64,000 bases of DNA, taken from positions 1 through 64,000 of the forward strand of contig JANBPK010000860.1 in assembly GCA_027579435.1 (NCBI GenBank), in the 5' to 3' direction. This DNA comes from Candolleomyces eurysporus (taxonomy: Eukaryota > Basidiomycota > Agaricomycetes > Agaricales > Psathyrellaceae). The position numbers and the translations under genes were made by a program. Below, one piece after another: positions 1 to 64,000 of this stretch (the stretch's first letter is position 1; every line of letters starts with the position of its first letter). The notes under the pieces are model-generated. The model made no database searches. It was not told the DNA's origin and saw only the letters and a program-made list of their open reading frames with translations.

Positions 1-3000
1 GCTACACGCCCCACTTCCGTTGCCACATGCACCTCCATGGTCAACAACGCCATGGGTTGTAGACACACACCCGCCGGCGTAGCCGCCTCCATAGTAGAGC
101 GGCACAGGCATAATGAACGGCATTCCATACCCGCAATAGTACGCGTCCCTCTCCCTTTCCCTTTCTCGCCTTTCACGTTCCTCTTTGGAGAGTCCTTTCT
201 CGATCGCTTTGAGTTCCTTCGCGCGCTCCCTTTCGACCCTCCTCTCCATCCTCCTCGCATGTTCGCGATGCTTCGTTTTCGCCATTTCGAGAGCTTTCAT
301 GTTCCGACTCGTGAATATAACGGCGTTGTGCTCACTGGCGTGTGTGGCCGCTAGCATGTCCTGTCGAGTGCCTGGAGGGGAGAGTTGCGACTGGGTTCCC
401 GGGGTGTCGGTTGAACTGGACGAGCTTGAAGAGAGGAAACGGGAGAGACGTTGGCCAATGGTGTCGCCCGGTGGCGGGCAACCGCAGTGGGTGTACGGAG
501 TGCTGAAACGGTCCTAAGGGTTCATTGGTTGCGAGTATGAGTCCTAATTCTAGGATCGAGGCTGAACGAAAGAGTGAACGAACCTTCCAAGCTCGACACG
601 TCAAATCAAATGCCGAGGATAACCTCACACCGTCGACCTTGTCGTCACTGCAAAACAAAACATAAATCAGCATCCCCACGAGCGTGCATGAAGGCAAAAT
701 GTCGACAAGAGGATGCAGAGAAGCACGATGACAGTTCGTAGAACGGCGAATGAAACCATAGGACTAAGAAACAGATAGACAGAGATACGCACTGATCGAT
801 AAACCTCCAAACATATTTTTTACAATCCGCTTCATACTTTGCATTCATCAGCTGGTGCGTATGCCAAACGAGGTCGATATCTAGGGTGGGTACGAAGAAA
901 GATGCCGGGGAAGAGGACATCAAATCGAGGAACCTGGTACAAAGTAACCACCGTTTTGTTAGTTCGAAGGTGAAGTGAATCGCAGATGGGGGAGAGAGGG
1001 TAGAAAGGAAATGGTCGAAGTGCAGACAGACACGTACGCGTGATACCTTGCGATCGCATGCTGCAGCACGATTTCATCTTCGGGTTGATCAAAGAACCCA
1101 GGCTTCGTCCAATCTAGGTGCGCCATCTTCTGTACGAAGCTGCCTTGACGGAGGACCTACGGAAGCAACAGGTGAGGAATCGGTCGATTTAATGAGGTGG
1201 ATCTCAGACTCGGAGAATTAGTCGATGGAAACGATCAAGGACTGAATGGGCGAAAGAGGGCATCGGGGAAAAGGACCAGAAAGAGAGAAGAACAAGGATG
1301 GAGGAGACGGAGTAACTTACTGCACCGACCAACTCGACAGAATAGATCATTGGAGTCGAATGGGCGCTCATAATTCTTCCTAGCCTGCATGGGAAAAGAT
1401 CGAAGAACGTCTGTCAGTATGGCAACACAGGTAGCCGAGCGAAAATATTGAGATGGTCTGATGAAACGCAATAGCAGAATGCAGGTGGCGCGTAAGGGAG
1501 GAGGGGAGTGCAANTCGAGAGGGAGAGAATGGAAGCCAACCATCACACGGAGAAATGATAACGAAACCGAAAGGAAGGCAAAAACCTCAACAGAACAGAA
1601 TCTGGCCGAGGAAACGGATAACAGAAATCGGGACACCCACTGCTTGCACCTCCCAAGGTGACCCCTAATCTCATCCAACTTGAAGTTCGCCCCTTGCAAG
1701 ATACTCAAGCACAGCTCCTCATTGACTGTCGATTCAGACTGCGTTTGGCTTTTCGTCGAGACATTGTACTTCTGCCTCATCTTGGTGAGGAGCTCCATTC
1801 CGGCTTTCTGGTCTGCGACTCGAGATTCGGTGAAGAAGGTGCCTCTAAAAAGCCATGACGTTGAGTTGAATGAATGAGGGCGGTGTGAGATGGAATAGGG
1901 CAGGGGACGGACAACGAAACGACGCACGGAAGGTACGAATCGGGCGCCATACCCTGACGCGACAAGTTCTCCGCAAGCTTCCTTGCACAAAGCGTTTCCT
2001 TCGTGATAAGTGGACACCCGCTCAGCGGACATGAGGCGGAGAAACCGGCCTGCAGGTATCCCGATCCAGAATCATTCATATAAGCTGCGCGCGAAGCAGA
2101 AATTTCAGTTTAAAGTGTCCCACTTGGAGCTGAACAGGCGATACGTACGGACAACAACGCTAGCGCGGCATTTGGGGCACGAGATCTTCTTCGTCAAGTT
2201 CACAGAAGCTGCTTGGAAGGGGTCGAAGGGAAGGCCGACTCGAGTGTAGAACGCGTTGACTCTCGCTTCAGTTGGGGGAGAGTCTAATAGAGCGGGCAAA
2301 CGCGGCTGGAGCAGAGTGAGCTGATATTGGGACACCAGTAGGGAATGTACGTACCAGTTCCTTGCCGAGCGTCTGGCCGAGTTCAATGAGAGGTTTGCAT
2401 GACAGAATTCGTTGGCCGTCTTCGGTGTACCAGCTGACCGCAAATATGAATTTCGAAATAAATAGCTGGGAGAAGGACAAACTTACCGAGGATTCAGCAT
2501 GTAAGAGTGCCAAACCTGAGTGATGCTTATCAGGGCAGACCAACGCAACGACGACGGCAGTCCTTACCATGAGAACGTCCAGTGGCGGAAGGGTATCTTC
2601 TACAGGCTGCAACGCATCCTTGGATTGCAGAGAGCGACCCCATATGTCGAAACTATTCGAGATCTATCAGCATTCAGTATTATTATGCAGGGGACCGTAC
2701 GTACCGCTCGGCTGCCAAGCCAACAAACCAAGCCCATCTCCTCTCTCGATTCCCCGGCATATTGTGAATGCTGCCCGATGGTAAATTTTCTACTTCGGCC
2801 TTCAAGTTCGAGAATGCGTTGAGGAGTGCCAAGTGCCCCTTTATCTCGNTCGATTTTGACTAAAAGCCCATCAGTGAACACTCCTCCAATCTTGAACCTC
2901 GTTGGAAAGGTGTACTGAGGCAACAGTGCGTCGCCGCCGCCGTTCGCTGGAGTGGAGCCTGGCTGGGCGGTAACACTGTAGGCTGGAAGCTGTTCTGCTG

Positions 3001-3019
3001 CGGTGGTGCTAGTAGCCAT
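1..3019 (-). CDS. GRDP/DUF1399-family glycine-rich domain protein, C-terminus cut by window edge
   Basis: Multi-exon gene read leftwards from the ATG at 3019. The family marks appear in order: a TFPTRF segment near the start, WHSYMLNPR (about 2520-2490), a PFDPF...CPKC block (about 2215-2150), a GSGYLQ...CPL block (about 2070-2000), then IDLVWHTHQLM (about 875-845) and FDLTCRAWK (about 610-580). The C-terminus is a Lys/Arg/Glu-rich helix (about 340-170) followed by a Tyr/Gly-rich tail that leaves the window. The HTH and HSYMLNP signatures are those of plant and fungal GRDP proteins, whose biochemical role is poorly known. Exons are joined by short introns, for example a GTACGT donor near 2707. 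The N at 2850 breaks the frame; dropping it restores a continuous reading (VKIDEIKGH). I see no defect otherwise. Exon borders are not all resolved. Confidence 0.8.
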
Positions 3020-3367
3020 GGCTGTTGGACACTCAGCGTCCGCTCTTCAGGCGTACTTCAGAATATATGGAGAATGATAGTTGCCACGAGCTGGATATGG
3101 CAAGTCGGTGGTCAGATGTCATTACAAACGTGCAGGTTGCCCGGATCGGAGGCAGCTGGCACCTGTCGTCTTGTTTACAGCCCATTATAACAGTAGTGGG
3201 TATGGCGGATGGATCCCAATTAACGTGGTCTGCTGGCCCTGGTTGTAACGCAGGTGTGCTGACAAACCCCTTTCCCACCACGCGTGCCGCTGCCATCGAA
3301 CTACCATCTCTGCAAACATGTTTCAGCATTACTTTCTTGAGGGAGAGCCAGGTTTTACTCGGAAACC

Positions 3368-5356
3368 TCACGATAAAGTATCTACTGCGATAAAGTTCGC
3401 CCCAGCATTGTGCAACACGGTGTCGTTCCATTTGTCAATCCTCCAGTTCATACCCGACGGTGTCACTTCCGATGTTGTGACCCCCAAATTCAGTCTCTTG
3501 CCTGTTTCGGCACTCATTTGCGAAAGTCCAATGAATATCTTCGGCGACCTCTTGAACTCGAACCCGAAATCGACATGACCTTCCCATGGACCAGCACCAT
3601 TGTGGGTCGTCTGTGGCCCAGCCCCTTCAATGCTCGTCGCGAAGCATCCGATCCAAGCATTCCGTTTCTTCATCACATCGCCTGCCGGTATAGCGATCCA
3701 GGTAACAGCTGTACGCCACAGCTTTGTCGACGGTTCCTTCGAAGCGGATTGAACCTCCTCGCCCATGTTCAACACAGCTACATTGAACCCTTTGTGATCT
3801 ATACTGGTCGCATAGACACGAATATTCCACGGTCCCGACATGTCAATGGTGTTGAGGGCGACGAAAACCATTGGAGGCCCATCTTCGAAAGGCGTGGCAA
3901 AGTTGACGCGATACTCGTGACTCCGAGTATGGTCCCATGACCTGGCATCGAGAGATTTGAATACTCCACTCTGCCACCCCGGTTCCTCGATGGCAATCCA
4001 ATCAGCCCCAACGGTATGCAGCATCGTCCCATACCAGGTTACCGCATTCCAGGTGAAATATTCCCTGGAAACATTCTGCAGGAAAGACTCGACACGAATA
4101 ACGTGATGATGGCCATTACTCGCGTACCCGAAATTGAGTCTTGTGAGGGTAACAAGTACGCGAGGGACAGTGAGAAGAGGAGGGTAGAAGTTGATGGTCT
4201 TGGAATAATCGGCATCAGGCTTGGTGCGGGTCCAGTGGTTCTCGGTTTGGTATGATCCTACTACGACCTTTGCAGCGTTCTAATCCTCACATCTCAGTCG
4301 CAGTAAGGGTGAAATATAGGACGGACTGACTGCGTTGGACTTGGCGTGCACCAGGACGTCATATGTCCGTATTTCCTCCAAGTTTGTACCACTGTCTGGG
4401 ATCTCGATAGTGATAGTTGCTTTTAGATCATGGATATGAGAGCTCCATCCCGAGCTCAGAGACAAATCGACTCACCGCAGTTTCCGGGCCTAACGCTACC
4501 AATATGCGTTCCTCCCCGGATACTTGACCGACCTCTGGCAACGTAAAGTAACTCCTTCGCTCCTTCGCGATCAAGGTGTCCTGCCCTGTCGACATTCCGA
4601 GGAAGGGCGATGATAGAAGTGGGTGAGTTAGATTGAACTCGGGCACATCAAGTGGGATGGCATACACGACAGGTACCATTTCATCTACCTTTGATGCCTC
4701 GAACAGACCGTTCACCGGATGCCACTGGTAGCCTTCTTTGCGTCCACATAAGACTTCGAATTCAGATGTCTTGTAATATAGTCAATCAGATCTAGGTAGA
4801 ATAGTAACAGGAAGGGACGTGCCGTGATCACTCCAAATGGTGGAACCGCGATCCGAGCGTTCGGTAGATGAAATCCACATTCCCCAGGGTCTACACAAAA
4901 TAAGCGTGAGCCGGGGTCTATTCTAAAGCCACGACGAATTGAACCACGCACAGAGATTTCCCTAGATTGAATCATCGAACGGCATATGAACTATTTCGCT
5001 CACGCTTAAAGGATAAGCACTGACCTTATGCACCGCCCTTGCAACGTACAAAGGAGACGAACTTGGACTCGAACTGTCACCGATACTCTCCTTCCCTCCT
5101 TGAATCAGACTTCCAATATTTGGCCGTTTCAAGATCTCGACAATCGCGTTTGTAAGTCCACCTTCGAAGGGAATCTGGGCAGCAATTAGTACGGCATCAC
5201 TTTTAAAGGATTTTTAACGTGAGCAGAGCTGCGCACCCATACGTCGCTACATGAGCCTTCAGCGTCGGTGCTGCGAGGACCTGGGATGTGTGAGTCAGTC
5301 AGAGCGGAGGGAGAGCTGAAGAGGGTGCCAGCACCTGGCAGAGTAGAATGATCCAT
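3368..5356 (-). CDS. Tandem lectin 1: two DM9 repeats plus three H-type lectin domains
   Basis: First of four paralogues. The start is the ATG at 5356; exon 1 is 5237-5356 (40 codons, no signal peptide) and exon 2 starts at 5174. DM9 repeat 1 carries PLYVARA and a DPGECGFHL stretch. DM9 repeat 2 carries WYPVSG, LLYVARGR and HIGSV, with an internal phase-2 intron (GTATGC donor near 4660, acceptor before GGCAGGACAC). The last large exon, about 4275-3368, holds three H-type lectin repeats: the YS(T)TINF...PRVLV type, then INFA.PFEDGPPMVFVA, then VDFGFEFKR.PKIF.GLSQM, ending at a TGA. Both fold families bind sugars (DM9 mannose, H-type lectins GalNAc), so a cytosolic glycan-binding defence or recognition role is inferred. 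The exon 2 to 3 junction near 5020-4890 is uncertain. All visible coding blocks are open. Confidence 0.78.
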
Positions 5357-6865
5357 GCGTGTCGAGCGTCAATCAGACGCAAGGGTGACTAAAAGGGTGG
5401 GCCGCACTATTGACTCGTTTTTATACTCGGCAGGGAAAGTCAAGACGTGCGGATCGATAAGATATCGATGAAAAACACAGTCATGCAGATTTTCCTTTAT
5501 TGGCGGTCACTCCAAGCCGTCGATGAGAGCACGAGATATGGAAGTGAGAACCTGATGAATGCCTGCCTTGAGGTGCTGCAGTACTGTCCCAAGCAACAAC
5601 ATGAGTAGACAATAGATAGAAAATAAGTAATCCACCTCAAGATCGCTGGGCTGACACTGCCTTCTTTCCACGCTGCCCGGGAGGACGTAGAAGTTCAGAA
5701 AGACGCCCTCAGGATTCTTGCCTTGGCTGCTGACTGTGAGTAGAATGTGGTTTCTCCTCACCTGGACGTCTGCAAAGAGATCATTCAAGTTGAAACAAGA
5801 GGAGGACAGCCATGTCTTGTTCAGGAATTAAGTCGCGGATACGGGTGCTATATAGGCGCTCATTGGGTTATCCAAACCATTGAGGTAGACGCAGTGCTCG
5901 AGGACAACTGGAACCCATGCTATGCAGAACGGTAGTGAAAGATATTCACTGTGCTAGCTCCTGGAACCAAGGAACTGATGGCCCATCCGGGCGAACCTGG
6001 GCACTGTCTACGGGCACCCATTACTCAAGGAACCTGTCTTTAGTGGAAAGGATACATTTGTTGCAGTGCCTATATAGATGGGTATCGTCAACCTTCGTGG
6101 GCGCTTCACGTCTCGTTCGAGCTCATACGAAAGGACACTTAATACCTGGAAATGTTTATGCACATCCCACAGCTCGTCTAACCCCAGCAGGCAGCCTTAA
6201 GATATCTAGCAAAAGACTGCAACCGATCACCGCAGAAAAAACCCTACCCCAAACACGATAGTGTCCAGGAAGTCTATTGGCCGGATGATTCTATTTGGAA
6301 ACCCGGTTCAAGCGGGTGCGTTACAGATGTGACATGTGTCATGGGCAGGAGGCGCGCCATGCGCCGCCGATTTCCATTTGGATCCAAGTCACTGCGGTAC
6401 AAGATATTGGGTCGTCGCTCTCTAGTAAGATAGAATACCACAAAAATATGTTCTCCGTGTGCAGAACTCCAGCTAGCATAGATACATATGAGCGGCGGCA
6501 GCAAAAGTGGCCTAATTGTGAAAGCCTGTACAGTTACAGTGAACTTGTATTCGTGACATTACTTAACCGCTTTCCAGGCATTGGCAGAGTCTCATTTGAT
6601 TTATTTCTTCTCGCAATGGATGTTTTGAGTAAACTTACTTGGGCGTACTTTCTAGCCAATCAGACCGGGCTTCCCCGACTGGCGTGGATAATGGACGCTC
6701 GGAGCGTGACAGCGCTCGCGTCACACAAAAATAAAGCATTTGGACCTTTATTGGGGATATGCATATAAACCCGGGGTTTGTACATGCAGACCGCGTTTCC
6801 AAATAGAATTATCCCTATTGGCCTTTTATATTGCTATTGGCATCGTCCCAGGCTCATAATCACTC
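5357..6865. other. Lectin 1 upstream region with duplicated relic, no supported gene
   Basis: A TATA-like TTTTATAC lies near 5420. Around 5500-5790 a minus-strand stretch (NHILLTVSSQGKNPEGVF-like) resembles parts of 11,740-12,060 and 14,770-15,060, where it is broken by stops. It is probably a decayed exon of an unidentified gene that was duplicated together with the lectins. 5,900-6,860 holds no convincing gene. Confidence 0.4.
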
Positions 6866-7596
6866 CTACCAATCACCTCGCATCTTGCTCAAGTTGCAAA
6901 TCAAGATCTTCCTTCTTCTCTCGACAACCTTCCCATTCTCCTTCGTTCCGATTGAGAAAACTCCCACCAAAAAGGGAAGGGTTCCTGCCCCTGCAGCCGT
7001 CATCAAACTGGCTACAATAACAGGCTGTTGCGTCCACGCAAAGATGTATACACCGATGACAAGGCATAGTATCCCCAAGACAAGCAACGTCACTGGAGAA
7101 AAGAGTGACGCGGCAAACCATGCGCAGAGGATCTTGTCCATCAACGTTGTAGGCTTGATATCCGCATCTATGTCTGGCTCGGGAAAGGGAACTTGCAGAA
7201 GAGTTGCTTCCTGGCCCGTGCCACCATTGGTGAAATCTCTTCCGTGTTCGACGAGTGTAAACTGCTTTTCCAAAAAAAGCCTTTTCATCTGGCGTAAGTC
7301 GTTGTAGCCATCGGGCTGCCACAAAGGCAAGAACAGCAGCCATGAGATCAAAAATAAGTCCTGCGAGGAAGCAGGAATTGATAGCATGAAGGGCTTTATC
7401 CTGGTTCAATTTAGGAGCTCCAACGGTGGCCCCCATAATTTGCGCTTGAATGGCACAGGTGAAGGTGGCCTGGAAGATAACCTCATCATTTTGAGCACGG
7501 TGGGAAGATGGGGAGGCGTACCGCAATCGTAAGGATGTTAAACCCATTAGACAGGGTCTCGTGTTGTGTGAGTAATCGAGGTTCCGCGCGGTCCAT
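6866..7596 (-). CDS. Small multi-pass membrane protein of unknown function (A7 frameshift, probably technical)
   Basis: Not recognised beyond being a fungal membrane protein with about four hydrophobic segments. The proposed start is the ATG at 7596 (MDRAEPRLL). A 54-bp intron with a GTACGC donor and TTCCAG acceptor joins NILTIA to ATFTCAIQ. Transmembrane segments follow (AINSCFLAGLIFDLMAAVLA; later a pair around SPVTLLVLGILCLVIG and a third in VIVASLMTAAGAG). The reading frame shifts by one within the run of seven A/T at about 7271-7277. With six bases the protein reads DEKAF-LEKQF and stays open to the stop at 6866. The base is likely an assembly insertion, since the same +1 pattern occurs in two other genes here, but true inactivation is possible. 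It lies alone inside the lectin array with no clear functional link. Confidence 0.5.
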
Positions 7597-7619
7597 GTCA
7601 ACTCCTTAGTGTGAATGAC

Positions 7620-8470
7620 CAGACGTTAGTTGGGAAGAAAGCTGATATGGGTAAGGCAGATCTACTGCTCTCGCACTTTATAGGGCGTCGGTCGAGTTCT
7701 GATTTACGGTTTGGGAACCAAAGAGCTAAAATGAAATCTTGGGGCTGCCACTGAAACAGTGGCGCACAATAACGAATGTAAAGCATGCCGTTTCTCCTTC
7801 ACATATTTCTTCACAACAAAGATTGAATGAAGACCCGCAGTTTCTCATGCATTGAGTCTCGGGCATCAAGTCCTATTTGCCGAAAAGGAGCAACTTTAAG
7901 AGATATACACAGGCTTCCGCAGGACCCAACGCGTCATACTGAATAGTCAGTTTGTGAATATGAGTATTGGCACGTCAAGTTACAAATAATCGAAATTGAT
8001 GCCCATCCGAGCGAACCTAGACACTGGCTGCAGATAATCTGAGGAAAGTGTCTTTACTACTGAGAAGCATGCATTCGTTGCAGTGCTCCCACCAGCCTGT
8101 GTCATCATCCTTCGTCGGCGCTCTGCGCCATCTCACTCAAGATTCTATGAAACGATATTGGCGGAATGACAATGCTTATAGTTTACCTAGGACATAGCCA
8201 CAGGGAGCAAGCAGCCTTGTGAGACCCCGCTGCGGCCTATACACAGCCTTCAGATATTTAGCCTTTTCACCTTCCGCCTCAATTGACTTCGAGAGTCCTC
8301 GCTGACGCACGCCGGGGCTTATGTATGTCTTCATGAGAGGGTGCGTATAGACGCTTGAAGTGCGGAGAGCTTGGATGCTTGTGAGAAAGGGCAAAGGCCG
8401 AGCAGAGATTTCCTGAGCTTATATCAGGACGAGGCAATCTTGCTCGCATAGATTCATTGATATAAGGCCA
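7620..8470. other. No supported gene
   Basis: Only short overlapping frames without introns or family signatures. About 7,990-8,240 resembles parts of 5,940-6,220 (the same gcccatcc.agcgaacct and tcgttgcagtgc words), so it is further duplicated non-coding debris of the lectin array. Confidence 0.35.
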
Positions 8471-8700
8471 CAAGTCCGCCCTTGACGGAAATCTGCGGAA
8501 CGATGTGCCATCATGCTTGGCAAAATCTAGATGTGGACAAAATTACACACTCATACGTCGACGCTTGTATCAAGCGCAGGCGGTCGAGTATGATTCATCC
8601 GTCGGTCTCAGAGCTGGGGCGCTGTTGATGTATTGGGGGTCCTATTTAATTTGCCCTAGGGAGTCGAAGAAGCGTTGCAATGAATAAGATATCGAAGAAC
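8470..8700 (-). pseudogene. Promoter plus exon 1 relic of a fifth DM9/H-lectin gene
   Basis: Read leftwards this matches the 5' ends of lectins 3 and 4 (14,050-14,330 and 16,985-17,270). It has the gagtcgaagaagYgttgcaat and agatatcgaagaacacactta upstream words, a TATTTAA-type box, a short leader and a counterpart of the start of exon 2 (acggaaatctgcg). The DM9 and lectin exons are missing: the sequence to the left is unrelated. It is therefore a truncated fifth copy. Confidence 0.55.
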
Positions 8701-9370
8701 ACACTTACACACATTCATTCGCGAAAGGATATAGCCATCTATTCAAACATAAGGCAGACGCAGACGCACGAGCCAGCCTTGAATTGACGGTGGTGGCCAG
8801 AAAAAGGCTCATAGGTATATGGTTGAGATACTGTGCCGCAGCATGCGGGATCGATCCTGTAAAGCAGACCGCTCAGCGCCAGGAGGCACCGAGCGCTTTT
8901 GATATCGATGGCACCAAACACAGGCTAGGGGTAGATGGCGACGCGGAGATATTCAGGCGATCGGTTGTAAAACGGGTTTCATTTCGGAGGGCGATGCGGT
9001 GTCGCACAGAATGCCTAGAAAATACATGTGCTTGCTTGGGTAGTCAATGAGTAGGACGGGAATGCGGTTTGAATCAATGTTTCGTGGTTGGCGCTCGTTC
9101 GGTTCAAGCGGAAGGAGTGGTGGTGGTAGTGGTGATGGAATCGGGGTTATCGGCTAGTACAACGGATGAAACCACTGGATATGCATGGCTAGCTCCAGCT
9201 GCCAAAGTTGACTCGTTAGTCCATGAACTGCTTTTGACAACCGTATGTAACATACCGGTCCCCCGCTATTTGGTTTGTGGCCACATATCGAACGCTGCGA
9301 ACTCGCACCCTCTTGCCCTGACGACAAAAGTGACTGAACGTCAGGGATGAATCCAGCTCAACAGAATGAG
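8700..9370. repeat. Lectin-array flanking repeat, copy 1
   Basis: About 650 bp that reappears at about 17,280-17,935, and in shortened form at 14,340-14,690. Shared words include gcagacgca, gagccagccttgaa, gggatcgatc, aagcagaccgctcag, gcaccgagcgcttt, and further on gcatggctagctccagctgcc. No coding capacity is supported. Its positions on both sides of lectins 2-4 suggest a template for unequal crossing-over. Confidence 0.7.
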
Positions 9371-9562
9371 ACATTTCATACCGGAAGAACAGGGAAGCCC
9401 TTTAACGTAGTCTGCTGGCTGGTGTTTAGCAGTAGGCGTGCTGACAAACCCGTTTCCGACCACGTGTGCCGCTGCCATAGAACTTCGAATGCCATCTCCG
9501 CAAACAGGTATTACTTTCTCGAGGGAAAGCCAGGTTCGCCGATTTACTAGTACTCGAAGACA

Positions 9563-11577
9563 TCACGATAAGTCTGTATCTACCGCAATAAAGTTTGCCC
9601 CAGCATTGTGCAACACGGTGTCGTCCCATTTCTCAATCCTCCAGTTCATACCCGACGTTGTCACTTCCGATGTTGTGACTCCCAAATGTAGGCTCCTGTC
9701 TGTTGCAGCACTCATTTGCGAAAGTCCAACGAATATCTTTGGCGGCCTTTTGAACTCGAACCCGAAATCGACACGACCATCCCATCGATTAGCATCATCT
9801 TTGGTCGTCTGTAGTCCCGGTCCTCCGATGCCCGTTGCGAAGCATCCAATCCATGCATTCCGCTTCTTAATTACATCCCCTGCCGGTATAGCGATCCAAG
9901 TAACAGCCGTTGCCCACACCTTCGTCGATGGTTGCTTTGAAGCAGACTGAACCTCCTCGCCCATGTTCAATACAGCTACATTGAACCCTTTGTGATCGAT
10001 GCTGGTCGCATAGACACGAATATGCCACGCTCCTCTAACGTCAAGGGTGTTGAAGGCGACGAACACCATTGGAGGGCCATCTTCGAAAGGTTTGGCGAAG
10101 TTGATGCGGTGCTCGAGACTCCAAGTCGGACCCCACGGCCTGGCATCGAGAGATTTGAACACTCCACTCTGCCACCCTGATTCCTCGATAGCAATCCAAT
10201 CAAGCCCAACATTATGCAGCATCGTCTCGTGCCAGGTCTTTGCGTTGCAGATGAAATATTCTCTGCAAAGGTTCTGCGAGCAAGACTCGACGCGGATAAC
10301 GCCATTATCACCGTTTTTGGCGGACCCGAAATGGAATTTTGCCAGGGCAACAAGGACGCGAGGGACCGTCAGGAGAGGAGAGTGGAAGTTGATGGTTGTA
10401 GAGTAACTAGCACCAGGCTTGGTGCGGGACCGGTGGTTCTCGGTTTGGTATGATCCCACCACGACCCTCGCAGCGTTCTAAGCCTCATATCTCAGTTGTG
10501 ACGGTAAGGGGCGAAGTATAGGACAGACTGACTCTGTTGGACTTGACGTGCACCAGGACGTCGTAGGTCTGTATTTCCTCAAAGGTCCTACCACTGTCTG
10601 AGACCTCGATAGCGATAGTCGCTTTCAGGTTATGGATATGAGAAATCCATCCCAGGTTCAGAGATAAATTGAGATATGCACACTCACCGCAGCTTCCGGC
10701 CGTAACGCTACCAATATGCGTTCCTCCCCGAGTACAGGGGCGACCTCTGGCAATGTAGAGCAACACCTTGGCTCCTTCGCGGTCTAGGTGCCCTCCTCTG
10801 TTGTTATTAAAAAAAGTGCGAGGATAGAAATGGGTGAGTTAGATCGAACCCAAGCACATCAAAGGAGATGGCATACATGACAGGTACCATTTCATCTACC
10901 TTCGATGCCTCAAACGGACCGGTCACCGGATGCCACTGGTAGGCTTCATCGCGTCCACATAGGACTTCGAATTGAGATGTCTTGTCAGGGAGTCGGTCAG
11001 ATCCGGGTAGAACGATAAATTATGCAAGCAGGAAGGGATGTACCTTGACCAGTCCGAATGGTGGAACTGCAATCCGAGCGTTCGGTAAATGAAATCCACA
11101 TTCCCCAGGGTCTACGCAAAATAAGCGTGAGACGGAGTCGATTATAAAACCACGATGAATTGAACGACGGACAGAGGTTTCCCTAGATCAAATAATCGAA
11201 CGGCATATGAATTATTTCGCTCACGCTAAAAGGATAAGCACTGACCCTATGTATCGCCCTTGCAACGTACAAAGGAGACGAACTTGGACTCGAACCGTCA
11301 CCGGTACTCTCCTTTCCTCCTTGAATTAGACTTCCTATATTTGGCCGTTTCAAGATCTCGACAATCGCGTTTGTAAGTCCGCCTTCGAAGGGAATCTGCG
11401 CAACAATGAGTGCGGCATCCCCTTTAAAGAAATTTCGACGTGAGCAGAGCTACGCACCCATACGTCGCTAGATGAGTCTTCAGCATCGGTACTGCGAGGG
11501 CCTAGGATGTGTGAGTCAGTGAGAGCGTCGGGAGAGCTGACGAGGGTGACCGCACCTGGCATAGGAGGATGATTCAT
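9563..11577 (-). CDS. Tandem lectin 2: two DM9 repeats plus three H-type lectin domains
   Basis: Start at the ATG at 11577 (MNHPPMPGAV), in register with lectin 1 and ahead of the same GTGCGT intron donor after DVW. DM9 repeat 2 reads LLYIARGRP...HIGSV around 10,770-10,690. Its internal intron uses an AT|GTATGC donor and AACAACAG acceptor, giving PVI-GGHLDREG; without this splice the frame hits a stop. The last exon (about 10,480-9,563) holds H-lectin repeats with INFAKPFEDGPPMVFVAF and VDFGFEFKRPPKIFVGL. It is closest to lectin 1 in sequence and intron detail. No secretion signal is seen. The exon 2 to 3 junction near 11,250-11,115 is uncertain, as in lectin 1. Confidence 0.78.
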
Positions 11578-12303
11578 CTGTGTCAAGGGTCGATCAGACG
11601 AAAGGGTGACTAAGAGGGTGAACCGCACTAATTGAATAGTTCTTATACTAACCCTGAGGAGCCGAAGCATGGGATAAGATATCGATGAAGCACGTCATAC
11701 ACATTTCATTGATTGACTATCCCTCGCAGCTATCGATGAGGGCACGAGGCATAACGCAGCTCCTTCACAATCAAATTCTAGTCTTGTATGGAGTGGAAAG
11801 TGATGAAAAGCTGCCTTGAGGCGCTTTGACGCAGCCTCAAGGAACCAGCTGAGCAGAGGATAGATAAGTAGAAAGCAAACTACCTACGTCACGATCGCTG
11901 CGCCGCGCTGACACTGCCGTCGTTTCCACATCCACGTCGCCCACGAGAATGTGGAAGTTCGGGAAGACCGCTGCAGGATCTTGCCTGGGCTATTAACCCT
12001 TGGTACGAAGTAGTTCCTACTCTCCCGGCCGGTTCAAAAAAGGTCGTTCGAGAGGGGTTGTTTGGGAATGGATTGATGGACACTGGGCGCTAGATGGGTG
12101 CTTGTTGAGCACCCAAACTCTGGGGTAGACGCAACGCTTGAGCCTACAAGCCGGACCCCATGCTAAGCGGAACGGTGGTCAAACCGTTTCACTTTCCTGA
12201 AAACAAGTATCGACAAAATCATTCTGAGATAGCAGCTACTAACATGGTTATTACGCAAAGACGGGGCGCCGAGAGCCCTACGAGTTAGATGGTACAAATC
12301 GAG
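11578..12303. other. Spacer between lectins 2 and 3 with shared relic
   Basis: Contains the lectin 2 promoter, a duplicated decaying minus-strand exon (VFPNFHILVGDV-like, about 11,900-11,960) also seen near 5,700 and 14,910, and the 3' flank of lectin 3. No intact gene is seen. Confidence 0.4.
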
Positions 12304-14193
12304 CTACGAGTCGGTGTCTACCGCAAGGAAGTTTGCCCCCGCGTTTAACAAAATGCTGTCACTCCATTTTGCAATCCTCCAATCCATCCCAGTGGTAGTA
12401 ACGTTCCATATGTTGGTTTCCACTCGTAAATTACGGTCGTTCTTGGATGAGAACTGATGAAGTCCAACGAATATTTTTGGTACCCGTTTGAATTCAAAAC
12501 CAAAGTCAACGTGGCCGTTCCACCCATGAACACCATCATGCTTCGTCCGAAGCTTTGTTCCTCCAAGGCTTGTTGAAAACGTCCCGATCCACGCGTTTCT
12601 CTTCTTTACCATGTCGCTCAAGGGTACAGCAATCCATGTGATGACGATGGACCACACCTTCGTTTGGACCTCCTCCTCGCCGCAATTAATCACGGCCATT
12701 GTGAAACCAGCATGGTCGATGTTCGCAGCGTAAGCGCGGATATTCCATTTTCCCGTTACGTCGAAGCTGCTGAAGGCTACGAAGACCATCGGTGGACTGG
12801 AATCTTCGAAGGGTTTGCGAAAGTCAACGCGATGCTCGAGGCTCCCAGTCTGGCCCCATGGCCTCACGTCTTTAGACCGGAAAACCCCGCTCTGCCACTC
12901 TGGTTCTTCGATGGCAATCCAGTCAAGCTTTGCGTTGTGGAGCCAAGTTTTGTTCCAGGACCGGACGTTGCAGATGAACCCGTCTCGAGTAATATTCTGA
13001 GGATACGCCTCTACGCGGATCGTAGGACCGCCGTCATTTCTGTTCACAATGTCAACCATTCTAAGGGAAACGAGAATGCGAGGGATGGTGGAAAGAGGTG
13101 AACTGAAGTTCACAGCGGTAGAATAGTGGGCTGCTGCAACAGTCTTAGTCCAGTCGTTATCGCTGTAGTAACTACCAAGCACCACTTCTGCAGAATTCTA
13201 AGCTTTGCATTCAGATACGAAGCTCAAGTATGGGGAACAAAACGAGACTGACCGCATTAGATTTTGAGCGAACGAGCACGTCGTAGAATTCTTTTTCGCG
13301 TGCCTCACCGTTTGTGAGACAGACAGTCGCTGGTCGACCATGTTTCATGAATAGGAACCGCGTTTCAAGGCCTAAGAGATTGTACTCACCGCAGGCTCCA
13401 GTCGCAACACTACCAATCCGTGTTATTTCACCTGATCGACCTCTGGCGACATAGAGCAAGGTTTTAATTCCTTGGGGGTAGTAATACCCTCCTCTGTTCA
13501 CAGTTAGGTCAAACTCAAATGGAATAGAGAGGATGACGCCGGCGTACATGACAGGTACGAGTCCATCTACCTTTGAACCCTCAAACGGACCGCTCACTGG
13601 GTACCACTGATAGGCCTCATCATGTCCGCATAGAACTTCGAATCGAGATGTCTGGCAAGATATTCTCAGATTTGGCTGAAACGATAAGATACAAGAACGG
13701 GGAGGGACGCACAGAGGTTTGAAGAATGCTCTGGGGAATCGGAATGCGAGCCTCCGATAGGTGAAATCCACATTCTCCTGGAACTACATGGAGTAAATAT
13801 GGACAATGATATATCGTAGAATCCTGGCAAATTCAACGACATACGGTAGCCCTCCTGGATCGAAATTATTTCGCGAGATGAGCATTTTGAAGCTTCGCTT
13901 GGCTGATAGTAAAGCTACTTACCTCATACATCGTCCTCGCGACATACAAAGGAGCGCAGCGATTGGAATCAGGAGTTTCATCCTCCCCTCCCTGGATCAG
14001 ACTTCCACGGTTTGGGCGTCTGAGTATTTCGACGATCCCGGTCATTAGCCCACCCTTGACGGGAATCTGCGAGACGATACGCCTTCATGCTTAGCGGAAT
14101 CTCGATGCAAACAGAGCTACGCACCCAGACATCGCCAGAGCTTGAGACCCTTGTATCGAGAGCGGGCGGTCCTGGCTGAGTAGGCTGATACAT
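12304..14193 (-). CDS. Tandem lectin 3: two DM9 repeats plus three H-type lectin domains
   Basis: Start at the ATG at 14193 (MYQPTQPGPP); an upstream in-frame codon near 14259 is TTG. Exon 1 ends in DVW before a GTGCGT donor. DM9 repeat 1 ends in FEVLCGHDEAYQWYP. DM9 repeat 2 is split by an AT|GTACGC intron, giving LVPVI-GGYYYPQG and then LLYVARGR and RIGSV. A second intron (GTGAGT...CCAG) leads to EFYDVLV, the usual DM9 end. The final exon, about 13,200-12,304, carries three H-type lectin repeats (VDFRKPFEDSSPPMVFVAF; VDFGFEFKRVPKIFVGL). It is much closer to lectin 4 than to lectins 1 and 2. The signature residues of both folds appear complete. Confidence 0.78.
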
Positions 14194-14339
14194 GCTTATT
14201 CTCGGAGTCGAGGCAGAGGAGAATACGGTAACCGGGTTATTAGCTGAGGGCGCCGTCAATGTAATGGGGGTCTTATATAATTAATTACTTGCCCTAGGGA
14301 GTAGAAGAAGTGTTGCAATCGATAAGATATCGAAGAACA

Positions 14340-15300
14340 CACTTACTACATTCATTGATGAAAAGATAGCCATCTATTAAAACATGAGGCAGACGCAGAC
14401 GCAGTCCCACGAGCCGGCCTTGGACGGACGGTGGCGGTACCGGTTAGAACAAGGCTCATAGGAGGTACTGTGCTGCAGCGTGCGGGATCGATCTTGTCAA
14501 GCAGACCGCTCAGCGGGCCAGTGGGAGGCACCGAGCGCTTTTCATGCCACCAGTGGCAAAATCCTCAACACAGGTTAGGGGTAGATTCAGGCGATCGGTT
14601 GTGCAACAGGTTTCATTTCGGAAGACGATGCGGTGTTATACAGAATGCCTTTGCTTGCTTGGGTAGTCAATGGGTAGGACGGGAATGCGATTGTGATCGA
14701 TACTCCCCACATGTCAATGGTGTTGAAGGCTACGAACACCATTGGAGGGCTATCATCGAAAGTGGAGTGGAACGTGACGAATGGCTACTTTGAGGCGCTG
14801 TGACGCAGCCTCAAGCAACCAGCTCAGCAGGTAATAGATAGAAAGCACACAGCGTACGTCACGATCGTCACGCCGACACTGCCGTCGTTTGCACACCGAC
14901 ATCGCTCGCGAGGATGTGGGAACTCAGGAAGACGCCTGCAGAATCCTTGTCTCAGCTACTGACTGTTGGTACAAAGTGGTCCCTCCCTCCCAGACGTTTC
15001 AAAGAAGGTCGTTCAAATTGAAGAAGATGAGGAAAGCCAGGACTTGTTTGGGAAATGATTGGCGGACACTGGGTGCTAGATGGGCGTTTCTTGGGCACCC
15101 AAACCTCTGGGGTAGACGCAGTGCTCGAGGCTACAACCCGGGCCCCATGTTAAGCAGAACGGCGGTAAAACTGCTTCACTGCGCTAGTTCCTGGAGATAA
15201 GGAAGGGCAAAATCATCCTGAGATGGCAGTTGCTAACACGGTCATTACACAAAGACGAGCCTGCGTCCAAAGTCCTAAAAGTTAGATGGTGCAAATCGAA
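14340..15300. repeat. Composite repeat between lectins 3 and 4 with an embedded lectin scrap
   Basis: 14,340-14,690 is a shortened copy of the 8.7/17.3-kb flanking repeat. 14,697-14,765 is an isolated H-lectin exon scrap (the catgtcaatggtgttgaagg segment matching 3,840-3,890). 14,770-15,290 matches 11,790-12,300. The junctions show repeated recombination. No gene is supported here. Confidence 0.6.
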
Positions 15301-17122
15301 CTACGAGCCAGTGTCTACCGCGAGGAAGTTTGCCCCCGCGTGGAACAAAAGGGTGTCACTCCATTTTGCAATCCCCCAATCCATTCCAGTGGTTGTAACG
15401 TTCGATATTCTGATTTCCACTCGTAAATTATGGTCGTTCTTGGATGAGAACTCACGAAGTCCAACGAATATTTTTGGCACCCGTTTAAATTCGAAACCGA
15501 AATTAACGTGGCCGACCCACCCATCAGCACCATCATGCTTCGTCCAAAGATTTGGTCCTCCAAGGCTTGTCGCAAACGTCCCGATCCACGCGTTCCTCTT
15601 CTTTACGACGTCGCTCAAGGGTACAGCAATCCATGTGATGGCGCTGGACCACACCTTCGTTCGAACCTCCTCCTCGCCACAGTTAATCACGGCCATTGTG
15701 AAACCAGCATGATCGACATTCGCAGCGTGAGTGCGGATGTTCCATTTTCCCGCTACGTCGAAGCTGCTGAAGGCTACGAAGACCATTGGCGGACTAGAAT
15801 CTTCGAACGGTTTGGGAAAGTCAATGCGATGTTCGAAGCTCCAAGTCTGACCCCAGGGCCTCACATCTTGAGACCTCAAAACCCCACTCTGCCACCCCGG
15901 TTCTTCAATGGCAATCCAGTCAAGCCTTGCGTTGTAGAGGCAGGTATTGTCCCAGGACCGGACATTGCAAATGAACCCATCCCGAGTGATATTCTGAGCA
16001 TACGCCTCGACACGGATCGTAGTATCGCCGTCATCTTTGTCCACAATGTCAAGCATTTTGAGGGAAACGAGAACGCGCGGGACGTTGGAAAGAGGCGGAC
16101 TGAAGTTCACAGCGGTAGAGTAATGGGCGCCTTTAGCGTTCCCGGTCCAGTCGTTATTGCTGAAGTAGGTTCCAAGCACAACCTTTGCAGGATTTGCGCG
16201 AACGAGCACATCATAGCGTTCTATTTCGCATGCCCCACCGTCCGCTCGACAACAAGTCGCTAATTGATCATGATTCATGAATATGAGTTGTCGCTCGAGG
16301 CGTAAGGTTGTACTCACCGCAAGCTCCAGTCGCAACACTACCAATCCGTGTTCTTCCACCCAATCGACCTCTGGCAACATAGAGCACCGTTTTGATTCCT
16401 TGGAGGTAGCAATACCCTCCTCTGCTCACGGTCAAGTCAAACCCAAGTGCATCAAAAGGATGCCGCCGACGTACATGACAGCTACGAATCCATCTACCTT
16501 CGAAGCCTCAAACGGACCGCTCACCGGATACCACTGGTAGGCCTCTTCGTGTCCGCATAGAGCTTCGAATTGAGATGTCTGGTAAGATATCCGCTCAGAT
16601 TTCGCTGAAACGATAAGATCTACGAACGGGAAGGAACGCACAGAGACTTGAAGAGTGCTCTGGGGAATCGGAATGCGAGCCTCTGATAAGTGAAGTCCAC
16701 ATTCTCCAGGGTCTACATAGAATAAATATGAACAATGATATATCGTGGAATCCTGACAAATTCAACGACATACGGCAGCCCTCCTGGATCGAAATTATTT
16801 CGCGAAGTGAGCATTTTGCAGCTGCGCTTAGCCGATAATAAAGCTATTTACCTCATACATTGCCCTCGCGACGTACAGAGGAGCGCAGCGATTGGAATCA
16901 GGAGTTCCATCCTCCCCTCCCTGGATCAGACTTCCACGGTTGGGGCGTCTGAGTATCTCGACGATCCCGGTCATAAGCCCACCCTTGACGGGAATCTGCG
17001 AGACGATACGTCTTCATGCTTAGCGGAATCTCGATGCAAACAGAGCTACGCACCCAGACATCGCCAGAGCTTGCGACCCTTGTATCGACAGCGGGCGGTC
17101 CTGGCTGAGTAGGCTGATACAT
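15301..17122 (-). CDS. Tandem lectin 4: two DM9 repeats plus three H-type lectin domains
   Basis: Best-resolved model of the array. Exon 1 is 17,054-17,122 (23 codons, ATG at 17122). Exon 2 is 16,852-16,995, with APLYVARAMYE. Exon 3 opens after a TTTGTCAG acceptor and holds VDPGECGLHL. A later exon holds FEALCGHEEAYQWYP. An intron with a canonical GTACGT donor (near 16,473) and GTGAGCAG acceptor joins FVAVI to GGYCYLQG, completing DM9 repeat 2 (VLYVARGR, RIGSV). Ignoring that splice gives a false frameshift. The last exon, about 16,200-15,301, has three H-type lectin repeats, including IDFPKPFEDSSPPMVFVAF and VNFGFEFKRVPKIFVGL. No signal peptide or transmembrane helix is present, so a cytosolic protein is inferred. 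Confidence 0.8.
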
Positions 17123-17279
17123 GCTTATTTCTCAAGGTCGAGGCAGAGGAGAATACGGTAACCGGGTTAGTAACTGAGGGCGCTGTCAATTTAACCGGGG
17201 TCTTATATAATCTATTACTCGCCCTAGGGAGTCGAAGAAGTGTTGCAATCGATAAGATATCGAAGAACACACTTACATT

Positions 17280-17935
17280 CATTCATGAAAAGATAGCCAT
17301 CTATTAAAACATGAGGCAGACGCAGTCGCAGTCGCAGTCACGCGAGCCAGCCTTGAACGGACGGTGGCGGTACCGGTCAGAACAAGGCTCATAGGAGGTA
17401 CTGTGCTGCAGCATGCGGGATCGATCTTGTCAAGCAGACCGCTCAGCGCCAGCGGGAGGCACCGAGCGCTTTTGATGCCACCAGCGGTTAGGGGTAGATA
17501 TCGCAGACGCGGAGTTATTCAGACGATCGGTTGTAAAACGGGTTTCATTGCGGAGGACGATGCGGTGTTATACAGAATGCCTAGAAATACATTTTGCTTG
17601 CTTGGGTAGTCAATGAGTAGGAGGGGAATGCGAGTTGGAATCAATATGTTTCGTGGTTGGCGCTCGTTCGGTTCAGCGGAAGTAGTGGTGGTAGTGATGG
17701 AATCGGGGTTATCGGCTAGTACATCGGATGGAACCACTGGATATGCATGGCTAGCTCCAGCTGCCAAAGTGATTCATTAGTCCGTGAACTGCTTTCGACA
17801 ACCGTATGTAACATACCGGTCCCCCACTGTTTGGTTCGTGGCCACATATCGAACACTGCGAACTCGCGCCCTCTTGACCTGACGACTGAAGTGACTGACC
17901 ATCAGGGATGAATTCAGCTGAACAGGATGAGACGT
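17280..17935. repeat. Lectin-array flanking repeat, copy 2
   Basis: Partner of 8,700-9,370, lying immediately upstream of lectin 4. It includes a short gcagtc trinucleotide-like run near 17,323-17,341. No coding function is supported. Confidence 0.7.
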
Positions 17936-19350
17936 ACCGGAAGAACAGGGAGCGTCAGCCCCGGGCTAACCAGAAGGAATGTAACGGCGAGAGCGGATAA
18001 CCATGAAGGACGCATTGGGTTCATTTTGACGAGTCGTGAAACGGGGCGAAGGGGCGAAAGGGCGAAAGGGCGGGGAACGCTGTTGAGTTTGAAGGGAGAA
18101 GGAGCTTACTCTTTATAGATCGCTTGCGCCGCATGTCAGGAACATAAAATTATCAAACAATCAAGCTCCGGGTTCATGAATGCAGGGACAACAATGAACG
18201 TGGAGACAATGAGGGTACTGCCCCCAAGATTCGATCCTTTCTCGAGGGATCAGAAGGTGACCGATTTCAGGAAGTTCTGTGCAGAAACCGAGCAAGGAGA
18301 CTCGGGGGAGAGCTCGACGATGCTGGGCTGAGCGATCTGGCTGGAGACATTACCCTTCCTCAACGTAAGTATGACATCGTGGTTGTCATTTCTCGTCATT
18401 GATACACAGCCTGTCCATCAAACCGCGACGAGGGTAGCCAAGTGATTCAAGGGAGTGGGCATACTGCAACGGCCATGTCGGTTGACGCATGAATAAAGGC
18501 AGAAAGCCGAGCAAAAGTTGGCCAAAGGAGAATCGAGGCAAGACTCGGATGCTGGACCGGTCTCCGGTCGGCAGAAGCGACAGCTGCACAGCCTTCACGA
18601 AATCACCGGCCGCGGCGCTATGGGAATTCAACTCCTCGGCCAACCAGCCAGAACCCGCCAAAATTGTTCATCTCGTCCCAAATCGGCTGTTCGCAGTGCT
18701 CACCGGGGAGAGGTAGATATGATTTTCCAATCATGAAGCCTGTATGATTGACCTCTCACAGCTATCCTCTAAAAATAAATACCAGGACCAAGCGGCACCC
18801 CCTCATGTTGTTGACTCAAACTCGAAGAGGACGGATCAGATCAACGCATTGGCCAGTATCGTTTATGCAAATGCAAGGAAGACAACATAGACTTTGGTAT
18901 GTTATGGCTCTTGCTACTTTTAAGCGGTTTCTAAATGCAGAGATTCAGCTTTGTCACGAGGAATGCGGCAGCTCAGGAGCATGGCAAACGCTGTCATTTG
19001 ACTATTTGAATCGTCTAGGCCAAGCATCATTTCTTTGGTCAGACTCAATCTTGGGAGGATTGAGCATGCAAATCTACGTCTATACTACGCGTGGCAGAAA
19101 TGACAGAGTGGGTACCGACGACCATCGTACATGGAGCGACTTCTGTCGTCTCCATTGTAACATCTACCGTTCGACATGGTATGTTTTCTATATTTCCTTT
19201 TCTTCGTTGACCTCTCCACCCTCCACTCCTATTCCCTCACTGGCCGCGACTTTCGAACGTGATCGGTGGACATGGAGAACTATCGATCGCATTCGAGCCG
19301 TTGGTGAACGATTCCCATTCGTGCTTGGTAACCTCATTACCGAGGGAGGC
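17936..19350. other. Gene-poor stretch
   Basis: A purine-rich near-perfect array (units of gggcgaaa) lies at about 18,045-18,073. The longest plus frame (18,748-19,386) starts at TTG, has no ATG near its start and shows no family signature; its 3' part overlaps the fasciclin relic in another frame. No gene is called. Confidence 0.35.
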
Positions 19351-19359
19351 ACTCGCCTA

Positions 19360-20335
19360 GCTCCGAACAACAGATGCCCTTCTTAGGTTTCTCGCAACCT
19401 TTGGAATTTGCGACCTCGTTTCATACCACATCCTCCCCCTGTCATTCTCCAGTGCCAATCTCACTGTGTAAGGCGGTATCGCTGCGGGCACCGACTTAAA
19501 TAGTTCAACATATGCGAACCTTGGAGGTGCCCCCAACGCCGTGTTCGCTGGTGCCTACGAAAGAACAGGTCAATTCCAGAGTCAAGGCTTTCTGGAGTTT
19601 GACTCTGGCGTTGGTCGTGCATCTAATGTCACCGTCGCTGAACTTCAATTTGGCAACTGCAATGTCCACATCGTTGACAGGCGAGTCGGTTTCTACTTAT
19701 TGCGATTCCCCTCCATGTAGAACTTGCTTCACTCGTCCGACCCAAGGTTCTCAATTTGCCGCAGACCCCTTCAAGGACCATAGAGGCAAACCTAACAGAC
19801 CTCGGAAACACCATTAGGAATCTTACAGTGTTCGCTCCCACCAACGATGCTTTCAGAGAAGCCGGCATCGACGACAGCCCGCTCTCCACCAAGCAACTCA
19901 CCGACACCTTCGGGTACCATGTCCTTGCTGGTACCGTTGGCTATTCGACAGCGTTGGGGATGGAAAGGAGTACCAGACTTTACCGGCTCCTCCTTCACTG
20001 TCTACAAGCGTGAAAAACAGCTTTTCGTCAACGAAGCTACTGTTCCAGCCGGGAACGTCATTACGAAGAACGGAGTAGCTCACGTTATCAATGAGTATTT
20101 CTCGAGTCCTACGAAGCCTTCTGAAGTTCACCATGGTGTTGTCGCCTCCTTCTGCTGGTACGACAAGCAGTGCTCCGGACGCTGCTACCAAAACCCCCAC
20201 GAGTGATTCGGCGGAGGCACACCCGGTGGTTCTTCAACTTCCGCCGCTATGTCTCTTGGCATTGCGTGCGCCTCGGTTAGTGCAGCGGTCGCATTCGCTT
20301 CCAGCATCTTACCTTTGTAATGGCTTTACTTTGTA
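19360..20335 (+). pseudogene. Decayed fasciclin (FAS1) two-domain GPI-anchored protein
   Basis: FAS1 signatures appear in order but in different frames. The first domain has DALLRFLATFGICDLVSYHILP (split here as DALLRFLATFG and ICDLVSYHILP) near 19,366-19,430, then FGNCNVHIVDR near 19,650. After a probable intron the second domain has LTVFAPTNDAF (about 19,825) and YHVLAGTVGYS (about 19,915). A one-base shift near 19,960 leads to VPDFTGSSFTVY, then NGVAHVIN near 20,070. The end is Ser/Thr/Gly-rich with a hydrophobic C-terminus typical of GPI signals (stop near 20,335). A stop just after the first YHILP block, the later frameshift and the missing 5' end mark it as a relic. Intact members are cell-surface adhesion proteins. 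Confidence 0.6.
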
Positions 20336-20559
20336 ACCAGTTGTATTCCCTTCGCAGGAATAATATTGGAAATATCATGTGTCGTCGTGCTAGTGTGCAA
20401 TGAAACGGAAGTACTTTTAAGCCTATGCAGGAATATTCGAGTAAGGGCAAGCTTGAGCACTGTCGTGTCAAGAATTTCTATCTGACAGCTTACAAGCAAG
20501 ATTATGTAGCTGGGATTGCGGAGCAACAACGAAGAGAGTGAATACTTCACTAAATTCGA

Positions 20560-21335
20560 GCATCCATTGGCACCAAGGTCTCCCGGGACTCATTAAGCCT
20601 TCCTTTCCACGTCAACAAGCGTCTTCCTCCAGGATCTCCTGATGCCCCTTACCAAATGTCTCATGAGACAAAGAAACACTGCAAGCTCAAGATTGCAGAT
20701 TGGCTCTCTGAGCAAACACACGACCCAGCTCTCAAGGTATAGCTTTTCTAAAGCAAGACATCGTTACTCACGTTGTCGAAGGACTTTGAAAGAAGGCTGA
20801 GAACTCACCTGTTGTTCCGGCTCCAGGGAAAGGAGTACAAGGGTGACGAGTCCGCGGTGACCCCGCAGTAGCTTCATACGCTCGTTATAATTGATGACAC
20901 CATTTACCAACACAAAGTCCTTCGAGTCAACGATATGAGGCGCGAGCAAGACTCGCTCAATCTACGGACTCATGCCGACGTCCTCCTTCTCGCTCACTCC
21001 AACGTAAGTCAGCCAATGGACCACCTGTATTGGTACTATGCTCGAATTGTTGGAATCTTCCATGCTCGAGTTGTATACCACGGTCCTGAAACCATGGGCG
21101 CTTGACCTCGAGACATGGACTTCCTGTTCATTCACTGGCTTGATANGGGCTCGCAATGTTCGCACATCAGGGTGGAAAGCAAAACGTCTTCATAGAGTTG
21201 GATTTGTTGGTGAAAAGAAGGACAGCTTATCTGGGTTGTTGGACCTGCGACACGGTCTTCAGGGTATCCATCTCATCCCTGCCTTCTGTTATATCGAGAC
21301 GTTCCCGGGTACATTATATCAGAGTAAATTCATTT
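20560..21335 (+). mobile_element. Decayed KDZ-type DNA transposon fragment
   Basis: Frames here contain pieces characteristic of a protein that accompanies KDZ transposases in agaricomycetes: MSHETKKHCKLKIADWL (about 20,656), YQHKVLRVNDMRREQDSLN and RTHADVLLLAH (about 20,910-20,995), HLYWYARIVGIFHARVVY (about 21,020-21,075) and, in another frame, GWKAKRLHRVGFV and GIHLIPAF (about 21,170-21,285). Stops, frame changes and an N at 21,145 show it is dead. I cannot see the transposase itself or terminal repeats. The family assignment is from memory of the motif set. Confidence 0.55.
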
Positions 21336-21339
21336 AAAT

Positions 21340-22150
21340 AGGGTTTCTTGCACTGAAGGAGATACAGAGGCCAAATACTCACCTGGTCTTATCCTATCCC
21401 ATCCTTGCGACGTGCCCAGCGCAGAGCAGAGACTGACGGCGCATATTTTGTCCTTGTTTGTACACCAATAGAATCGCAATTCGGTGCACAGGAAACAGCG
21501 ATAGAATGATGAGGATAGCTGCATGGCAAGGGAAAGGTCATTGACGCACCATCTTGGGCATGACCATCCCTCTACCATTTAGGTAGGTCCGAGATCTTCC
21601 CCTGGTCGTCTCGGTGTTGGAATGACCATCGGGCACCATCTCCGGTGGTCACGGTCATTTACAGACCGTTGTAATGAAGCGAAGGTTATCAACTCGCCTT
21701 CTCAGACAATCGTGACCGCTCCTCCATCATCTTTTCCTTACCAAACCTTTTCCTCACCATCTTGAGGTGCCGAAGACCTTCACCACACCATCTCAATGTT
21801 GTGCTGGCCATCACCTACCATCAAGCCGCCGCAATGACCATCAGCGACCATCCCCCCTCTCGTGTTCGTACCCAATCCTTAACGGTCAAGACCATGCTAA
21901 TATCATTTAGGTCGGCCATAAGCTCCATATATCTACATGGGATCACGCAGATCTCACTACCTCGAACCTTAACCGAAGTTTTTGCTGATACACCATCCTA
22001 TCTGCCAGTTTGTGAATGATGAACATGAACATCAGACATTCTGCCTTTCTCCCTGACCTAATGTGCCTTGACCAACAGCGTAAGTCTGCGGGTCCTATCA
22101 AAGACTGGGTAGGTTTAAAAACGGTCAGCGAATTTGCGCTTTGGGTTCCT
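21340..22150. other. No supported gene
   Basis: Low-complexity stretch rich in accatc/atcacc words (21,600-21,850), possibly an old repeat. No coding signature. Confidence 0.3.
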
Positions 22151-22159
22151 CACTGCACA

Positions 22160-22176
22160 CAGCTGGTCTGTTGGTC
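22160..22176 (+). promoter_or_regulatory. Shared CAGCWGGTCTGT element of peptide gene A
   Basis: CAGCTGGTCTGTTGGTC, 42 bp after a TTTAAAA box near 22,112 and 87 bp before the ATG. Same element as at the other family members. Confidence 0.6.
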
Positions 22177-22262
22177 AGTCGCTACTTCTACGCCTTCACG
22201 TCTTCGACCTCCAATCAGGCCACATTCCCGAGTTGGTTCACTGAGAACTACACAAGCAAACA

Positions 22263-22498
22263 ATGAAATTTGGTACCCAACTCCTGCTGTTGCTCTCAGC
22301 CACTCTACTCGCATTTTCGGCCCCTCTACCTTGGGACACTCCGGTAACGATCCAACTTGAGTACGGTATACATGACATACTTATTCATTGGACTTTTTCT
22401 CGATATAGATTTGGGCGACATCTTCGTCTGCTTCGATCGGTGGGTCATCGGGTCAAGGCTATCTACTGCCGCCGCGGCCCAGGATCCGTCGTGCATAG
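22263..22498 (+). CDS. Small secreted peptide A (two exons, 56 aa)
   Basis: Exon 1 22,263-22,343 (27 codons), intron 22,344-22,408 (GTAACG...ATATAG), exon 2 22,409-22,498. Exon 1 is a signal peptide with a Leu-rich core, cleavage expected after AFSA, then a PLPWDTP start of the mature peptide. Exon 2 begins IWATSSS and ends in a basic PRPRIRRA tail. The phase-0 intron right after a P codon, the tryptophan at position 2 of exon 2 and the upstream element are shared with the peptides at 25.5, 27.7, 31.2, 44.4 and 45.2 kb. There are no cysteines in the mature part, so it is not a classic Cys-rich effector. I do not recognise the family; function unknown, probably a secreted or processed peptide. 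Confidence 0.7.
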
Positions 22499-22559
22499 AG
22501 AATCTATTGTTACACGTGCAGGGATAAATATTGTCAGTTTTGTGTTGATTAAATTTGAT

Positions 22560-23870
22560 GAATAGGAGGGGGCCCTCTTTGAAGGGGTCGAAATTTGTTT
22601 GTGTGGCAGATGGATTGAAAAGAAACTGAGCATTGAACATTGCGATATACTTCTGCTTTTGGGAAGGGGAAGGTTTGGTGATCACACTGGCTAATGTCGA
22701 CAATTAGGTGGTCACAGGGTGCCAGGGGAAACACCTGCACCAACAGTATGTTGAAAGTATACCAAAAGGTATGCAAATCCTCAATATGACAGGCTTTTGG
22801 ATACCTTTTTATGTCTTTAATGTACCTTTGGGAAAGGAATTATTTGCCATACGCAGTCGGTCGGATTCTAATCTATAACTTCAAACCGACTTGCGGGCTA
22901 CTTATTGAGAAATTTTTCCCTAATGTATTGATTGATCTATCTTCATTTTTTTGATGTCTACAACACCGCAAGTGCCGGTGGAATCCCTGGGCAAATTAGC
23001 CACGTTCTATGCCGTTCCTGATTTCGGTTTTGAGCTTGATAATAGCTCTACATGCTAAGCAGATGACCTCTCCGTTCCCGCCTGGGATGACGGCGCTAGG
23101 GGGCATCCCCAAGAGAAACGGCATGCGTCGTTGCTCTAGTTTCGCGTCATTTTCGATGGTACCAGGTAAGAGGATGTTGTTCATGTTGAGGAGCGAATAA
23201 AGCGTTGCGCCAAGGGATAGGATGAGAAGTTGGCAGGTGAGCACGAGGATGTCAACGTCGACCAGAGGTGTACCTATATATAGTTCTAGGGTGGGTCATC
23301 ATTGGCACTAGGCACACGTTCTCGCCTGGAGACAAAGTTATGCTCTTTGAAAGGCTGATTGAGACCTCAGAGAATCCAGCGCAGATGTCAAACACACATT
23401 GTGGGGCATTGAATCTTGGAAGCATTGGTGGTCCATTTTGTTGAGATCCTTACCCCTGGTGTGACATTGCACTCCCAATGATTTGGGTTGGGACCACGGC
23501 TTTAACAGGTTCACGGTCAACCCTTGACTGTGCGCAGTAGGCCGATATCACAANTTTTTGCAACAGAATGTATTGTCTGGAGCTCTCCAACACATGCTTG
23601 GACCATTACAAAGGATGTGAGTAGGTGTCCTCTCAAACATCAATTATGGATACACTCAAGACGCCGAGCAGTACATACTTGCCTTAAGTGTATCCTTAAC
23701 TAACCTACATACCTGATACTGCGAGTGTCGTGGTCCTGCCACAACAAAGTACTGTGGTTTTCACCATCTCTGCAATACAAACTCGAAGAAACCGCAACCC
23801 AGAAGAAATGGTATTAGTGTCAATGATTCTATACACCTGTTTTCACCTTGCAAGGTATAGACTACCAGAA
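22560..23870. other. Mostly featureless; shared non-coding repeat
   Basis: 22,660-22,940 resembles 27,450-27,600 (gggaag.g.aa.gtt.gatcac, gtcggatt.t, tattgag words), so a piece of this flank was duplicated. A minus-strand frame at 22,996-23,244 shows one hydrophobic segment but no recognisable family. The N at 23,553 sits before a T run. Confidence 0.35.
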
Positions 23871-23878
23871 TGAACCTT

Positions 23879-24784
23879 TCAACATTCGTCATGCGACTTG
23901 ACCTCGAGTAATTCATCTTTGAAAAAGGCAAAGACCTTTTCGCCAATGGCTTCGTCAAGATCCAAATTCAAATTGAGGTCGACTTCGCTGCGATTATCGC
24001 AGCAAATGGTGCAATAGAATGGCCGTGCACTATATTTCGCATTCCAAGTGCTGATAGACGCACTGTTACACTCTTGGCAGGAAAGGTCCCCAGAGGTAAT
24101 GGGGATGCTTAACTTCTTGACGGCAAGAGGAACCCCTTGTGTGCTGGGCTCACCAGCTACCCATAGGATCTTAGCGAGGGTTTCCCAGCCCAGCGCCGCC
24201 AATTGATCCAGAGGATATTGGTGAGGGTTCCCCACAAGTTTCGTGTAACCTTCTTTCAGCCATTTGTAGATGTGACATTGTTTACCGATATTAATCTTTT
24301 CGATAAGCGTCAAGTTAAGACTTTCAAGCCTGGAGATTGCCATCGCTCGGATCTTTTGTACGTATGCTCCTTTTCAATTATCACCAAGTTGAGAGACAGC
24401 TCTGCCACACACCTTTGGCATATCCCAGCAAGTCGTGAGCTTTAAAGTCGCAATCCACTGCTCTTTGGAGAGAGAGAATTGGCCGGGATCTCTGGACGTT
24501 AAGATGAATAATTTGGCAAGCCAAAATGAGGAACGAACTGACGATGGATACATGACCTCCAGCAAGCTCTCGAACTCGAACGTTGAGCAAGGCAAATGAA
24601 TAGGGTTTTCGTCACTGCATCCTTCGCTTTGCTCTCCTTGTGGAAGATCGAACATATCAGGAAACAGGGAGTTGGACCATTTCTCGAAGCCATAAGAGGG
24701 AACGCGATGCAGAGTGTTTTCAGTGCGGAAGATGACGATGTTGTAGTAGAATCTGCCACGCTCAGCTGTAATTTCGGGCGACAT
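23879..24784 (-). CDS. BTB/POZ domain protein
   Basis: Exon 1 24,413-24,784, intron 24,353-24,412 (GTGTGT...AAAAG), exon 2 23,879-24,352; about 281 residues. The ATG at 24784 opens MSPEITAERGRFYYNIVIF. The N-terminal half is a BTB fold of the agaricomycete type: TENTLHRVPSYGFEKWS, FPDMFDLP, then PIHLPCSTFEFESLLEVMYP. The second half is helical with GYTKLVGNP and a Cys-containing C2-C2-like section (LSCQECN; YCTICC) that may bind zinc. Such proteins form large expanded families and typically act as dimerisation modules or adaptors for Cullin-3 ligases. The gene is intact. The upstream ATG at 24864 is in a different frame and is rejected. Confidence 0.75.
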
Positions 24785-24879
24785 CCTACAAGAAGGTCGA
24801 TGCCGATGGGCAGATAGTAGTGGTTGCTGTTCAAGAGGCCTGATGTCGACGTCGAATGCCTCATGGCTTGACACGTGCC

Positions 24880-25480
24880 ATGCTTACACTTGGTTGCCGA
24901 TTTATTAGAAGCCCAGCCTAGGCTTCAATTCTCCGGGTCATCTGCGGGCTGCGCAATTGCGAGTAGAATTCAAAGGGAGCCTAACTTGAAGCCGGTAAAG
25001 GTCGAACACGGTCATTCTCGGGATGGTAAAGTGCCATTGCATCTCGTACGATCAGATGCTAGAGCACCACGATCCCGCCCCAATTGGAGTCGCTCTTCCG
25101 ACTTTTGAACTTGAGAATCATCTGACAAAAAGGCAAGCCAGTGAGGATAAAACAATCCAGATGCCAAACCGGAACCAACTAACCATTCATAATTTGAAAC
25201 TGGGGTGAATCGGCTCGACGGTGGCAAAGCAACTCCCTAGCCTGAGACCATTCGGCTCTTACTCCTGCTATTTGTGTTAACGGCCTTGCCTAGTGCATTT
25301 TCGCTCCCTCCTGACTCGTCCACTCTGTTAATAGTCTCCAGTCANTTTTTTTATGTTCAACTTATGCTCACTACCTTACCACCCTCGAGATGGGGAATTA
25401 CCTGGATGACGCCGCCAAGTCTAGTAGAGACGACAAGCATAAAGAGGCTTAATGCTTAGAGTACTTTTGATTTATCACTA
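24880..25480. other. No supported gene
   Basis: Short frames only. 25,265-25,470 contains words reminiscent of peptide exons (for example a ccttgcctagtgcattttcgctccct run), possibly another eroded peptide copy, but no structure can be defended. N at 25,345 precedes a T run. Confidence 0.3.
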
Positions 25481-25482
25481 CA

Positions 25483-25496
25483 TAGGTCTGTTAGTC
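25483..25496 (+). promoter_or_regulatory. Shared GGTCTGT element of peptide gene B
   Basis: TAGGTCTGTTAGTC, about 40 bp after CATAAAG (25,439) and 48 bp before the ATG. Confidence 0.5.
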
Positions 25497-25543
25497 GTTG
25501 CAAGAGCCCATCCAGACGCCCATCCTAGCCATTCATCCAGGAA

Positions 25544-25893
25544 ATGTTGGGCTCAGGACGACATCCACAGCAATTCGCTCCCTTGAGCCTTTTGTTTGCG
25601 ATTACCTTACCCTTCTCACCGATGGTGTTGACCATGTTCTCAGCTTCACTCCCACTTCCTCAACTAGTACCGCTACCTCAGCCTGATTGGTCCACTCCTG
25701 TAAGACATATTAAACTCCTTTGAATCAGCTTTTAGTCCTGCAGCTAACTCCCTTTTACTCTCACTAACAACCTTACTTACTGACTCAACCTTGGCTTGAC
25801 CCTGATCTTGATATGATGTAGGAACGGGCGGTTAGCTTCAGAATACCGAGCCTCAAAGCCCTGTGTCGTGGCCCAAACGCTAGAGCAAAATAG
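25544..25893 (+). CDS. Small secreted peptide B (two exons, 75 aa)
   Basis: Exon 1 25,544-25,699 (52 codons), intron 25,700-25,821 (GTAAGA...GATGTAG), exon 2 25,822-25,893. The N-terminus is longer than in A, with hydrophobic core LLFAITLPFSPMVLTMF, then SLPLPQ...PLPQPDWSTP before the splice. Exon 2 reads ERAVSFRIPSLKAL and ends NARAK. The conserved tryptophan of exon 2 is arginine here. Very similar at DNA level to peptide D and relic C, so all three come from recent local duplication. Signal peptide quality is weaker than in D, so this copy may be drifting toward loss. Confidence 0.55.
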
Positions 25894-25943
25894 ACCTAAA
25901 TAGATGGATATGCAGGCCGGCTTTGATTTGAAGGAAGGTTTGA

Positions 25944-26307
25944 TTGGACTGTGGTGTGAGCCTTTTGTTCACGATATCTTTACTCTTCTCATTGATGGTG
26001 TTGCCTGCATTCTCAGACTGTTCAAAACCACTTCTTCAAGCGCTACCTCAGCCTGAGTCCTTGTTTGGGACAGCCAGCGGGCCTGCTCCCGGTAATACAG
26101 AATCGACTCTTTTAGATCGGCTTTTTGTCCCGTACTCCCTTCGATTCTCTACCTGTATTTGTTTCCGCTTGCTTACACCAACGACCTTGCTAACTAACTC
26201 AACCTTGGCTTGATCTTGACATCAATGCGATGTAGGAATGGGCAGTTACCTTCAGAATGCCAAGCTTCAAAGCCCGAGTTTGTCGTCAAAACCCTAGAGC
26301 AAAGTAG
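25944..26307 (+). pseudogene. Relic C of the small secreted peptide family (start codon lost)
   Basis: Exon 1-like sequence (LLFTISLLFSLMVLPAFS) aligns with peptides B and D, but the ATG position reads AGG/TTG and the nearest upstream ATGs (25,904 and 25,910) are out of frame. Exon 2 at 26,236-26,307 is intact: EWAVTFRMPSFKAR then a stop after NPRAK. The shared upstream element is missing too. It is probably not expressed as a secreted peptide. Confidence 0.55.
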
Positions 26308-26309
26308 AC

Positions 26310-26930
26310 TCATAAATGAATGGACACATGGGGTGATTTATTACTTTCATTCGTCGTAGCAGAGCGTGGATGTGTACTACGCACCTAGACTCAGACAGGG
26401 GGCAGCCAGATAGACTTTATGCGGCCATCAAACAAGATGTTTGCACAGGGGAGGTACACACTGGAGTCTAAGTTGATGTCTGTTCCCAACGGGCACTGTA
26501 GACCTCAACTGTACATGGTTTGTGACCCGCTCGCTTTGCACCCACCAAAGTGACCCGGCATGACGCTGTCGACGACTACGCACAAGTGTTTGAGAAGGAG
26601 TATGATTAACCTTCCTTCTATCGAATGCGTTTGTTGGTTCCATCCGCCTCTTTCATGTCAGGCATGAGTTAGACGGTCTTCAGTGGCCTGCCAGCTCCTC
26701 CGAGCTGCTGCTTCAGAGCTTGTTCTTCTCTTTGATCTCCACAGCCACAAGAGCCCTTTCCTTTGCATCTAGCCTTCTTTCTACTGGCCATGAATTCCAG
26801 CAGTCATCCATACGTAAGTTATTCCAGATTTCTTACCCTTTATGATGTCTGTTGAAATCGCTCGTCGTCCCGAGCACTTGTATAGCATTTGGTGACAATT
26901 AGTCCTCCCGCCGACATCAACGACAAGCCA
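26310..26930. other. No supported gene
   Basis: No frame with a credible start, intron structure or motif. Confidence 0.3.
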
Positions 26931-26934
26931 GGAA

Positions 26935-27430
26935 GGATGTGCTAACTGACATTCCTGGGAGTCTGAGATTTGGGAAGGACGATACTGATCAGGTATGCAC
27001 TCGTTCGGACATCGCGCTTGAACTCTATCATCCTGCTGGTGATGACACCGTACCATTCTCTTCAGTGATTGCACTGCTGAAGGATGGAACGTATTTGCAG
27101 AAGCTGCAGTTCGAAGATGCGGACATGGTAGAAGGATTACATCTGAAAAATGGTCGCTCAAGATCACACGGTATGTAACATGTAACACATAGAAGTCTTG
27201 CTCACCCCCTGGCCTTACTATGATATATGGTACCGCCCGTTGATCGGAGAATGCAACGGGTCTTAACTCTTCCTGCCTGGAATTCGAAAGATCTCCTCAG
27301 CGTTAGTCTACCTTGTGTTTCTAGCAATACGCATGTCCAAGACTGATTCGAGCACAAACAAATCCAAATTATCGTAACGGTTCGGGCCAGAGTACGAGTA
27401 CTAGCGTGAGCCAAATACACTTAGCGCGTC
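26935..27430 (+). pseudogene. 5' fragment of a GH28 gene, decayed
   Basis: Read rightwards it matches the first exons of the GH28 gene at 53.9-56.1 kb: FGKDDTDQ with the same donor gtatgcact, then EAAVRRCGHG (the real gene has EAAVQRCGHGG), then a gatcggagaatgcaacggg segment corresponding to the KMQWDLRSS exon and its following intron. It lacks the start, is broken by stops and ends before any catalytic part. Confidence 0.65.
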
Positions 27431-27636
27431 GGCTTAGCACTGCGGCATATTTTCACGTTTGGGAAGGGAAAAGTTGATGATCACTCTAACTTACCTGACA
27501 ATCAGCGGTCGGATTTTGAGCTACAAGTTCAAAGTTGACAAGTTAGGGTCACGTATTGAGACATCTTGCGGCGAGCTGGATTGATTGATGCAGCCATCAT
27601 TCAATCATTGGCATAGCCAGGGATACCCAAGTCGAG

Positions 27637-27643
27637 TATAAAG
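27637..27643 (+). promoter_or_regulatory. TATA box of peptide gene D
   Basis: TATAAAG 99 bp before the ATG and about 40 bp before the shared element. This spacing places the element at or just after the transcription start. Confidence 0.5.
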
Positions 27644-27676
27644 AGCGAAGGTTTCAGTGTTTTGAGTTCTTCACTG

Positions 27677-27693
27677 CAGCAGGTCTGTCAGTC
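27677..27693 (+). promoter_or_regulatory. Shared CAGCWGGTCTGT element of peptide gene D
   Basis: CAGCAGGTCTGTCAGTC, 43 bp before the ATG at 27,736. Confidence 0.6.
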
Positions 27694-27735
27694 GTTGCGA
27701 GAGCCCAGCCAGACATCCCACCGTCCATCCAACAG

Positions 27736-28108
27736 ATGTTGAATTCAGGACGACACCCACGACCGCGATTCGCCTCCTTGAGCTGTTTGTTCGCAATTCT
27801 TTCACTCTTCTCCCTAACGGTGTCGCCCGCACTCTCAGCTCCACTCCCACTTCCTCAGCCACTACCGCTACCGGCGCCTCTACCTCAGCCTAATTGGCCC
27901 ACTCCGGTAAGACATATCGAATTCCTTCAAGTCATCTTTTCATCCTGTAGCTCACTCCCTTCGGATCTCTGCTTGTATTTTGCTTCCACTTACTGACTCA
28001 ACCTTGGCCTTAACCTCGATCTTGACATCAATGTAGGAATGGGCAACTTCCTATAGCATACCAGACTTCAAAGCCCGACCTCGCCCCCGAAAGATTAGAG
28101 TAAAGTAG
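27736..28108 (+). CDS. Small secreted peptide D (two exons, 80 aa)
   Basis: Exon 1 27,736-27,906 (57 codons), intron 27,907-28,036 (GTAAGA...ATGTAG), exon 2 28,037-28,108 (23 residues). A hydrophobic core LFAILSLFSLTVSPALSA is followed by a Leu-Pro repeat (APLPLPQPLPLP) and WPTP before the splice. Exon 2 is EWATSYSIPDF then KARPRPRKIRVK. The first 13 residues before the core are polar and basic, as in peptide B. All elements of the family are present and no defect is visible. The basic C-terminus resembles that of peptide A. Function unknown. Confidence 0.68.
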
Positions 28109-28109
28109 A

Positions 28110-29620
28110 TTCATAAACGGATGGATGACCAAGGCGATGGGTCTTCAAGTCAAAAATAAACACAAATATTCACTTGGTACAAATAGATCACGAGAGCATA
28201 CACAGTATGGTGAACTTGTAGCAGCGGGCGTTACTCAATGTCGTGAGCGGTATTCGTGAGTCAACGCATTGGTCCAGCATTCAGTGGGCTGAAGAGCTGC
28301 AGGAGTATCTTAGCAGTAGCCTCGTTGCAAGGCTCCAGAGGCAGAAAAATAGCACACGGATATCGCACGGCGACTCTACTTGCTACATGAACGTTTGGAA
28401 CCTAATGAGGCGGGGGACGAGTGGCTCTCCATGCTGTGTCAATTCCGGCACTATCTGCGAGTCGGGAGCCCGGGACATGGAAGGGCATTGAAAACGTCAC
28501 TGGTGGCAGATTTGGCGATGAGGTACTTTGCAAACCACCACCACCTAGACCTGCCGCAGAGCGGTGGTGCTGCCTTGGAAAGGGTTGATCGGGCAGCCGA
28601 TTAGGTGTATATGCCCAGGGAAACACCGGAGCCGTCGGGGCTGAACAACGACGTGCAGAGTCAGCTAGTGTATTTTCTCAGGAGCAATTGAGTAGTCGGT
28701 ATCTGTAATATATAGTAATTAATCTGAAAATGCCTGCGAGCGAACGTGCAAAATTATGAACTTTGGAATGAGTTATCTCAGCGTCAGGTATTGATTGGGA
28801 CAGTCGCTGTTGGCCCTTCGCAGCTACCAAGGCGGCGCACGATGAATTTTCTTACAGGGGTTTTCCTATCTAGGAGGTTTGAGAATCGCTGTCAATTATG
28901 ACCCATCGACCTTGGAAACTTGCATACGTATATGCCATGGAACGTTCACAGAACTTCGCGTACGCAAAGCAAAATTATGAGGAAGTGGAAGAATTCAATT
29001 CAGAACCTGGAAAGAACGGGCAAGTCGGGACCTTTCGGCAGGAGCCTATAAGCGAAGAAATTGTGAAGTGACTTCTTGGCCCGAGCTTCGGTACTAGCGA
29101 CGATTTGCTGGCGTATTCTGTCATTGTATCAATGATGCTACTTTGGACAACAAGAAATTGCGAATTGACGAGCGCCACAAGCTGACTGACCAGTAAACAT
29201 GCATATGACAGACCATATCCTTCAAACGATGGAAAGTCAAATTTCACGCGCTAATAGGCAACAGGTGTCGGAACAGATTTAGAGGAACACTTGCATAGAC
29301 GCTGTACTTGTCCTCCAGTCCGATGTAACGCCGCAAGTCACCTAATCGTGTCGAAGTTCTAAAGTTGGCAATGTATTGAGCTTCTAAAGCCTATGCAACA
29401 CCTTCTTTAATTCACTGCCCAAAGCTATTCACTCATCTGAACCCTCAAAATACGCTATTTGCCACAGTGCAATGGCAGACCTGGTCAGGCGAGACATGAC
29501 CACAGATTCTGTGCAAATGACGAACTTTGGCGTACGGGGCAACAAAAAGGGGTAAGAGTGAAGTGACCCCCGATTCATAATATTCGATCCACTGGGAGTC
29601 GTCGTCTAGATCTGGAACAT
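28110..29620. other. No supported gene
   Basis: Several frames of 70-90 codons on both strands, none with an intron pattern or recognisable family. One on the plus strand near 28,243-28,600 could be an eroded exon. Nothing firm. Confidence 0.3.
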
Positions 29621-29628
29621 GGCAAGAG

Positions 29629-29635
29629 TATTTAA
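29629..29635 (+). promoter_or_regulatory. TATA-like box of the I66-type inhibitor gene
   Basis: TATTTAAG about 69 bp before the ATG at 29,698, followed by a C-run with an N at 29,649 and a CT-rich leader. Confidence 0.4.
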
Positions 29636-29697
29636 GTCGGAACGCTATNCCCCCCCCAATAGCCCCAGCAGCTTCTCTCTGCGTTCACTAAGCAACA

Positions 29698-30290
29698 ATG
29701 TCTCTCCCAGAAGGTCTCTACATCATCGAGAGCAAGGAGAACGGTGCTACCATTGGCCGCAATCCTAGGGAGGACCTCTCCCTCTTGCCAAAGCCGGTCG
29801 TTATCCACCCTGTCGGCGAAGGCCTTCTCCCTCAGGCTAGTGTACGTCTCCACTCCGCCGACGTATTCTATCGATCAAGCCTAACGTTTTAATACCTCTC
29901 TGGTCTATCAGTGGATCATTAAGCCTGAGGGCGAGGGAACGTATCTGCTCGAAAATCTCGGGGGCTTCGCAATCAAGCAGGACAAGGCCCTGTACGCGGA
30001 CATACAGCAGCCTCCGACTCTTACCAAGTGGAAGCTCGAGCATCAGCCCCAACATGGGGAATCCGTGTATACGTGAGTCGGCTAGTACGGTATGCTTTGA
30101 CTAGACTTGCGTGTGCTGATCTCCTGAATGTCACAGGATAACTCTCCCTGAAAGCGGTGATGGGTGGACCGTCGAAGATACCGAGGCGTGGTCGCAAATT
30201 GCAGTTTTACCGCTTGCTGCTACGTTTAGCCTTCCGCCTCAGTACTTCCCTCGTGGCATTTTCTCGATCACTCCTCTTCCACGTGAGTAG
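29698..30290 (+). CDS. I66 (cospin)-type serine protease inhibitor, beta-trefoil
   Basis: Exon 1 29,698-29,841 (48 codons), exon 2 29,912-30,072, exon 3 30,137-30,290; about 152 residues, the usual size for the family. The N-terminus MSLPEGLYII followed by TIGRNPREDLSLLPKPVV has the shape of mushroom I66 inhibitors (an IGR...EDRSLLPK block). WIIKPEGEGTYLLEN, WKLEHQPQHGESVYTI and QIAVLPL with a PPQYFP end follow the known beta-trefoil repeats. No signal peptide, as in described cospins, which are cytosolic and act against trypsin-like proteases of fungivores. The P1 residue in the reactive loop cannot be assigned with certainty. The splice sites (GTACGT, GTGAGT) are canonical and keep the frame. 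Confidence 0.72.
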
Positions 30291-31040
30291 ACCTGACGAG
30301 TAGCATATGAAGGTGAAACTGCGAGAATTGGCGTAATACTAGTAGCGACTGTGAACAACGTTCAGGGAGCTCATATAGCCAGATACATTGTGTACGGAGT
30401 TCCCAAACCTGTAATTGTATATGAATTTGTGCCGTTGAGCGCTCCTAGTAAGTGAGATGGAACTGGCTGAGTCTATCTGGAGGAGTACTGGAGAGCCTGC
30501 TGGATCCGTCGATTTCCTAGGTCCTAAGTTACCTTTCAGAACTTGGCTTCGGTCGGTTATGATTTGGTGTGTCGTTCCTAGACAAATAGATATTCATAAG
30601 GCGCTTAGATACCGGTCGTCCTTATCTGTCTGATCGCCGCCGAGGTCTTCGGTCTGTCTGAATCACATCGACAAAGTTATGATTCGAGGGCTTCACGGTA
30701 CTTGAGTAATTTAAAACAGCCCGATTTCGTCTCCTACTTAACTCCGACTTTGTCAGATCTCTTCTTTGGGATTCGGTTTCCCATGTTTCTCTCATCTCCA
30801 GCCGTTCTCCTCTCTTGTAGGTAAAATCAGCTATCTAAGTGGACAAGTATTCATTCTATCCACCCGAATATTTTAATGACTTTAAATGGAGCGCCGTCTA
30901 AACGTGAGGTGCAACTAAGCTGCGTATGAATCTCCGATCCCACCTGTGTCCGACTTCGATTCCGAAATCAGATGGTAGTAAATAGGACTCAAAACGGGGC
31001 TCTAATTTGCCCTCCCGTGAAACCCTCTATGCGATAGCAT
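30291..31040. other. No supported gene
   Basis: 3' flank of the inhibitor and 5' flank of peptide E; AT-rich in places, no coding signature. Confidence 0.35.
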
Positions 31041-31044
31041 CCAA

Positions 31045-31051
31045 TATAAAA
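31045..31051 (+). promoter_or_regulatory. TATA box of peptide gene E
   Basis: TATAAAA 45 bp before the shared element. Confidence 0.5.
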
Positions 31052-31089
31052 GCATGAAGGATCGAGTGTATTGGCTTGGTTACTTGCTG

Positions 31090-31106
31090 CAGCAGGCCTG
31101 TCAGTC
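31090..31106 (+). promoter_or_regulatory. Shared CAGCWGGTCTGT element of peptide gene E
   Basis: CAGCAGGCCTGTCAGTC with one base changed (GGCCTGT), 122 bp before the ATG. Confidence 0.55.
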
Positions 31107-31227
31107 AGTCACTCAGATCTCTCCTCACCCGTCTCTACTCGCAGGCTAGAATACTATCCGGGTTAAAATCGGGCTTCACACGAACTTGTAACCTTGAAAC
31201 AAACACTATCCATCGAGGAGAATACAG

Positions 31228-31605
31228 ATGAAGAAGTTGGACTTGGGCCTCTTCCTAGCGGTTATTTTACTAGGGCTCCTTTCATGGGCGTCACCCGCAT
31301 TCTCCGCCCCATTACCTCGAAAGTCACCTCAATCTCGGTCTGCCACGAATATGCCGGTGAGACACAAACCTACTCCCTTCTCTTCATCTTCTCGCCTGCA
31401 TGTATCAGGTTACTCACTCGCTCGCTCATTCATTCATTCATTACTATTTCCTTAATTTGTATTTTTGATCACGCCTCATTATTAGGATTGGGCAGTCAGC
31501 TTTCTGACACCAGTTATACATGGCGCACCACCCCCCAAACCCCGTCGCCCGTCACCTCAGAGACAGTCGCCGCCCAAAGCGCAGGGACAGGGCCAGAAAG
31601 GCTGA
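31228..31605 (+). CDS. Small secreted peptide E (two exons, 82 aa)
   Basis: Exon 1 31,228-31,356 (43 codons), intron 31,357-31,485 (GTGAGA...TATTAG), exon 2 31,486-31,605. The signal peptide core LFLAVILLGLLSWASPAFSA is one of the clearest in the family, followed by PLPRKSPQSRSATNMP. Exon 2 starts DWAVSFLTPVIHG and continues into a Pro/Gln/Lys-rich tail (PPPKPRRPSPQRQ, then GQGQKG). Two eroded partial copies of this gene lie at 33.15 and 34.26 kb, showing it was part of a triplicated block. No defect is seen. Confidence 0.7.
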
Positions 31606-32034
31606 TCGTTGGATAGGTAGATATATCGTCTCGGATATATGGTTTATGATAGTTAGGCTGTCGTGTATGTAACTAACATCGGACGAGAGGGCGGGAGTGC
31701 GCACATAAGTAGATCCAGGCGCACTTGATGAAAGTGCGATATATGCTGCTTATAGTCGGTGCTATGTTAGAAACCCTGGTGGTTTTCATTTGGTGTGCGC
31801 GTCTCGACATATATTTGTTAGCTCGATCCTCCATGAATCTATCCGGTAATACCAGACTACTCTTCTCTCCTCCTTCTCCTTCTACCGCTGCTCCTCTGCT
31901 CCTCCTCTTTGAATTCCATTCTGGTGCACTGCGTACTGTGCAGAGGAAAACTTTGTTGTTGTTGGATATCGGACCAACTTATCCAGCTTCAATTCATCTC
32001 ATAGACGACCATCCATCTCCTCGGTGCACCGCCT

Positions 32035-32457
32035 TTAGGTCCTGTTAGGCCTCAGGTTCGCCAAACCCCCTAGAAATGGCCGGGATTGACTCGGACGTGC
32101 GCTCTGGATCTGCGCTTGATTCACAGGATCTCTATCACGACCCTCGGCATAATGCACACCGCCCATATCTGGGCTTAAGGCGCTAATCCAGCGCTGTTGT
32201 ATCGGATCGAATAGTAGGGAATCAGCGTCGGGCTCTGAGTGGGTACGGGCAGAAGATGAGGTTCGAAGAGTAGGCATCATACTACGCACATCAGATCCGA
32301 GCCAGTCGTACGGAGTTGGATTAGGATTTCGTGCTTCGAGGTCGAGGTGGGGTGCGAGTTGGGGTCGAGGGAGGGGTAAACAGTGAACAGTGACTGCTTC
32401 CAGCGAGACTAAGAGGAGGAAGGAAACGACGAATGAAGAAACCATTCGGTGAGCCAT
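32035..32457 (-). CDS. Small secreted peptide F (two exons, 108 aa)
   Basis: Exon 1 32,290-32,457 (56 codons), proposed intron 32,194-32,289 (GTGCGT...CAACAG), exon 2 32,035-32,193. The start at 32,457 gives MAHRMVSSFVVSFLLLVSL, cleavage near VHC, then LPLPRPQLAPHLDLEARNP. Exon 2 opens RWISALSPDMGG and ends in an Arg-rich tail with stop at 32,035. The frame also stays open across the proposed intron, so an unspliced 140-residue form is possible; the splice is preferred because paralogues G and H need it. The shared element is at 32,516-32,533. Confidence 0.62.
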   Translation of the reverse strand: MAHRMVSSFVVSFLLLVSLEAVTVHCLPLPRPQLAPHLDLEARNPNPTPYDWLGSDVRSMMPTLRTSSSARTHSEPDADSLLFDPIQQRWISALSPDMGGVHYAEGRDRDPVNQAQIQSARPSQSRPFLGGLANLRPNRT

Positions 32458-32515
32458 AATGATTGAAGGATGGTGTTCTCTTGGATTCGAGGTTTGCTCC
32501 GAGCTGAGGGTAAGC

Positions 32516-32533
32516 GTCACGACAGACCAGCTG
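32516..32533 (-). promoter_or_regulatory. Shared CAGCWGGTCTGT element of peptide gene F
   Basis: CAGCTGGTCTGTCGTGAC on the minus strand, 59 bp before the ATG, about 60 bp after a TATAAGT box at 32,591-32,597. Confidence 0.6.
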
Positions 32534-32639
32534 TGGTGTGTGCGGATTCCAGATCCAAGGAACAGGCTTCTCAGCGCAACTTCGACTTGTACTTATAGCT
32601 ATCTGAGTCTTCTCTTTCGCCAAGTCGACTTGGGTCATG

Positions 32640-33160
32640 AGCTCCGGATCGGCCTGGACGACTGGCCAAATGTACCGTTTCACAGAGACAGGGGCCGCGG
32701 AGTCGAGTTGACAGGTACACAGAGTGATGGTCATGGACAGATATGATTATCAGACGGAGCGGGCGAGATCAATCTCCGGGTGAGTGAATGGGTATGCGTG
32801 AATAAAGAGGACGGACGGCAGGCTGCCGAGAACAAAGTTGAATAATGTGAAGGGAACCCGAGTAGCCAGTGCTCGAGTGAAATCGAGACCGAGACTTGAC
32901 GGACGGGCAATGAGGCGGGGGTCGAAAGCCGTGCTAGCGTAAAAATAGGGTGCGCAGTACCTGTCAGGAACCACTGGACGACAAGTTCATGCTTGAGAAC
33001 GCATGATTCGCACAGCCCACGACGCTGCGGCCGGGGTCGATGATGATCAGCTAGCTACATTGGACGGGAGCATTTCGAGCACTTCGGAGCAAGTAATGAC
33101 AGAGCTGCACTTCTTTGCGACACTAGTGTGATGATGTGTTGACTGGAGAGTGTCGTGCGT
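32640..33160. repeat. Peptide-cluster repeat block, copy 1
   Basis: About 500 bp repeated at about 33,780-34,290 and 35,490-36,010. Shared words include gggtcatgagctc, gagatcaatctccgggtgagtgaatggg, ggacggcaggctgcc, gttgaataatgtgaag and, at the right end, gacactagt...gtgttgactggagagtgtcgtgcgtg. Confidence 0.75.
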
Positions 33161-33234
33161 GTGTCGGCGTCATCCTTGGCGTCGGCCCACTACCTCGAAA
33201 GTTGGCTCAATCTCGGTCTGCCACGAAAATGGCG
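33150..33234 (+). pseudogene. Relic of peptide E exon 1 (copy 1)
   Basis: GPLPRKLAQSRSATKMA followed by a GTGAGACA donor matches the end of peptide E exon 1. The signal peptide and exon 2 are missing. Exon 2 of peptide G on the other strand begins about 30 bp to the right. Confidence 0.5.
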
Positions 33235-33265
33235 GTGAGACATACGCCTGCATGTATCAAAGTAC

Positions 33266-33601
33266 TTACTCACTCCTTCGTTTACGATCCTTCACGCCTA
33301 ACCCTGGCATTTTGGCGCTAACGTGCCAGCCTCGCTATATCGAATTGAAGAGAGGGTGTCAACATTGGACTCTGAGGTTGTTTCGAAGGGGGATATAAAA
33401 ATCGGAATGAAGGTGAGGTTAACATACCTCGAGTCCAGACCAATCCGAGTCGTCAGGAGTTGGATTTCGTGCTTGGAGGTCGAGGTGGGGTGTCAGTTGG
33501 GGTCGAGGGTGTGGCAGAGAGTGGACAGTGAGCGCTTCCAGCGAGACTAAGAGGAGGAAAGAGACGAGGAGATGGACGAGCGAAGTAACACGTTGAGTCA
33601 T
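33266..33601 (-). CDS. Small secreted peptide G (two exons, 80 aa)
   Basis: Exon 1 33,428-33,601 (58 codons), intron 33,335-33,427 (GTATGT...ATATAG), exon 2 33,266-33,334. MTQRVTSLVHLLVSFLLLVSL is the signal peptide, with expected cleavage near VHS; LPHPRPQLTPHLDLQARNP follows. Exon 2 reads RGWHVSAKMPGLG then a basic KDRKRRSE end. Unspliced, the frame stops two codons after the donor, so the intron is needed. Close paralogue of H (35.3 kb) and more distant from F. Confidence 0.62.
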
Positions 33602-33660
33602 GATGAAAGAAGCTCTTGGATGCGAGTTTTACTCTGAGTCGAGGACGAGGACTAGTGAGC

Positions 33661-33678
33661 GTCGCAACAGACCAGCTG
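33661..33678 (-). promoter_or_regulatory. Shared CAGCWGGTCTGT element of peptide gene G
   Basis: CAGCTGGTCTGTTGCGAC on the minus strand, 60 bp before the ATG, with a TATAAGG box about 60 bp upstream (33,738). Confidence 0.6.
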
Positions 33679-33779
33679 TGGCGTACGTGGATTCCAGATC
33701 CAATGAACGGGTGTCTTGGCGAAACTTCGGCTCGTCCTTATAGCCCTCCGAGACGTCGTTTTCATCAACTCTACTTGGG

Positions 33780-34290
33780 TCATGAGCTCCGGATTGCCCT
33801 GCGAATGACCAAACGCAAGGTTTCAAGGAGACAGAAGGGGGACAACAGTCGAGGTGATATATGGACAGATATGATTGACAGGGCGGCGAGATCAATCTCC
33901 GGGTGAGTGAATGGGTATGAATGAATAGGCCTAGAGGACGGCAGGCTGCCAAGAACAAAGTTGAATAATGTGAAGAGAACCCGAGTGAAATCGAGACCGA
34001 GACTCGACAGACACGCGCCGATTCAGAGGCGGGAGCCGAAAGCCGTGCCAGCCCAAGAATAGGTTGTGCAGCATCTGTAAGGAAGCACTGGACGACGAGG
34101 TCGGTGCTCCAAGGCTCACGGTCGATGACGATCACGCTAGCTGTACGTTGGACGGGAGCATTTTGACCGAACTTGACCCACTTCGGAGCAAGTAATGACA
34201 GAGCTGTACTTCTTTGCGACACTAGTCAGGGCTGATCATAATCAAATCGAGGGTGATGATGTGTTGACTGGAGAGTGTCGTGCGTGTGTC
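33780..34290. repeat. Peptide-cluster repeat block, copy 2
   Basis: Second copy of the 32,640-33,160 block, lying upstream of peptide G as copy 1 lies upstream of F and copy 3 upstream of H. Confidence 0.75.
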
Positions 34291-34573
34291 GCCCTCATTG
34301 CTGGCGTCGGACCCACTACCTCAATTTTGGCTCAATCTCGGTCTGCGACGAAAATGTCGGTGAGACATAAATGCCTCCATGAATCAAAGTACTTGCTCAC
34401 TCATTCATGTACGATTCTTCAACTTGAATTTTATGATCACGCCTGACTGTTAGGATTGGGCAGTCAGCTTTCTGATACCAGCTATACATAGCATCACCCC
34501 CCAAACCGCGTCGTCCGTCATCTCAGAGAGAGAGTCGCCGGCTAAAGCGCAGGGACAGCGACAGAAATGCTGA
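34255..34573 (+). pseudogene. Relic of peptide E (copy 2, exon 2 still open)
   Basis: The exon 1 end (LAQSRSATKMS, then a GTGAGACA donor near 34,360) lacks a signal peptide. Exon 2 at 34,454-34,573 is open: DWAVSFLIPAIHS, then a tail ending AQGQRQKC. It cannot make a secreted product. Confidence 0.55.
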
Positions 34574-34888
34574 TAGTTGATTAGGTAGATCGATTAGTCG
34601 CCTGCGATATATGGTTTATGACAGTCAGACTGTCATGCGTGCATGTAACTGACCGAAGTGTAGTAATGTAATGTATGCCACTTGGAGTCGGTGGCTCATC
34701 GTGGGCGAAACCCTGGTGGTAATTGGTGTGGACGTCTCAATATGTTATTATCATATCATCCTCGCTCCTCCATAAGTCTATCATGCAGGTACTACTCGAT
34801 TGATCGACTGACTGTTAGCTCTCAATCTCCAGCGCCTCCTCTTGATCACGACTGCACAACTCCGCCACGATCAATGGGTACCAGGTGT

Positions 34889-35308
34889 TTAGGTCTTGAT
34901 TAGCTTCATCAAACGCTCGGGAATAGGTGGCAAGCCTGGTTTTGGTTTTGGTTTTGCTTGGGGTTGACGTGCGCTCCGAGCTGGCGGTGGAGTCACTGGA
35001 ACTTTACGACTGACACCGACACCATGTTCACCGCCTAGCCCTGGTATTTTGGCGCTAACCTGCCAGCCCTGCTATATCGAATCGATGGGAGGGTGTCAGC
35101 ATTGAACTCTGAGGGGAGTAGAAAAATCGGAATGAAGGTGAGGTTAATTGACCTCGAATCCAGACCATTCGTCAGGAGTTGGATTTCGTGCTTGGAGGTC
35201 GAAGTGGGGTCGAGGGTGTGGCAGAGAGTGGACAGTGAGCGCTTCCAGCGAGACTAAGAGGAGGAAGGAGACGAGGAGGTGGAGGAGCAAAGTAACACGT
35301 TGAGCCAT
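34889..35308 (-). CDS. Small secreted peptide H (two exons, 112 aa)
   Basis: Exon 1 35,153-35,308 (52 codons), intron 35,072-35,152 (GTCAAT...ATATAG), exon 2 34,889-35,071 (60 residues). MAQRVTLLLHLLVSFLLLVSL is the signal peptide; the mature part starts LPHPRPHFDLQARNP. Exon 2 begins QGWQVSAKIPGLGG, almost the same as G, then runs into a Pro/Lys-rich region (AKPKPKPGLPPIP) that G has lost through a changed frame end. The GTCAAT donor is weaker than the GTATGT of G. Confidence 0.62.
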
Positions 35309-35368
35309 GATGAAAGAAAGCTCTTGGATGCGAGGTTTACTTTGAGTCGAGGTCGAGGACCAGTGAGC

Positions 35369-35386
35369 GTCGCAACAGACCAGCTG
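35369..35386 (-). promoter_or_regulatory. Shared CAGCWGGTCTGT element of peptide gene H
   Basis: CAGCTGGTCTGTTGCGAC on the minus strand, 61 bp before the ATG; identical to that of G. Confidence 0.6.
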
Positions 35387-35489
35387 TGGCGTATGTGGAT
35401 TCCAGATCCAATGAACGTGTGTCTTAGCGAAACTTCGGCTCGTCCTTATAGCCCTCCGAGACGTCGNTTTTCGCCAACTTTACTTGGGT

Positions 35490-36010
35490 CATGAGCTCAG
35501 GATTGCCCTACGAGTCATCAAACGCATGGTTTCAAGGAGACAGGAGCGGGACAACAGTCGAGGTGATATATGGACAGATATGATTGTCAGGCAGGGCGGC
35601 GAGATCAATCTCCGGGTGAGTGAATGGGTATGAATGAATAGGCCTAGAGGACGGCAGGCTGCCGAGAACAAAGTTGAATAATGTGAAGAGAACCCGAGTA
35701 GCCCAGTGAGTGAAATCGAGGCCGAGACTCGACAGGCACGCGCCAATTCAGAGGCGGGGGCCGAAAGCCGTGCCAGCCCAAGAATAGGTTGTGCAGCACC
35801 TGTAAGGAAGCACTGGACGACGAGGTCGGTGCTCCAAGGCCACGGTCGATGACGATCACGCTAGCTGTACGTTGGACGGGAGCATTTCGACCGAACTTGA
35901 CCCACTTCGGAGCAAGTATGGCATGGCTGTACTTCTTCGCGACACTAGTTGGGGCTGATCACAATCAGATCGAGGGTGATGATGTGTTGACCGGAGAGTG
36001 TCGTGCGTGT
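35490..36010. repeat. Peptide-cluster repeat block, copy 3, truncated beside the chitin synthase promoter
   Basis: Third copy of the block. Homology stops at about 36,010 (after gtcgtgcgtgt), about 345 bp before the chitin synthase ATG, where unrelated single-copy sequence with a CT-rich leader begins. Confidence 0.7.
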
Positions 36011-36354
36011 TGGCCTCGCTGGCTTCGTCCCTGGCGGGCACCAACCAGACTGTCGCCCGCGCCAGGACCAACAACGGCAGCAGAGAATGGCTGGCTTTGT
36101 ATCCATGCGCGGACAAAAGGAAAGCGAACGGGGACCTGTTCGGACTCTGATGACGGCAGGATCAGCATCGTGGGAGCGCATTGCAAATTTGGTGCACGTG
36201 GAAAGAAGCCGCGTCTGGAGCCGTGTTGGCTGGCAGACGGCATCATCGTCCTTGAACTCTCTCTTCTCCTCGACCTCCTCCTCCTCCCATTCATTCCTTT
36301 CACACTATATCACGTCCAGCTCCGTTCTGAGGAGCCTATTCGCAGAGAGCCGCC

Positions 36355-39300
36355 ATGGCCTCTTCCCAAACCACCCAGGCGATCACCTCAGGGGATCTGC
36401 TCGACCTCGTCAGCTCGTCTGCCACCTCGACCATCTACCCCACCGACGATGCTCTGCTTTCCGCCCTCCAAGCCCGCTTTCGTGCCGACCTGCCCTACAC
36501 ACGGATTGGGTCGACGCATCTCGTCGTCGTCAACCCCTACAAGACGCTTGCCAGCGTGAATGATGCGAGTGCAAAGGAGTACGAAGAGCGGTGCTACAAG
36601 GACACCAGCCCCGGTGCGGGCTTGCGGGGGGACTGTGGACGGAAAGAGACCGCTGCAGCCCCACGTATACGAGACAGCGGCCAAGCTGTATCTGCTGATG
36701 AGGAGGAAGAAGGAGGCGCAGGCGTTGGTTGCTAGGTGGGCTATTTCCCGGCTTTGCGGGTGATGACGAACGACTCCTGACTGTTTGCGTTAGAGGAATT
36801 ACAGGCTCTGGAAAGACAACGTCAGTGCGACTGTTGACAAACCAGCTCCTCCTTCTCTCCGCACACTCCAAGAAGGAGCTATCCACCTCGAACCAGATCA
36901 AGTCCATGCTCACCATCCTCGATGCATTCGGGAATGCCAAAACGCTGATGAACCCCAACGCCTCCCGACACGGCCGACTCTTAGAACTTTATTTCTCCTC
37001 CTCAAAAGGCCGCATTGCCCACGCCAAGGTCCTCACATACAACCTCGACAAAAGTCGCCTTACCTCCCTTACACACGAAGAACGTACCTACCACGTATTC
37101 TACCAATTTCTCGCAGGTGCCACGCCCCAGGAGCGAGATGCTTTTGGACTCGAAGATCCCAGCGATTACGCTCTGTTAGCCAAGAGCGGCTGCTACAGAC
37201 TCCCGAGCGGACCATTTAGTGATGACTCTATTGCGATGGGCGAACTCCGCGCTTCCCTCGCCTCGTTGGGCTTTAAACCCAAACACCTGCAAAGCATCTT
37301 TACGATCCTCACTTCCATCCTCCTTCTTTCGAACCTCCAATTCGCGTTCACGAGCGACCCGGCTGTCGCGCAGCATGATGCCCAGGCATACGTCGCCAAC
37401 CCCGCTGTCCTCCAGCAGGTAGCAAGGCTGTTGGGTGTCGCCCCAGAGGAGCTCGAGAACGTCTTGGTCAGCAGAACAAGATATGTCAGGAAGGAATTCT
37501 TCTCCGTCATTTTGGACAAGGAGGGTGCGGAGAAGCAGAGAGACAGGTGCATGCGCGACCTTTACGCCATCCTATTCGCCTACCTCGTGGAGTCGTGCAA
37601 CCACCGATTGGCTNCCCCCCGCCACCTCAAGCACCTCCCCTAACTCGGCACCCGCGACAGAGCAAGGTGCCTTCATCCCTATCCTCCTCCTCGATCAACC
37701 AGGTTTCCAAACCCGCGGCCCGGCGGGCACCATGAGCATGTCGCTCTCCAACAGCGGCGCTGCTGGTCCCGGACCCCTCCTCGGAAGCGTCTACGGCGAG
37801 AATGCATTCGAAGAGTTCGTCATCAACTTCCAGGAAGAGTGCCTCAACGCGTTCGTCAACAAGCAGATCTTCTCGGATGACGTCGGTGCGGCCCGAGTCT
37901 ACGCGCTCGATGTGGCTGCCAACTCCCACTCAGGAGCTTCCGGGTATGCAAGGACGATCCAGGAAGGCCAGGTAGAAGAGACGGAAGAGAGGAGCAACAG
38001 ACTCGTTGAGCTCCTCCGAGGAGTTAGCGACGTGAGCGAGAGAGCTCAGGGCGGGAGTACGAAGAAGGTCGGAGGTGTCGTTGGAGCTTGGGTCCGAGCC
38101 ACGCAGGCGTACAAGCAGGGCAAGACTGTTTCCGAAGGAGACGTTGCCAGGGAGCTCGGGGAGCGGTTCGGTAGCGCTGCCTCGGGATATGGGTCTCTAT
38201 TCTCCATCGACCCTTCGACCGCGTCTTCGAGACCTACGTCACCCTCTGCGGGAGAGAAAGAGAGGGCACGCTTTACGATCAACCATTTCAGCGCCCCTGT
38301 GTGCTACAGCACCTCTCAGTTCATCGAGAACGACGCCGACCTCCTGGATGCGTCCTACCTCACGCTCCTCCGAACGTCGTCTACCAACTCGTTCATCTCC
38401 AAACTGCTCTCGGGTCCCGGTGTAGCTGCTGAGCGACATGGCGGCAGTGGAGAGGGTGTAGTGGTGCAGAGTCAAGTAACCTCGAGGAGTCTTAGGGGTC
38501 CTGGCATCGTCTGGGGTCCCGAAGTCTATGCTGCCGGCTCGTTGGGCGAGGCTGTCCGCCGACGCCTCGTCGAGGAACGCGGTCTGGAGGGTGTCACAGA
38601 AGACGAAGTCGAGCAGAGGTGCAGAGCCATCCTAGCAGAGGTGGAACAGGGATCGAACGGTGGAGATGCAGATGGAGAGCAGAAGGCGAGCTATGCGCAT
38701 CCTAGGCTGGATCCGAGCAAGACGTACCCGGTGCTCGTGCAGACGAACCATGTCTTGAGCGAGGTGCTGAGCGTGTTGGGGTCCGTTGTGTCTCCCGTCC
38801 GCTTGTCCGAGCTTCGCGCTGTTTCCTCTTCATCATCGGGGAATCCGTTCACCTTGCCGGACCTCTCGACACTCGGGCGGAGCGGAGGGGCTGGTGCGCT
38901 GGAAGGCGGGAATATGGGAAGCACGGGGACGAGGCTGTTCGTGATGAGCCATATCAGACCCAACGACAGTGGGATGCCAAACTCGTTCGACAAGAGGAGG
39001 CTGAAGAGCCAGCTCAAGGGCTTGGGATTGGTCGAGGTCGTGAAGCGTTTGGCGACCTCCCACTCTGCCTCTACGTCCTCTTCTAGCAACCCATTCGGCG
39101 ACTCGACAACCCCGGGAGCAGCCCCAGGATCAGGAGGTGATTGGACGGTCTCGATGTCCGCGTTGACGTTCTGCGAGCGGTATGTTGGGCGTATGCAGGG
39201 TGAGGAGGCGGAGAGAGTGAGGCAGTGTGTCAGGGCTGAAGGGTGGCGCGAGGGTATCGAGTATGTCTACTTCCCGTCTTGTGCTCCCCAGTCGTCCCTT

Positions 39301-42300
39301 CCTTCTTCCATCCCCAACCTCCCTTCCTTGCGGAGTGTGGATGGTCCTGCGGCGCGGGGGAGAAAGTCGAGTATCAGTCTGAGTCTTCGGGATGCGGGGA
39401 CGCTGGGTGGGAGGCCGAGTGTGGATATGCAAGGGCAGGGAGGGAGGATGTGGTTGACGTATGAAGCGTGGAAGGGCGTTGAGGATGGTGTGCGGGCACT
39501 CGAGAAGGCTGGTGCGCCTACGACTGTGGACAACCATGGCCAGACGGATTACGAAGGCAGCGAGTGGGATGGAGCCACGTCTGATTGGCACGGCAATAAC
39601 CCCAACACCTCGGTCAACCCCAACTCGACGATGCTGACGATCCCGAGTGCGTATGGAATGGGAGGCGGGATTGGTGGGGAGAGCAACGACAACTTGCTGG
39701 TCAGCAGGACGGGGCCTGATGGTTCGAGGTATCTTGATCCCAACGGAGGGTACGGTGCGGGTGGGCTGAAGAGTCCGGGCATGGGTGGAGAGGCTACGCC
39801 TCCTTATCCCGGTAGCCCTTCTATTGGCCCTGGAGACGATACCAAGGAAGGCGGCGGTGGGGGAGGTGGTCCTCCGGGTGGAGATGGGATGGTGGTGAAA
39901 GAAGTGGCGGATGGACAGGCAGTCGAGGAGCTCCCCACCACGAGAACGCGTAGATGGTGGCTGAGGCTTGTGTGGTTGTGCACGTGGCTTATCCCGTCGT
40001 TCCTTCTCCGGATCATTGGAAGGATGAAGAGACCCGACGTCCGCCTTGCGTGGAGAGAAAAGGTCACGATCTTTTGGCTCATCTTCCTCTTCAACGGCAT
40101 CGTCATCTTCTACATCGTCGAGTTTGGAAGGCTACTGTGTCCGGACTACGATAAGGTGTGGATGTGGAACGAGGTGGACAAGCATACAGGCAAAACCGAT
40201 CGCTGGGTTAGCATTGCGGGATCTGTGTACGACATAACGGAATTCATCCGCGGAGACCATTCCAACGGCATTGGTATACCGTCCAATTCACCCGAGAACG
40301 TTGAGCAACTCGTCGGAAAGGATTTGACGTACTATTTCCCCCCGCCTTTGGTGGCCGCGTGTCCTGGGTTGGTGGAAGAGCCTACGTTGGAACTGACGCG
40401 CAAGAATACCTCAATGGTGGAGTTGCGGATTGCGGTGCATACGAGTGGGACCAACTATGGGTCGGGGCCGAGCGAGAGATTGAGGAGGCAGGATTGGTGG
40501 TCTTCTATTTTCATCAAGGAGATGGCTGAGTTCAGGAAGGGGCCGTTGGTTTGGGATAAGAAGGATATCCTGGCGCAGGCGGAAGATGAGAATATCATGA
40601 GGTGTGTTTGATTCTCCGTTACTTTTTCTTCGATTGATGCTGAGGAACCCCTTTCTCTTTGAAGGATCTGGGGTATCTACGAGAAGAAGGTGTACGACTT
40701 CACCGACTACATCTACACACTCGAGCGAAACAACAACGCTGGACCGTACTTGTTCTTGGACAGCGACATCGTTGACGTGTTCCGTCGACGAGCCGGACAG
40801 GACGTCACTGAGAATCTCAACAAGGTCCTGGCTGGGAAGGACTCGGTGACTGTCCATAATAATTTGAACTGCATGGCGAACGCGCTCTACCTCGGAGACC
40901 TTGACTTCAGGAAGACGCCTAGGTGTCAGGTTCAGAACTACCTGCTTATTATCGCTTCGGTGATTTTGATGAGTAGTATGGTTTTGAAATGTGAGTTGTC
41001 GCTCTCCCTCCCTCATCTTCCTCGTTCGTTCATGTGCTGACGGCTTTCTCCCACGTCTAGTCTTGGCTGCTCTCCAACTCGGCTCGAAACGGTCCCCCGA
41101 ATTGCAAGACAAGTTCGTCCTGTGCCAGGTTCCTTGCTACACCGAAGGCGAAGACTCTCTCCGACGTACTATCGACTCTCTCGCTGCCCTCAACTACGAC
41201 GACAAGCGCAAGCTCATTTTCATCATCTGCGATGGCAACATTATCGGAAGTGGCAACGACAGGACGACGCCCAGGATTGTTCTGGATATCTTGGGTGTAG
41301 ATCCGGGCTTGGACGTGGAACCCTTGCTGTTCAAGAGTGTGGGTGAGGGATCCAAGGCGTTGAACTATGGCAAGGTCTACTCTGGTCTATATGAGTTCGA
41401 GGGGCACGTCGTTCCGTGAGTTGCTGTTCCTCCCGCCATCGCCTCGTTTCCGACTTGACGCTGATATTTGCCTCTCTCCTAGGTATATGGTCGTCGTCAA
41501 AGTTGGCAAACCTACTGAACGCTCCAGGCCGGGTAATCGTGGAAAACGTGATAGTCAGATCCTACTCATGCATTACCTGAATCGCGTGCATTTCGATGCG
41601 CCTATGAGCCCGTTGGAGATCGAGATCTATCATCAGATGCGGAATGTCATTGGGATTGACCCAGCGTTCTACGAGTACATCTTCACGATTGACGCTGATA
41701 CGGTGAGTCGTACTCTTTTTATCACTTGCCTTCGAGAGCTAATATCGCCTTTCGTAGACGGTCACTCCCGATTCTCTCAACAGGCTCGTGGCTGCTAGCT
41801 CGGACGATTCTGCCATCATCGGTATTTGCGGCGAGACCAAGCTGACGAACGAACAAACCTCGTGGTGGACGATGATCCAGGTCTACGAATACTACATCTC
41901 TCACCATCTCTCCAAGGCCTTCGAGTCGCTCTTCGGTTCCGTCACCTGTCTTCCCGGTTGTTTCTCCCTCTATCGTATCCGAACCGCGGACAAGGGTCGA
42001 CCCATCATCATCTCAAACCGGATCATCGAAGAGTACGCCGAGCCCAACGTCGACACCCTGCATAAGAAGAACTTGTTCAGCTTGGGAGAAGATCGGTTCT
42101 TGACGACGCTGCTGATGAAGCATTTCCCAAATTTCAAGACCAAGTTCTGCCCGGATGCTATTGCACACACGATGGCTCCTGAGAGCTGGAAGGTGTTGTT
42201 CTCCCAGAGACGTCGATGGATCAACTCGACGGTGCACAATCTTTGCGAGCTGGTGCTTTTGCCGGAGCTGTTTGGGTTCTGCTGTTTCTCGATGAGGTTC

Positions 42301-43673
42301 TTCGTGTTCATTGATCTGTTGAGTACGATCATTCTCCCCGCAACGGTGGTTTACGTGAGTCCTCTCTTTCAGTTCTGTTTAGTGACCACGAGTGCTGATG
42401 GTGTTTCGTAGCTCGTCTACTTGATCATCGTGGTTTCGACCAGCGCAGCTGCCTTCCCTAGGATTGCCATCATCATGTTGGGTATCGTCTACGGTCTCCA
42501 GGTTAGGCTTTCCGCTTTTGATTGCGTACCTCTTGAGCTCACGTATATTCCTAGGCAATCATCTTCATTCTCAAGCGCGAGTTCATGCTTATCGGATGGA
42601 TGGTCGTTTACATCGTCTCGTATCCCGTCTATTCGTTCTTCCTTCCGGTCTACTCCTTCTGGTGCATGGACGAATTCAGCTGGGGTAACACCCGTGTCGT
42701 CGTCGGAGAGGGCAAGGAAAAGAAGGTTCTCATGAGCGAGGAAGAGAAGTTTGACGAGTCGATGATCCCCCTCAAGAAGTTCAGCGGTATGTTTTCTCCA
42801 GCCGAGTCGTCGATCCCTACATACTGATACGTGGTTCATTCATTAGAGTACGAAGCGGAAGCTTGGGATACGGGAAGCAACAAGCATTCGGACGACACTG
42901 GGTACAACTCGCAAAGTCGGCCAAGATCCCGCGCTCCTCCAAGGTCTCGAGACCACTCGCCGCACAACTACCAACAAGGCTCCCAGGCGGGCGACTACTA
43001 CCGCGATACGAACGTCACCAACAACTCGAATCCTAACCTTCGCCTTGGAGCCGGCGGAAGCCAGCTATCTCACCAGAGTCATTATTCGCAGCAAGTTCCG
43101 ATGCAAACTGGTGGCTTCGGCGCACCGCAGTTACCATTCATGCCATTCGCTGGAGGACCTGGGTCGGTCACTGGATCGGATTTCGGTGGGATGCCGCCTG
43201 TTGGCATGATGGGATACCAGAACACTGGGAGCGTGTATGGGATGATGAACGCACCGAGGAACACCATGATGTCGAATATGAACATGTTCGGTGGTGGAGG
43301 GATGATGGGGAGCGCAGGTAATTCGTCGCAGCAGGGCGGAATTGGGATGACACCGTTTGCGAACCAGCAGAGGCCCATGTCGACGTTCTCCATGGCTACG
43401 AGCGTGAATCCGTTTGCAGGGCCAAGCATGAATCCTAACCCGACCGATGATGAGTTGTTCAATGCGCTGAGGACGTATCTGAGTACGCAGGATTTGATGA
43501 CTGTGACTAAAAAGTGAGTAAATGTTTGGATTTTTGTCCAGTGGAGCAGGTTATTGATGTTTTTGTCCAGGACTGCACGTGAAGCGATCATGGCCAAATT
43601 CCCTAAGGCTGACTTGACAAGCAAAAAGGATTTCTTGAATCAGTCGATTGATAGGATTCTTTCGGAGACGTAA
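36355..43673 (+). CDS. Class V/VII-type chitin synthase with myosin motor-like domain
   Basis: Makes cell-wall chitin from UDP-GlcNAc at the hyphal tip. ATG at 36355 in CCGCCATGG. Ten exons: 36,355-36,735; 36,794-40,601; 40,665-40,990; 41,061-41,415; 41,483-41,702; 41,758-42,354; 42,412-42,501; 42,555-42,786; 42,847-43,513; 43,571-43,673. With two corrections they sum to 2,259 codons. Domains: myosin head (P-loop GITGSGKT near residue 128; NPNASRHGR switch; DQPGF), two membrane helices near 1,190-1,250, a cytochrome b5-like segment near 1,261 ([16 protein letters not shown]), the chitin synthase core ([32 protein letters not shown] near 1,846), more membrane helices, a Gly/Met/Asn-rich linker and a DEK C-terminal domain. 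Corrections: G6 to G5 near 36,630 and removal of the N at 37,614; each restores the expected frame. The gene is intact if these are assembly errors. Confidence 0.9.
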
Positions 43674-43689
43674 CGTGATCATCCTATAG

Positions 43690-44340
43690 AATTCTTTCCT
43701 TGTTTTTCTTTCTCTCGTTTCATCATTACATCGGACATTATCTTTCTTCTCATCATGACTCTCTGCCGNCTCGTTTGCTCTATAATCTCACAATCCTGCA
43801 TCGTATAGCATCGTACAATATTTTATCATATTCAACTGGACTTTATGTGCCACTCTCGCTCGCTCTCTTGTTTCCTGTACTGTCTGGGTCTTTCCTCTCG
43901 ATGGATGATTAATCTGATTAGACACTCCGTGATGATGTCTTCCTCTGTCCTTCCGTGTTCTGGTCGTTCGTTTCATGGTTTCTTGACTCCTCTCTCTCTT
44001 CTCTTGCTTTGCATCATCGAACGTCTAGTACGCATCTACAGTCTACCGTAGTACCTACATGCATCTGTTTATTCCTTACATACCGTAATTTTACGGAACT
44101 TGAACTTATAGATCTTCGTCTCAAACTGCAACTTCGTTGGGTTTTCTGATTTCGTGATCATTGGATGATAAACTCAGGTTTCATTGCACTACCCGGCCCT
44201 TTGCCAACTGCAATTGTCCTCCAGGCCAGCATTAATTACAGACTAAAACTCCGAGCCTCAAGGCTATGTACTGTCTATGAACACTCCAATTCCGTGCCTA
44301 CTGACAGACCATACATTCGGAAGGCTCTTGCTTGAGTCCC
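43690..44340. other. 3' flank of chitin synthase, no gene seen
   Basis: T- and CT-rich; single N at 43,769. No coding feature. Confidence 0.4.
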
Positions 44341-44350
44341 TCGGTCGTCC

Positions 44351-44635
44351 TCAAAGCGTCTTACTGGCGATAGTTGGGCCTCTCCAGCCCACAGCCCATA
44401 TCTATGTAGCCGCAACGAGAGTTGTGGCGTGCCAAATGAGACCGAAGGTAATTGCTTGCACTTGGAAAAGAGATAATCTTACCGGAGTACTGGGCCTCAT
44501 TAGCCAGGAGTCAACATCACGGGTGACTGGGAGGGAGGACGCAGGCGAAGCCGATAGTAGAAGCAAGAGTAGTAGCAGTAGTAAGCTCGACGACGAGCTT
44601 CGAACCAGATTCGTCACGTATGATCCCCGATTCAT
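44351..44635 (-). CDS. Small secreted peptide I (two exons, 67 aa)
   Basis: Exon 1 44,483-44,635 (51 codons), intron 44,402-44,482 (GTAAGA...ACATAG), exon 2 44,351-44,401 (16 residues). The signal peptide has an exceptionally long Leu tract after a Ser tract, cleavage near ASS, then LPVTRDVDSWLMRPSTP. Exon 2 is IWAVGWRGPTIASKTL. The upstream in-frame codon at 44731 is TTG, so the ATG at 44,635 is used. It lies beyond the chitin synthase yet keeps the intron position, the tryptophan motif and the promoter element of the left-hand cluster. Confidence 0.66.
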
Positions 44636-44704
44636 CTTCTGCGGTTTTGAAACTTTTGTTTGCGATAGTCGGTTCAAGGAGAGGAAGAAGGTTCCGTAGA
44701 ACGA

Positions 44705-44718
44705 GTGACAGACCGGCT
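44705..44718 (-). promoter_or_regulatory. Shared CAGCCGGTCTGT element of peptide gene I
   Basis: CAGCCGGTCTGTCAC on the minus strand, 70 bp before the ATG and about 37 bp after TATATAAGAGG (44,744-44,755). Confidence 0.55.
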
Positions 44719-45089
44719 GTGAGCAAAGCAAGAGAGTTGGAATCCTCTTATATATCGAATGTAATCCGGGGAGCCCGGAAGATCAGGGTTAGGTTATTCC
44801 TGGAGGAAACTTATTAACCAAAGGGAAATTTTGCTTAGAGAGGATCACGACTTAAAATAGTCACATGCCCACGCCTGCCACTGTATCACAAACAAACTGG
44901 CAAATACGATTGTCGGAAGGTAATTATACACAGTTGCGTTTGTAATCAGTCAAAATATCCCGCTATAAATCAAGTCCCCGACTCCACACTGCGTGCAGGG
45001 AGGGTTCAGCCCTGCATAACATCCATTGCCGCCGTCAAACTCCGTTTCCGCTACGGTGATTCGACTCGATCAAGAATTGTGTAAACCAA

Positions 45090-45381
45090 TCAATGAATTC
45101 GTCCTCTGAAGGTTCCCGTCCGAATGTTGGGCGTGATAGATGGTAAAAGCCAGGTAATCGCCCATTTCTATGTCGATGAAGTGTCAACAATAACGTGCGT
45201 CAGTCAGTATCCACTTCTGTGACGGGAAAATGGAACGGGAGTTCATTACCGGAGGATCATTGTAAGGCAAAGGGAGAGGAGCTGAGAAAGCAGGCAACGC
45301 TGCTAAGAGCAATAGCAGGACCAAGAACCCAGATGAGGTCAGGGTAGAGAGACCTGTGCTTGTTCGTTGACCCAATTTCAT
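45090..45381 (-). CDS. Small secreted peptide J (two exons, 69 aa)
   Basis: Exon 1 45,250-45,381 (44 codons), intron 45,168-45,249 (GTAATG...ACATAG), exon 2 45,090-45,167 (25 residues). Signal peptide core FLVLLLLLAALPAFSA, then PLPLPYNDPP. Exon 2 is KWAITWLLPSITP followed by a basic GTFRGRIH end. An upstream in-frame ATG at 45,504 overlaps the TATA box (TATAAAAA on the minus strand, 45,488-45,496), so the downstream ATG is chosen. All family marks are present. Confidence 0.68.
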
Positions 45382-45437
45382 TGCTTGAGTAGCTTTGCCT
45401 GGCTCAGGAAGGTAACGACTCGAGGTATTTGGGTCTT

Positions 45438-45454
45438 GACTGACAGACCAGCTG
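45438..45454 (-). promoter_or_regulatory. Shared CAGCWGGTCTGT element of peptide gene J
   Basis: CAGCTGGTCTGTCAGTC on the minus strand, 57 bp before the ATG and about 40 bp after the TATA box. Confidence 0.6.
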
Positions 45455-45919
45455 TAGTGGGGACCCAAATGTGAATTTATCTGATCCTTTTTATACACAC
45501 TCATTCACTGGCATGACCCGCAAAACTCGGAGTCGGAAAGTGAAATAACGACGCTCAATGTCGGGCTGTAACTCACAGAACTGAATATGCTCGTGGCGTT
45601 CATCACCAACAAACTGATATGATGCTAGCGACACATCAATACATAATGTTCATTAAGATCTTTTCATCCCCAAGTTCGAACGTTTGGAGCAAGGATGGCT
45701 TCGTGTCTGCGTAGAAGCCTTAAGAACATCTCCATAATACTTTTCTCGCTGACATACCATCTTGAAGATTAGGGCCTCAGCAGCTTGCTCGAGGGAGATA
45801 ATGACAGAGTGCGGCATCACGATTAATTTCCGCTTTAATTTTGTCAATGAAGCAAAACCAGGCACGAGAATCTTCAAGCAGGCAGCGTATTTCTTCTATT
45901 CCCTCTCTTCCTAGGGTCC

Positions 45920-46380
45920 AATGTTGTCGAAATCGCCTTTCTCCGATCGTTTGGGGAAGAACTACGCCCTTTTGGTAGAAGAAATCAAACAAGACTCGCC
46001 AAGCCGCGTTAGACGAGATTGGCGAACAGATCAACGTACTCGGCGAGCGTCGTCGCGAGCTTGAAAAAATCATCGATGATCATTCCGCTTTACTGTCACA
46101 CATCCGCCAAATTCTTCCCGATATTCTCTGCTCAAACTTTCAAGCTTGTATACTCAGCTCATGCCCGATTGCGCCGACCATGGCATCCGCCAAGCATCCG
46201 GCGGCCGCTATCACTGGTCAGCCACGCAGAGTCAGATGTTGACATCCCTGCGTACCCCAATGACACGCTCTCCATAGAAACATCCGCGCTGTTTCAGAAT
46301 GAGCTCGTCCAGTGGAAGCGGAAACTCGCCAGCCGTCGAAATTTTATGGAATTGTGGATTACTCCGAGCTGGCGTTAGCT
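45920..46380 (+). pseudogene. Truncated F-box gene copy
   Basis: Matches the 5' third of the intact F-box gene at 47,809: the start (MLSKSPF), GERRRELEKIIDDHSALLS, then LASRRNF near 46,340. It is broken by deletions and frameshifts (a deletion after the start; loss of the HVCQLWRQI region) and stops around 46,378 where the copied block ends. Confidence 0.7.
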
Positions 46381-47361
46381 GAGCTGGAACCCAAGCTGGG
46401 GGAATTCCAGCTCAACTTCGAGCGCGGCTACTGTATCACAAACTGGCAGATACGACAGTTGGAGCTCTAATACCCAGTTGCGTTTGTAATCTATCGCGCT
46501 ATAAATGAAGTCCCCGACTCCACATTGCGTGCAGGAAGGGTTCAGTCCCGGCATATTGCCGCTGTCAAACTCCGTTTCCACTACGGTGATTGGACTCAAT
46601 CAAGACTGCCAATCACTGAATTCTTGGCTTGTCCACTCAAGGACCTGACTCGCTCCTCCGCAACCCACATTCGTCTTTTGAAGGTTCCCTTCCAAGCGTT
46701 GGAGTCATACCATTTCCCTAACCCAAAATAGCCGCCTTCTTGCGAGCCAATGATGCACCAACCCGTGTCGATTATGAAACCCCATGATTTCGGCTCTACT
46801 AGAGCTCGTAGACGTGCAAATACAGTAACCAATACCAGATGCTGCAAACCATGTATGCCACTTTATTGGGATGATTGGTACGCGGAGAACATAGCACATG
46901 GGCGGATGTGTGGTGGTTGTAGGTATGACCTGGGCTCACAATCAGCCCCGCTTACGCAAACCACAAACAATATAGAGACATTGTTCCGATGGAAACTGCT
47001 AATATACTGCCTACAGACGGATCGGTGAGGGCAGTGGCAGTTGGAGTATGTCGATTCAGGACCATGGATCTAGCTCCCATTCGATCAGGTATCCTCAGAG
47101 AGTCGGGGACGAGCGACACTACGATGATTATCGCAACATCTTCAAAAGTCTCTTCGAACCTCCCTTCTAGTATATATAGTAAAGTGTGAAACAAGCCGAA
47201 GTAATGCAGTGCTAAGTGCTCTTGAAATCTGCCACTCGGCGCCGAGCGTTCCACCCTCTTCAACTTGAAGCTACTCCGCCCATTGATCCATGCAATTCAC
47301 AAAAGTCAACAATCTTTATACAGTACGCATAGAACCATACTCTACGCACTACAACCCGAGG

Positions 47362-47650
47362 TCACGGGGGTCGCGCCGGTCTTTGAGGTCCTGCAAAACG
47401 GGAACCGGGTCCGGGCGCAACAAATGGTGAGCTCCAAGTAATCGCCCATTTCTATACCGATGAAGTGTCAATAACGTGCGTCGGTCAGCATTCACTTCTG
47501 TGGCGGAAAATGGAACGGGAGTCCTTTACCGGAGGATCATTGTCAGGTAAAGGGAAGAGAACTGAGAAAGCAGGCAACGCTGCTGAGAGCAATACCAGGA
47601 ACAAGAACCCGAATGAGGTCAGAGTAGAGAGACCTGTTCGCTGTCATACC
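47362..47650 (-). pseudogene. Relic J' of small secreted peptide J
   Basis: Exon 2 (47,362-47,451) is intact: KWAITWSSPFVAPGPG and a Pro/Arg-rich tail. Exon 1 sequence is recognisable (GFLFLVLLSAALPAFSV, PLPDNDPP, then a GTAAAG donor near 47,526), but no in-frame ATG precedes it (a TGA lies upstream), and the shared promoter element is gone. Confidence 0.6.
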
Positions 47651-47808
47651 TTCTGACGGCCTCAGCGGCTTGCTTGAGGGAGACGTGAACAGAGTTGTAG
47701 GGCATCACGATGAATCTCCGCTTTAATTTCGTCGTGATTGAGTCGAAACCAGGCCCGAGCAACTTCTAGCAGGCCGCATTTTTCTCTTCTCTTTCTTTCT
47801 ACAGTTCA

Positions 47809-49674
47809 ATGTTATCGAAATCGCCTTTCCTCGATCATTTGGCGAAGAACTATGCCCCTTCGGTAGAGGAAGTCAAAGAAATCAAAGCGTTACTCAAGAC
47901 TCGCCAGGCCATGTTAGACGGGATTGACCAACAGATCAAAGTACTCAGCGAGCGTCGTCGCGAGCTTGAAAAGTTCATCGATGATCATTCCGCTTTACTA
48001 TCACCCATCCGCCAAATTCCTCCTGACATTCTCTCCTCAATCTTTCAAGCTTGTATACCCAGCTCGTGCCCGATTGCGCCCACCATGATATCCGCCAAAC
48101 ATCCGGTGGTCGTCGTCAGCCACGTGTGTCAGCTATGGCGCCAGATCGCATTGGATCACCCCTTCCTCTGGACAGAGTTTGATGTTGACATTCCTGCATA
48201 CCCCACTCTTCCATTTCTGCACAATAACATACTCTCCGTAGAAACATCCGCCCAGTTTCAGAATACGCTCGCCCAGTGGAGGCGGAAACTCGCCAGCCGA
48301 CGAAATTTTGCAGAATTGTGGATCACTCGATCGGCCCAGTGCTCCCTCTCCCTCTCCTTCCGCGCTTTCCTTCAGGACTTAAATTATCAGGAATGTCCCC
48401 AGGGAGCCATAGACATTGTCGCTAGTTTCGCTGACCTCCTTTGTGGCGCATCGCGAAGATGGAAGCGAGTGGAGCTGTGCCTCGGCATCGATAGCTTCAG
48501 ATCGCCGCTCCTGCAGCTCCTTCACATTGATCCAATGAACCTTCCACAGCTCGAAGCGGCTCGACTCAGTGTCAACCTGCGGGACCTTTCCAGCGGAGGA
48601 CGCACAGGAGGGGATGTCACCTCGCAAATCGGAATCTTGCAAGCACCGTCGCTCCGTTCTGTAACCTTGACCGACCTATGGGCTCCCATCTCGAGATTCC
48701 CAATCGGATGGTCAACTATCACGGAGTTGAGCCTTGGGGCGTATCGCATAGCAGAGGGTGTCGACGCCCGCATTGTCACTGACACTCGCCACGCTATCAA
48801 TATCTTCAACTCATGCCCGAACTTGATCAAGTGTGCCCTCACCATTGCATCGGAATGGGAAACGGGCACTCTTAGTAACCCCCTTCCCCACTCACTTCCT
48901 CTCGAACAGCAAATACCCTTGCCATTTCTCACATCCATGTCTATTTGGGGTCCACTCTCACAAGGACTGGGAACCTCCCTATATCTCCCTTCTCTACGCA
49001 CTCTTCTCCTCCTCGGCTCATCCATCACCCACAAGAACGAAAACGAGAGTCCTGTCGTAGAGTGGATCCAGAATTTTGGGGACATTCTAACGGAAGTCAC
49101 CCTAGAACATCCGTGTCTCACTCAATCAGCGCTTCTCTACTGCCTGAAACATCTTCGCAATGTCACCACTCTTCGACTCGTAGATCGTGGCGCAACGGCG
49201 ACCCTTTTTAATTTCCTGGGTGAGGCTCCTCCGTTCCGAGTCGAACCTTTCGGAGAGGATGGAAGTCACCCCGCCGTGGTGAACCAGTTTCTCTTGGAAA
49301 AGCTCACTCCAAAGGTTAATCAAGACGGATTATGTCTTTCAGACTGTCTATGCCCGAACCTTCAGCGGTTTGGTTGCCGGATGGAACAGATTGAATTCCG
49401 GGAGGAAGCTTTATTGGAATTTATTGCTGGTAGACGGCGTAGGGGAAACCTCGCTCTCCTTGAGAGCGTGGTTGTCAGGTTCAGAGGCTTTCCTCAGCAA
49501 ATGGATATTCGGTCGGAACTGGACAAGAGAAATGTTTGCTTGGAGGATCTTATCTTGGTGATTGGTTATCGTGTCAATTGTCACACCTTTATTCCGCCTT
49601 CGACTAAGAGCTACAATTTACCTCTCTTAGATCGGTATTTGATGGAGCCCGTTTTCCCGTCTCGCGCTCTTTGA
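47809..49674 (+). CDS. F-box protein with leucine-rich C-terminal region (621 aa)
   Basis: Single exon, ATG at 47809, stop at 49,674. Residues about 15-65 form a coiled coil (EEVKEIKALLKTRQAMLDGI; ERRRELEKFIDD). The F-box follows at about 66-115: SPIRQIPPDILSSIFQACI, HVCQLWRQIALDHPFLWTEF. The remainder is a poorly conserved array of Leu-rich strands and loops as in the large agaricomycete F-box family. Such proteins are substrate receptors of SCF ubiquitin ligases; the substrate is unknown. A truncated twin lies at 45.9-46.4 kb. Confidence 0.85.
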   Translation: MLSKSPFLDHLAKNYAPSVEEVKEIKALLKTRQAMLDGIDQQIKVLSERRRELEKFIDDHSALLSPIRQIPPDILSSIFQACIPSSCPIAPTMISAKHPVVVVSHVCQLWRQIALDHPFLWTEFDVDIPAYPTLPFLHNNILSVETSAQFQNTLAQWRRKLASRRNFAELWITRSAQCSLSLSFRAFLQDLNYQECPQGAIDIVASFADLLCGASRRWKRVELCLGIDSFRSPLLQLLHIDPMNLPQLEAARLSVNLRDLSSGGRTGGDVTSQIGILQAPSLRSVTLTDLWAPISRFPIGWSTITELSLGAYRIAEGVDARIVTDTRHAINIFNSCPNLIKCALTIASEWETGTLSNPLPHSLPLEQQIPLPFLTSMSIWGPLSQGLGTSLYLPSLRTLLLLGSSITHKNENESPVVEWIQNFGDILTEVTLEHPCLTQSALLYCLKHLRNVTTLRLVDRGATATLFNFLGEAPPFRVEPFGEDGSHPAVVNQFLLEKLTPKVNQDGLCLSDCLCPNLQRFGCRMEQIEFREEALLEFIAGRRRRGNLALLESVVVRFRGFPQQMDIRSELDKRNVCLEDLILVIGYRVNCHTFIPPSTKSYNLPLLDRYLMEPVFPSRAL

Positions 49675-49679
49675 TTTCT

Positions 49680-50335
49680 TGCTTTGTTCCTTCAGCCTTG
49701 CTGCCTGTTCGTAAATGTAAATGTATAGCAGTCATAAAGGACCCCAACTATATCTCTTCCGAGTCTTCAATTCGCTAGTTCCGCTTCAAGTCGGAGACTT
49801 AACAGATCTTGTCCATTGCGTGAGTATCTAAGGGGAAGGGGATTACCGCGCTTAACACACCTTCAATCTCTTGTTTTATCGCATGGGTGAAGCAATTGAC
49901 ATTTCCACAAACCGGCTCCCTCCGGTCCTCTTGTGGCACCGTTTCCTCTTAATCATCCGGAGCGGCGCCGGTATGCACAAAATTTGGACGGCGGCATTAG
50001 TAAATGTCCTGTAGACACAATGTAGGAGCTGTGATACGGTAAACGTAGAGTCTGGCTTCCCGGTCGAGCAAGTGACTAATGGGCTCCTAATCTGGACATA
50101 GGCAGACGGTGTTTGTTGCTGGATGTTCGCATTGCGCTCCTGATTTGGCGAGGTACGGATGATGTTTGTCTTTGTGATGCTCGAACGCAGCCGTTTGTAA
50201 ACTTCTAAGTCCAGAGGGCTCTCCGCTGTTTGTTGTCTCTTAAACAATCATCTCCAAACTCGCTGCTGGGCCAGCGACGCCGTCCAGTTCTCTCTAGGCC
50301 ACCATTATTTTTTGCTCCCTCGCTATATTGGAGTG
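49680..50335. other. No supported gene
   Basis: 3' flank of the F-box gene and 5' flank of the zinc-finger-like gene. Minus frames here are not supported. Confidence 0.35.
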
Positions 50336-50340
50336 TCAGC

Positions 50341-51676
50341 ATGCGCGCCAAGAAGTCGAAGCCCTCAGGCTCAGCGGACGATACGGTAAGTCCACGCGTT
50401 TCCATTGAACTCACTATACATCGAACCAATGCCACACCACTACAGCGTCCAATAAAGCCGCTGCCAAGTCGCCAGAGGAAGACGAGTACACACACGAGAG
50501 AGTCCCTTGCCGATAAGGAGTTGAACGCGTCAAAGGACTCGAAATTTGAGAAGGCTGTGCAGGGGCTCAAACATACTTTGTCCCCAAAGACACATCTATC
50601 GCGAAAGGATAGACACGCAAAAGAGGGATTTCTCAAACAAATCCATGTAGCGTTGATCGTTGACCAAGTGGATCGTGTCTACTGTGTCCCATGCGAAAAA
50701 GGCATTGAAGTCTCGATGTACAAGGAGCACGAAGAGGGGCAAGAGCATCAAGACCACATCCTTGAGTGGAAGCGCAAGTGTCTGCACTTCTCAGAGAAGA
50801 TGAATTACAAGTATATAAGGACCGAAGATTTGTCCGAAGACGGCAAACTCATCAAGTCAAAGATGATCTATGAGCCTGTGGTAAGTCAAGCTGCTTTCTA
50901 CAAGCCCATTTATCTTCTTTTCGGTTCTCAATAGCATACATTTTCCGCTTAAATTAGAAACCAGAGCTTGACTTGAAGGAATTCGTTTCCGAAGACACTT
51001 TCGCCCTCAGGTTAAAGCTGAAGAAGCTCGATAAGGCTCAACAAAAGAAAGAGGTCGATCGTACCGACGCCGTCTGGTGCGCCTTCAAGGAGAGGCTCAA
51101 GAAGCTTCACAAGGAAGATATTGCGAAATTGAAGCCTGAGCTTCTCAACCGACCCGATGTCGCGTCGATCCTCAACGAATCGGACCGTGTCTACTGCATT
51201 CCGTGCAAAGAGGGCGTTGACGTCCTCAAGCACAATAAGCATGAAGAAGGCGAGGAGCACAAGGCTCACACTTTTGAGTGGAAGCGCGAGTGTCTGCATT
51301 TGGCGGAGAAGATGAACTACAAATGCCTGAGGGCTGATGATAAGTGGGAGGACGGCAAACTCGTCAAATCGAACGTGATCTATGAGGCAGTGGTAAGTCA
51401 AGTAACTGGTACTGCTTAATTTAAATGATTGATTCACCGCTGTTTGAATAGAGGCCTGAACCTACGGAAGACTTTAACATTTCGCTCCACACGTTTGCCT
51501 TCAAGGCCACAATGGAGGCCGAGCTGAGGGAGAGCAAGGGGAAGAAGGCCCTCTCAACGGAGAGTCCCAGGTCTCAAACTCGATACTTCTGTGATTGGAC
51601 CGACCCAGTCAGTGATGACGACTTTGTGGAGAATCTCGAGATTGGGATTTCTTCCACACACGAAGAGGGTGCTTGA
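50341..51676 (+). CDS. Protein with two exon-encoded C2H2-like repeats, function unknown (379 aa)
   Basis: Exons 50,341-50,385, 50,446-50,880, 50,958-51,392 and 51,452-51,676. The two middle exons are each exactly 435 bp (145 codons) and encode repeats of one module. Each has an N-terminal Lys-rich helix, then DRVYC[VI]PC..G, a pattern C-x2-C-x11-H-x5-H (EHEEGQEH; KHEEGEEH), then EWKR.CLH..EKMNYK and a DGKL[IV]KS..IYE end. The spacing is that of U1/matrin-like zinc fingers, which bind RNA or DNA, but the rest is not recognised. The last exon is acidic (SDDDFVENLEIG). The first 15 residues are basic. All donors are GTAAGT. A probable in-gene exon duplication produced it. Related module at 53.1 kb. 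Confidence 0.72.
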
Positions 51677-51679
51677 GCG

Positions 51680-53100
51680 ATACAGTTTCAAAGAATGCTT
51701 CTTAACCAATATACGACCGTTGATGACATCGCATATGTACGTGTTACTTATTTGTACACTAGCTTCTCTCCCCGCATTTGGCATTTCACTTCGCCGTCAC
51801 ATTTACCGTATCCTTGACTGATGTATACTTGCTAGTTAATCTGTATCTCTCGCCCTCATTGAGCATCATTCACCCTCTTGGATCTATTCCACGCAAAGTC
51901 TATTTATTACAAGCGACTGCAGCTGAATCTTTTAGTCACAACCTGAACAGAGTCTTCACACGACAAATTTTAACAAAGAGTAAGCTATTAAACCGCAGAA
52001 ATTGCAATACATGGCTACACCCATAGAAGTACTGTCCGCTCTATCGAGCCAGTAGTTCATAGTCTCTGCCTAGAATCCACATGCCGTACCCCATCCTTGA
52101 GGTTCCTCAGACTTTCCATGAGCTCAGATTTCGGGGCTGGCATTCCGTTTCGTTCTGAAGAGTAGCAATCTAGCATATGTTGAAGTTCTTGCGCGGGGAA
52201 AAGGTGCTTGATCTCGAAGAGTGCAGGGACACGGAGAATAGGCTTTCGTGTTCGACTGGTTCTCCGACCAATGAATAAATGGGGAAGAGCTTAAGACGAG
52301 GACTAGTGGGCAAGGAACCACCGGCGCGAGGCCAGATAGTTCTCTTTTATTCCGCGGTCGGCTACCTATTATGTAATACAAGGAGGAGAGGTAGGTGGCG
52401 AAATTTATCGAAGCTCGTCGTGACCGTAAGATGAAAGAAATGAGATTATAGAAAGCGAGAAAGGTGAAACCTAATTTGCATACGATGCACATGCGGGCGC
52501 AGCGTTCGCCGCGTGGGCAGAATGCCCGCGGGGCGCTGTCACTCCTCAATCGCCCAACTGATCTTGTGTAAACAAACTGTTTAAACGGCGACGAAATCAC
52601 CAGCTGCGGTGACTTCGGTTTCAGCTTCAATTTAAAACTCCGCCCTGATTTCTGGCCTCAATTCAAGAGACAACAGCGTCCGCATATAGACCTCAAGAAT
52701 CCAGCGGTCCAGGTCAAGATACGCTCTCCAAGGAACAGTGAGGGATCTTACAAGTGGTTCCGTAGCACTGGTACACGCAAGATTTGGACAATGATAATTA
52801 AAGCAATTCTAAACACTCAATGTGAACCTCTGTGATGAGCGCCCGCGCCCGGGGCAAAAAATCCGTGGACGTGAACGGAATGTCACAATACATGGTTGTG
52901 TTTGAAACGATGTGTACTTTTTTCTGAGATGTCCGTGAACAAGAAGCTGCCCAGAGAGCACAGGTGGGCCACGTGGTGGACCAGAAATCAGTTAAAAGGC
53001 TGTAGAACTCTTCAGGCTTACTCTAAGTCTCACCTTCTCTGCTTTGGTATCCTGCCCTATCAGCTCTTTTCTTATCCTACCCGAGCTCACGATCTGCTTT
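51680..53100. other. No supported gene
   Basis: Only unrelated short frames, including a 168-codon minus frame (52,124-52,630) with no family signature or introns. CT-rich leader of the 53.1-kb gene at its right end. Confidence 0.35.
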
Positions 53101-53109
53101 CTAGACGCC

Positions 53110-53517
53110 ATGAGCATAAACTTCCGTATTCTTGACGCCTCGAATCAAGACGAGGAACGCATGTGGAACCTCGTATCTTACCCAACCTGCACTCTCCTCG
53201 CTGGAGAGAATACACGGGTCTATTGCCTAGCCTGTGAGAAGGCAATTAAATTGCATATAGGTAGAGTGTTTGAAAAGAGTAATTTCGACGCGCACATACG
53301 CAGCCTTCACCATCAAGAAAAAGAAATGTCTTGGGTCGAAAACGGCGGACATCTGAAGAGAAAGAATTTCTACAACGCAGTCGGGGAAGGACAGGGTGAA
53401 AGATTTGTGGAAATGGTCAGTAGATAATCATCCCATGCTATCACCAGTCATGAGTACCAGGCGCTGACAGATGACTATAAAATGTAACAGGTATCCGACC
53501 CCGTGTCAAATCATTAA
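53110..53517 (+). CDS. Small C2H2-like protein related to the 50.3-kb gene (110 aa)
   Basis: Exon 1 53,110-53,415 (102 codons), intron 53,416-53,490 (GTCAGT...TAACAG), exon 2 53,491-53,517 (VSDPVSNH). Carries TRVYCLACEKAIKL followed by FDAHIRSLHH, the same VYC..C module start as in the two-repeat gene, but with a longer Cys-His spacing. The N-terminus is MSINFRILDASNQ. Function unknown; probably a nucleic-acid-binding finger. The ATG at 53,110 follows a CT-rich leader. Confidence 0.55.
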
Positions 53518-53850
53518 CTCAAGGTCTCTGTGTCGGAGGGAGCCAGAGTGAGATGAACGGTCGGTTGATGGCATCTAGGAACCGTAATTTCAACTTGATC
53601 CGTTCATTGCATTACACGAAACGATTCTCAATGGCATGTACATCACCGAACGGACCCGCCTCTCAATCACCTTTCCGCATGTTGACCATGTACACCTTTT
53701 CGAATTTCTCTGATCTCACTGTTTCTGATATCGCATAGTAATGTACACTTGCTGAACTGTATCGCTTATTCTCATGGAATGTAGTCTACAGCCTTTGCTC
53801 CTCACTCTCGGCACAGAGTGTACTAGTTACAAGGAGCTGCGGCACAATCT

Positions 53851-56145
53851 TTAAGTTAAAAACCGTCGGAAAGAGTGAAATCGCTCACCAGGTAGCCCAG
53901 TAAGATTTTTCGTATACTCGCAAATATACTTGTCCGTCCCGTTAGGAGGGCCCGTAACCTCGACGTTGCGGAACTGGATATCCGAGCAGCCTACGACGGA
54001 GCTGCATTCAAAGCGGACAACTGAAGTTGCTGAGTTTACATCGAGAGTACTAAGAGAATACGCAGGTAAGACTCACTGGTACTCTCGTTGGTAGTTCCTC
54101 TGATGTTCTCGAATTTCATCTTTTCGAGCTTGACGAGGCTGGTAACCGGGACGTCTCCTCTGCGTTAAGAAGTGATACACAGTGAGTCCACGTACAAAGG
54201 ACCTGAGAGACAAAGGTATTTCAATGACGTACGGAGGTGCACCAAAGTTCTGTACAATTTGGAATCCGGTCTGAACACGGTCGAAGATGAAGTTTCGGAA
54301 GACGGCATTACGGACGAGACCTGTGTTTGTTAGTGGGTGTAAGTGACATGGATGCGTTCGAGACCGAAAGGGTAGGACATTATAATTAGCGCGCGCTTAC
54401 CTCGTCCGCCTCCACCTCCAGTAGGCGGAGTGCCAGTGATAGCGCCGTCCCAAGCTTTGAAGTAGATCTGACCACAAAGTCAAAATCACTATTGATTCCA
54501 AGGGACTGAGGCGAAGCTGAAACGCCTACACCATGGTTCATGTTAGGTTGTTGGCGAGATGGCAGTCTCAACACCTGATAATATGTTGGAGTGAGCGAAC
54601 ATTGTTGATGCACGAGCGAGTGGAAGCAAACCTTGACGTTCTCCACCAACACATCGGATACATAGTCTGTCTAATAACATACATCAAAATTTTGGAAACG
54701 TTAGCATTCTCTGGCCATGAGTGATGGTTCGGGAGGACTCACCAAACCAGCATATTGACCTAACGACCCAAATGCGACCCCCGTCCCACCTCGGCAGATG
54801 AAGTCGCGTGCGATGATTTTGGATGAGTTCTATGAGTTTCGTGCCGTAACTAGCTTTAGAACGGAAGATTACTGGCGGAGTAGGTGGGAAAACGCACGCC
54901 TTTGATCGCAATACAGTCGTCTCCACAAGTGATATCCCAATTTTTCATCGTGATTCCGGTGCTTCGGTATGTGTCAATTCCTAACCATCATTGTCAGCTC
55001 CGTTGTCAACAAACACTGTCTATATCCCGGCTCGGCTGTGGTTACGGTACCGGTGGGACTTACCATCCGTATTCCAGACCACACTCTGACCAAACCACCT
55101 CTCATCCGTATTCGTGGCGTTCACAAACATGCCATCGTAGACTACGTCTTCCGATTCAGCTACGGCATTAGCCCAAAAGGGTGGCGACAAGATTTTGAAG
55201 TCTTTGATTAAGGCGTTCTTAGCGCGCCAGAGGGTGAAGGAGATGGGTCGGCCATCGCCATCTCGTCGGGGGGTGGTGGTGTAGTGATTCCACCACGGCT
55301 ATTTGATCCCATTAGAAATCGAGTAATTAAGTAGGTGAAGCAGGAGGATATGGAAGACGAGGAGAAGGACAGATGTACCTGACCGTTCCCGTCGATTCCG
55401 CCCGTCTTGTGTGCGTCTATGACAAAGTCTGAGCCTGTAACGACGAACCAGGATGCTTGACTCTATTGATATTTTGGTATATAGGCAGTGTAGAAGTCAG
55501 TGATTTGGCGGGATCTCAGAGTTTATTAATACCCACTTGAATGAACACGACGCGGTAAGTGTTTTCTGGTTGAAGCCAATACTCGTACTTGGGCTCGAAC
55601 TGTTACGATAATTCGGGGGTTTTTTGTGTTCAAATCAGTCAGTCTCAGATGGAGATTGCTTGAAAGACGAGGTGGACCAACACTGAGGAGACCTTTGAGT
55701 TCCACGCGGGAAGACCTGAGGTCCCATTGCATTTTCCTATCAACATGCAGCAACACATAAGCAGGTGTAAGGCCACGGGTAAACCGGCTTCTATGTGTTA
55801 CATACCTTGTGATGTTGAACGACCCTTTCTCAAATATGATCCTTCCACCATGTCCGCATCTCTGAACTGCAGCTTCTACCTGTAAGTTTCATCTTTCAGC
55901 AACAAATCACAATGAGGAGATTGGTACGGTGCCATTAATAGCGATGATAGAGTTCAAGCGCTGCGCCTGATGCTAAGACGAGTACATACCTGATCAGTAT
56001 CATCCTTCCCAAGCCCTAAAGGTGTCACTCGGCACACCCTTTCCGGCTTATCGTTGATTTCGGAGAGAGGACTGATTGTCGCTGACAGTCCAAACACTAT
56101 AAGAGTGCCCAAGACGGCGAGCGATTTCAGAGAAACAAACATCAT
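53851..56145 (-). CDS. GH28 exo-acting pectinase (exo-polygalacturonase or rhamnogalacturonan type)
   Basis: Many small exons read leftwards from the ATG at 56145. Signal peptide LKSLAVLGTLIVFGLSA, then VTPLGLGKDDTDQ, EAAVQRCGHGGRIIFEKG, KMQWDLRSSRVELKG, IDAHKTGGIDGNGQ and PWWNHYTTTPR. The catalytic blocks are VVWNTDG (about 55,080), NWDITCGDDCIAIKG (about 54,940-54,900) and RGGTGVAFGSLGQY (about 54,800-54,760). NTD and DD supply the catalytic acids. The usual GHG histidine is replaced here by Gly/Thr, as in the exo-type subgroup with GxAFGSLGQ. The C-terminal part has FDRVQTGFQIVQNFG and RFECSSVVGCSDIQF. Stop at 53,851. A secreted enzyme of plant cell-wall breakdown; substrate class uncertain. 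Confidence 0.82.
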
Positions 56146-56159
56146 TGTGAAGGGGAAGA

Positions 56160-57960
56160 AATAGGGATAAACGTACGTGTGGATGATTGTTAGAATTTAT
56201 GGTAAGTAGAAAGAAGACTAGATGCAAAGGAACATCTTCTGACGGTGGAGATCGAAGAGAAGTACATAGGAAGAAGAAGCGCCTTGCCGGAGCTGGCGGG
56301 CCACTGGAGCCCGTCTAACTTATGTCCGAGATGAAAGAGGCGGATGGATAGAACTAATAAAGGCTTTCAATAGAGGAAAATNAAAAGCCAAAAATACCTC
56401 CTCTGAGACACTAGTGCAAAACAGACACACTCAAGGGAGCGCCATTGCATCCAAGACCTAAGGCTAGCCTCGAGAAATTCGGAGTTTCATCGCTTCAAAC
56501 TGTCCAGGTGCCAAGGTACACCCAATACCCACTTGGACGGGTATTTAAATCAACTGACCTTTCAGTGGCCGTTCTACTTCGACATGACATGGGCGTGGAA
56601 TACTATCTCGTCACCCTTGGCGGACAATCGGGCGCTCAGAGCGCTTGGCGCTGTCGTCGTCCGGAAATAGACAACTTTCTTCCTGAATCAGTTTGACGAC
56701 CGAGCTGCGGTTGCAAAATGTCATGATACATTGAGCGAGTGGAATCTCGAACCACGGAAAGTCGGTTTATCATCGTCAACATATCCTGCGCTTGCTCGCT
56801 CTTCTGAAGACCGATCATGACTCCAAGACTGATCATGACAATGACAAAACAGAGGTTTCTAGCTTCTATCGTTCATATTGTGGTCAAAAAGTGTTGAATG
56901 CCACACCTGCGTTTGCTTGTCGCCAGATGGCGGACACACGTCATCCTCGTTGAATTTGACTGGGCGGGCAAGAGGCACGCGCGAAAGCATCCGCGTCGGG
57001 CTCAGGGACGCCAGGCGGCAGGCAACGATCTGATGTGGCTGTGACCGGAACATGAGCCAACAAACCCAAACTATCACCATGCCCTCTCTCCACCGTCGTC
57101 CCAGTCCCGTCTTCGATTTCGGCCATTACATATCTCTACAGCTTCTGTGCCTATAGAAGCTCCTCTCGAAAATTGATACATTTGTCAGAGCACCAATAGG
57201 AGTCTATTTGATCGAGATCGCCCCCAGAACAGGCCGACAGAGTTTGTGTGCCGTGGTGTGCATGTGGAAGGGGAGTAGACGTTTTACGAGACTCCACATG
57301 GTGCCTCTCAAATCGGGACGTCAGCAGAATATAGGTATGGTTAGTTTCGTGATCGTTCTCCCACCCGGTTCAAAGGCCAACCTAGAGTTGGTGGCCCTCA
57401 CACGAGCACAACCCACCTGTTACCCCGAATGCGTATGCCTTGATGAGATGCATATGGACGGTGCGCTTGCACCTCCCTCTCTTGATTTTTTTTTTCCATT
57501 TCATGCTCGCTGACGCCATGCCCTAGTATGATACACAATACATACAGTCTGTTGGGGAACAGAAACGTGATTCTGGCCCAAATGCATTGCCCGGCTCCAG
57601 GATAAGTGTGGCCAATGGCGGGCGTTGCATATGGATCAGTGGGCTCGAGGCCACTTCCTCCACACTCCATCTCGACGAGAATGAAAGGCCTTACCAGTAT
57701 GTTATTCTTGGCGACGGGGTCTTTGCGCCAAAAGAGCGGCTAGCCATGTGCAACAAGGACCATCCATACGATCATACTTCTCCAAGTCTTATCTGACGTC
57801 CCATATGTGCTCCCCGGGTAACGGAGGGCAGGCTTCTATTTGCTATTTAATTGCAGAGAAGCTAGAATGGGTTCTCACACGTCCTCTTGCTCTTTCCCTC
57901 ACTAGCAAGGACTGTTGTTCCCCCCTACCTCTGTCTTTCTCCTCGACCACTAGCCTCTCG
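56160..57960. other. No supported gene
   Basis: 1.8 kb with short frames only. Some contain low-complexity T runs (57,485). N at 56,382. A CT-rich leader for the transporter lies at 57,880-57,970. Confidence 0.4.
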
Positions 57961-57971
57961 GTATCTTCACC

Positions 57972-60400
57972 ATGGCTTCGGAGAAAGTCGACGAGAAGGC
58001 TCTGAAGCGAGCGCCCTCTTACGACGACGAGAAGCTCTCTCATGAGTATGACGACCCTAACGGGATCGTCGAGGGCTCTGAGGGTGTTACCCATCATGAG
58101 CTTGCGACGCTGAGGCTCGTGCCCGACTCGATGCCTTTTACTTCGTGGTTGGTTGTCTTTGTTGAGTTTGCTGAACGGTGCGTTCTTGTTCGTCCTACAT
58201 TCTTATCAGTTACTTCATCCATGCTCGCCTGCATCGCCGTCGTCCTCATGGCTGTCATCGTTGCCATTCATTCTTCTTCGCCTTCGATGCTTCTTCGGTT
58301 GCCTTTCCCAGCCGTATGAGAACTGACGCTTATCACTTCCACCGCCTTCGTCTAGATGGTCATACTACGGTACAGCAAACGTCTACAACAACTACATTCG
58401 TGCACCGCTTCCACGATTCTCGACTACCGGTGCTGTCGCTCCCCAGGATCGTGGCAGTGGAGTCGCTGGAGCCCTTGGACGAGGTCAACAAACCTCGTTC
58501 GCACTGCGAACTTTCAATAGCTTCTTCGTTTACGTCACCCCCATCCTCGGTGGGATAATCGCAGACACCTTGTGGGGCCGATACAAGACGATCATGGTGT
58601 TCTCGCTTGTATGTTTGGCTGGACATGTCATTTTAGTTGGGTCTGCGACGCCTTCGTCCATCGCCAACGAAAAACTGTCGCTCGGTCTTTTGGTGGTTTC
58701 GATTCTAGTTATCGTGAGTGTCCTTGTTTCTTATCTATATAACATCAGTTGTGGAAGGATCTTGTTGACACGACGTGCTTGATAGGGTGTTGGAGCTGGT
58801 TGCATCAAAGCCAACGTATCTCCTATGATTGCGGAACAGTATACTGGTAAATTGCGAAAGAGTGAGTGGATGTTGCATTTTTCGGNTTTTTGTGAGTCCG
58901 GGATCTGACGTAATGCCGTCCTTCAGAGACCCTTTCATCTGGAGAAACTGTTGTCGTCTCGCCAGATATCACTATTCAATCGCTCTATCTCTGTAAGTCG
59001 CCGTTCACACATTTGTCCATCAGGTGCAACACATGCTAATTATGGTCCTGCTGCTCAGGGTTCTATGCTGCGATCAATTTCGGAGCATCCGGAGCAATCT
59101 CAGCTGCCTTCCTGGCTCGCGACCATGGCTACTGGGTCGCCTACCTCGTCCCCACCCTCATATTCGTCCTTGTCCCTGGTGTTCTCCTCATTGGAAGGAA
59201 ATACTACGTCGTCACCCCTCCTCGTGGATCCATCTTGTTGGAGACTTTCAGGGTTATCGGCATGGCGCTTGCACCGGCTTGGAGTATTAATCCTTTGCAG
59301 ACGATCAGGAACATCAGGAAGGACGAGTTCTGGGATCCTGCTAAGCCCAGTTCGTATGCGGCGGATAAGATCCCGGCCAGGATTACTTGGGATGATGAGT
59401 TCGTTGGAGAGGTCATGAGGACGGTCAATGCGTGCGGTGTTTTCTTGTTCTTCCCCTTCTTCTGGCTTTGTGAGTGTTCTTTCTTTTCGTCTTTGGCTGG
59501 TAATATTTACTGATGTCTTGTCGACGATAGGCTACTCCCAAATCGATGGAAACCTTGGTACCACCGCTGCTGGTATGACGCTCAATGGAACTCCCAATGA
59601 CTTGGTTGTGTGAGTATTTTTGTTTTTCTTTTTCGCCTTTCGCCGAAATATCTAATATCGCACAACAGGAACTTGAACCCCATCTCCATCATCGTCCTCA
59701 TCCCCCTCTTCGACAAGGTCATCTACCCCTTCCTCCGACGCCGTGGTATCGACTTCACCCCCATCAAACGTATCTACGCCGGCTTCCTCGTCGCAGGCCT
59801 CGCCATGGTCTACGCCTCCGTCCTCCAGTCCTACATTCAAAAGCGCTCTCCTTGCGATGATGGTGAACCCTCCGCCTGTATGACCGAAGACGACCGACAA
59901 AACCCCGCTGACATCAACGTCTGGGTCGTCGCTGGACCTTACATCCTTGTCGGTATCGCGGAGATCTTTGCGTCTATCACGAGTTTGGAATATGCTTTCA
60001 CGAAGGCTCCGAAGAGGATGAAGGGTGTTGTTATGAGCTTTGCCCAGCTTCAGACGGCTGTTGCTAGTGCGATCAATTTCGCGCTCACGGCTGTTAACAC
60101 TGAGCCTAAGTTTGTGTGGTTGTATGGGAGCTTTGCGGTCGTTGCATGGATTGTTGGAACCATCTTCTTCATTGTGTACGTCTATCTCCTTCCTTCGCTT
60201 TTCAAGCCACTTCGATCGCTGACTATCATTTCTATTCGTATAGCTTCCGGTCCCTTGATCGCCGTGAACACGAGCTTAACGCTATCGGAAAGGGTGCACG
60301 CAAAGGATTTGCTGGTGAGACCGCAGAGGCTACGACCGCTGTCATCACCGCTGCAGGCGTGACGAAGGAGACGCAGCCGACTACCAATGACAAGTTGTAA
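57972..60400 (+). CDS. PTR2-type proton-coupled di/tripeptide transporter (POT family)
   Basis: ATG at 57972; about eight exons, the first ending FVEFAER before GTGCGT. Joined exons give FAER-WSYYGTANVYNNYI, the POT signature region, then FNSFFVYVTPILGGIIADTLWGRYKT, IGVGAGCIKANVSPMIAEQY, WFYAAINFGA, WLCYSQIDGNLGTTA, PLFDKVIYPFLRRRGI and the C-terminal helices. The N-terminal cytosolic tail is acidic and charged (DEKALKRAPSYDDEKLSHEYDD). About twelve membrane helices are expected, in the plasma membrane, importing small peptides for nitrogen nutrition. The donor/acceptor pairs are canonical. The N at 58,886 lies inside an intron. Stop TAA at 60,398-60,400. Confidence 0.88.
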
Positions 60401-60410
60401 TCTTAATTAC

Positions 60411-60428
60411 CTCTCTCTCTCTCTCTCC
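60411..60428. repeat. CT microsatellite
   Basis: A perfect CT dinucleotide run just after the transporter stop, followed by C-rich sequence with an N at 60,452. Confidence 0.7.
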
Positions 60429-60559
60429 CTCCATCCACTACACCTCCTCTCNCCCCCTTATGATGGTATATATTCTGAAGATGTAGTCATGTCTTTTTTA
60501 CGTCCTGTGTAGTAGATATCTAGTTAGCTTTGTACGAGTATTACTCACCCGCATCATTA

Positions 60560-61490
60560 TCTTTTCCCTTTACCGTGGATGAAACCGAAGCGCTGCATTC
60601 AAGACACTGGTGTATCAAGCACGAAATTATTGGCTGCTGCGAGGTTCGAAACCCGAATGTCATCGGCATTGCGTCATAGTGGCCGCCGTGTCGGTCGCGG
60701 CTCCGACCTTATCCTCCTACCGCCATATCCTTGGGCGGAAATGAAACGGCGCCTCGATGCATACGGCTGTACAGAACTCGGGTCGAAGGCAACGCCAGCG
60801 CCACACTCTCGCCGCCTCGAGGCCCCATGACCCATGTCCAATGTGCCACCAATGCCTCGTGGTGGAAGCGAGGCCATTGTGATGTCACAACGACAGTATG
60901 TTGCTTTCTTTATGATTCCAGAAGCTCGCTGACAGGCCTAATGTAGATGAGATTACTGTAGCCTCGTGTGATACGGTTTGAGGGTAATTTGTAGTCAGTC
61001 CATTTGGTGCGTTTTATCGTTTCGATTTGGGTTGACGTACGAGAGTCTTGACGTTTTGTCTACGGTTTAGGGCGGAATTATTCTGCTTGGATCAAGGCGG
61101 GAGTGTGCGCTTGTTTTCTTGCCTTTTTGTTTTCGGGCCTCGAGGCAGGCGGGACTACGGCGCGTGCTGAGGCTGAGAACAAAGGTCTTTCGGGTATCCT
61201 TCTAAGTCTATACCTCCGGTACGCACCGTAACCACCTGTTGCTTGCTTATAATAATAAAAGCTTCACAGCCCACCGGTCCTTCCCCTCTCCATTACCATC
61301 ATCGACGCTACTCTGCTGTTGTCGCTGTTCGCCTCGCTTGTCCTCTCATCTAACGACCTCACTCGAAACGCAAGTTTATCATCTAAACCTCATCACTTTG
61401 AGCACTCTCTTCACGCTCGAGGACGACCCTTTCATATCCCATCCCTGTGCCCATCTACATTGCTTTCTATCATCTATAAAGCACAAAGAA
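60560..61490. other. Intergenic region and promoter of the right-hand gene
   Basis: No gene supported. A TTATAATAATAAAAG stretch near 61,245-61,260 and a CT-rich leader to 61,490 probably form the promoter of the next gene. Confidence 0.4.
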
Positions 61491-61494
61491 TACG

Positions 61495-64000
61495 ATGAGC
61501 ACGAGCAGCAGCCCCAGCAAGCCCAGTCGCTTCGGTCGACTCGGTAACGCCGTCCGACGAAGCAGCTCTCTCCTCTCCGTCACTCGATCCAAAACACCCG
61601 CCAACGACAACGAGTCTGACACGGCTTCTATCAAAAGCGCAAAGCATACTCAGAAGATCGACACCTCCGAGTCTACGACCAACAGAGCACGAGGAGGGAG
61701 TGTCAGCAGTGGTGTAGCGGGTGCAGGCGGACTGTCCATGCCCACGCCTATTGCGGAGTCCCCAATGCGCGAGCAGGAAGCCACGGCTGCCGAACATTAT
61801 CAGCCTTTAGGTCCTTCGCCTTTGGCCCAACCCCAACCTCAAACGCCCCCACCTGAAACCCAGCAACGAGCGATGGGAGCAGCGAAAGCCGACTCCGACG
61901 CAGGCAGCGTACCCGAAGCCATCTCCACTCCTGAAGGCACGAGCCCAGTAGGCTACGTCCCTCCACCCCTCATCGACTCGAGCGTAGGCAATCCCGGAGC
62001 GTTCACGGACGACCCGGATAGTCTGCCTCAGCCTACGATTATTAGGGATCCGTATGCGGACAGTACCACGCTTTCGGCATTGGAAAGGTCGAGGTCGGCG
62101 TCGAGGAGTCAACTGGATCTTGCTGCTAGCGGTGGTGTGACTGCTGCAGGTCGGATTGAGGCTCAGCCGTCCGTTGGTACGACTATCACCAATACGGACG
62201 ATGGGAGTGCAGGATATGGTGGACAGTTCTTCTCCGGACCGATGGTGGAGAGCATGGGGGGGATCTGAGGAGGATCTCGGTCGTGTCGACGAGCACCCAG
62301 ATTTCGCGGCTGCGGTGGAGGAGAACACTGGGTTGGCCGCTTCTGCCCCGCCTTCTGCCCCGCCTTCTGCTGTTAGTGAAGGACAGGGGTACGGCTTCTC
62401 GAAGAAAGCAGCAGAGGCCGAACGTGCAAGGGAGAGAGAAAGGGAGGAGGAGAGGGAGAGCTCGTTACCCGCATATGAAGCTATGGCCACTCATAATGTT
62501 TGGGCTGCTCCTGCTACGACGGCGGGTAGTAGTTCTGCTCCTATGTTAGCCTCTCGGTACGTTATCCCGCTTTTCTTTTTATCATTCATTACGCCTGAGG
62601 TGCTAATCTGTTGTTGTCTAGAGCGCCACCTTCGGAAGACCCGTTCTCGGATCCTCCCACCTCTCGTGCCCCTCCAATGCCTCAGTATGTCATGTTGGCT
62701 TTATCAAAGAACGCGTCGTACTGACAACTCTGATTTCCTGTTGCTCTAGACCTCAACCTGCGCCTGCTCCCGCTCCTGCACCTGTCCCCCAGGTGATGCC
62801 CGTTGAGAGGCATGATAGCTTCCCTGCGGTCTTGCCGCTCCCGCCGTTCCATACTCTGCCAGCTCCGCAGTACGTGTTTACTTTGCTTTCATTTCCGTTG
62901 ATACGGAGCAATAGGGCATGAAGGCTGATGATTGCTTGTCATTTAGACCCCTGCACCAGGCACCGTCTAATTCGGAGTATGGGAGGGAGAGGGGGTATGA
63001 CGTCGAGTATGTATTCACTCGTTTTCTCTTCGTACGAGGATAGGTGTGATCTAACTTTACAATCCAGCAGTGAGGCGAGACCACTCTTGGGCAACGGTAC
63101 AGCTCGTCAATATGGCAGCGGCGGCCTCCAAACGCAGAACAGCAACAGCAACAACGGGAGTTCGTCTGGATTCGATGCTTGGGTTCCTCAAGCTACAGTC
63201 GGCTCAGCAGCTGCTGTTGGAGCTGCCGCCGGTGCGGCTGCGTATGGACGAAGCCCGACGACTGAGAACGGATCACCTACTGTGTACAGATCCTCCAGGG
63301 GTATCGGAGCCTTGCTTCCGCCACCACGTCTGCATGAACTTGGGTGGTTGGAGTACCATTTACCGGACGGGAGCTTTTACTATGTGCACCCTACAAAGAA
63401 GATTACGACTGATGTGAACTTGAGGGATGAGAAGGTGTTGAGTGAGGTTACTGTTTATTTGGAGGATGGGTGAGTATGCCTTCTCTGCGCTAATGGCTGA
63501 AGCTGATAATGTGATTACGCAGAGACCTGAACTCCACGAATTACGATGCGTTCTTCAACCAAGATTCCAGCATCCAGCCCGTCGTCCAAGGACACAGAGC
63601 ATCGAGTACCGCTAAGGGAGTTCCTCCACCAAGCGTCGAAATCTGGCTTCGGGATATGAGTACTCCCAAGACACGTAGGAAGAGAGGCGCCCCGGCTTTC
63701 GTCCCGCTCAAGTGTTTTGTGGACCATCATTCTAGGTCGGTGATCGTCGATCCCACTGGACCCCAAGGTCAAGGCAAGGGCAAGGGCAAGCTGGTTAAGA
63801 GTTTGACTTCGAGTTCGAAGAAGAAGGGTCCAGAGGAAGACCAACTTGACATGGAGTATAGGTATTGGTCATTTATGGAGGCTCATCCTTCACATACGAT
63901 CCTGCCGCTCAAGGCGAAGAGCGAGGCGAACGATGTGTTGACGTGGGCGTGGACTGGTCTGTGTGCCTTTCGCTATTCCTTGGTTCGTTGGTGGTACTAA
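61495..64000 (+). CDS. Agaricomycete protein with WW-like segment, function unknown, C-terminus beyond window
   Basis: Exons: 61,495-62,555; 62,622-62,684; 62,751-62,869; 62,947-63,006; 63,068-63,469; 63,523 onward. The first half is Ser/Pro-rich and disordered, with a basic N-terminus (PSRFGRLGNAVRRSS) and Ala/Glu coiled-coil piece (EAERAREREREE). Then come Pro/Ala repeats, a Gly/Asn-rich stretch, a WW-like segment near 63,345-63,410 (GWLEYHLPDGSFYYVHP) and a conserved tail with CFVDHHSRSVIVDP and MEYRYWSFMEAHP. The frame breaks in the G7 run at about 62,255; six Gs give ESMGGSEEDLG and keep the protein open. The final frame stops exactly at 64,000, but a GTCTGT donor near 63,957 makes continuation likely. 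I do not recognise the family by name. Confidence 0.65.

Follow-up and report, generated by a model that had tools for sequence, protein, structure and literature searches.

Predicted small secreted peptides of Candolleomyces eurysporus with a tryptophan-led core and a common 5' element

Do the very small split genes clustered on one contig of the agaric Candolleomyces eurysporus encode a family of secreted peptides, and which part of their products is conserved? The question arises from a 64,000-nucleotide stretch of DNA (assembly GCA_027579435.1, contig JANBPK010000860.1, positions 1 to 64,000 of the forward strand), analysed here as a whole and referred to as the window. For this stretch the original prediction proposed nine intact two-exon genes, each named here by its first coding position, as well as a set of relics. 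The nine genes are the following.

22263..22498, plus strand: gene 22263; exon 1 22263-22343, intron 22344-22408, exon 2 22409-22498 (IWATSSSASIGG...); homologues on contigs C62 and C517
25544..25893, plus strand: gene 25544; exon 1 25544-25699, intron 25700-25821, exon 2 25822-25893 (ERAVSFRIPSLK; Trp lost)
27736..28108, plus strand: gene 27736; exon 1 27736-27906, intron 27907-28036, exon 2 28037-28108 (EWATSYSIPDFK)
31228..31605, plus strand: gene 31228; exon 1 31228-31356, intron 31357-31485, exon 2 31486-31605 (DWAVSFLTPVIHG)
32035..32457, minus strand: gene 32457; exon 1 32290-32457, intron 32194-32289, exon 2 32035-32193 (RWISALSPDMGG)
33266..33601, minus strand: gene 33601; exon 1 33428-33601, intron 33335-33427, exon 2 33266-33334 (RGWHVSAKMPGLG)
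34889..35308, minus strand: gene 35308; exon 1 35153-35308, intron 35069-35152, exon 2 34889-35068 (GWQVSAKIPGLGG)
44351..44635, minus strand: gene 44635; exon 1 44483-44635, intron 44402-44482, exon 2 44351-44401 (IWAVGWRGPTIAS); homologue on contig C1212
45090..45381, minus strand: gene 45381; exon 1 45250-45381, intron 45168-45249, exon 2 45090-45167 (KWAITWLLPSIT)

At the predicted place, 9/9 genes have a hydrophobic N-terminus and allow a single phase-0 GT–AG intron to be drawn. The motifs said to open exon 2 also read as quoted, with the qualification that Trp is present in only eight of the nine: gene 25544 (ERAVSF) lacks it, and its homologues on C62 and C517 read EWAVSF, i.e. have kept it. 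After the putative signal, the product of gene 27736 contains nine X-Pro dipeptides. The intron donor of gene 35308 is an unusual GTCAAT, and the 96-nt intron proposed for gene 32457 has no in-frame stop, so that its retention would yield an unbroken ORF of 140 residues. Genes 32457, 33601 and 35308 are, together with their flanks, tandem duplicates of differing age (33601 being a duplicate of 35308), and the nine genes are therefore not nine independent cases. The homologues of 22263 and 25544 on C62 and C517 (78–81% DNA identity) and that of 44635 on C1212 (74%) all retain the frame, the intron position and the GT–AG sites. Together with the control ORFs and the independent 5' element described below, this conservation indicates that the drawn structures exceed what chance would give. 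As to the relics, of which at least five had been announced, DNA similarity identifies the four listed below, and the fifth, a single weak tblastn match at 25256-25309 that resembles a signal exon, is doubtful.

25957..26307, plus strand: relic of the 25544/27736 type; signal-exon fragment, exon 2 readable as EWAVTFRMPSFKA
33183..33242, plus strand: relic; piece of the exon 1 end of a gene of the 31228 type
34312..34573, plus strand: relic of the 31228 type; exon 2 (DWAVSFLIPAIHS) and a fragment of the end of exon 1
47413..47637, minus strand: relic of a 45381-type gene; in-frame start not seen by eye

All nine window genes are preceded, 43–138 nt before the ATG, by an element that reads, with variants, CA(C)AGC[A/T]GGTCTGT; the original prediction made no mention of it. 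Its positions are given below, that of gene 25544 having been assigned by eye.

22160..22175, plus strand: 5' element of gene 22263, CAGCTGGTCTGTTGGT
25480..25495, plus strand: 5' element of gene 25544, variant ACATAGGTCTGTTAGT
27677..27692, plus strand: 5' element of gene 27736, CAGCAGGTCTGTCAGT
31090..31105, plus strand: 5' element of gene 31228, variant CAGCAGGCCTGTCAGT
32518..32533, minus strand: 5' element of gene 32457, CAGCTGGTCTGTCGTG
33663..33678, minus strand: 5' element of gene 33601, CAGCTGGTCTGTTGCG
35371..35386, minus strand: 5' element of gene 35308, CAGCTGGTCTGTTGCG, as for 33601
44704..44719, minus strand: 5' element of gene 44635, CAGCCGGTCTGTCACT
45439..45454, minus strand: 5' element of gene 45381, CAGCTGGTCTGTCAGT

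The 65.9-Mb genome contains 17 copies of the exact 14-mer form of the element, versus two of a reversed control, and the Trp architecture lies downstream of 15 of these 17 occurrences, five in the window and ten outside. One of these ten outside genes, C62a, was already known from its DNA similarity to window genes; nine of the ten have consensus-like donors. The remaining two occurrences precede a larger secreted gene (C506) and a region with no signal-like ORF (C354). A regular-expression search placed a TATA-like box upstream of the element in 20/24 members, compared to 339/4000 random positions (8.5%), the combined promoter pattern being written as TATA, 30–65 nt, then CACAGCNGGTCTGT. At the 39 loci carrying CAGCNGGTCTGT, a signal-like ORF follows in 20 and the strict motif in nine, versus 191 and 0, respectively, for 3000 random positions; the strict automatic caller recovered only 9/39 because of its narrow rules on hydropathy, distance to the ATG and Pro spacing, and it missed the signal of C506, which a separate hydropathy reading scores at 2.23. 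The element also stands before some secreted-protein genes that lack the core described below. Among the matches to CAGCNGGTCTGTY, 17/34 precede neither core genes nor other secreted genes, a figure near the control count of 15. Two element matches (C62:81837 and C517:23212) were rejected, as they are followed by no signal-like ORF and resemble the coding sequence of another gene; those at C75, C668 and C825 share a mutually similar context, yet no signal-like ORF follows. An Rfam scan of the window gave no family at the gathering score.

As judged from these searches, the predicted family extends genome-wide, beyond the nine reported genes. With near-duplicates counted, it comprises 28 loci, to which the four relics are added; the figure of 28 is a lower bound, since most one-mismatch matches to the element (80 versus 63 in the control) were left unread. 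Removing the near-duplicates C517a, C517b, C1230 and C572a leaves 24 distinct loci, and 12 of the distinct loci lie outside the window once C62a, C62b and C1212 are also dropped. Most members outside the window, the 12 among them, were found through the element, whose presence there is accordingly no independent test of membership. The bodies of these 12 outside genes have no DNA match to the window genes at E<=0.01, and there is some kinship among them (C983b with C539b and C983a; C1231a with C1231b). A hydrophobic N-terminal stretch (10 residues, mean hydropathy above 2.0) is present in 28/28 members, and 22/28 have no Cys past residue 25. Searches of Pfam, NCBIfam and PDB, in which 22 of the 28 members were scanned, returned no credible match (best E-values 0.046, 0.22 and 0.45, the last for a PDB profile).

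The conserved part that the members appear to share, here called the core, spans about 11 residues. Among the 12 outside genes, residues following the Trp conform to W-x-[VTIS]-[STAG]-x3-P-x-[ILMVF]-G, above shuffled sequences at most positions: [VTIS] stands at W+2 in 10/12 (shuffled mean 3.2), Pro at W+7 in 7/12 (mean 1.2) and Gly at W+10 in 9/12 (mean 1.4), each count being reached by 0/2000 shuffles. Five of the 12 lack Pro at W+7, and in two of these it is one residue off. Over the 24 distinct loci, Trp is found in 23, Pro at +7 in 16 and Gly at +10 in 13, the latter two again reached by 0/2000 shuffles. Note that the W/P/G core is a family trend from which some members deviate.

The gene structures were drawn locus by locus, guided by the Trp alone, with a search that demanded GT and YAG, and the residues after the Trp played no part in the choice of intron. 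A phase-0 intron could thus be predicted in 28/28 members; this regularity is partly by construction, because introns were picked so as to set the Trp near the start of exon 2, and loci at which no such intron could be drawn were left out of the membership. Two members have rare GTC donors. Among ORFs from outside the family that begin with a hydrophobic segment, 4/130 permit, with consensus-like donors, a phase-0 intron that places a Trp at exon-2 residues 2–4, a control narrower in its donors than two of the members. The broader control, which accepts every GT donor under looser limits, gives 33/180 (18%), so one such drawn intron is, by itself, weak evidence. The intron has no in-frame stop in 8/28 members, and frame-preserving read-through is possible only for gene 32457.

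Beyond the core, the products diverge. The close copies 33601/35308 and C240/C572a have kept the core and differ completely in their tails, and whole-coding-sequence pairwise dN/dS values range from 0.34 to 1.47 (eight pairs, not all independent), exceeding 1 in 3/8 pairs for the whole gene and in 5/7 pairs with a value for exon 2 alone. The rapid diversification originally proposed for these short, secreted-looking two-exon genes is thus borne out. Tails are net positive in 23/26 members. In 14/14 outlying members the Trp is preceded by a basic residue at most seven positions away, versus 60% when other residues of these proteins are taken as the reference; several window genes lack any basic residue ahead of the Trp, and in 8/26 members none lies between residue 18 and the core.

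We consider that these genes encode precursors of secreted peptides that are co-regulated under a common 5' control element and combine an active, conserved core with a drifting basic tail, a reading drawn from sequence comparison to which we assign a probability of about 0.5. The layout read along the DNA is a TATA-like box, the element, a hydrophobic N-terminus, a drawable phase-0 intron, a last exon bearing the core and a variable, usually basic tail. The element would fall within the first transcribed bases and could place the set, along with a few larger secreted proteins, under common transcriptional control. The product would enter the secretory pathway and be cut by signal peptidase just ahead of an X-Pro N-terminus, the stretch before the Trp acting as a putative pro-region. 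In the outlying members, the basic residue 1–7 positions before the Trp could allow a Kex2-like protease to free the core peptide; in the window subfamily, a dipeptidyl peptidase could shorten the product along its runs of X-Pro dipeptides. The role of the core would be to bind a single kind of target, a receptor belonging to the fungus itself or to its partner or host, and the tail would be under little constraint.

Among known systems, agaricomycete small secreted protein families are similarly short, secreted-looking, clustered, fast evolving and devoid of Pfam domains, whereas the present family is Cys-poor and has a defined Trp core in its last exon and a common 5' element. Fungal Kex2-processed repeat peptides likewise derive from secretory precursors, and the outlying members resemble them in having basic residues ahead of the core, but the core here has no internal repeats, and the eight members mentioned above lack a basic residue between residue 18 and the core. 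The CAAX pheromones through which basidiomycetes act on STE3 are also small peptides, and this fungus has many STE3 matches; unlike them, the present products have a signal-like N-terminus and no CAAX box (among the C-terminal four residues of the 28 proteins, 0/28 begin with Cys). The PG[IL]G endings may resemble those of plant-type CEP/PIP peptides.

The same observations can be read otherwise. Secreted effector-like peptides, directed against a host or competitor in an arms race that drives their diversification, and not serving as signals within the fungus, would account for dN/dS values of up to 1.47, for the gene clustering and for an element shared with other secreted proteins; the conserved core argues instead for one conserved target, and we regard this alternative as a tentative one. 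It is rather doubtful that the peptides are cationic antimicrobials or cell-wall binders, in which the basic, often Pro-rich tail would be the active part, the Trp core would fix the peptide to a membrane or wall, and the full mature chain would act without further cleavage. The charge of the tails, the clustering and divergence of the copies and the scarcity of Cys past residue 25 fit such a function, but conservation is seen in the core and is lowest in the tail, which in some members is almost missing (four residues after the core in 44635, three in C240). The two exons could also open secreted genes that continue further, or be left over from the larger secreted family to which C506, C237 and their relatives belong and which has the element as well. 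The same element and TATA spacing lie upstream of the three larger genes measured (C506, C124 and C237), and in C506/C237-type genes the last exon opens with a Trp after an intron (WSYGGNIKKKSKDGKVITFGKR in C506, WSYLGTGGQRKGNTITFGKKK in C237) and ends basic. Apart from the Trp, however, no P-x-[ILMVF]-G core is present in the last exons of C506 and C237, and a stop lies 3–47 residues past the core in each of 26 small genes, as drawn; we consider this explanation unlikely.

Two further readings appear highly improbable. The W-x6-P-G spacing of the core, which matches that of budding-yeast alpha-factor, might suggest mating pheromones of that type: alpha-factor precursors too combine a signal, a pro-region and a core Trp with Pro seven residues on, and among the distinct members Gly follows at +8 in 6/24. 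However, this Gly is weakly enriched over the distinct loci (62/2000 shuffles reach the count) and unenriched in the 12 outside genes (296/2000), and the core is not tandemly repeated: 27/28 proteins have no more than one match to W-x6-P-x-[ILMVF], the two matches in 45381 overlapping rather than forming a repeat. No STE2 match was found in this genome at E<=1, a weak negative because the STE2 control was positive in 0/14 genomes; by comparison, STE3 gave 40 matches in this genome. As for chance ORFs within duplicated non-coding DNA, several window copies are indeed segmental duplicates, flanks included, some pairs have dN/dS near or above 1, and such introns are drawable in 33/180 ORFs of the broad control, but the core is conserved at loci whose DNA does not resemble that of the window genes, and the loci are associated with the element; we regard this explanation as disfavoured.

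Going further than the reading of co-regulated secreted precursors, the family might constitute a basidiomycete peptide-ligand system independent of CAAX pheromones, in which dozens of dispersed genes under one near-start element release processed peptides with a receptor-binding core W-x6-P-x-[ILMVF]-G that differ in specificity residues and tails; we hold this extension to be speculative and rather improbable. Annotation readily overlooks peptides that are short and spliced, have few cysteines and contain no known domain. The 14-base element would allow such genes to be hunted in other fungi from DNA alone, and would be a starting point for tracing what activates them. Should the core prove to be a ligand, these peptides would represent a second secreted peptide language of basidiomycetes, beside the CAAX pheromones.

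The genome comprises 65.85 Mb in 1296 contigs, and the window corresponds to bases 1–64000 of contig C1148. By reading its sequence, we recovered each of the nine two-exon peptide genes of the original prediction, with the frame as claimed and with the claimed phase-0 intron, as drawn, in all nine. These genes, named by start coordinate, and some other features of the window are as follows:

3368–16425, minus strand: several consecutive H-type lectin-like ORFs (Pfam found three domain matches in each of the two ORFs tested)
22263, plus strand: peptide gene
25544, plus strand: peptide gene without a Trp at the start of exon 2
27736, plus strand: peptide gene
29698–29841: first exon of an I66 protease inhibitor gene, flanked on both sides by genes of the peptide cluster
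31228, plus strand: peptide gene
32457, minus strand: peptide gene within tandem duplications; intron length a multiple of three, frame uninterrupted
33601, minus strand: peptide gene within tandem duplications
35308, minus strand: peptide gene within tandem duplications; donor GTCAAT
44635, minus strand: peptide gene
45381, minus strand: peptide gene
47413–47637: relic inside a duplicated block

The window also contains a fasciclin-domain ORF, a POT transporter, a chitin synthase that also has myosin and cytochrome b5 portions, and an F-box-like ORF under the Pfam cut-off. Elsewhere in the genome, a search gave 40 exon-wise matches to STE3 pheromone receptors, clustered on contigs C63, C215, C372, C912, C1141 and C1217; no STE2 match was found at E≤1, in a search whose control was positive in 0 of 14 genomes. 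Together with the I66 inhibitor of the window, these receptor results point to an agaricomycete as the most likely source.

Alignment of the nine upstream regions disclosed a block common to all of them, CA(C)AGC[A/T]GGTCTGT[C/T], in variant form at 31228 (CAGCAGGCCTGTC) and 25544 (CATAGGTCTGTT). In the 24 family rows examined (the 25544 element being placed by eye), this element lies 43–138 nt 5′ of the ATG, and a regular expression detected a TATA-like box 31–64 nt 5′ of it in 20 rows, versus 339 of 4000 random positions. This spacing would place the element among the first bases to be transcribed. Genome-wide, 34 matches to the pattern CAGCNGGTCTGTY were found, versus 15 for the reversed control; seven are in the window, each upstream of one of the nine genes, and the 27 others fall upstream of five family genes (C62a, C254, C1230, C539b and C1212, where letters distinguish loci on one contig), of five larger secreted genes, or of neither group (17 matches). 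Exact matches to the 14-mer CACAGCNGGTCTGT number 17, versus 2 for the reversed control; at one mismatch, the counts are 80 and 63.

The exact matches, taken without requiring the Trp motif, served as bait. Five lie at window genes and 12 elsewhere, ten of which are followed by a signal-like ORF with a drawable phase-0 intron and a Trp within the first four residues of the next exon (C62a, C240, C539a, C539b, C572a, C572b, C983a, C983b, C1231a and C1231b; C240 and C572a are 93% alike). Since C62a had already been found by DNA similarity, the independent score is 9/11. The C506 match lies upstream of a larger secreted gene, and no signal-like ORF was found downstream of the C354 match. Inexact matches and DNA similarity added C62b, C517a, C517b, C1212, C254, C1230, C551, C539c and C983c, the last of which has its Trp at exon-2 residue 6 and lacks the proline. 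Altogether, the family amounts to 28 loci, window genes included and near-duplicates counted; the original observation of a peptide family is correct, and its scope is larger than was stated. Three family genes are clustered on C983 (8827, 16132 and 23229; element loci L079 and L087) and three on C539 (1924, 24858 and 29463; L074, L080 and L084). Both clusters hold a related multi-membrane-pass ORF (299 and 298 aa, respectively), for which no Pfam match was found in the C983 case.

Could such genes be drawn by chance? A signal-like ORF lies downstream of 20 of the 39 element loci examined versus 191 of 3000 random positions, and the strict motif downstream of 9 of the 39 versus 0 of 3000. In control ORFs, a phase-0 intron placing a Trp at residues 2–4 could be drawn in 4 of 130 cases with consensus-like donors, a rule met by nine of the ten outside genes from exact matches (C1231b being the exception). 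When any GT was accepted and the limits were relaxed, 33 of 180 control ORFs allowed such a drawing, so that any single drawn intron weighs less. The odds are nevertheless unchanged, because the case is carried by the element and the residues following the Trp. More specifically, among 12 distinct outside genes, and with residue sets picked after viewing the motif in window and outside genes jointly, the counts at positions +2, +7 and +10 after the Trp were reached by none of 2000 shuffles and those at +3, +4 and +9 by 6, 25 and 18; no enrichment was found for G at +8 (296 of 2000). None of these 12 gene bodies matches a window gene at the DNA level at E≤0.01, while some match each other, and the sole protein link to a window gene is that of C1231a to 35308 (E about 1e-4, 28-sequence set).

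DNA similarity alone identified copies of 22263 and 25544 on C62 and C517, and a copy of 44635 on C1212. The C62 and C517 copies are almost the same as one another and share about 80% identity with the window. Exonic gaps between 22263 and its C62 copy are multiples of three; in the C517 copy, an extra deletion removes the old stop and the frame ends a few residues later. Eight pairs were usable for dN/dS, the two C62/C517 pairs being left out as too alike.

Pairwise dN/dS (NG86, whole coding sequences); the pairs are non-independent, as the 25544, 27736 and C62b sequences recur in three of them.
22263/C62a: 0.34
25544/C62b: 1.47
25544/27736: 0.77
27736/C62b: 0.38
33601/35308: 0.56
44635/C1212: 1.28
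C254/C1230: 0.45
C240/C572a: 1.24

Per exon, with few synonymous sites and with exon 2 taken whole (core and tail together), values ranged from 0.17 to 1.34 for exon 1 and from 0.27 to 6.9 for exon 2 (seven values). Our reading is that the coding sequences are, overall, under weak or relaxed constraint; constraint on the core is argued from the residue enrichment after the Trp in the shuffle test, not from dN/dS.

The larger secreted genes preceded by the CAGC[A/T]GGTCTGT block are on C124, C506 and C1054 (L010, L014 and L026) and on C237 and C531 (L011 and L015). In the three measured (C506, C124 and C237), a TATA-like box lies 36–37 nt 5′ of the element. The C506 gene, the one tested against Pfam, gave no match. 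The two genes read to the end, C506 and C237, have a last exon that opens with a Trp after an intron and has a basic end. This may hint at a common origin with the small peptide genes, but the P-x-[ILMVF]-G core is missing from both exons. Note that C75, C668 and C825 (L009, L020 and L021) share a CAGCTGGTCTGTTACC block that resembles the element and has similar surroundings in all three; no signal-like ORF was found within its reach.

As for the products, most members have their signal cut placed directly ahead of an X-Pro by a simple −3/−1 scan, which is suggestive only, since the scan favors that cut. The putative cut is followed by nine consecutive X-Pro dipeptides in 27736 and seven in C62b; in other precursors, X-Pro runs are a type of prosequence trimmed by dipeptidyl peptidases. 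A basic residue lies at most seven positions before the Trp in 14 of 14 outlying members, versus 60% when residues other than this Trp are taken from those proteins, a modest excess; no basic residue is present between residue 18 and the core in 22263, 25544, 27736, C62a, C517a, C62b, C517b and C1212. The tail is net basic in 23 of the 26 members counted, and 22 of 28 are devoid of Cys after residue 25. Judged from sequence, the family, with a possible target in the fungus itself, a host or a competitor, is most likely a co-regulated set of precursors for secreted peptides that share a conserved active core.
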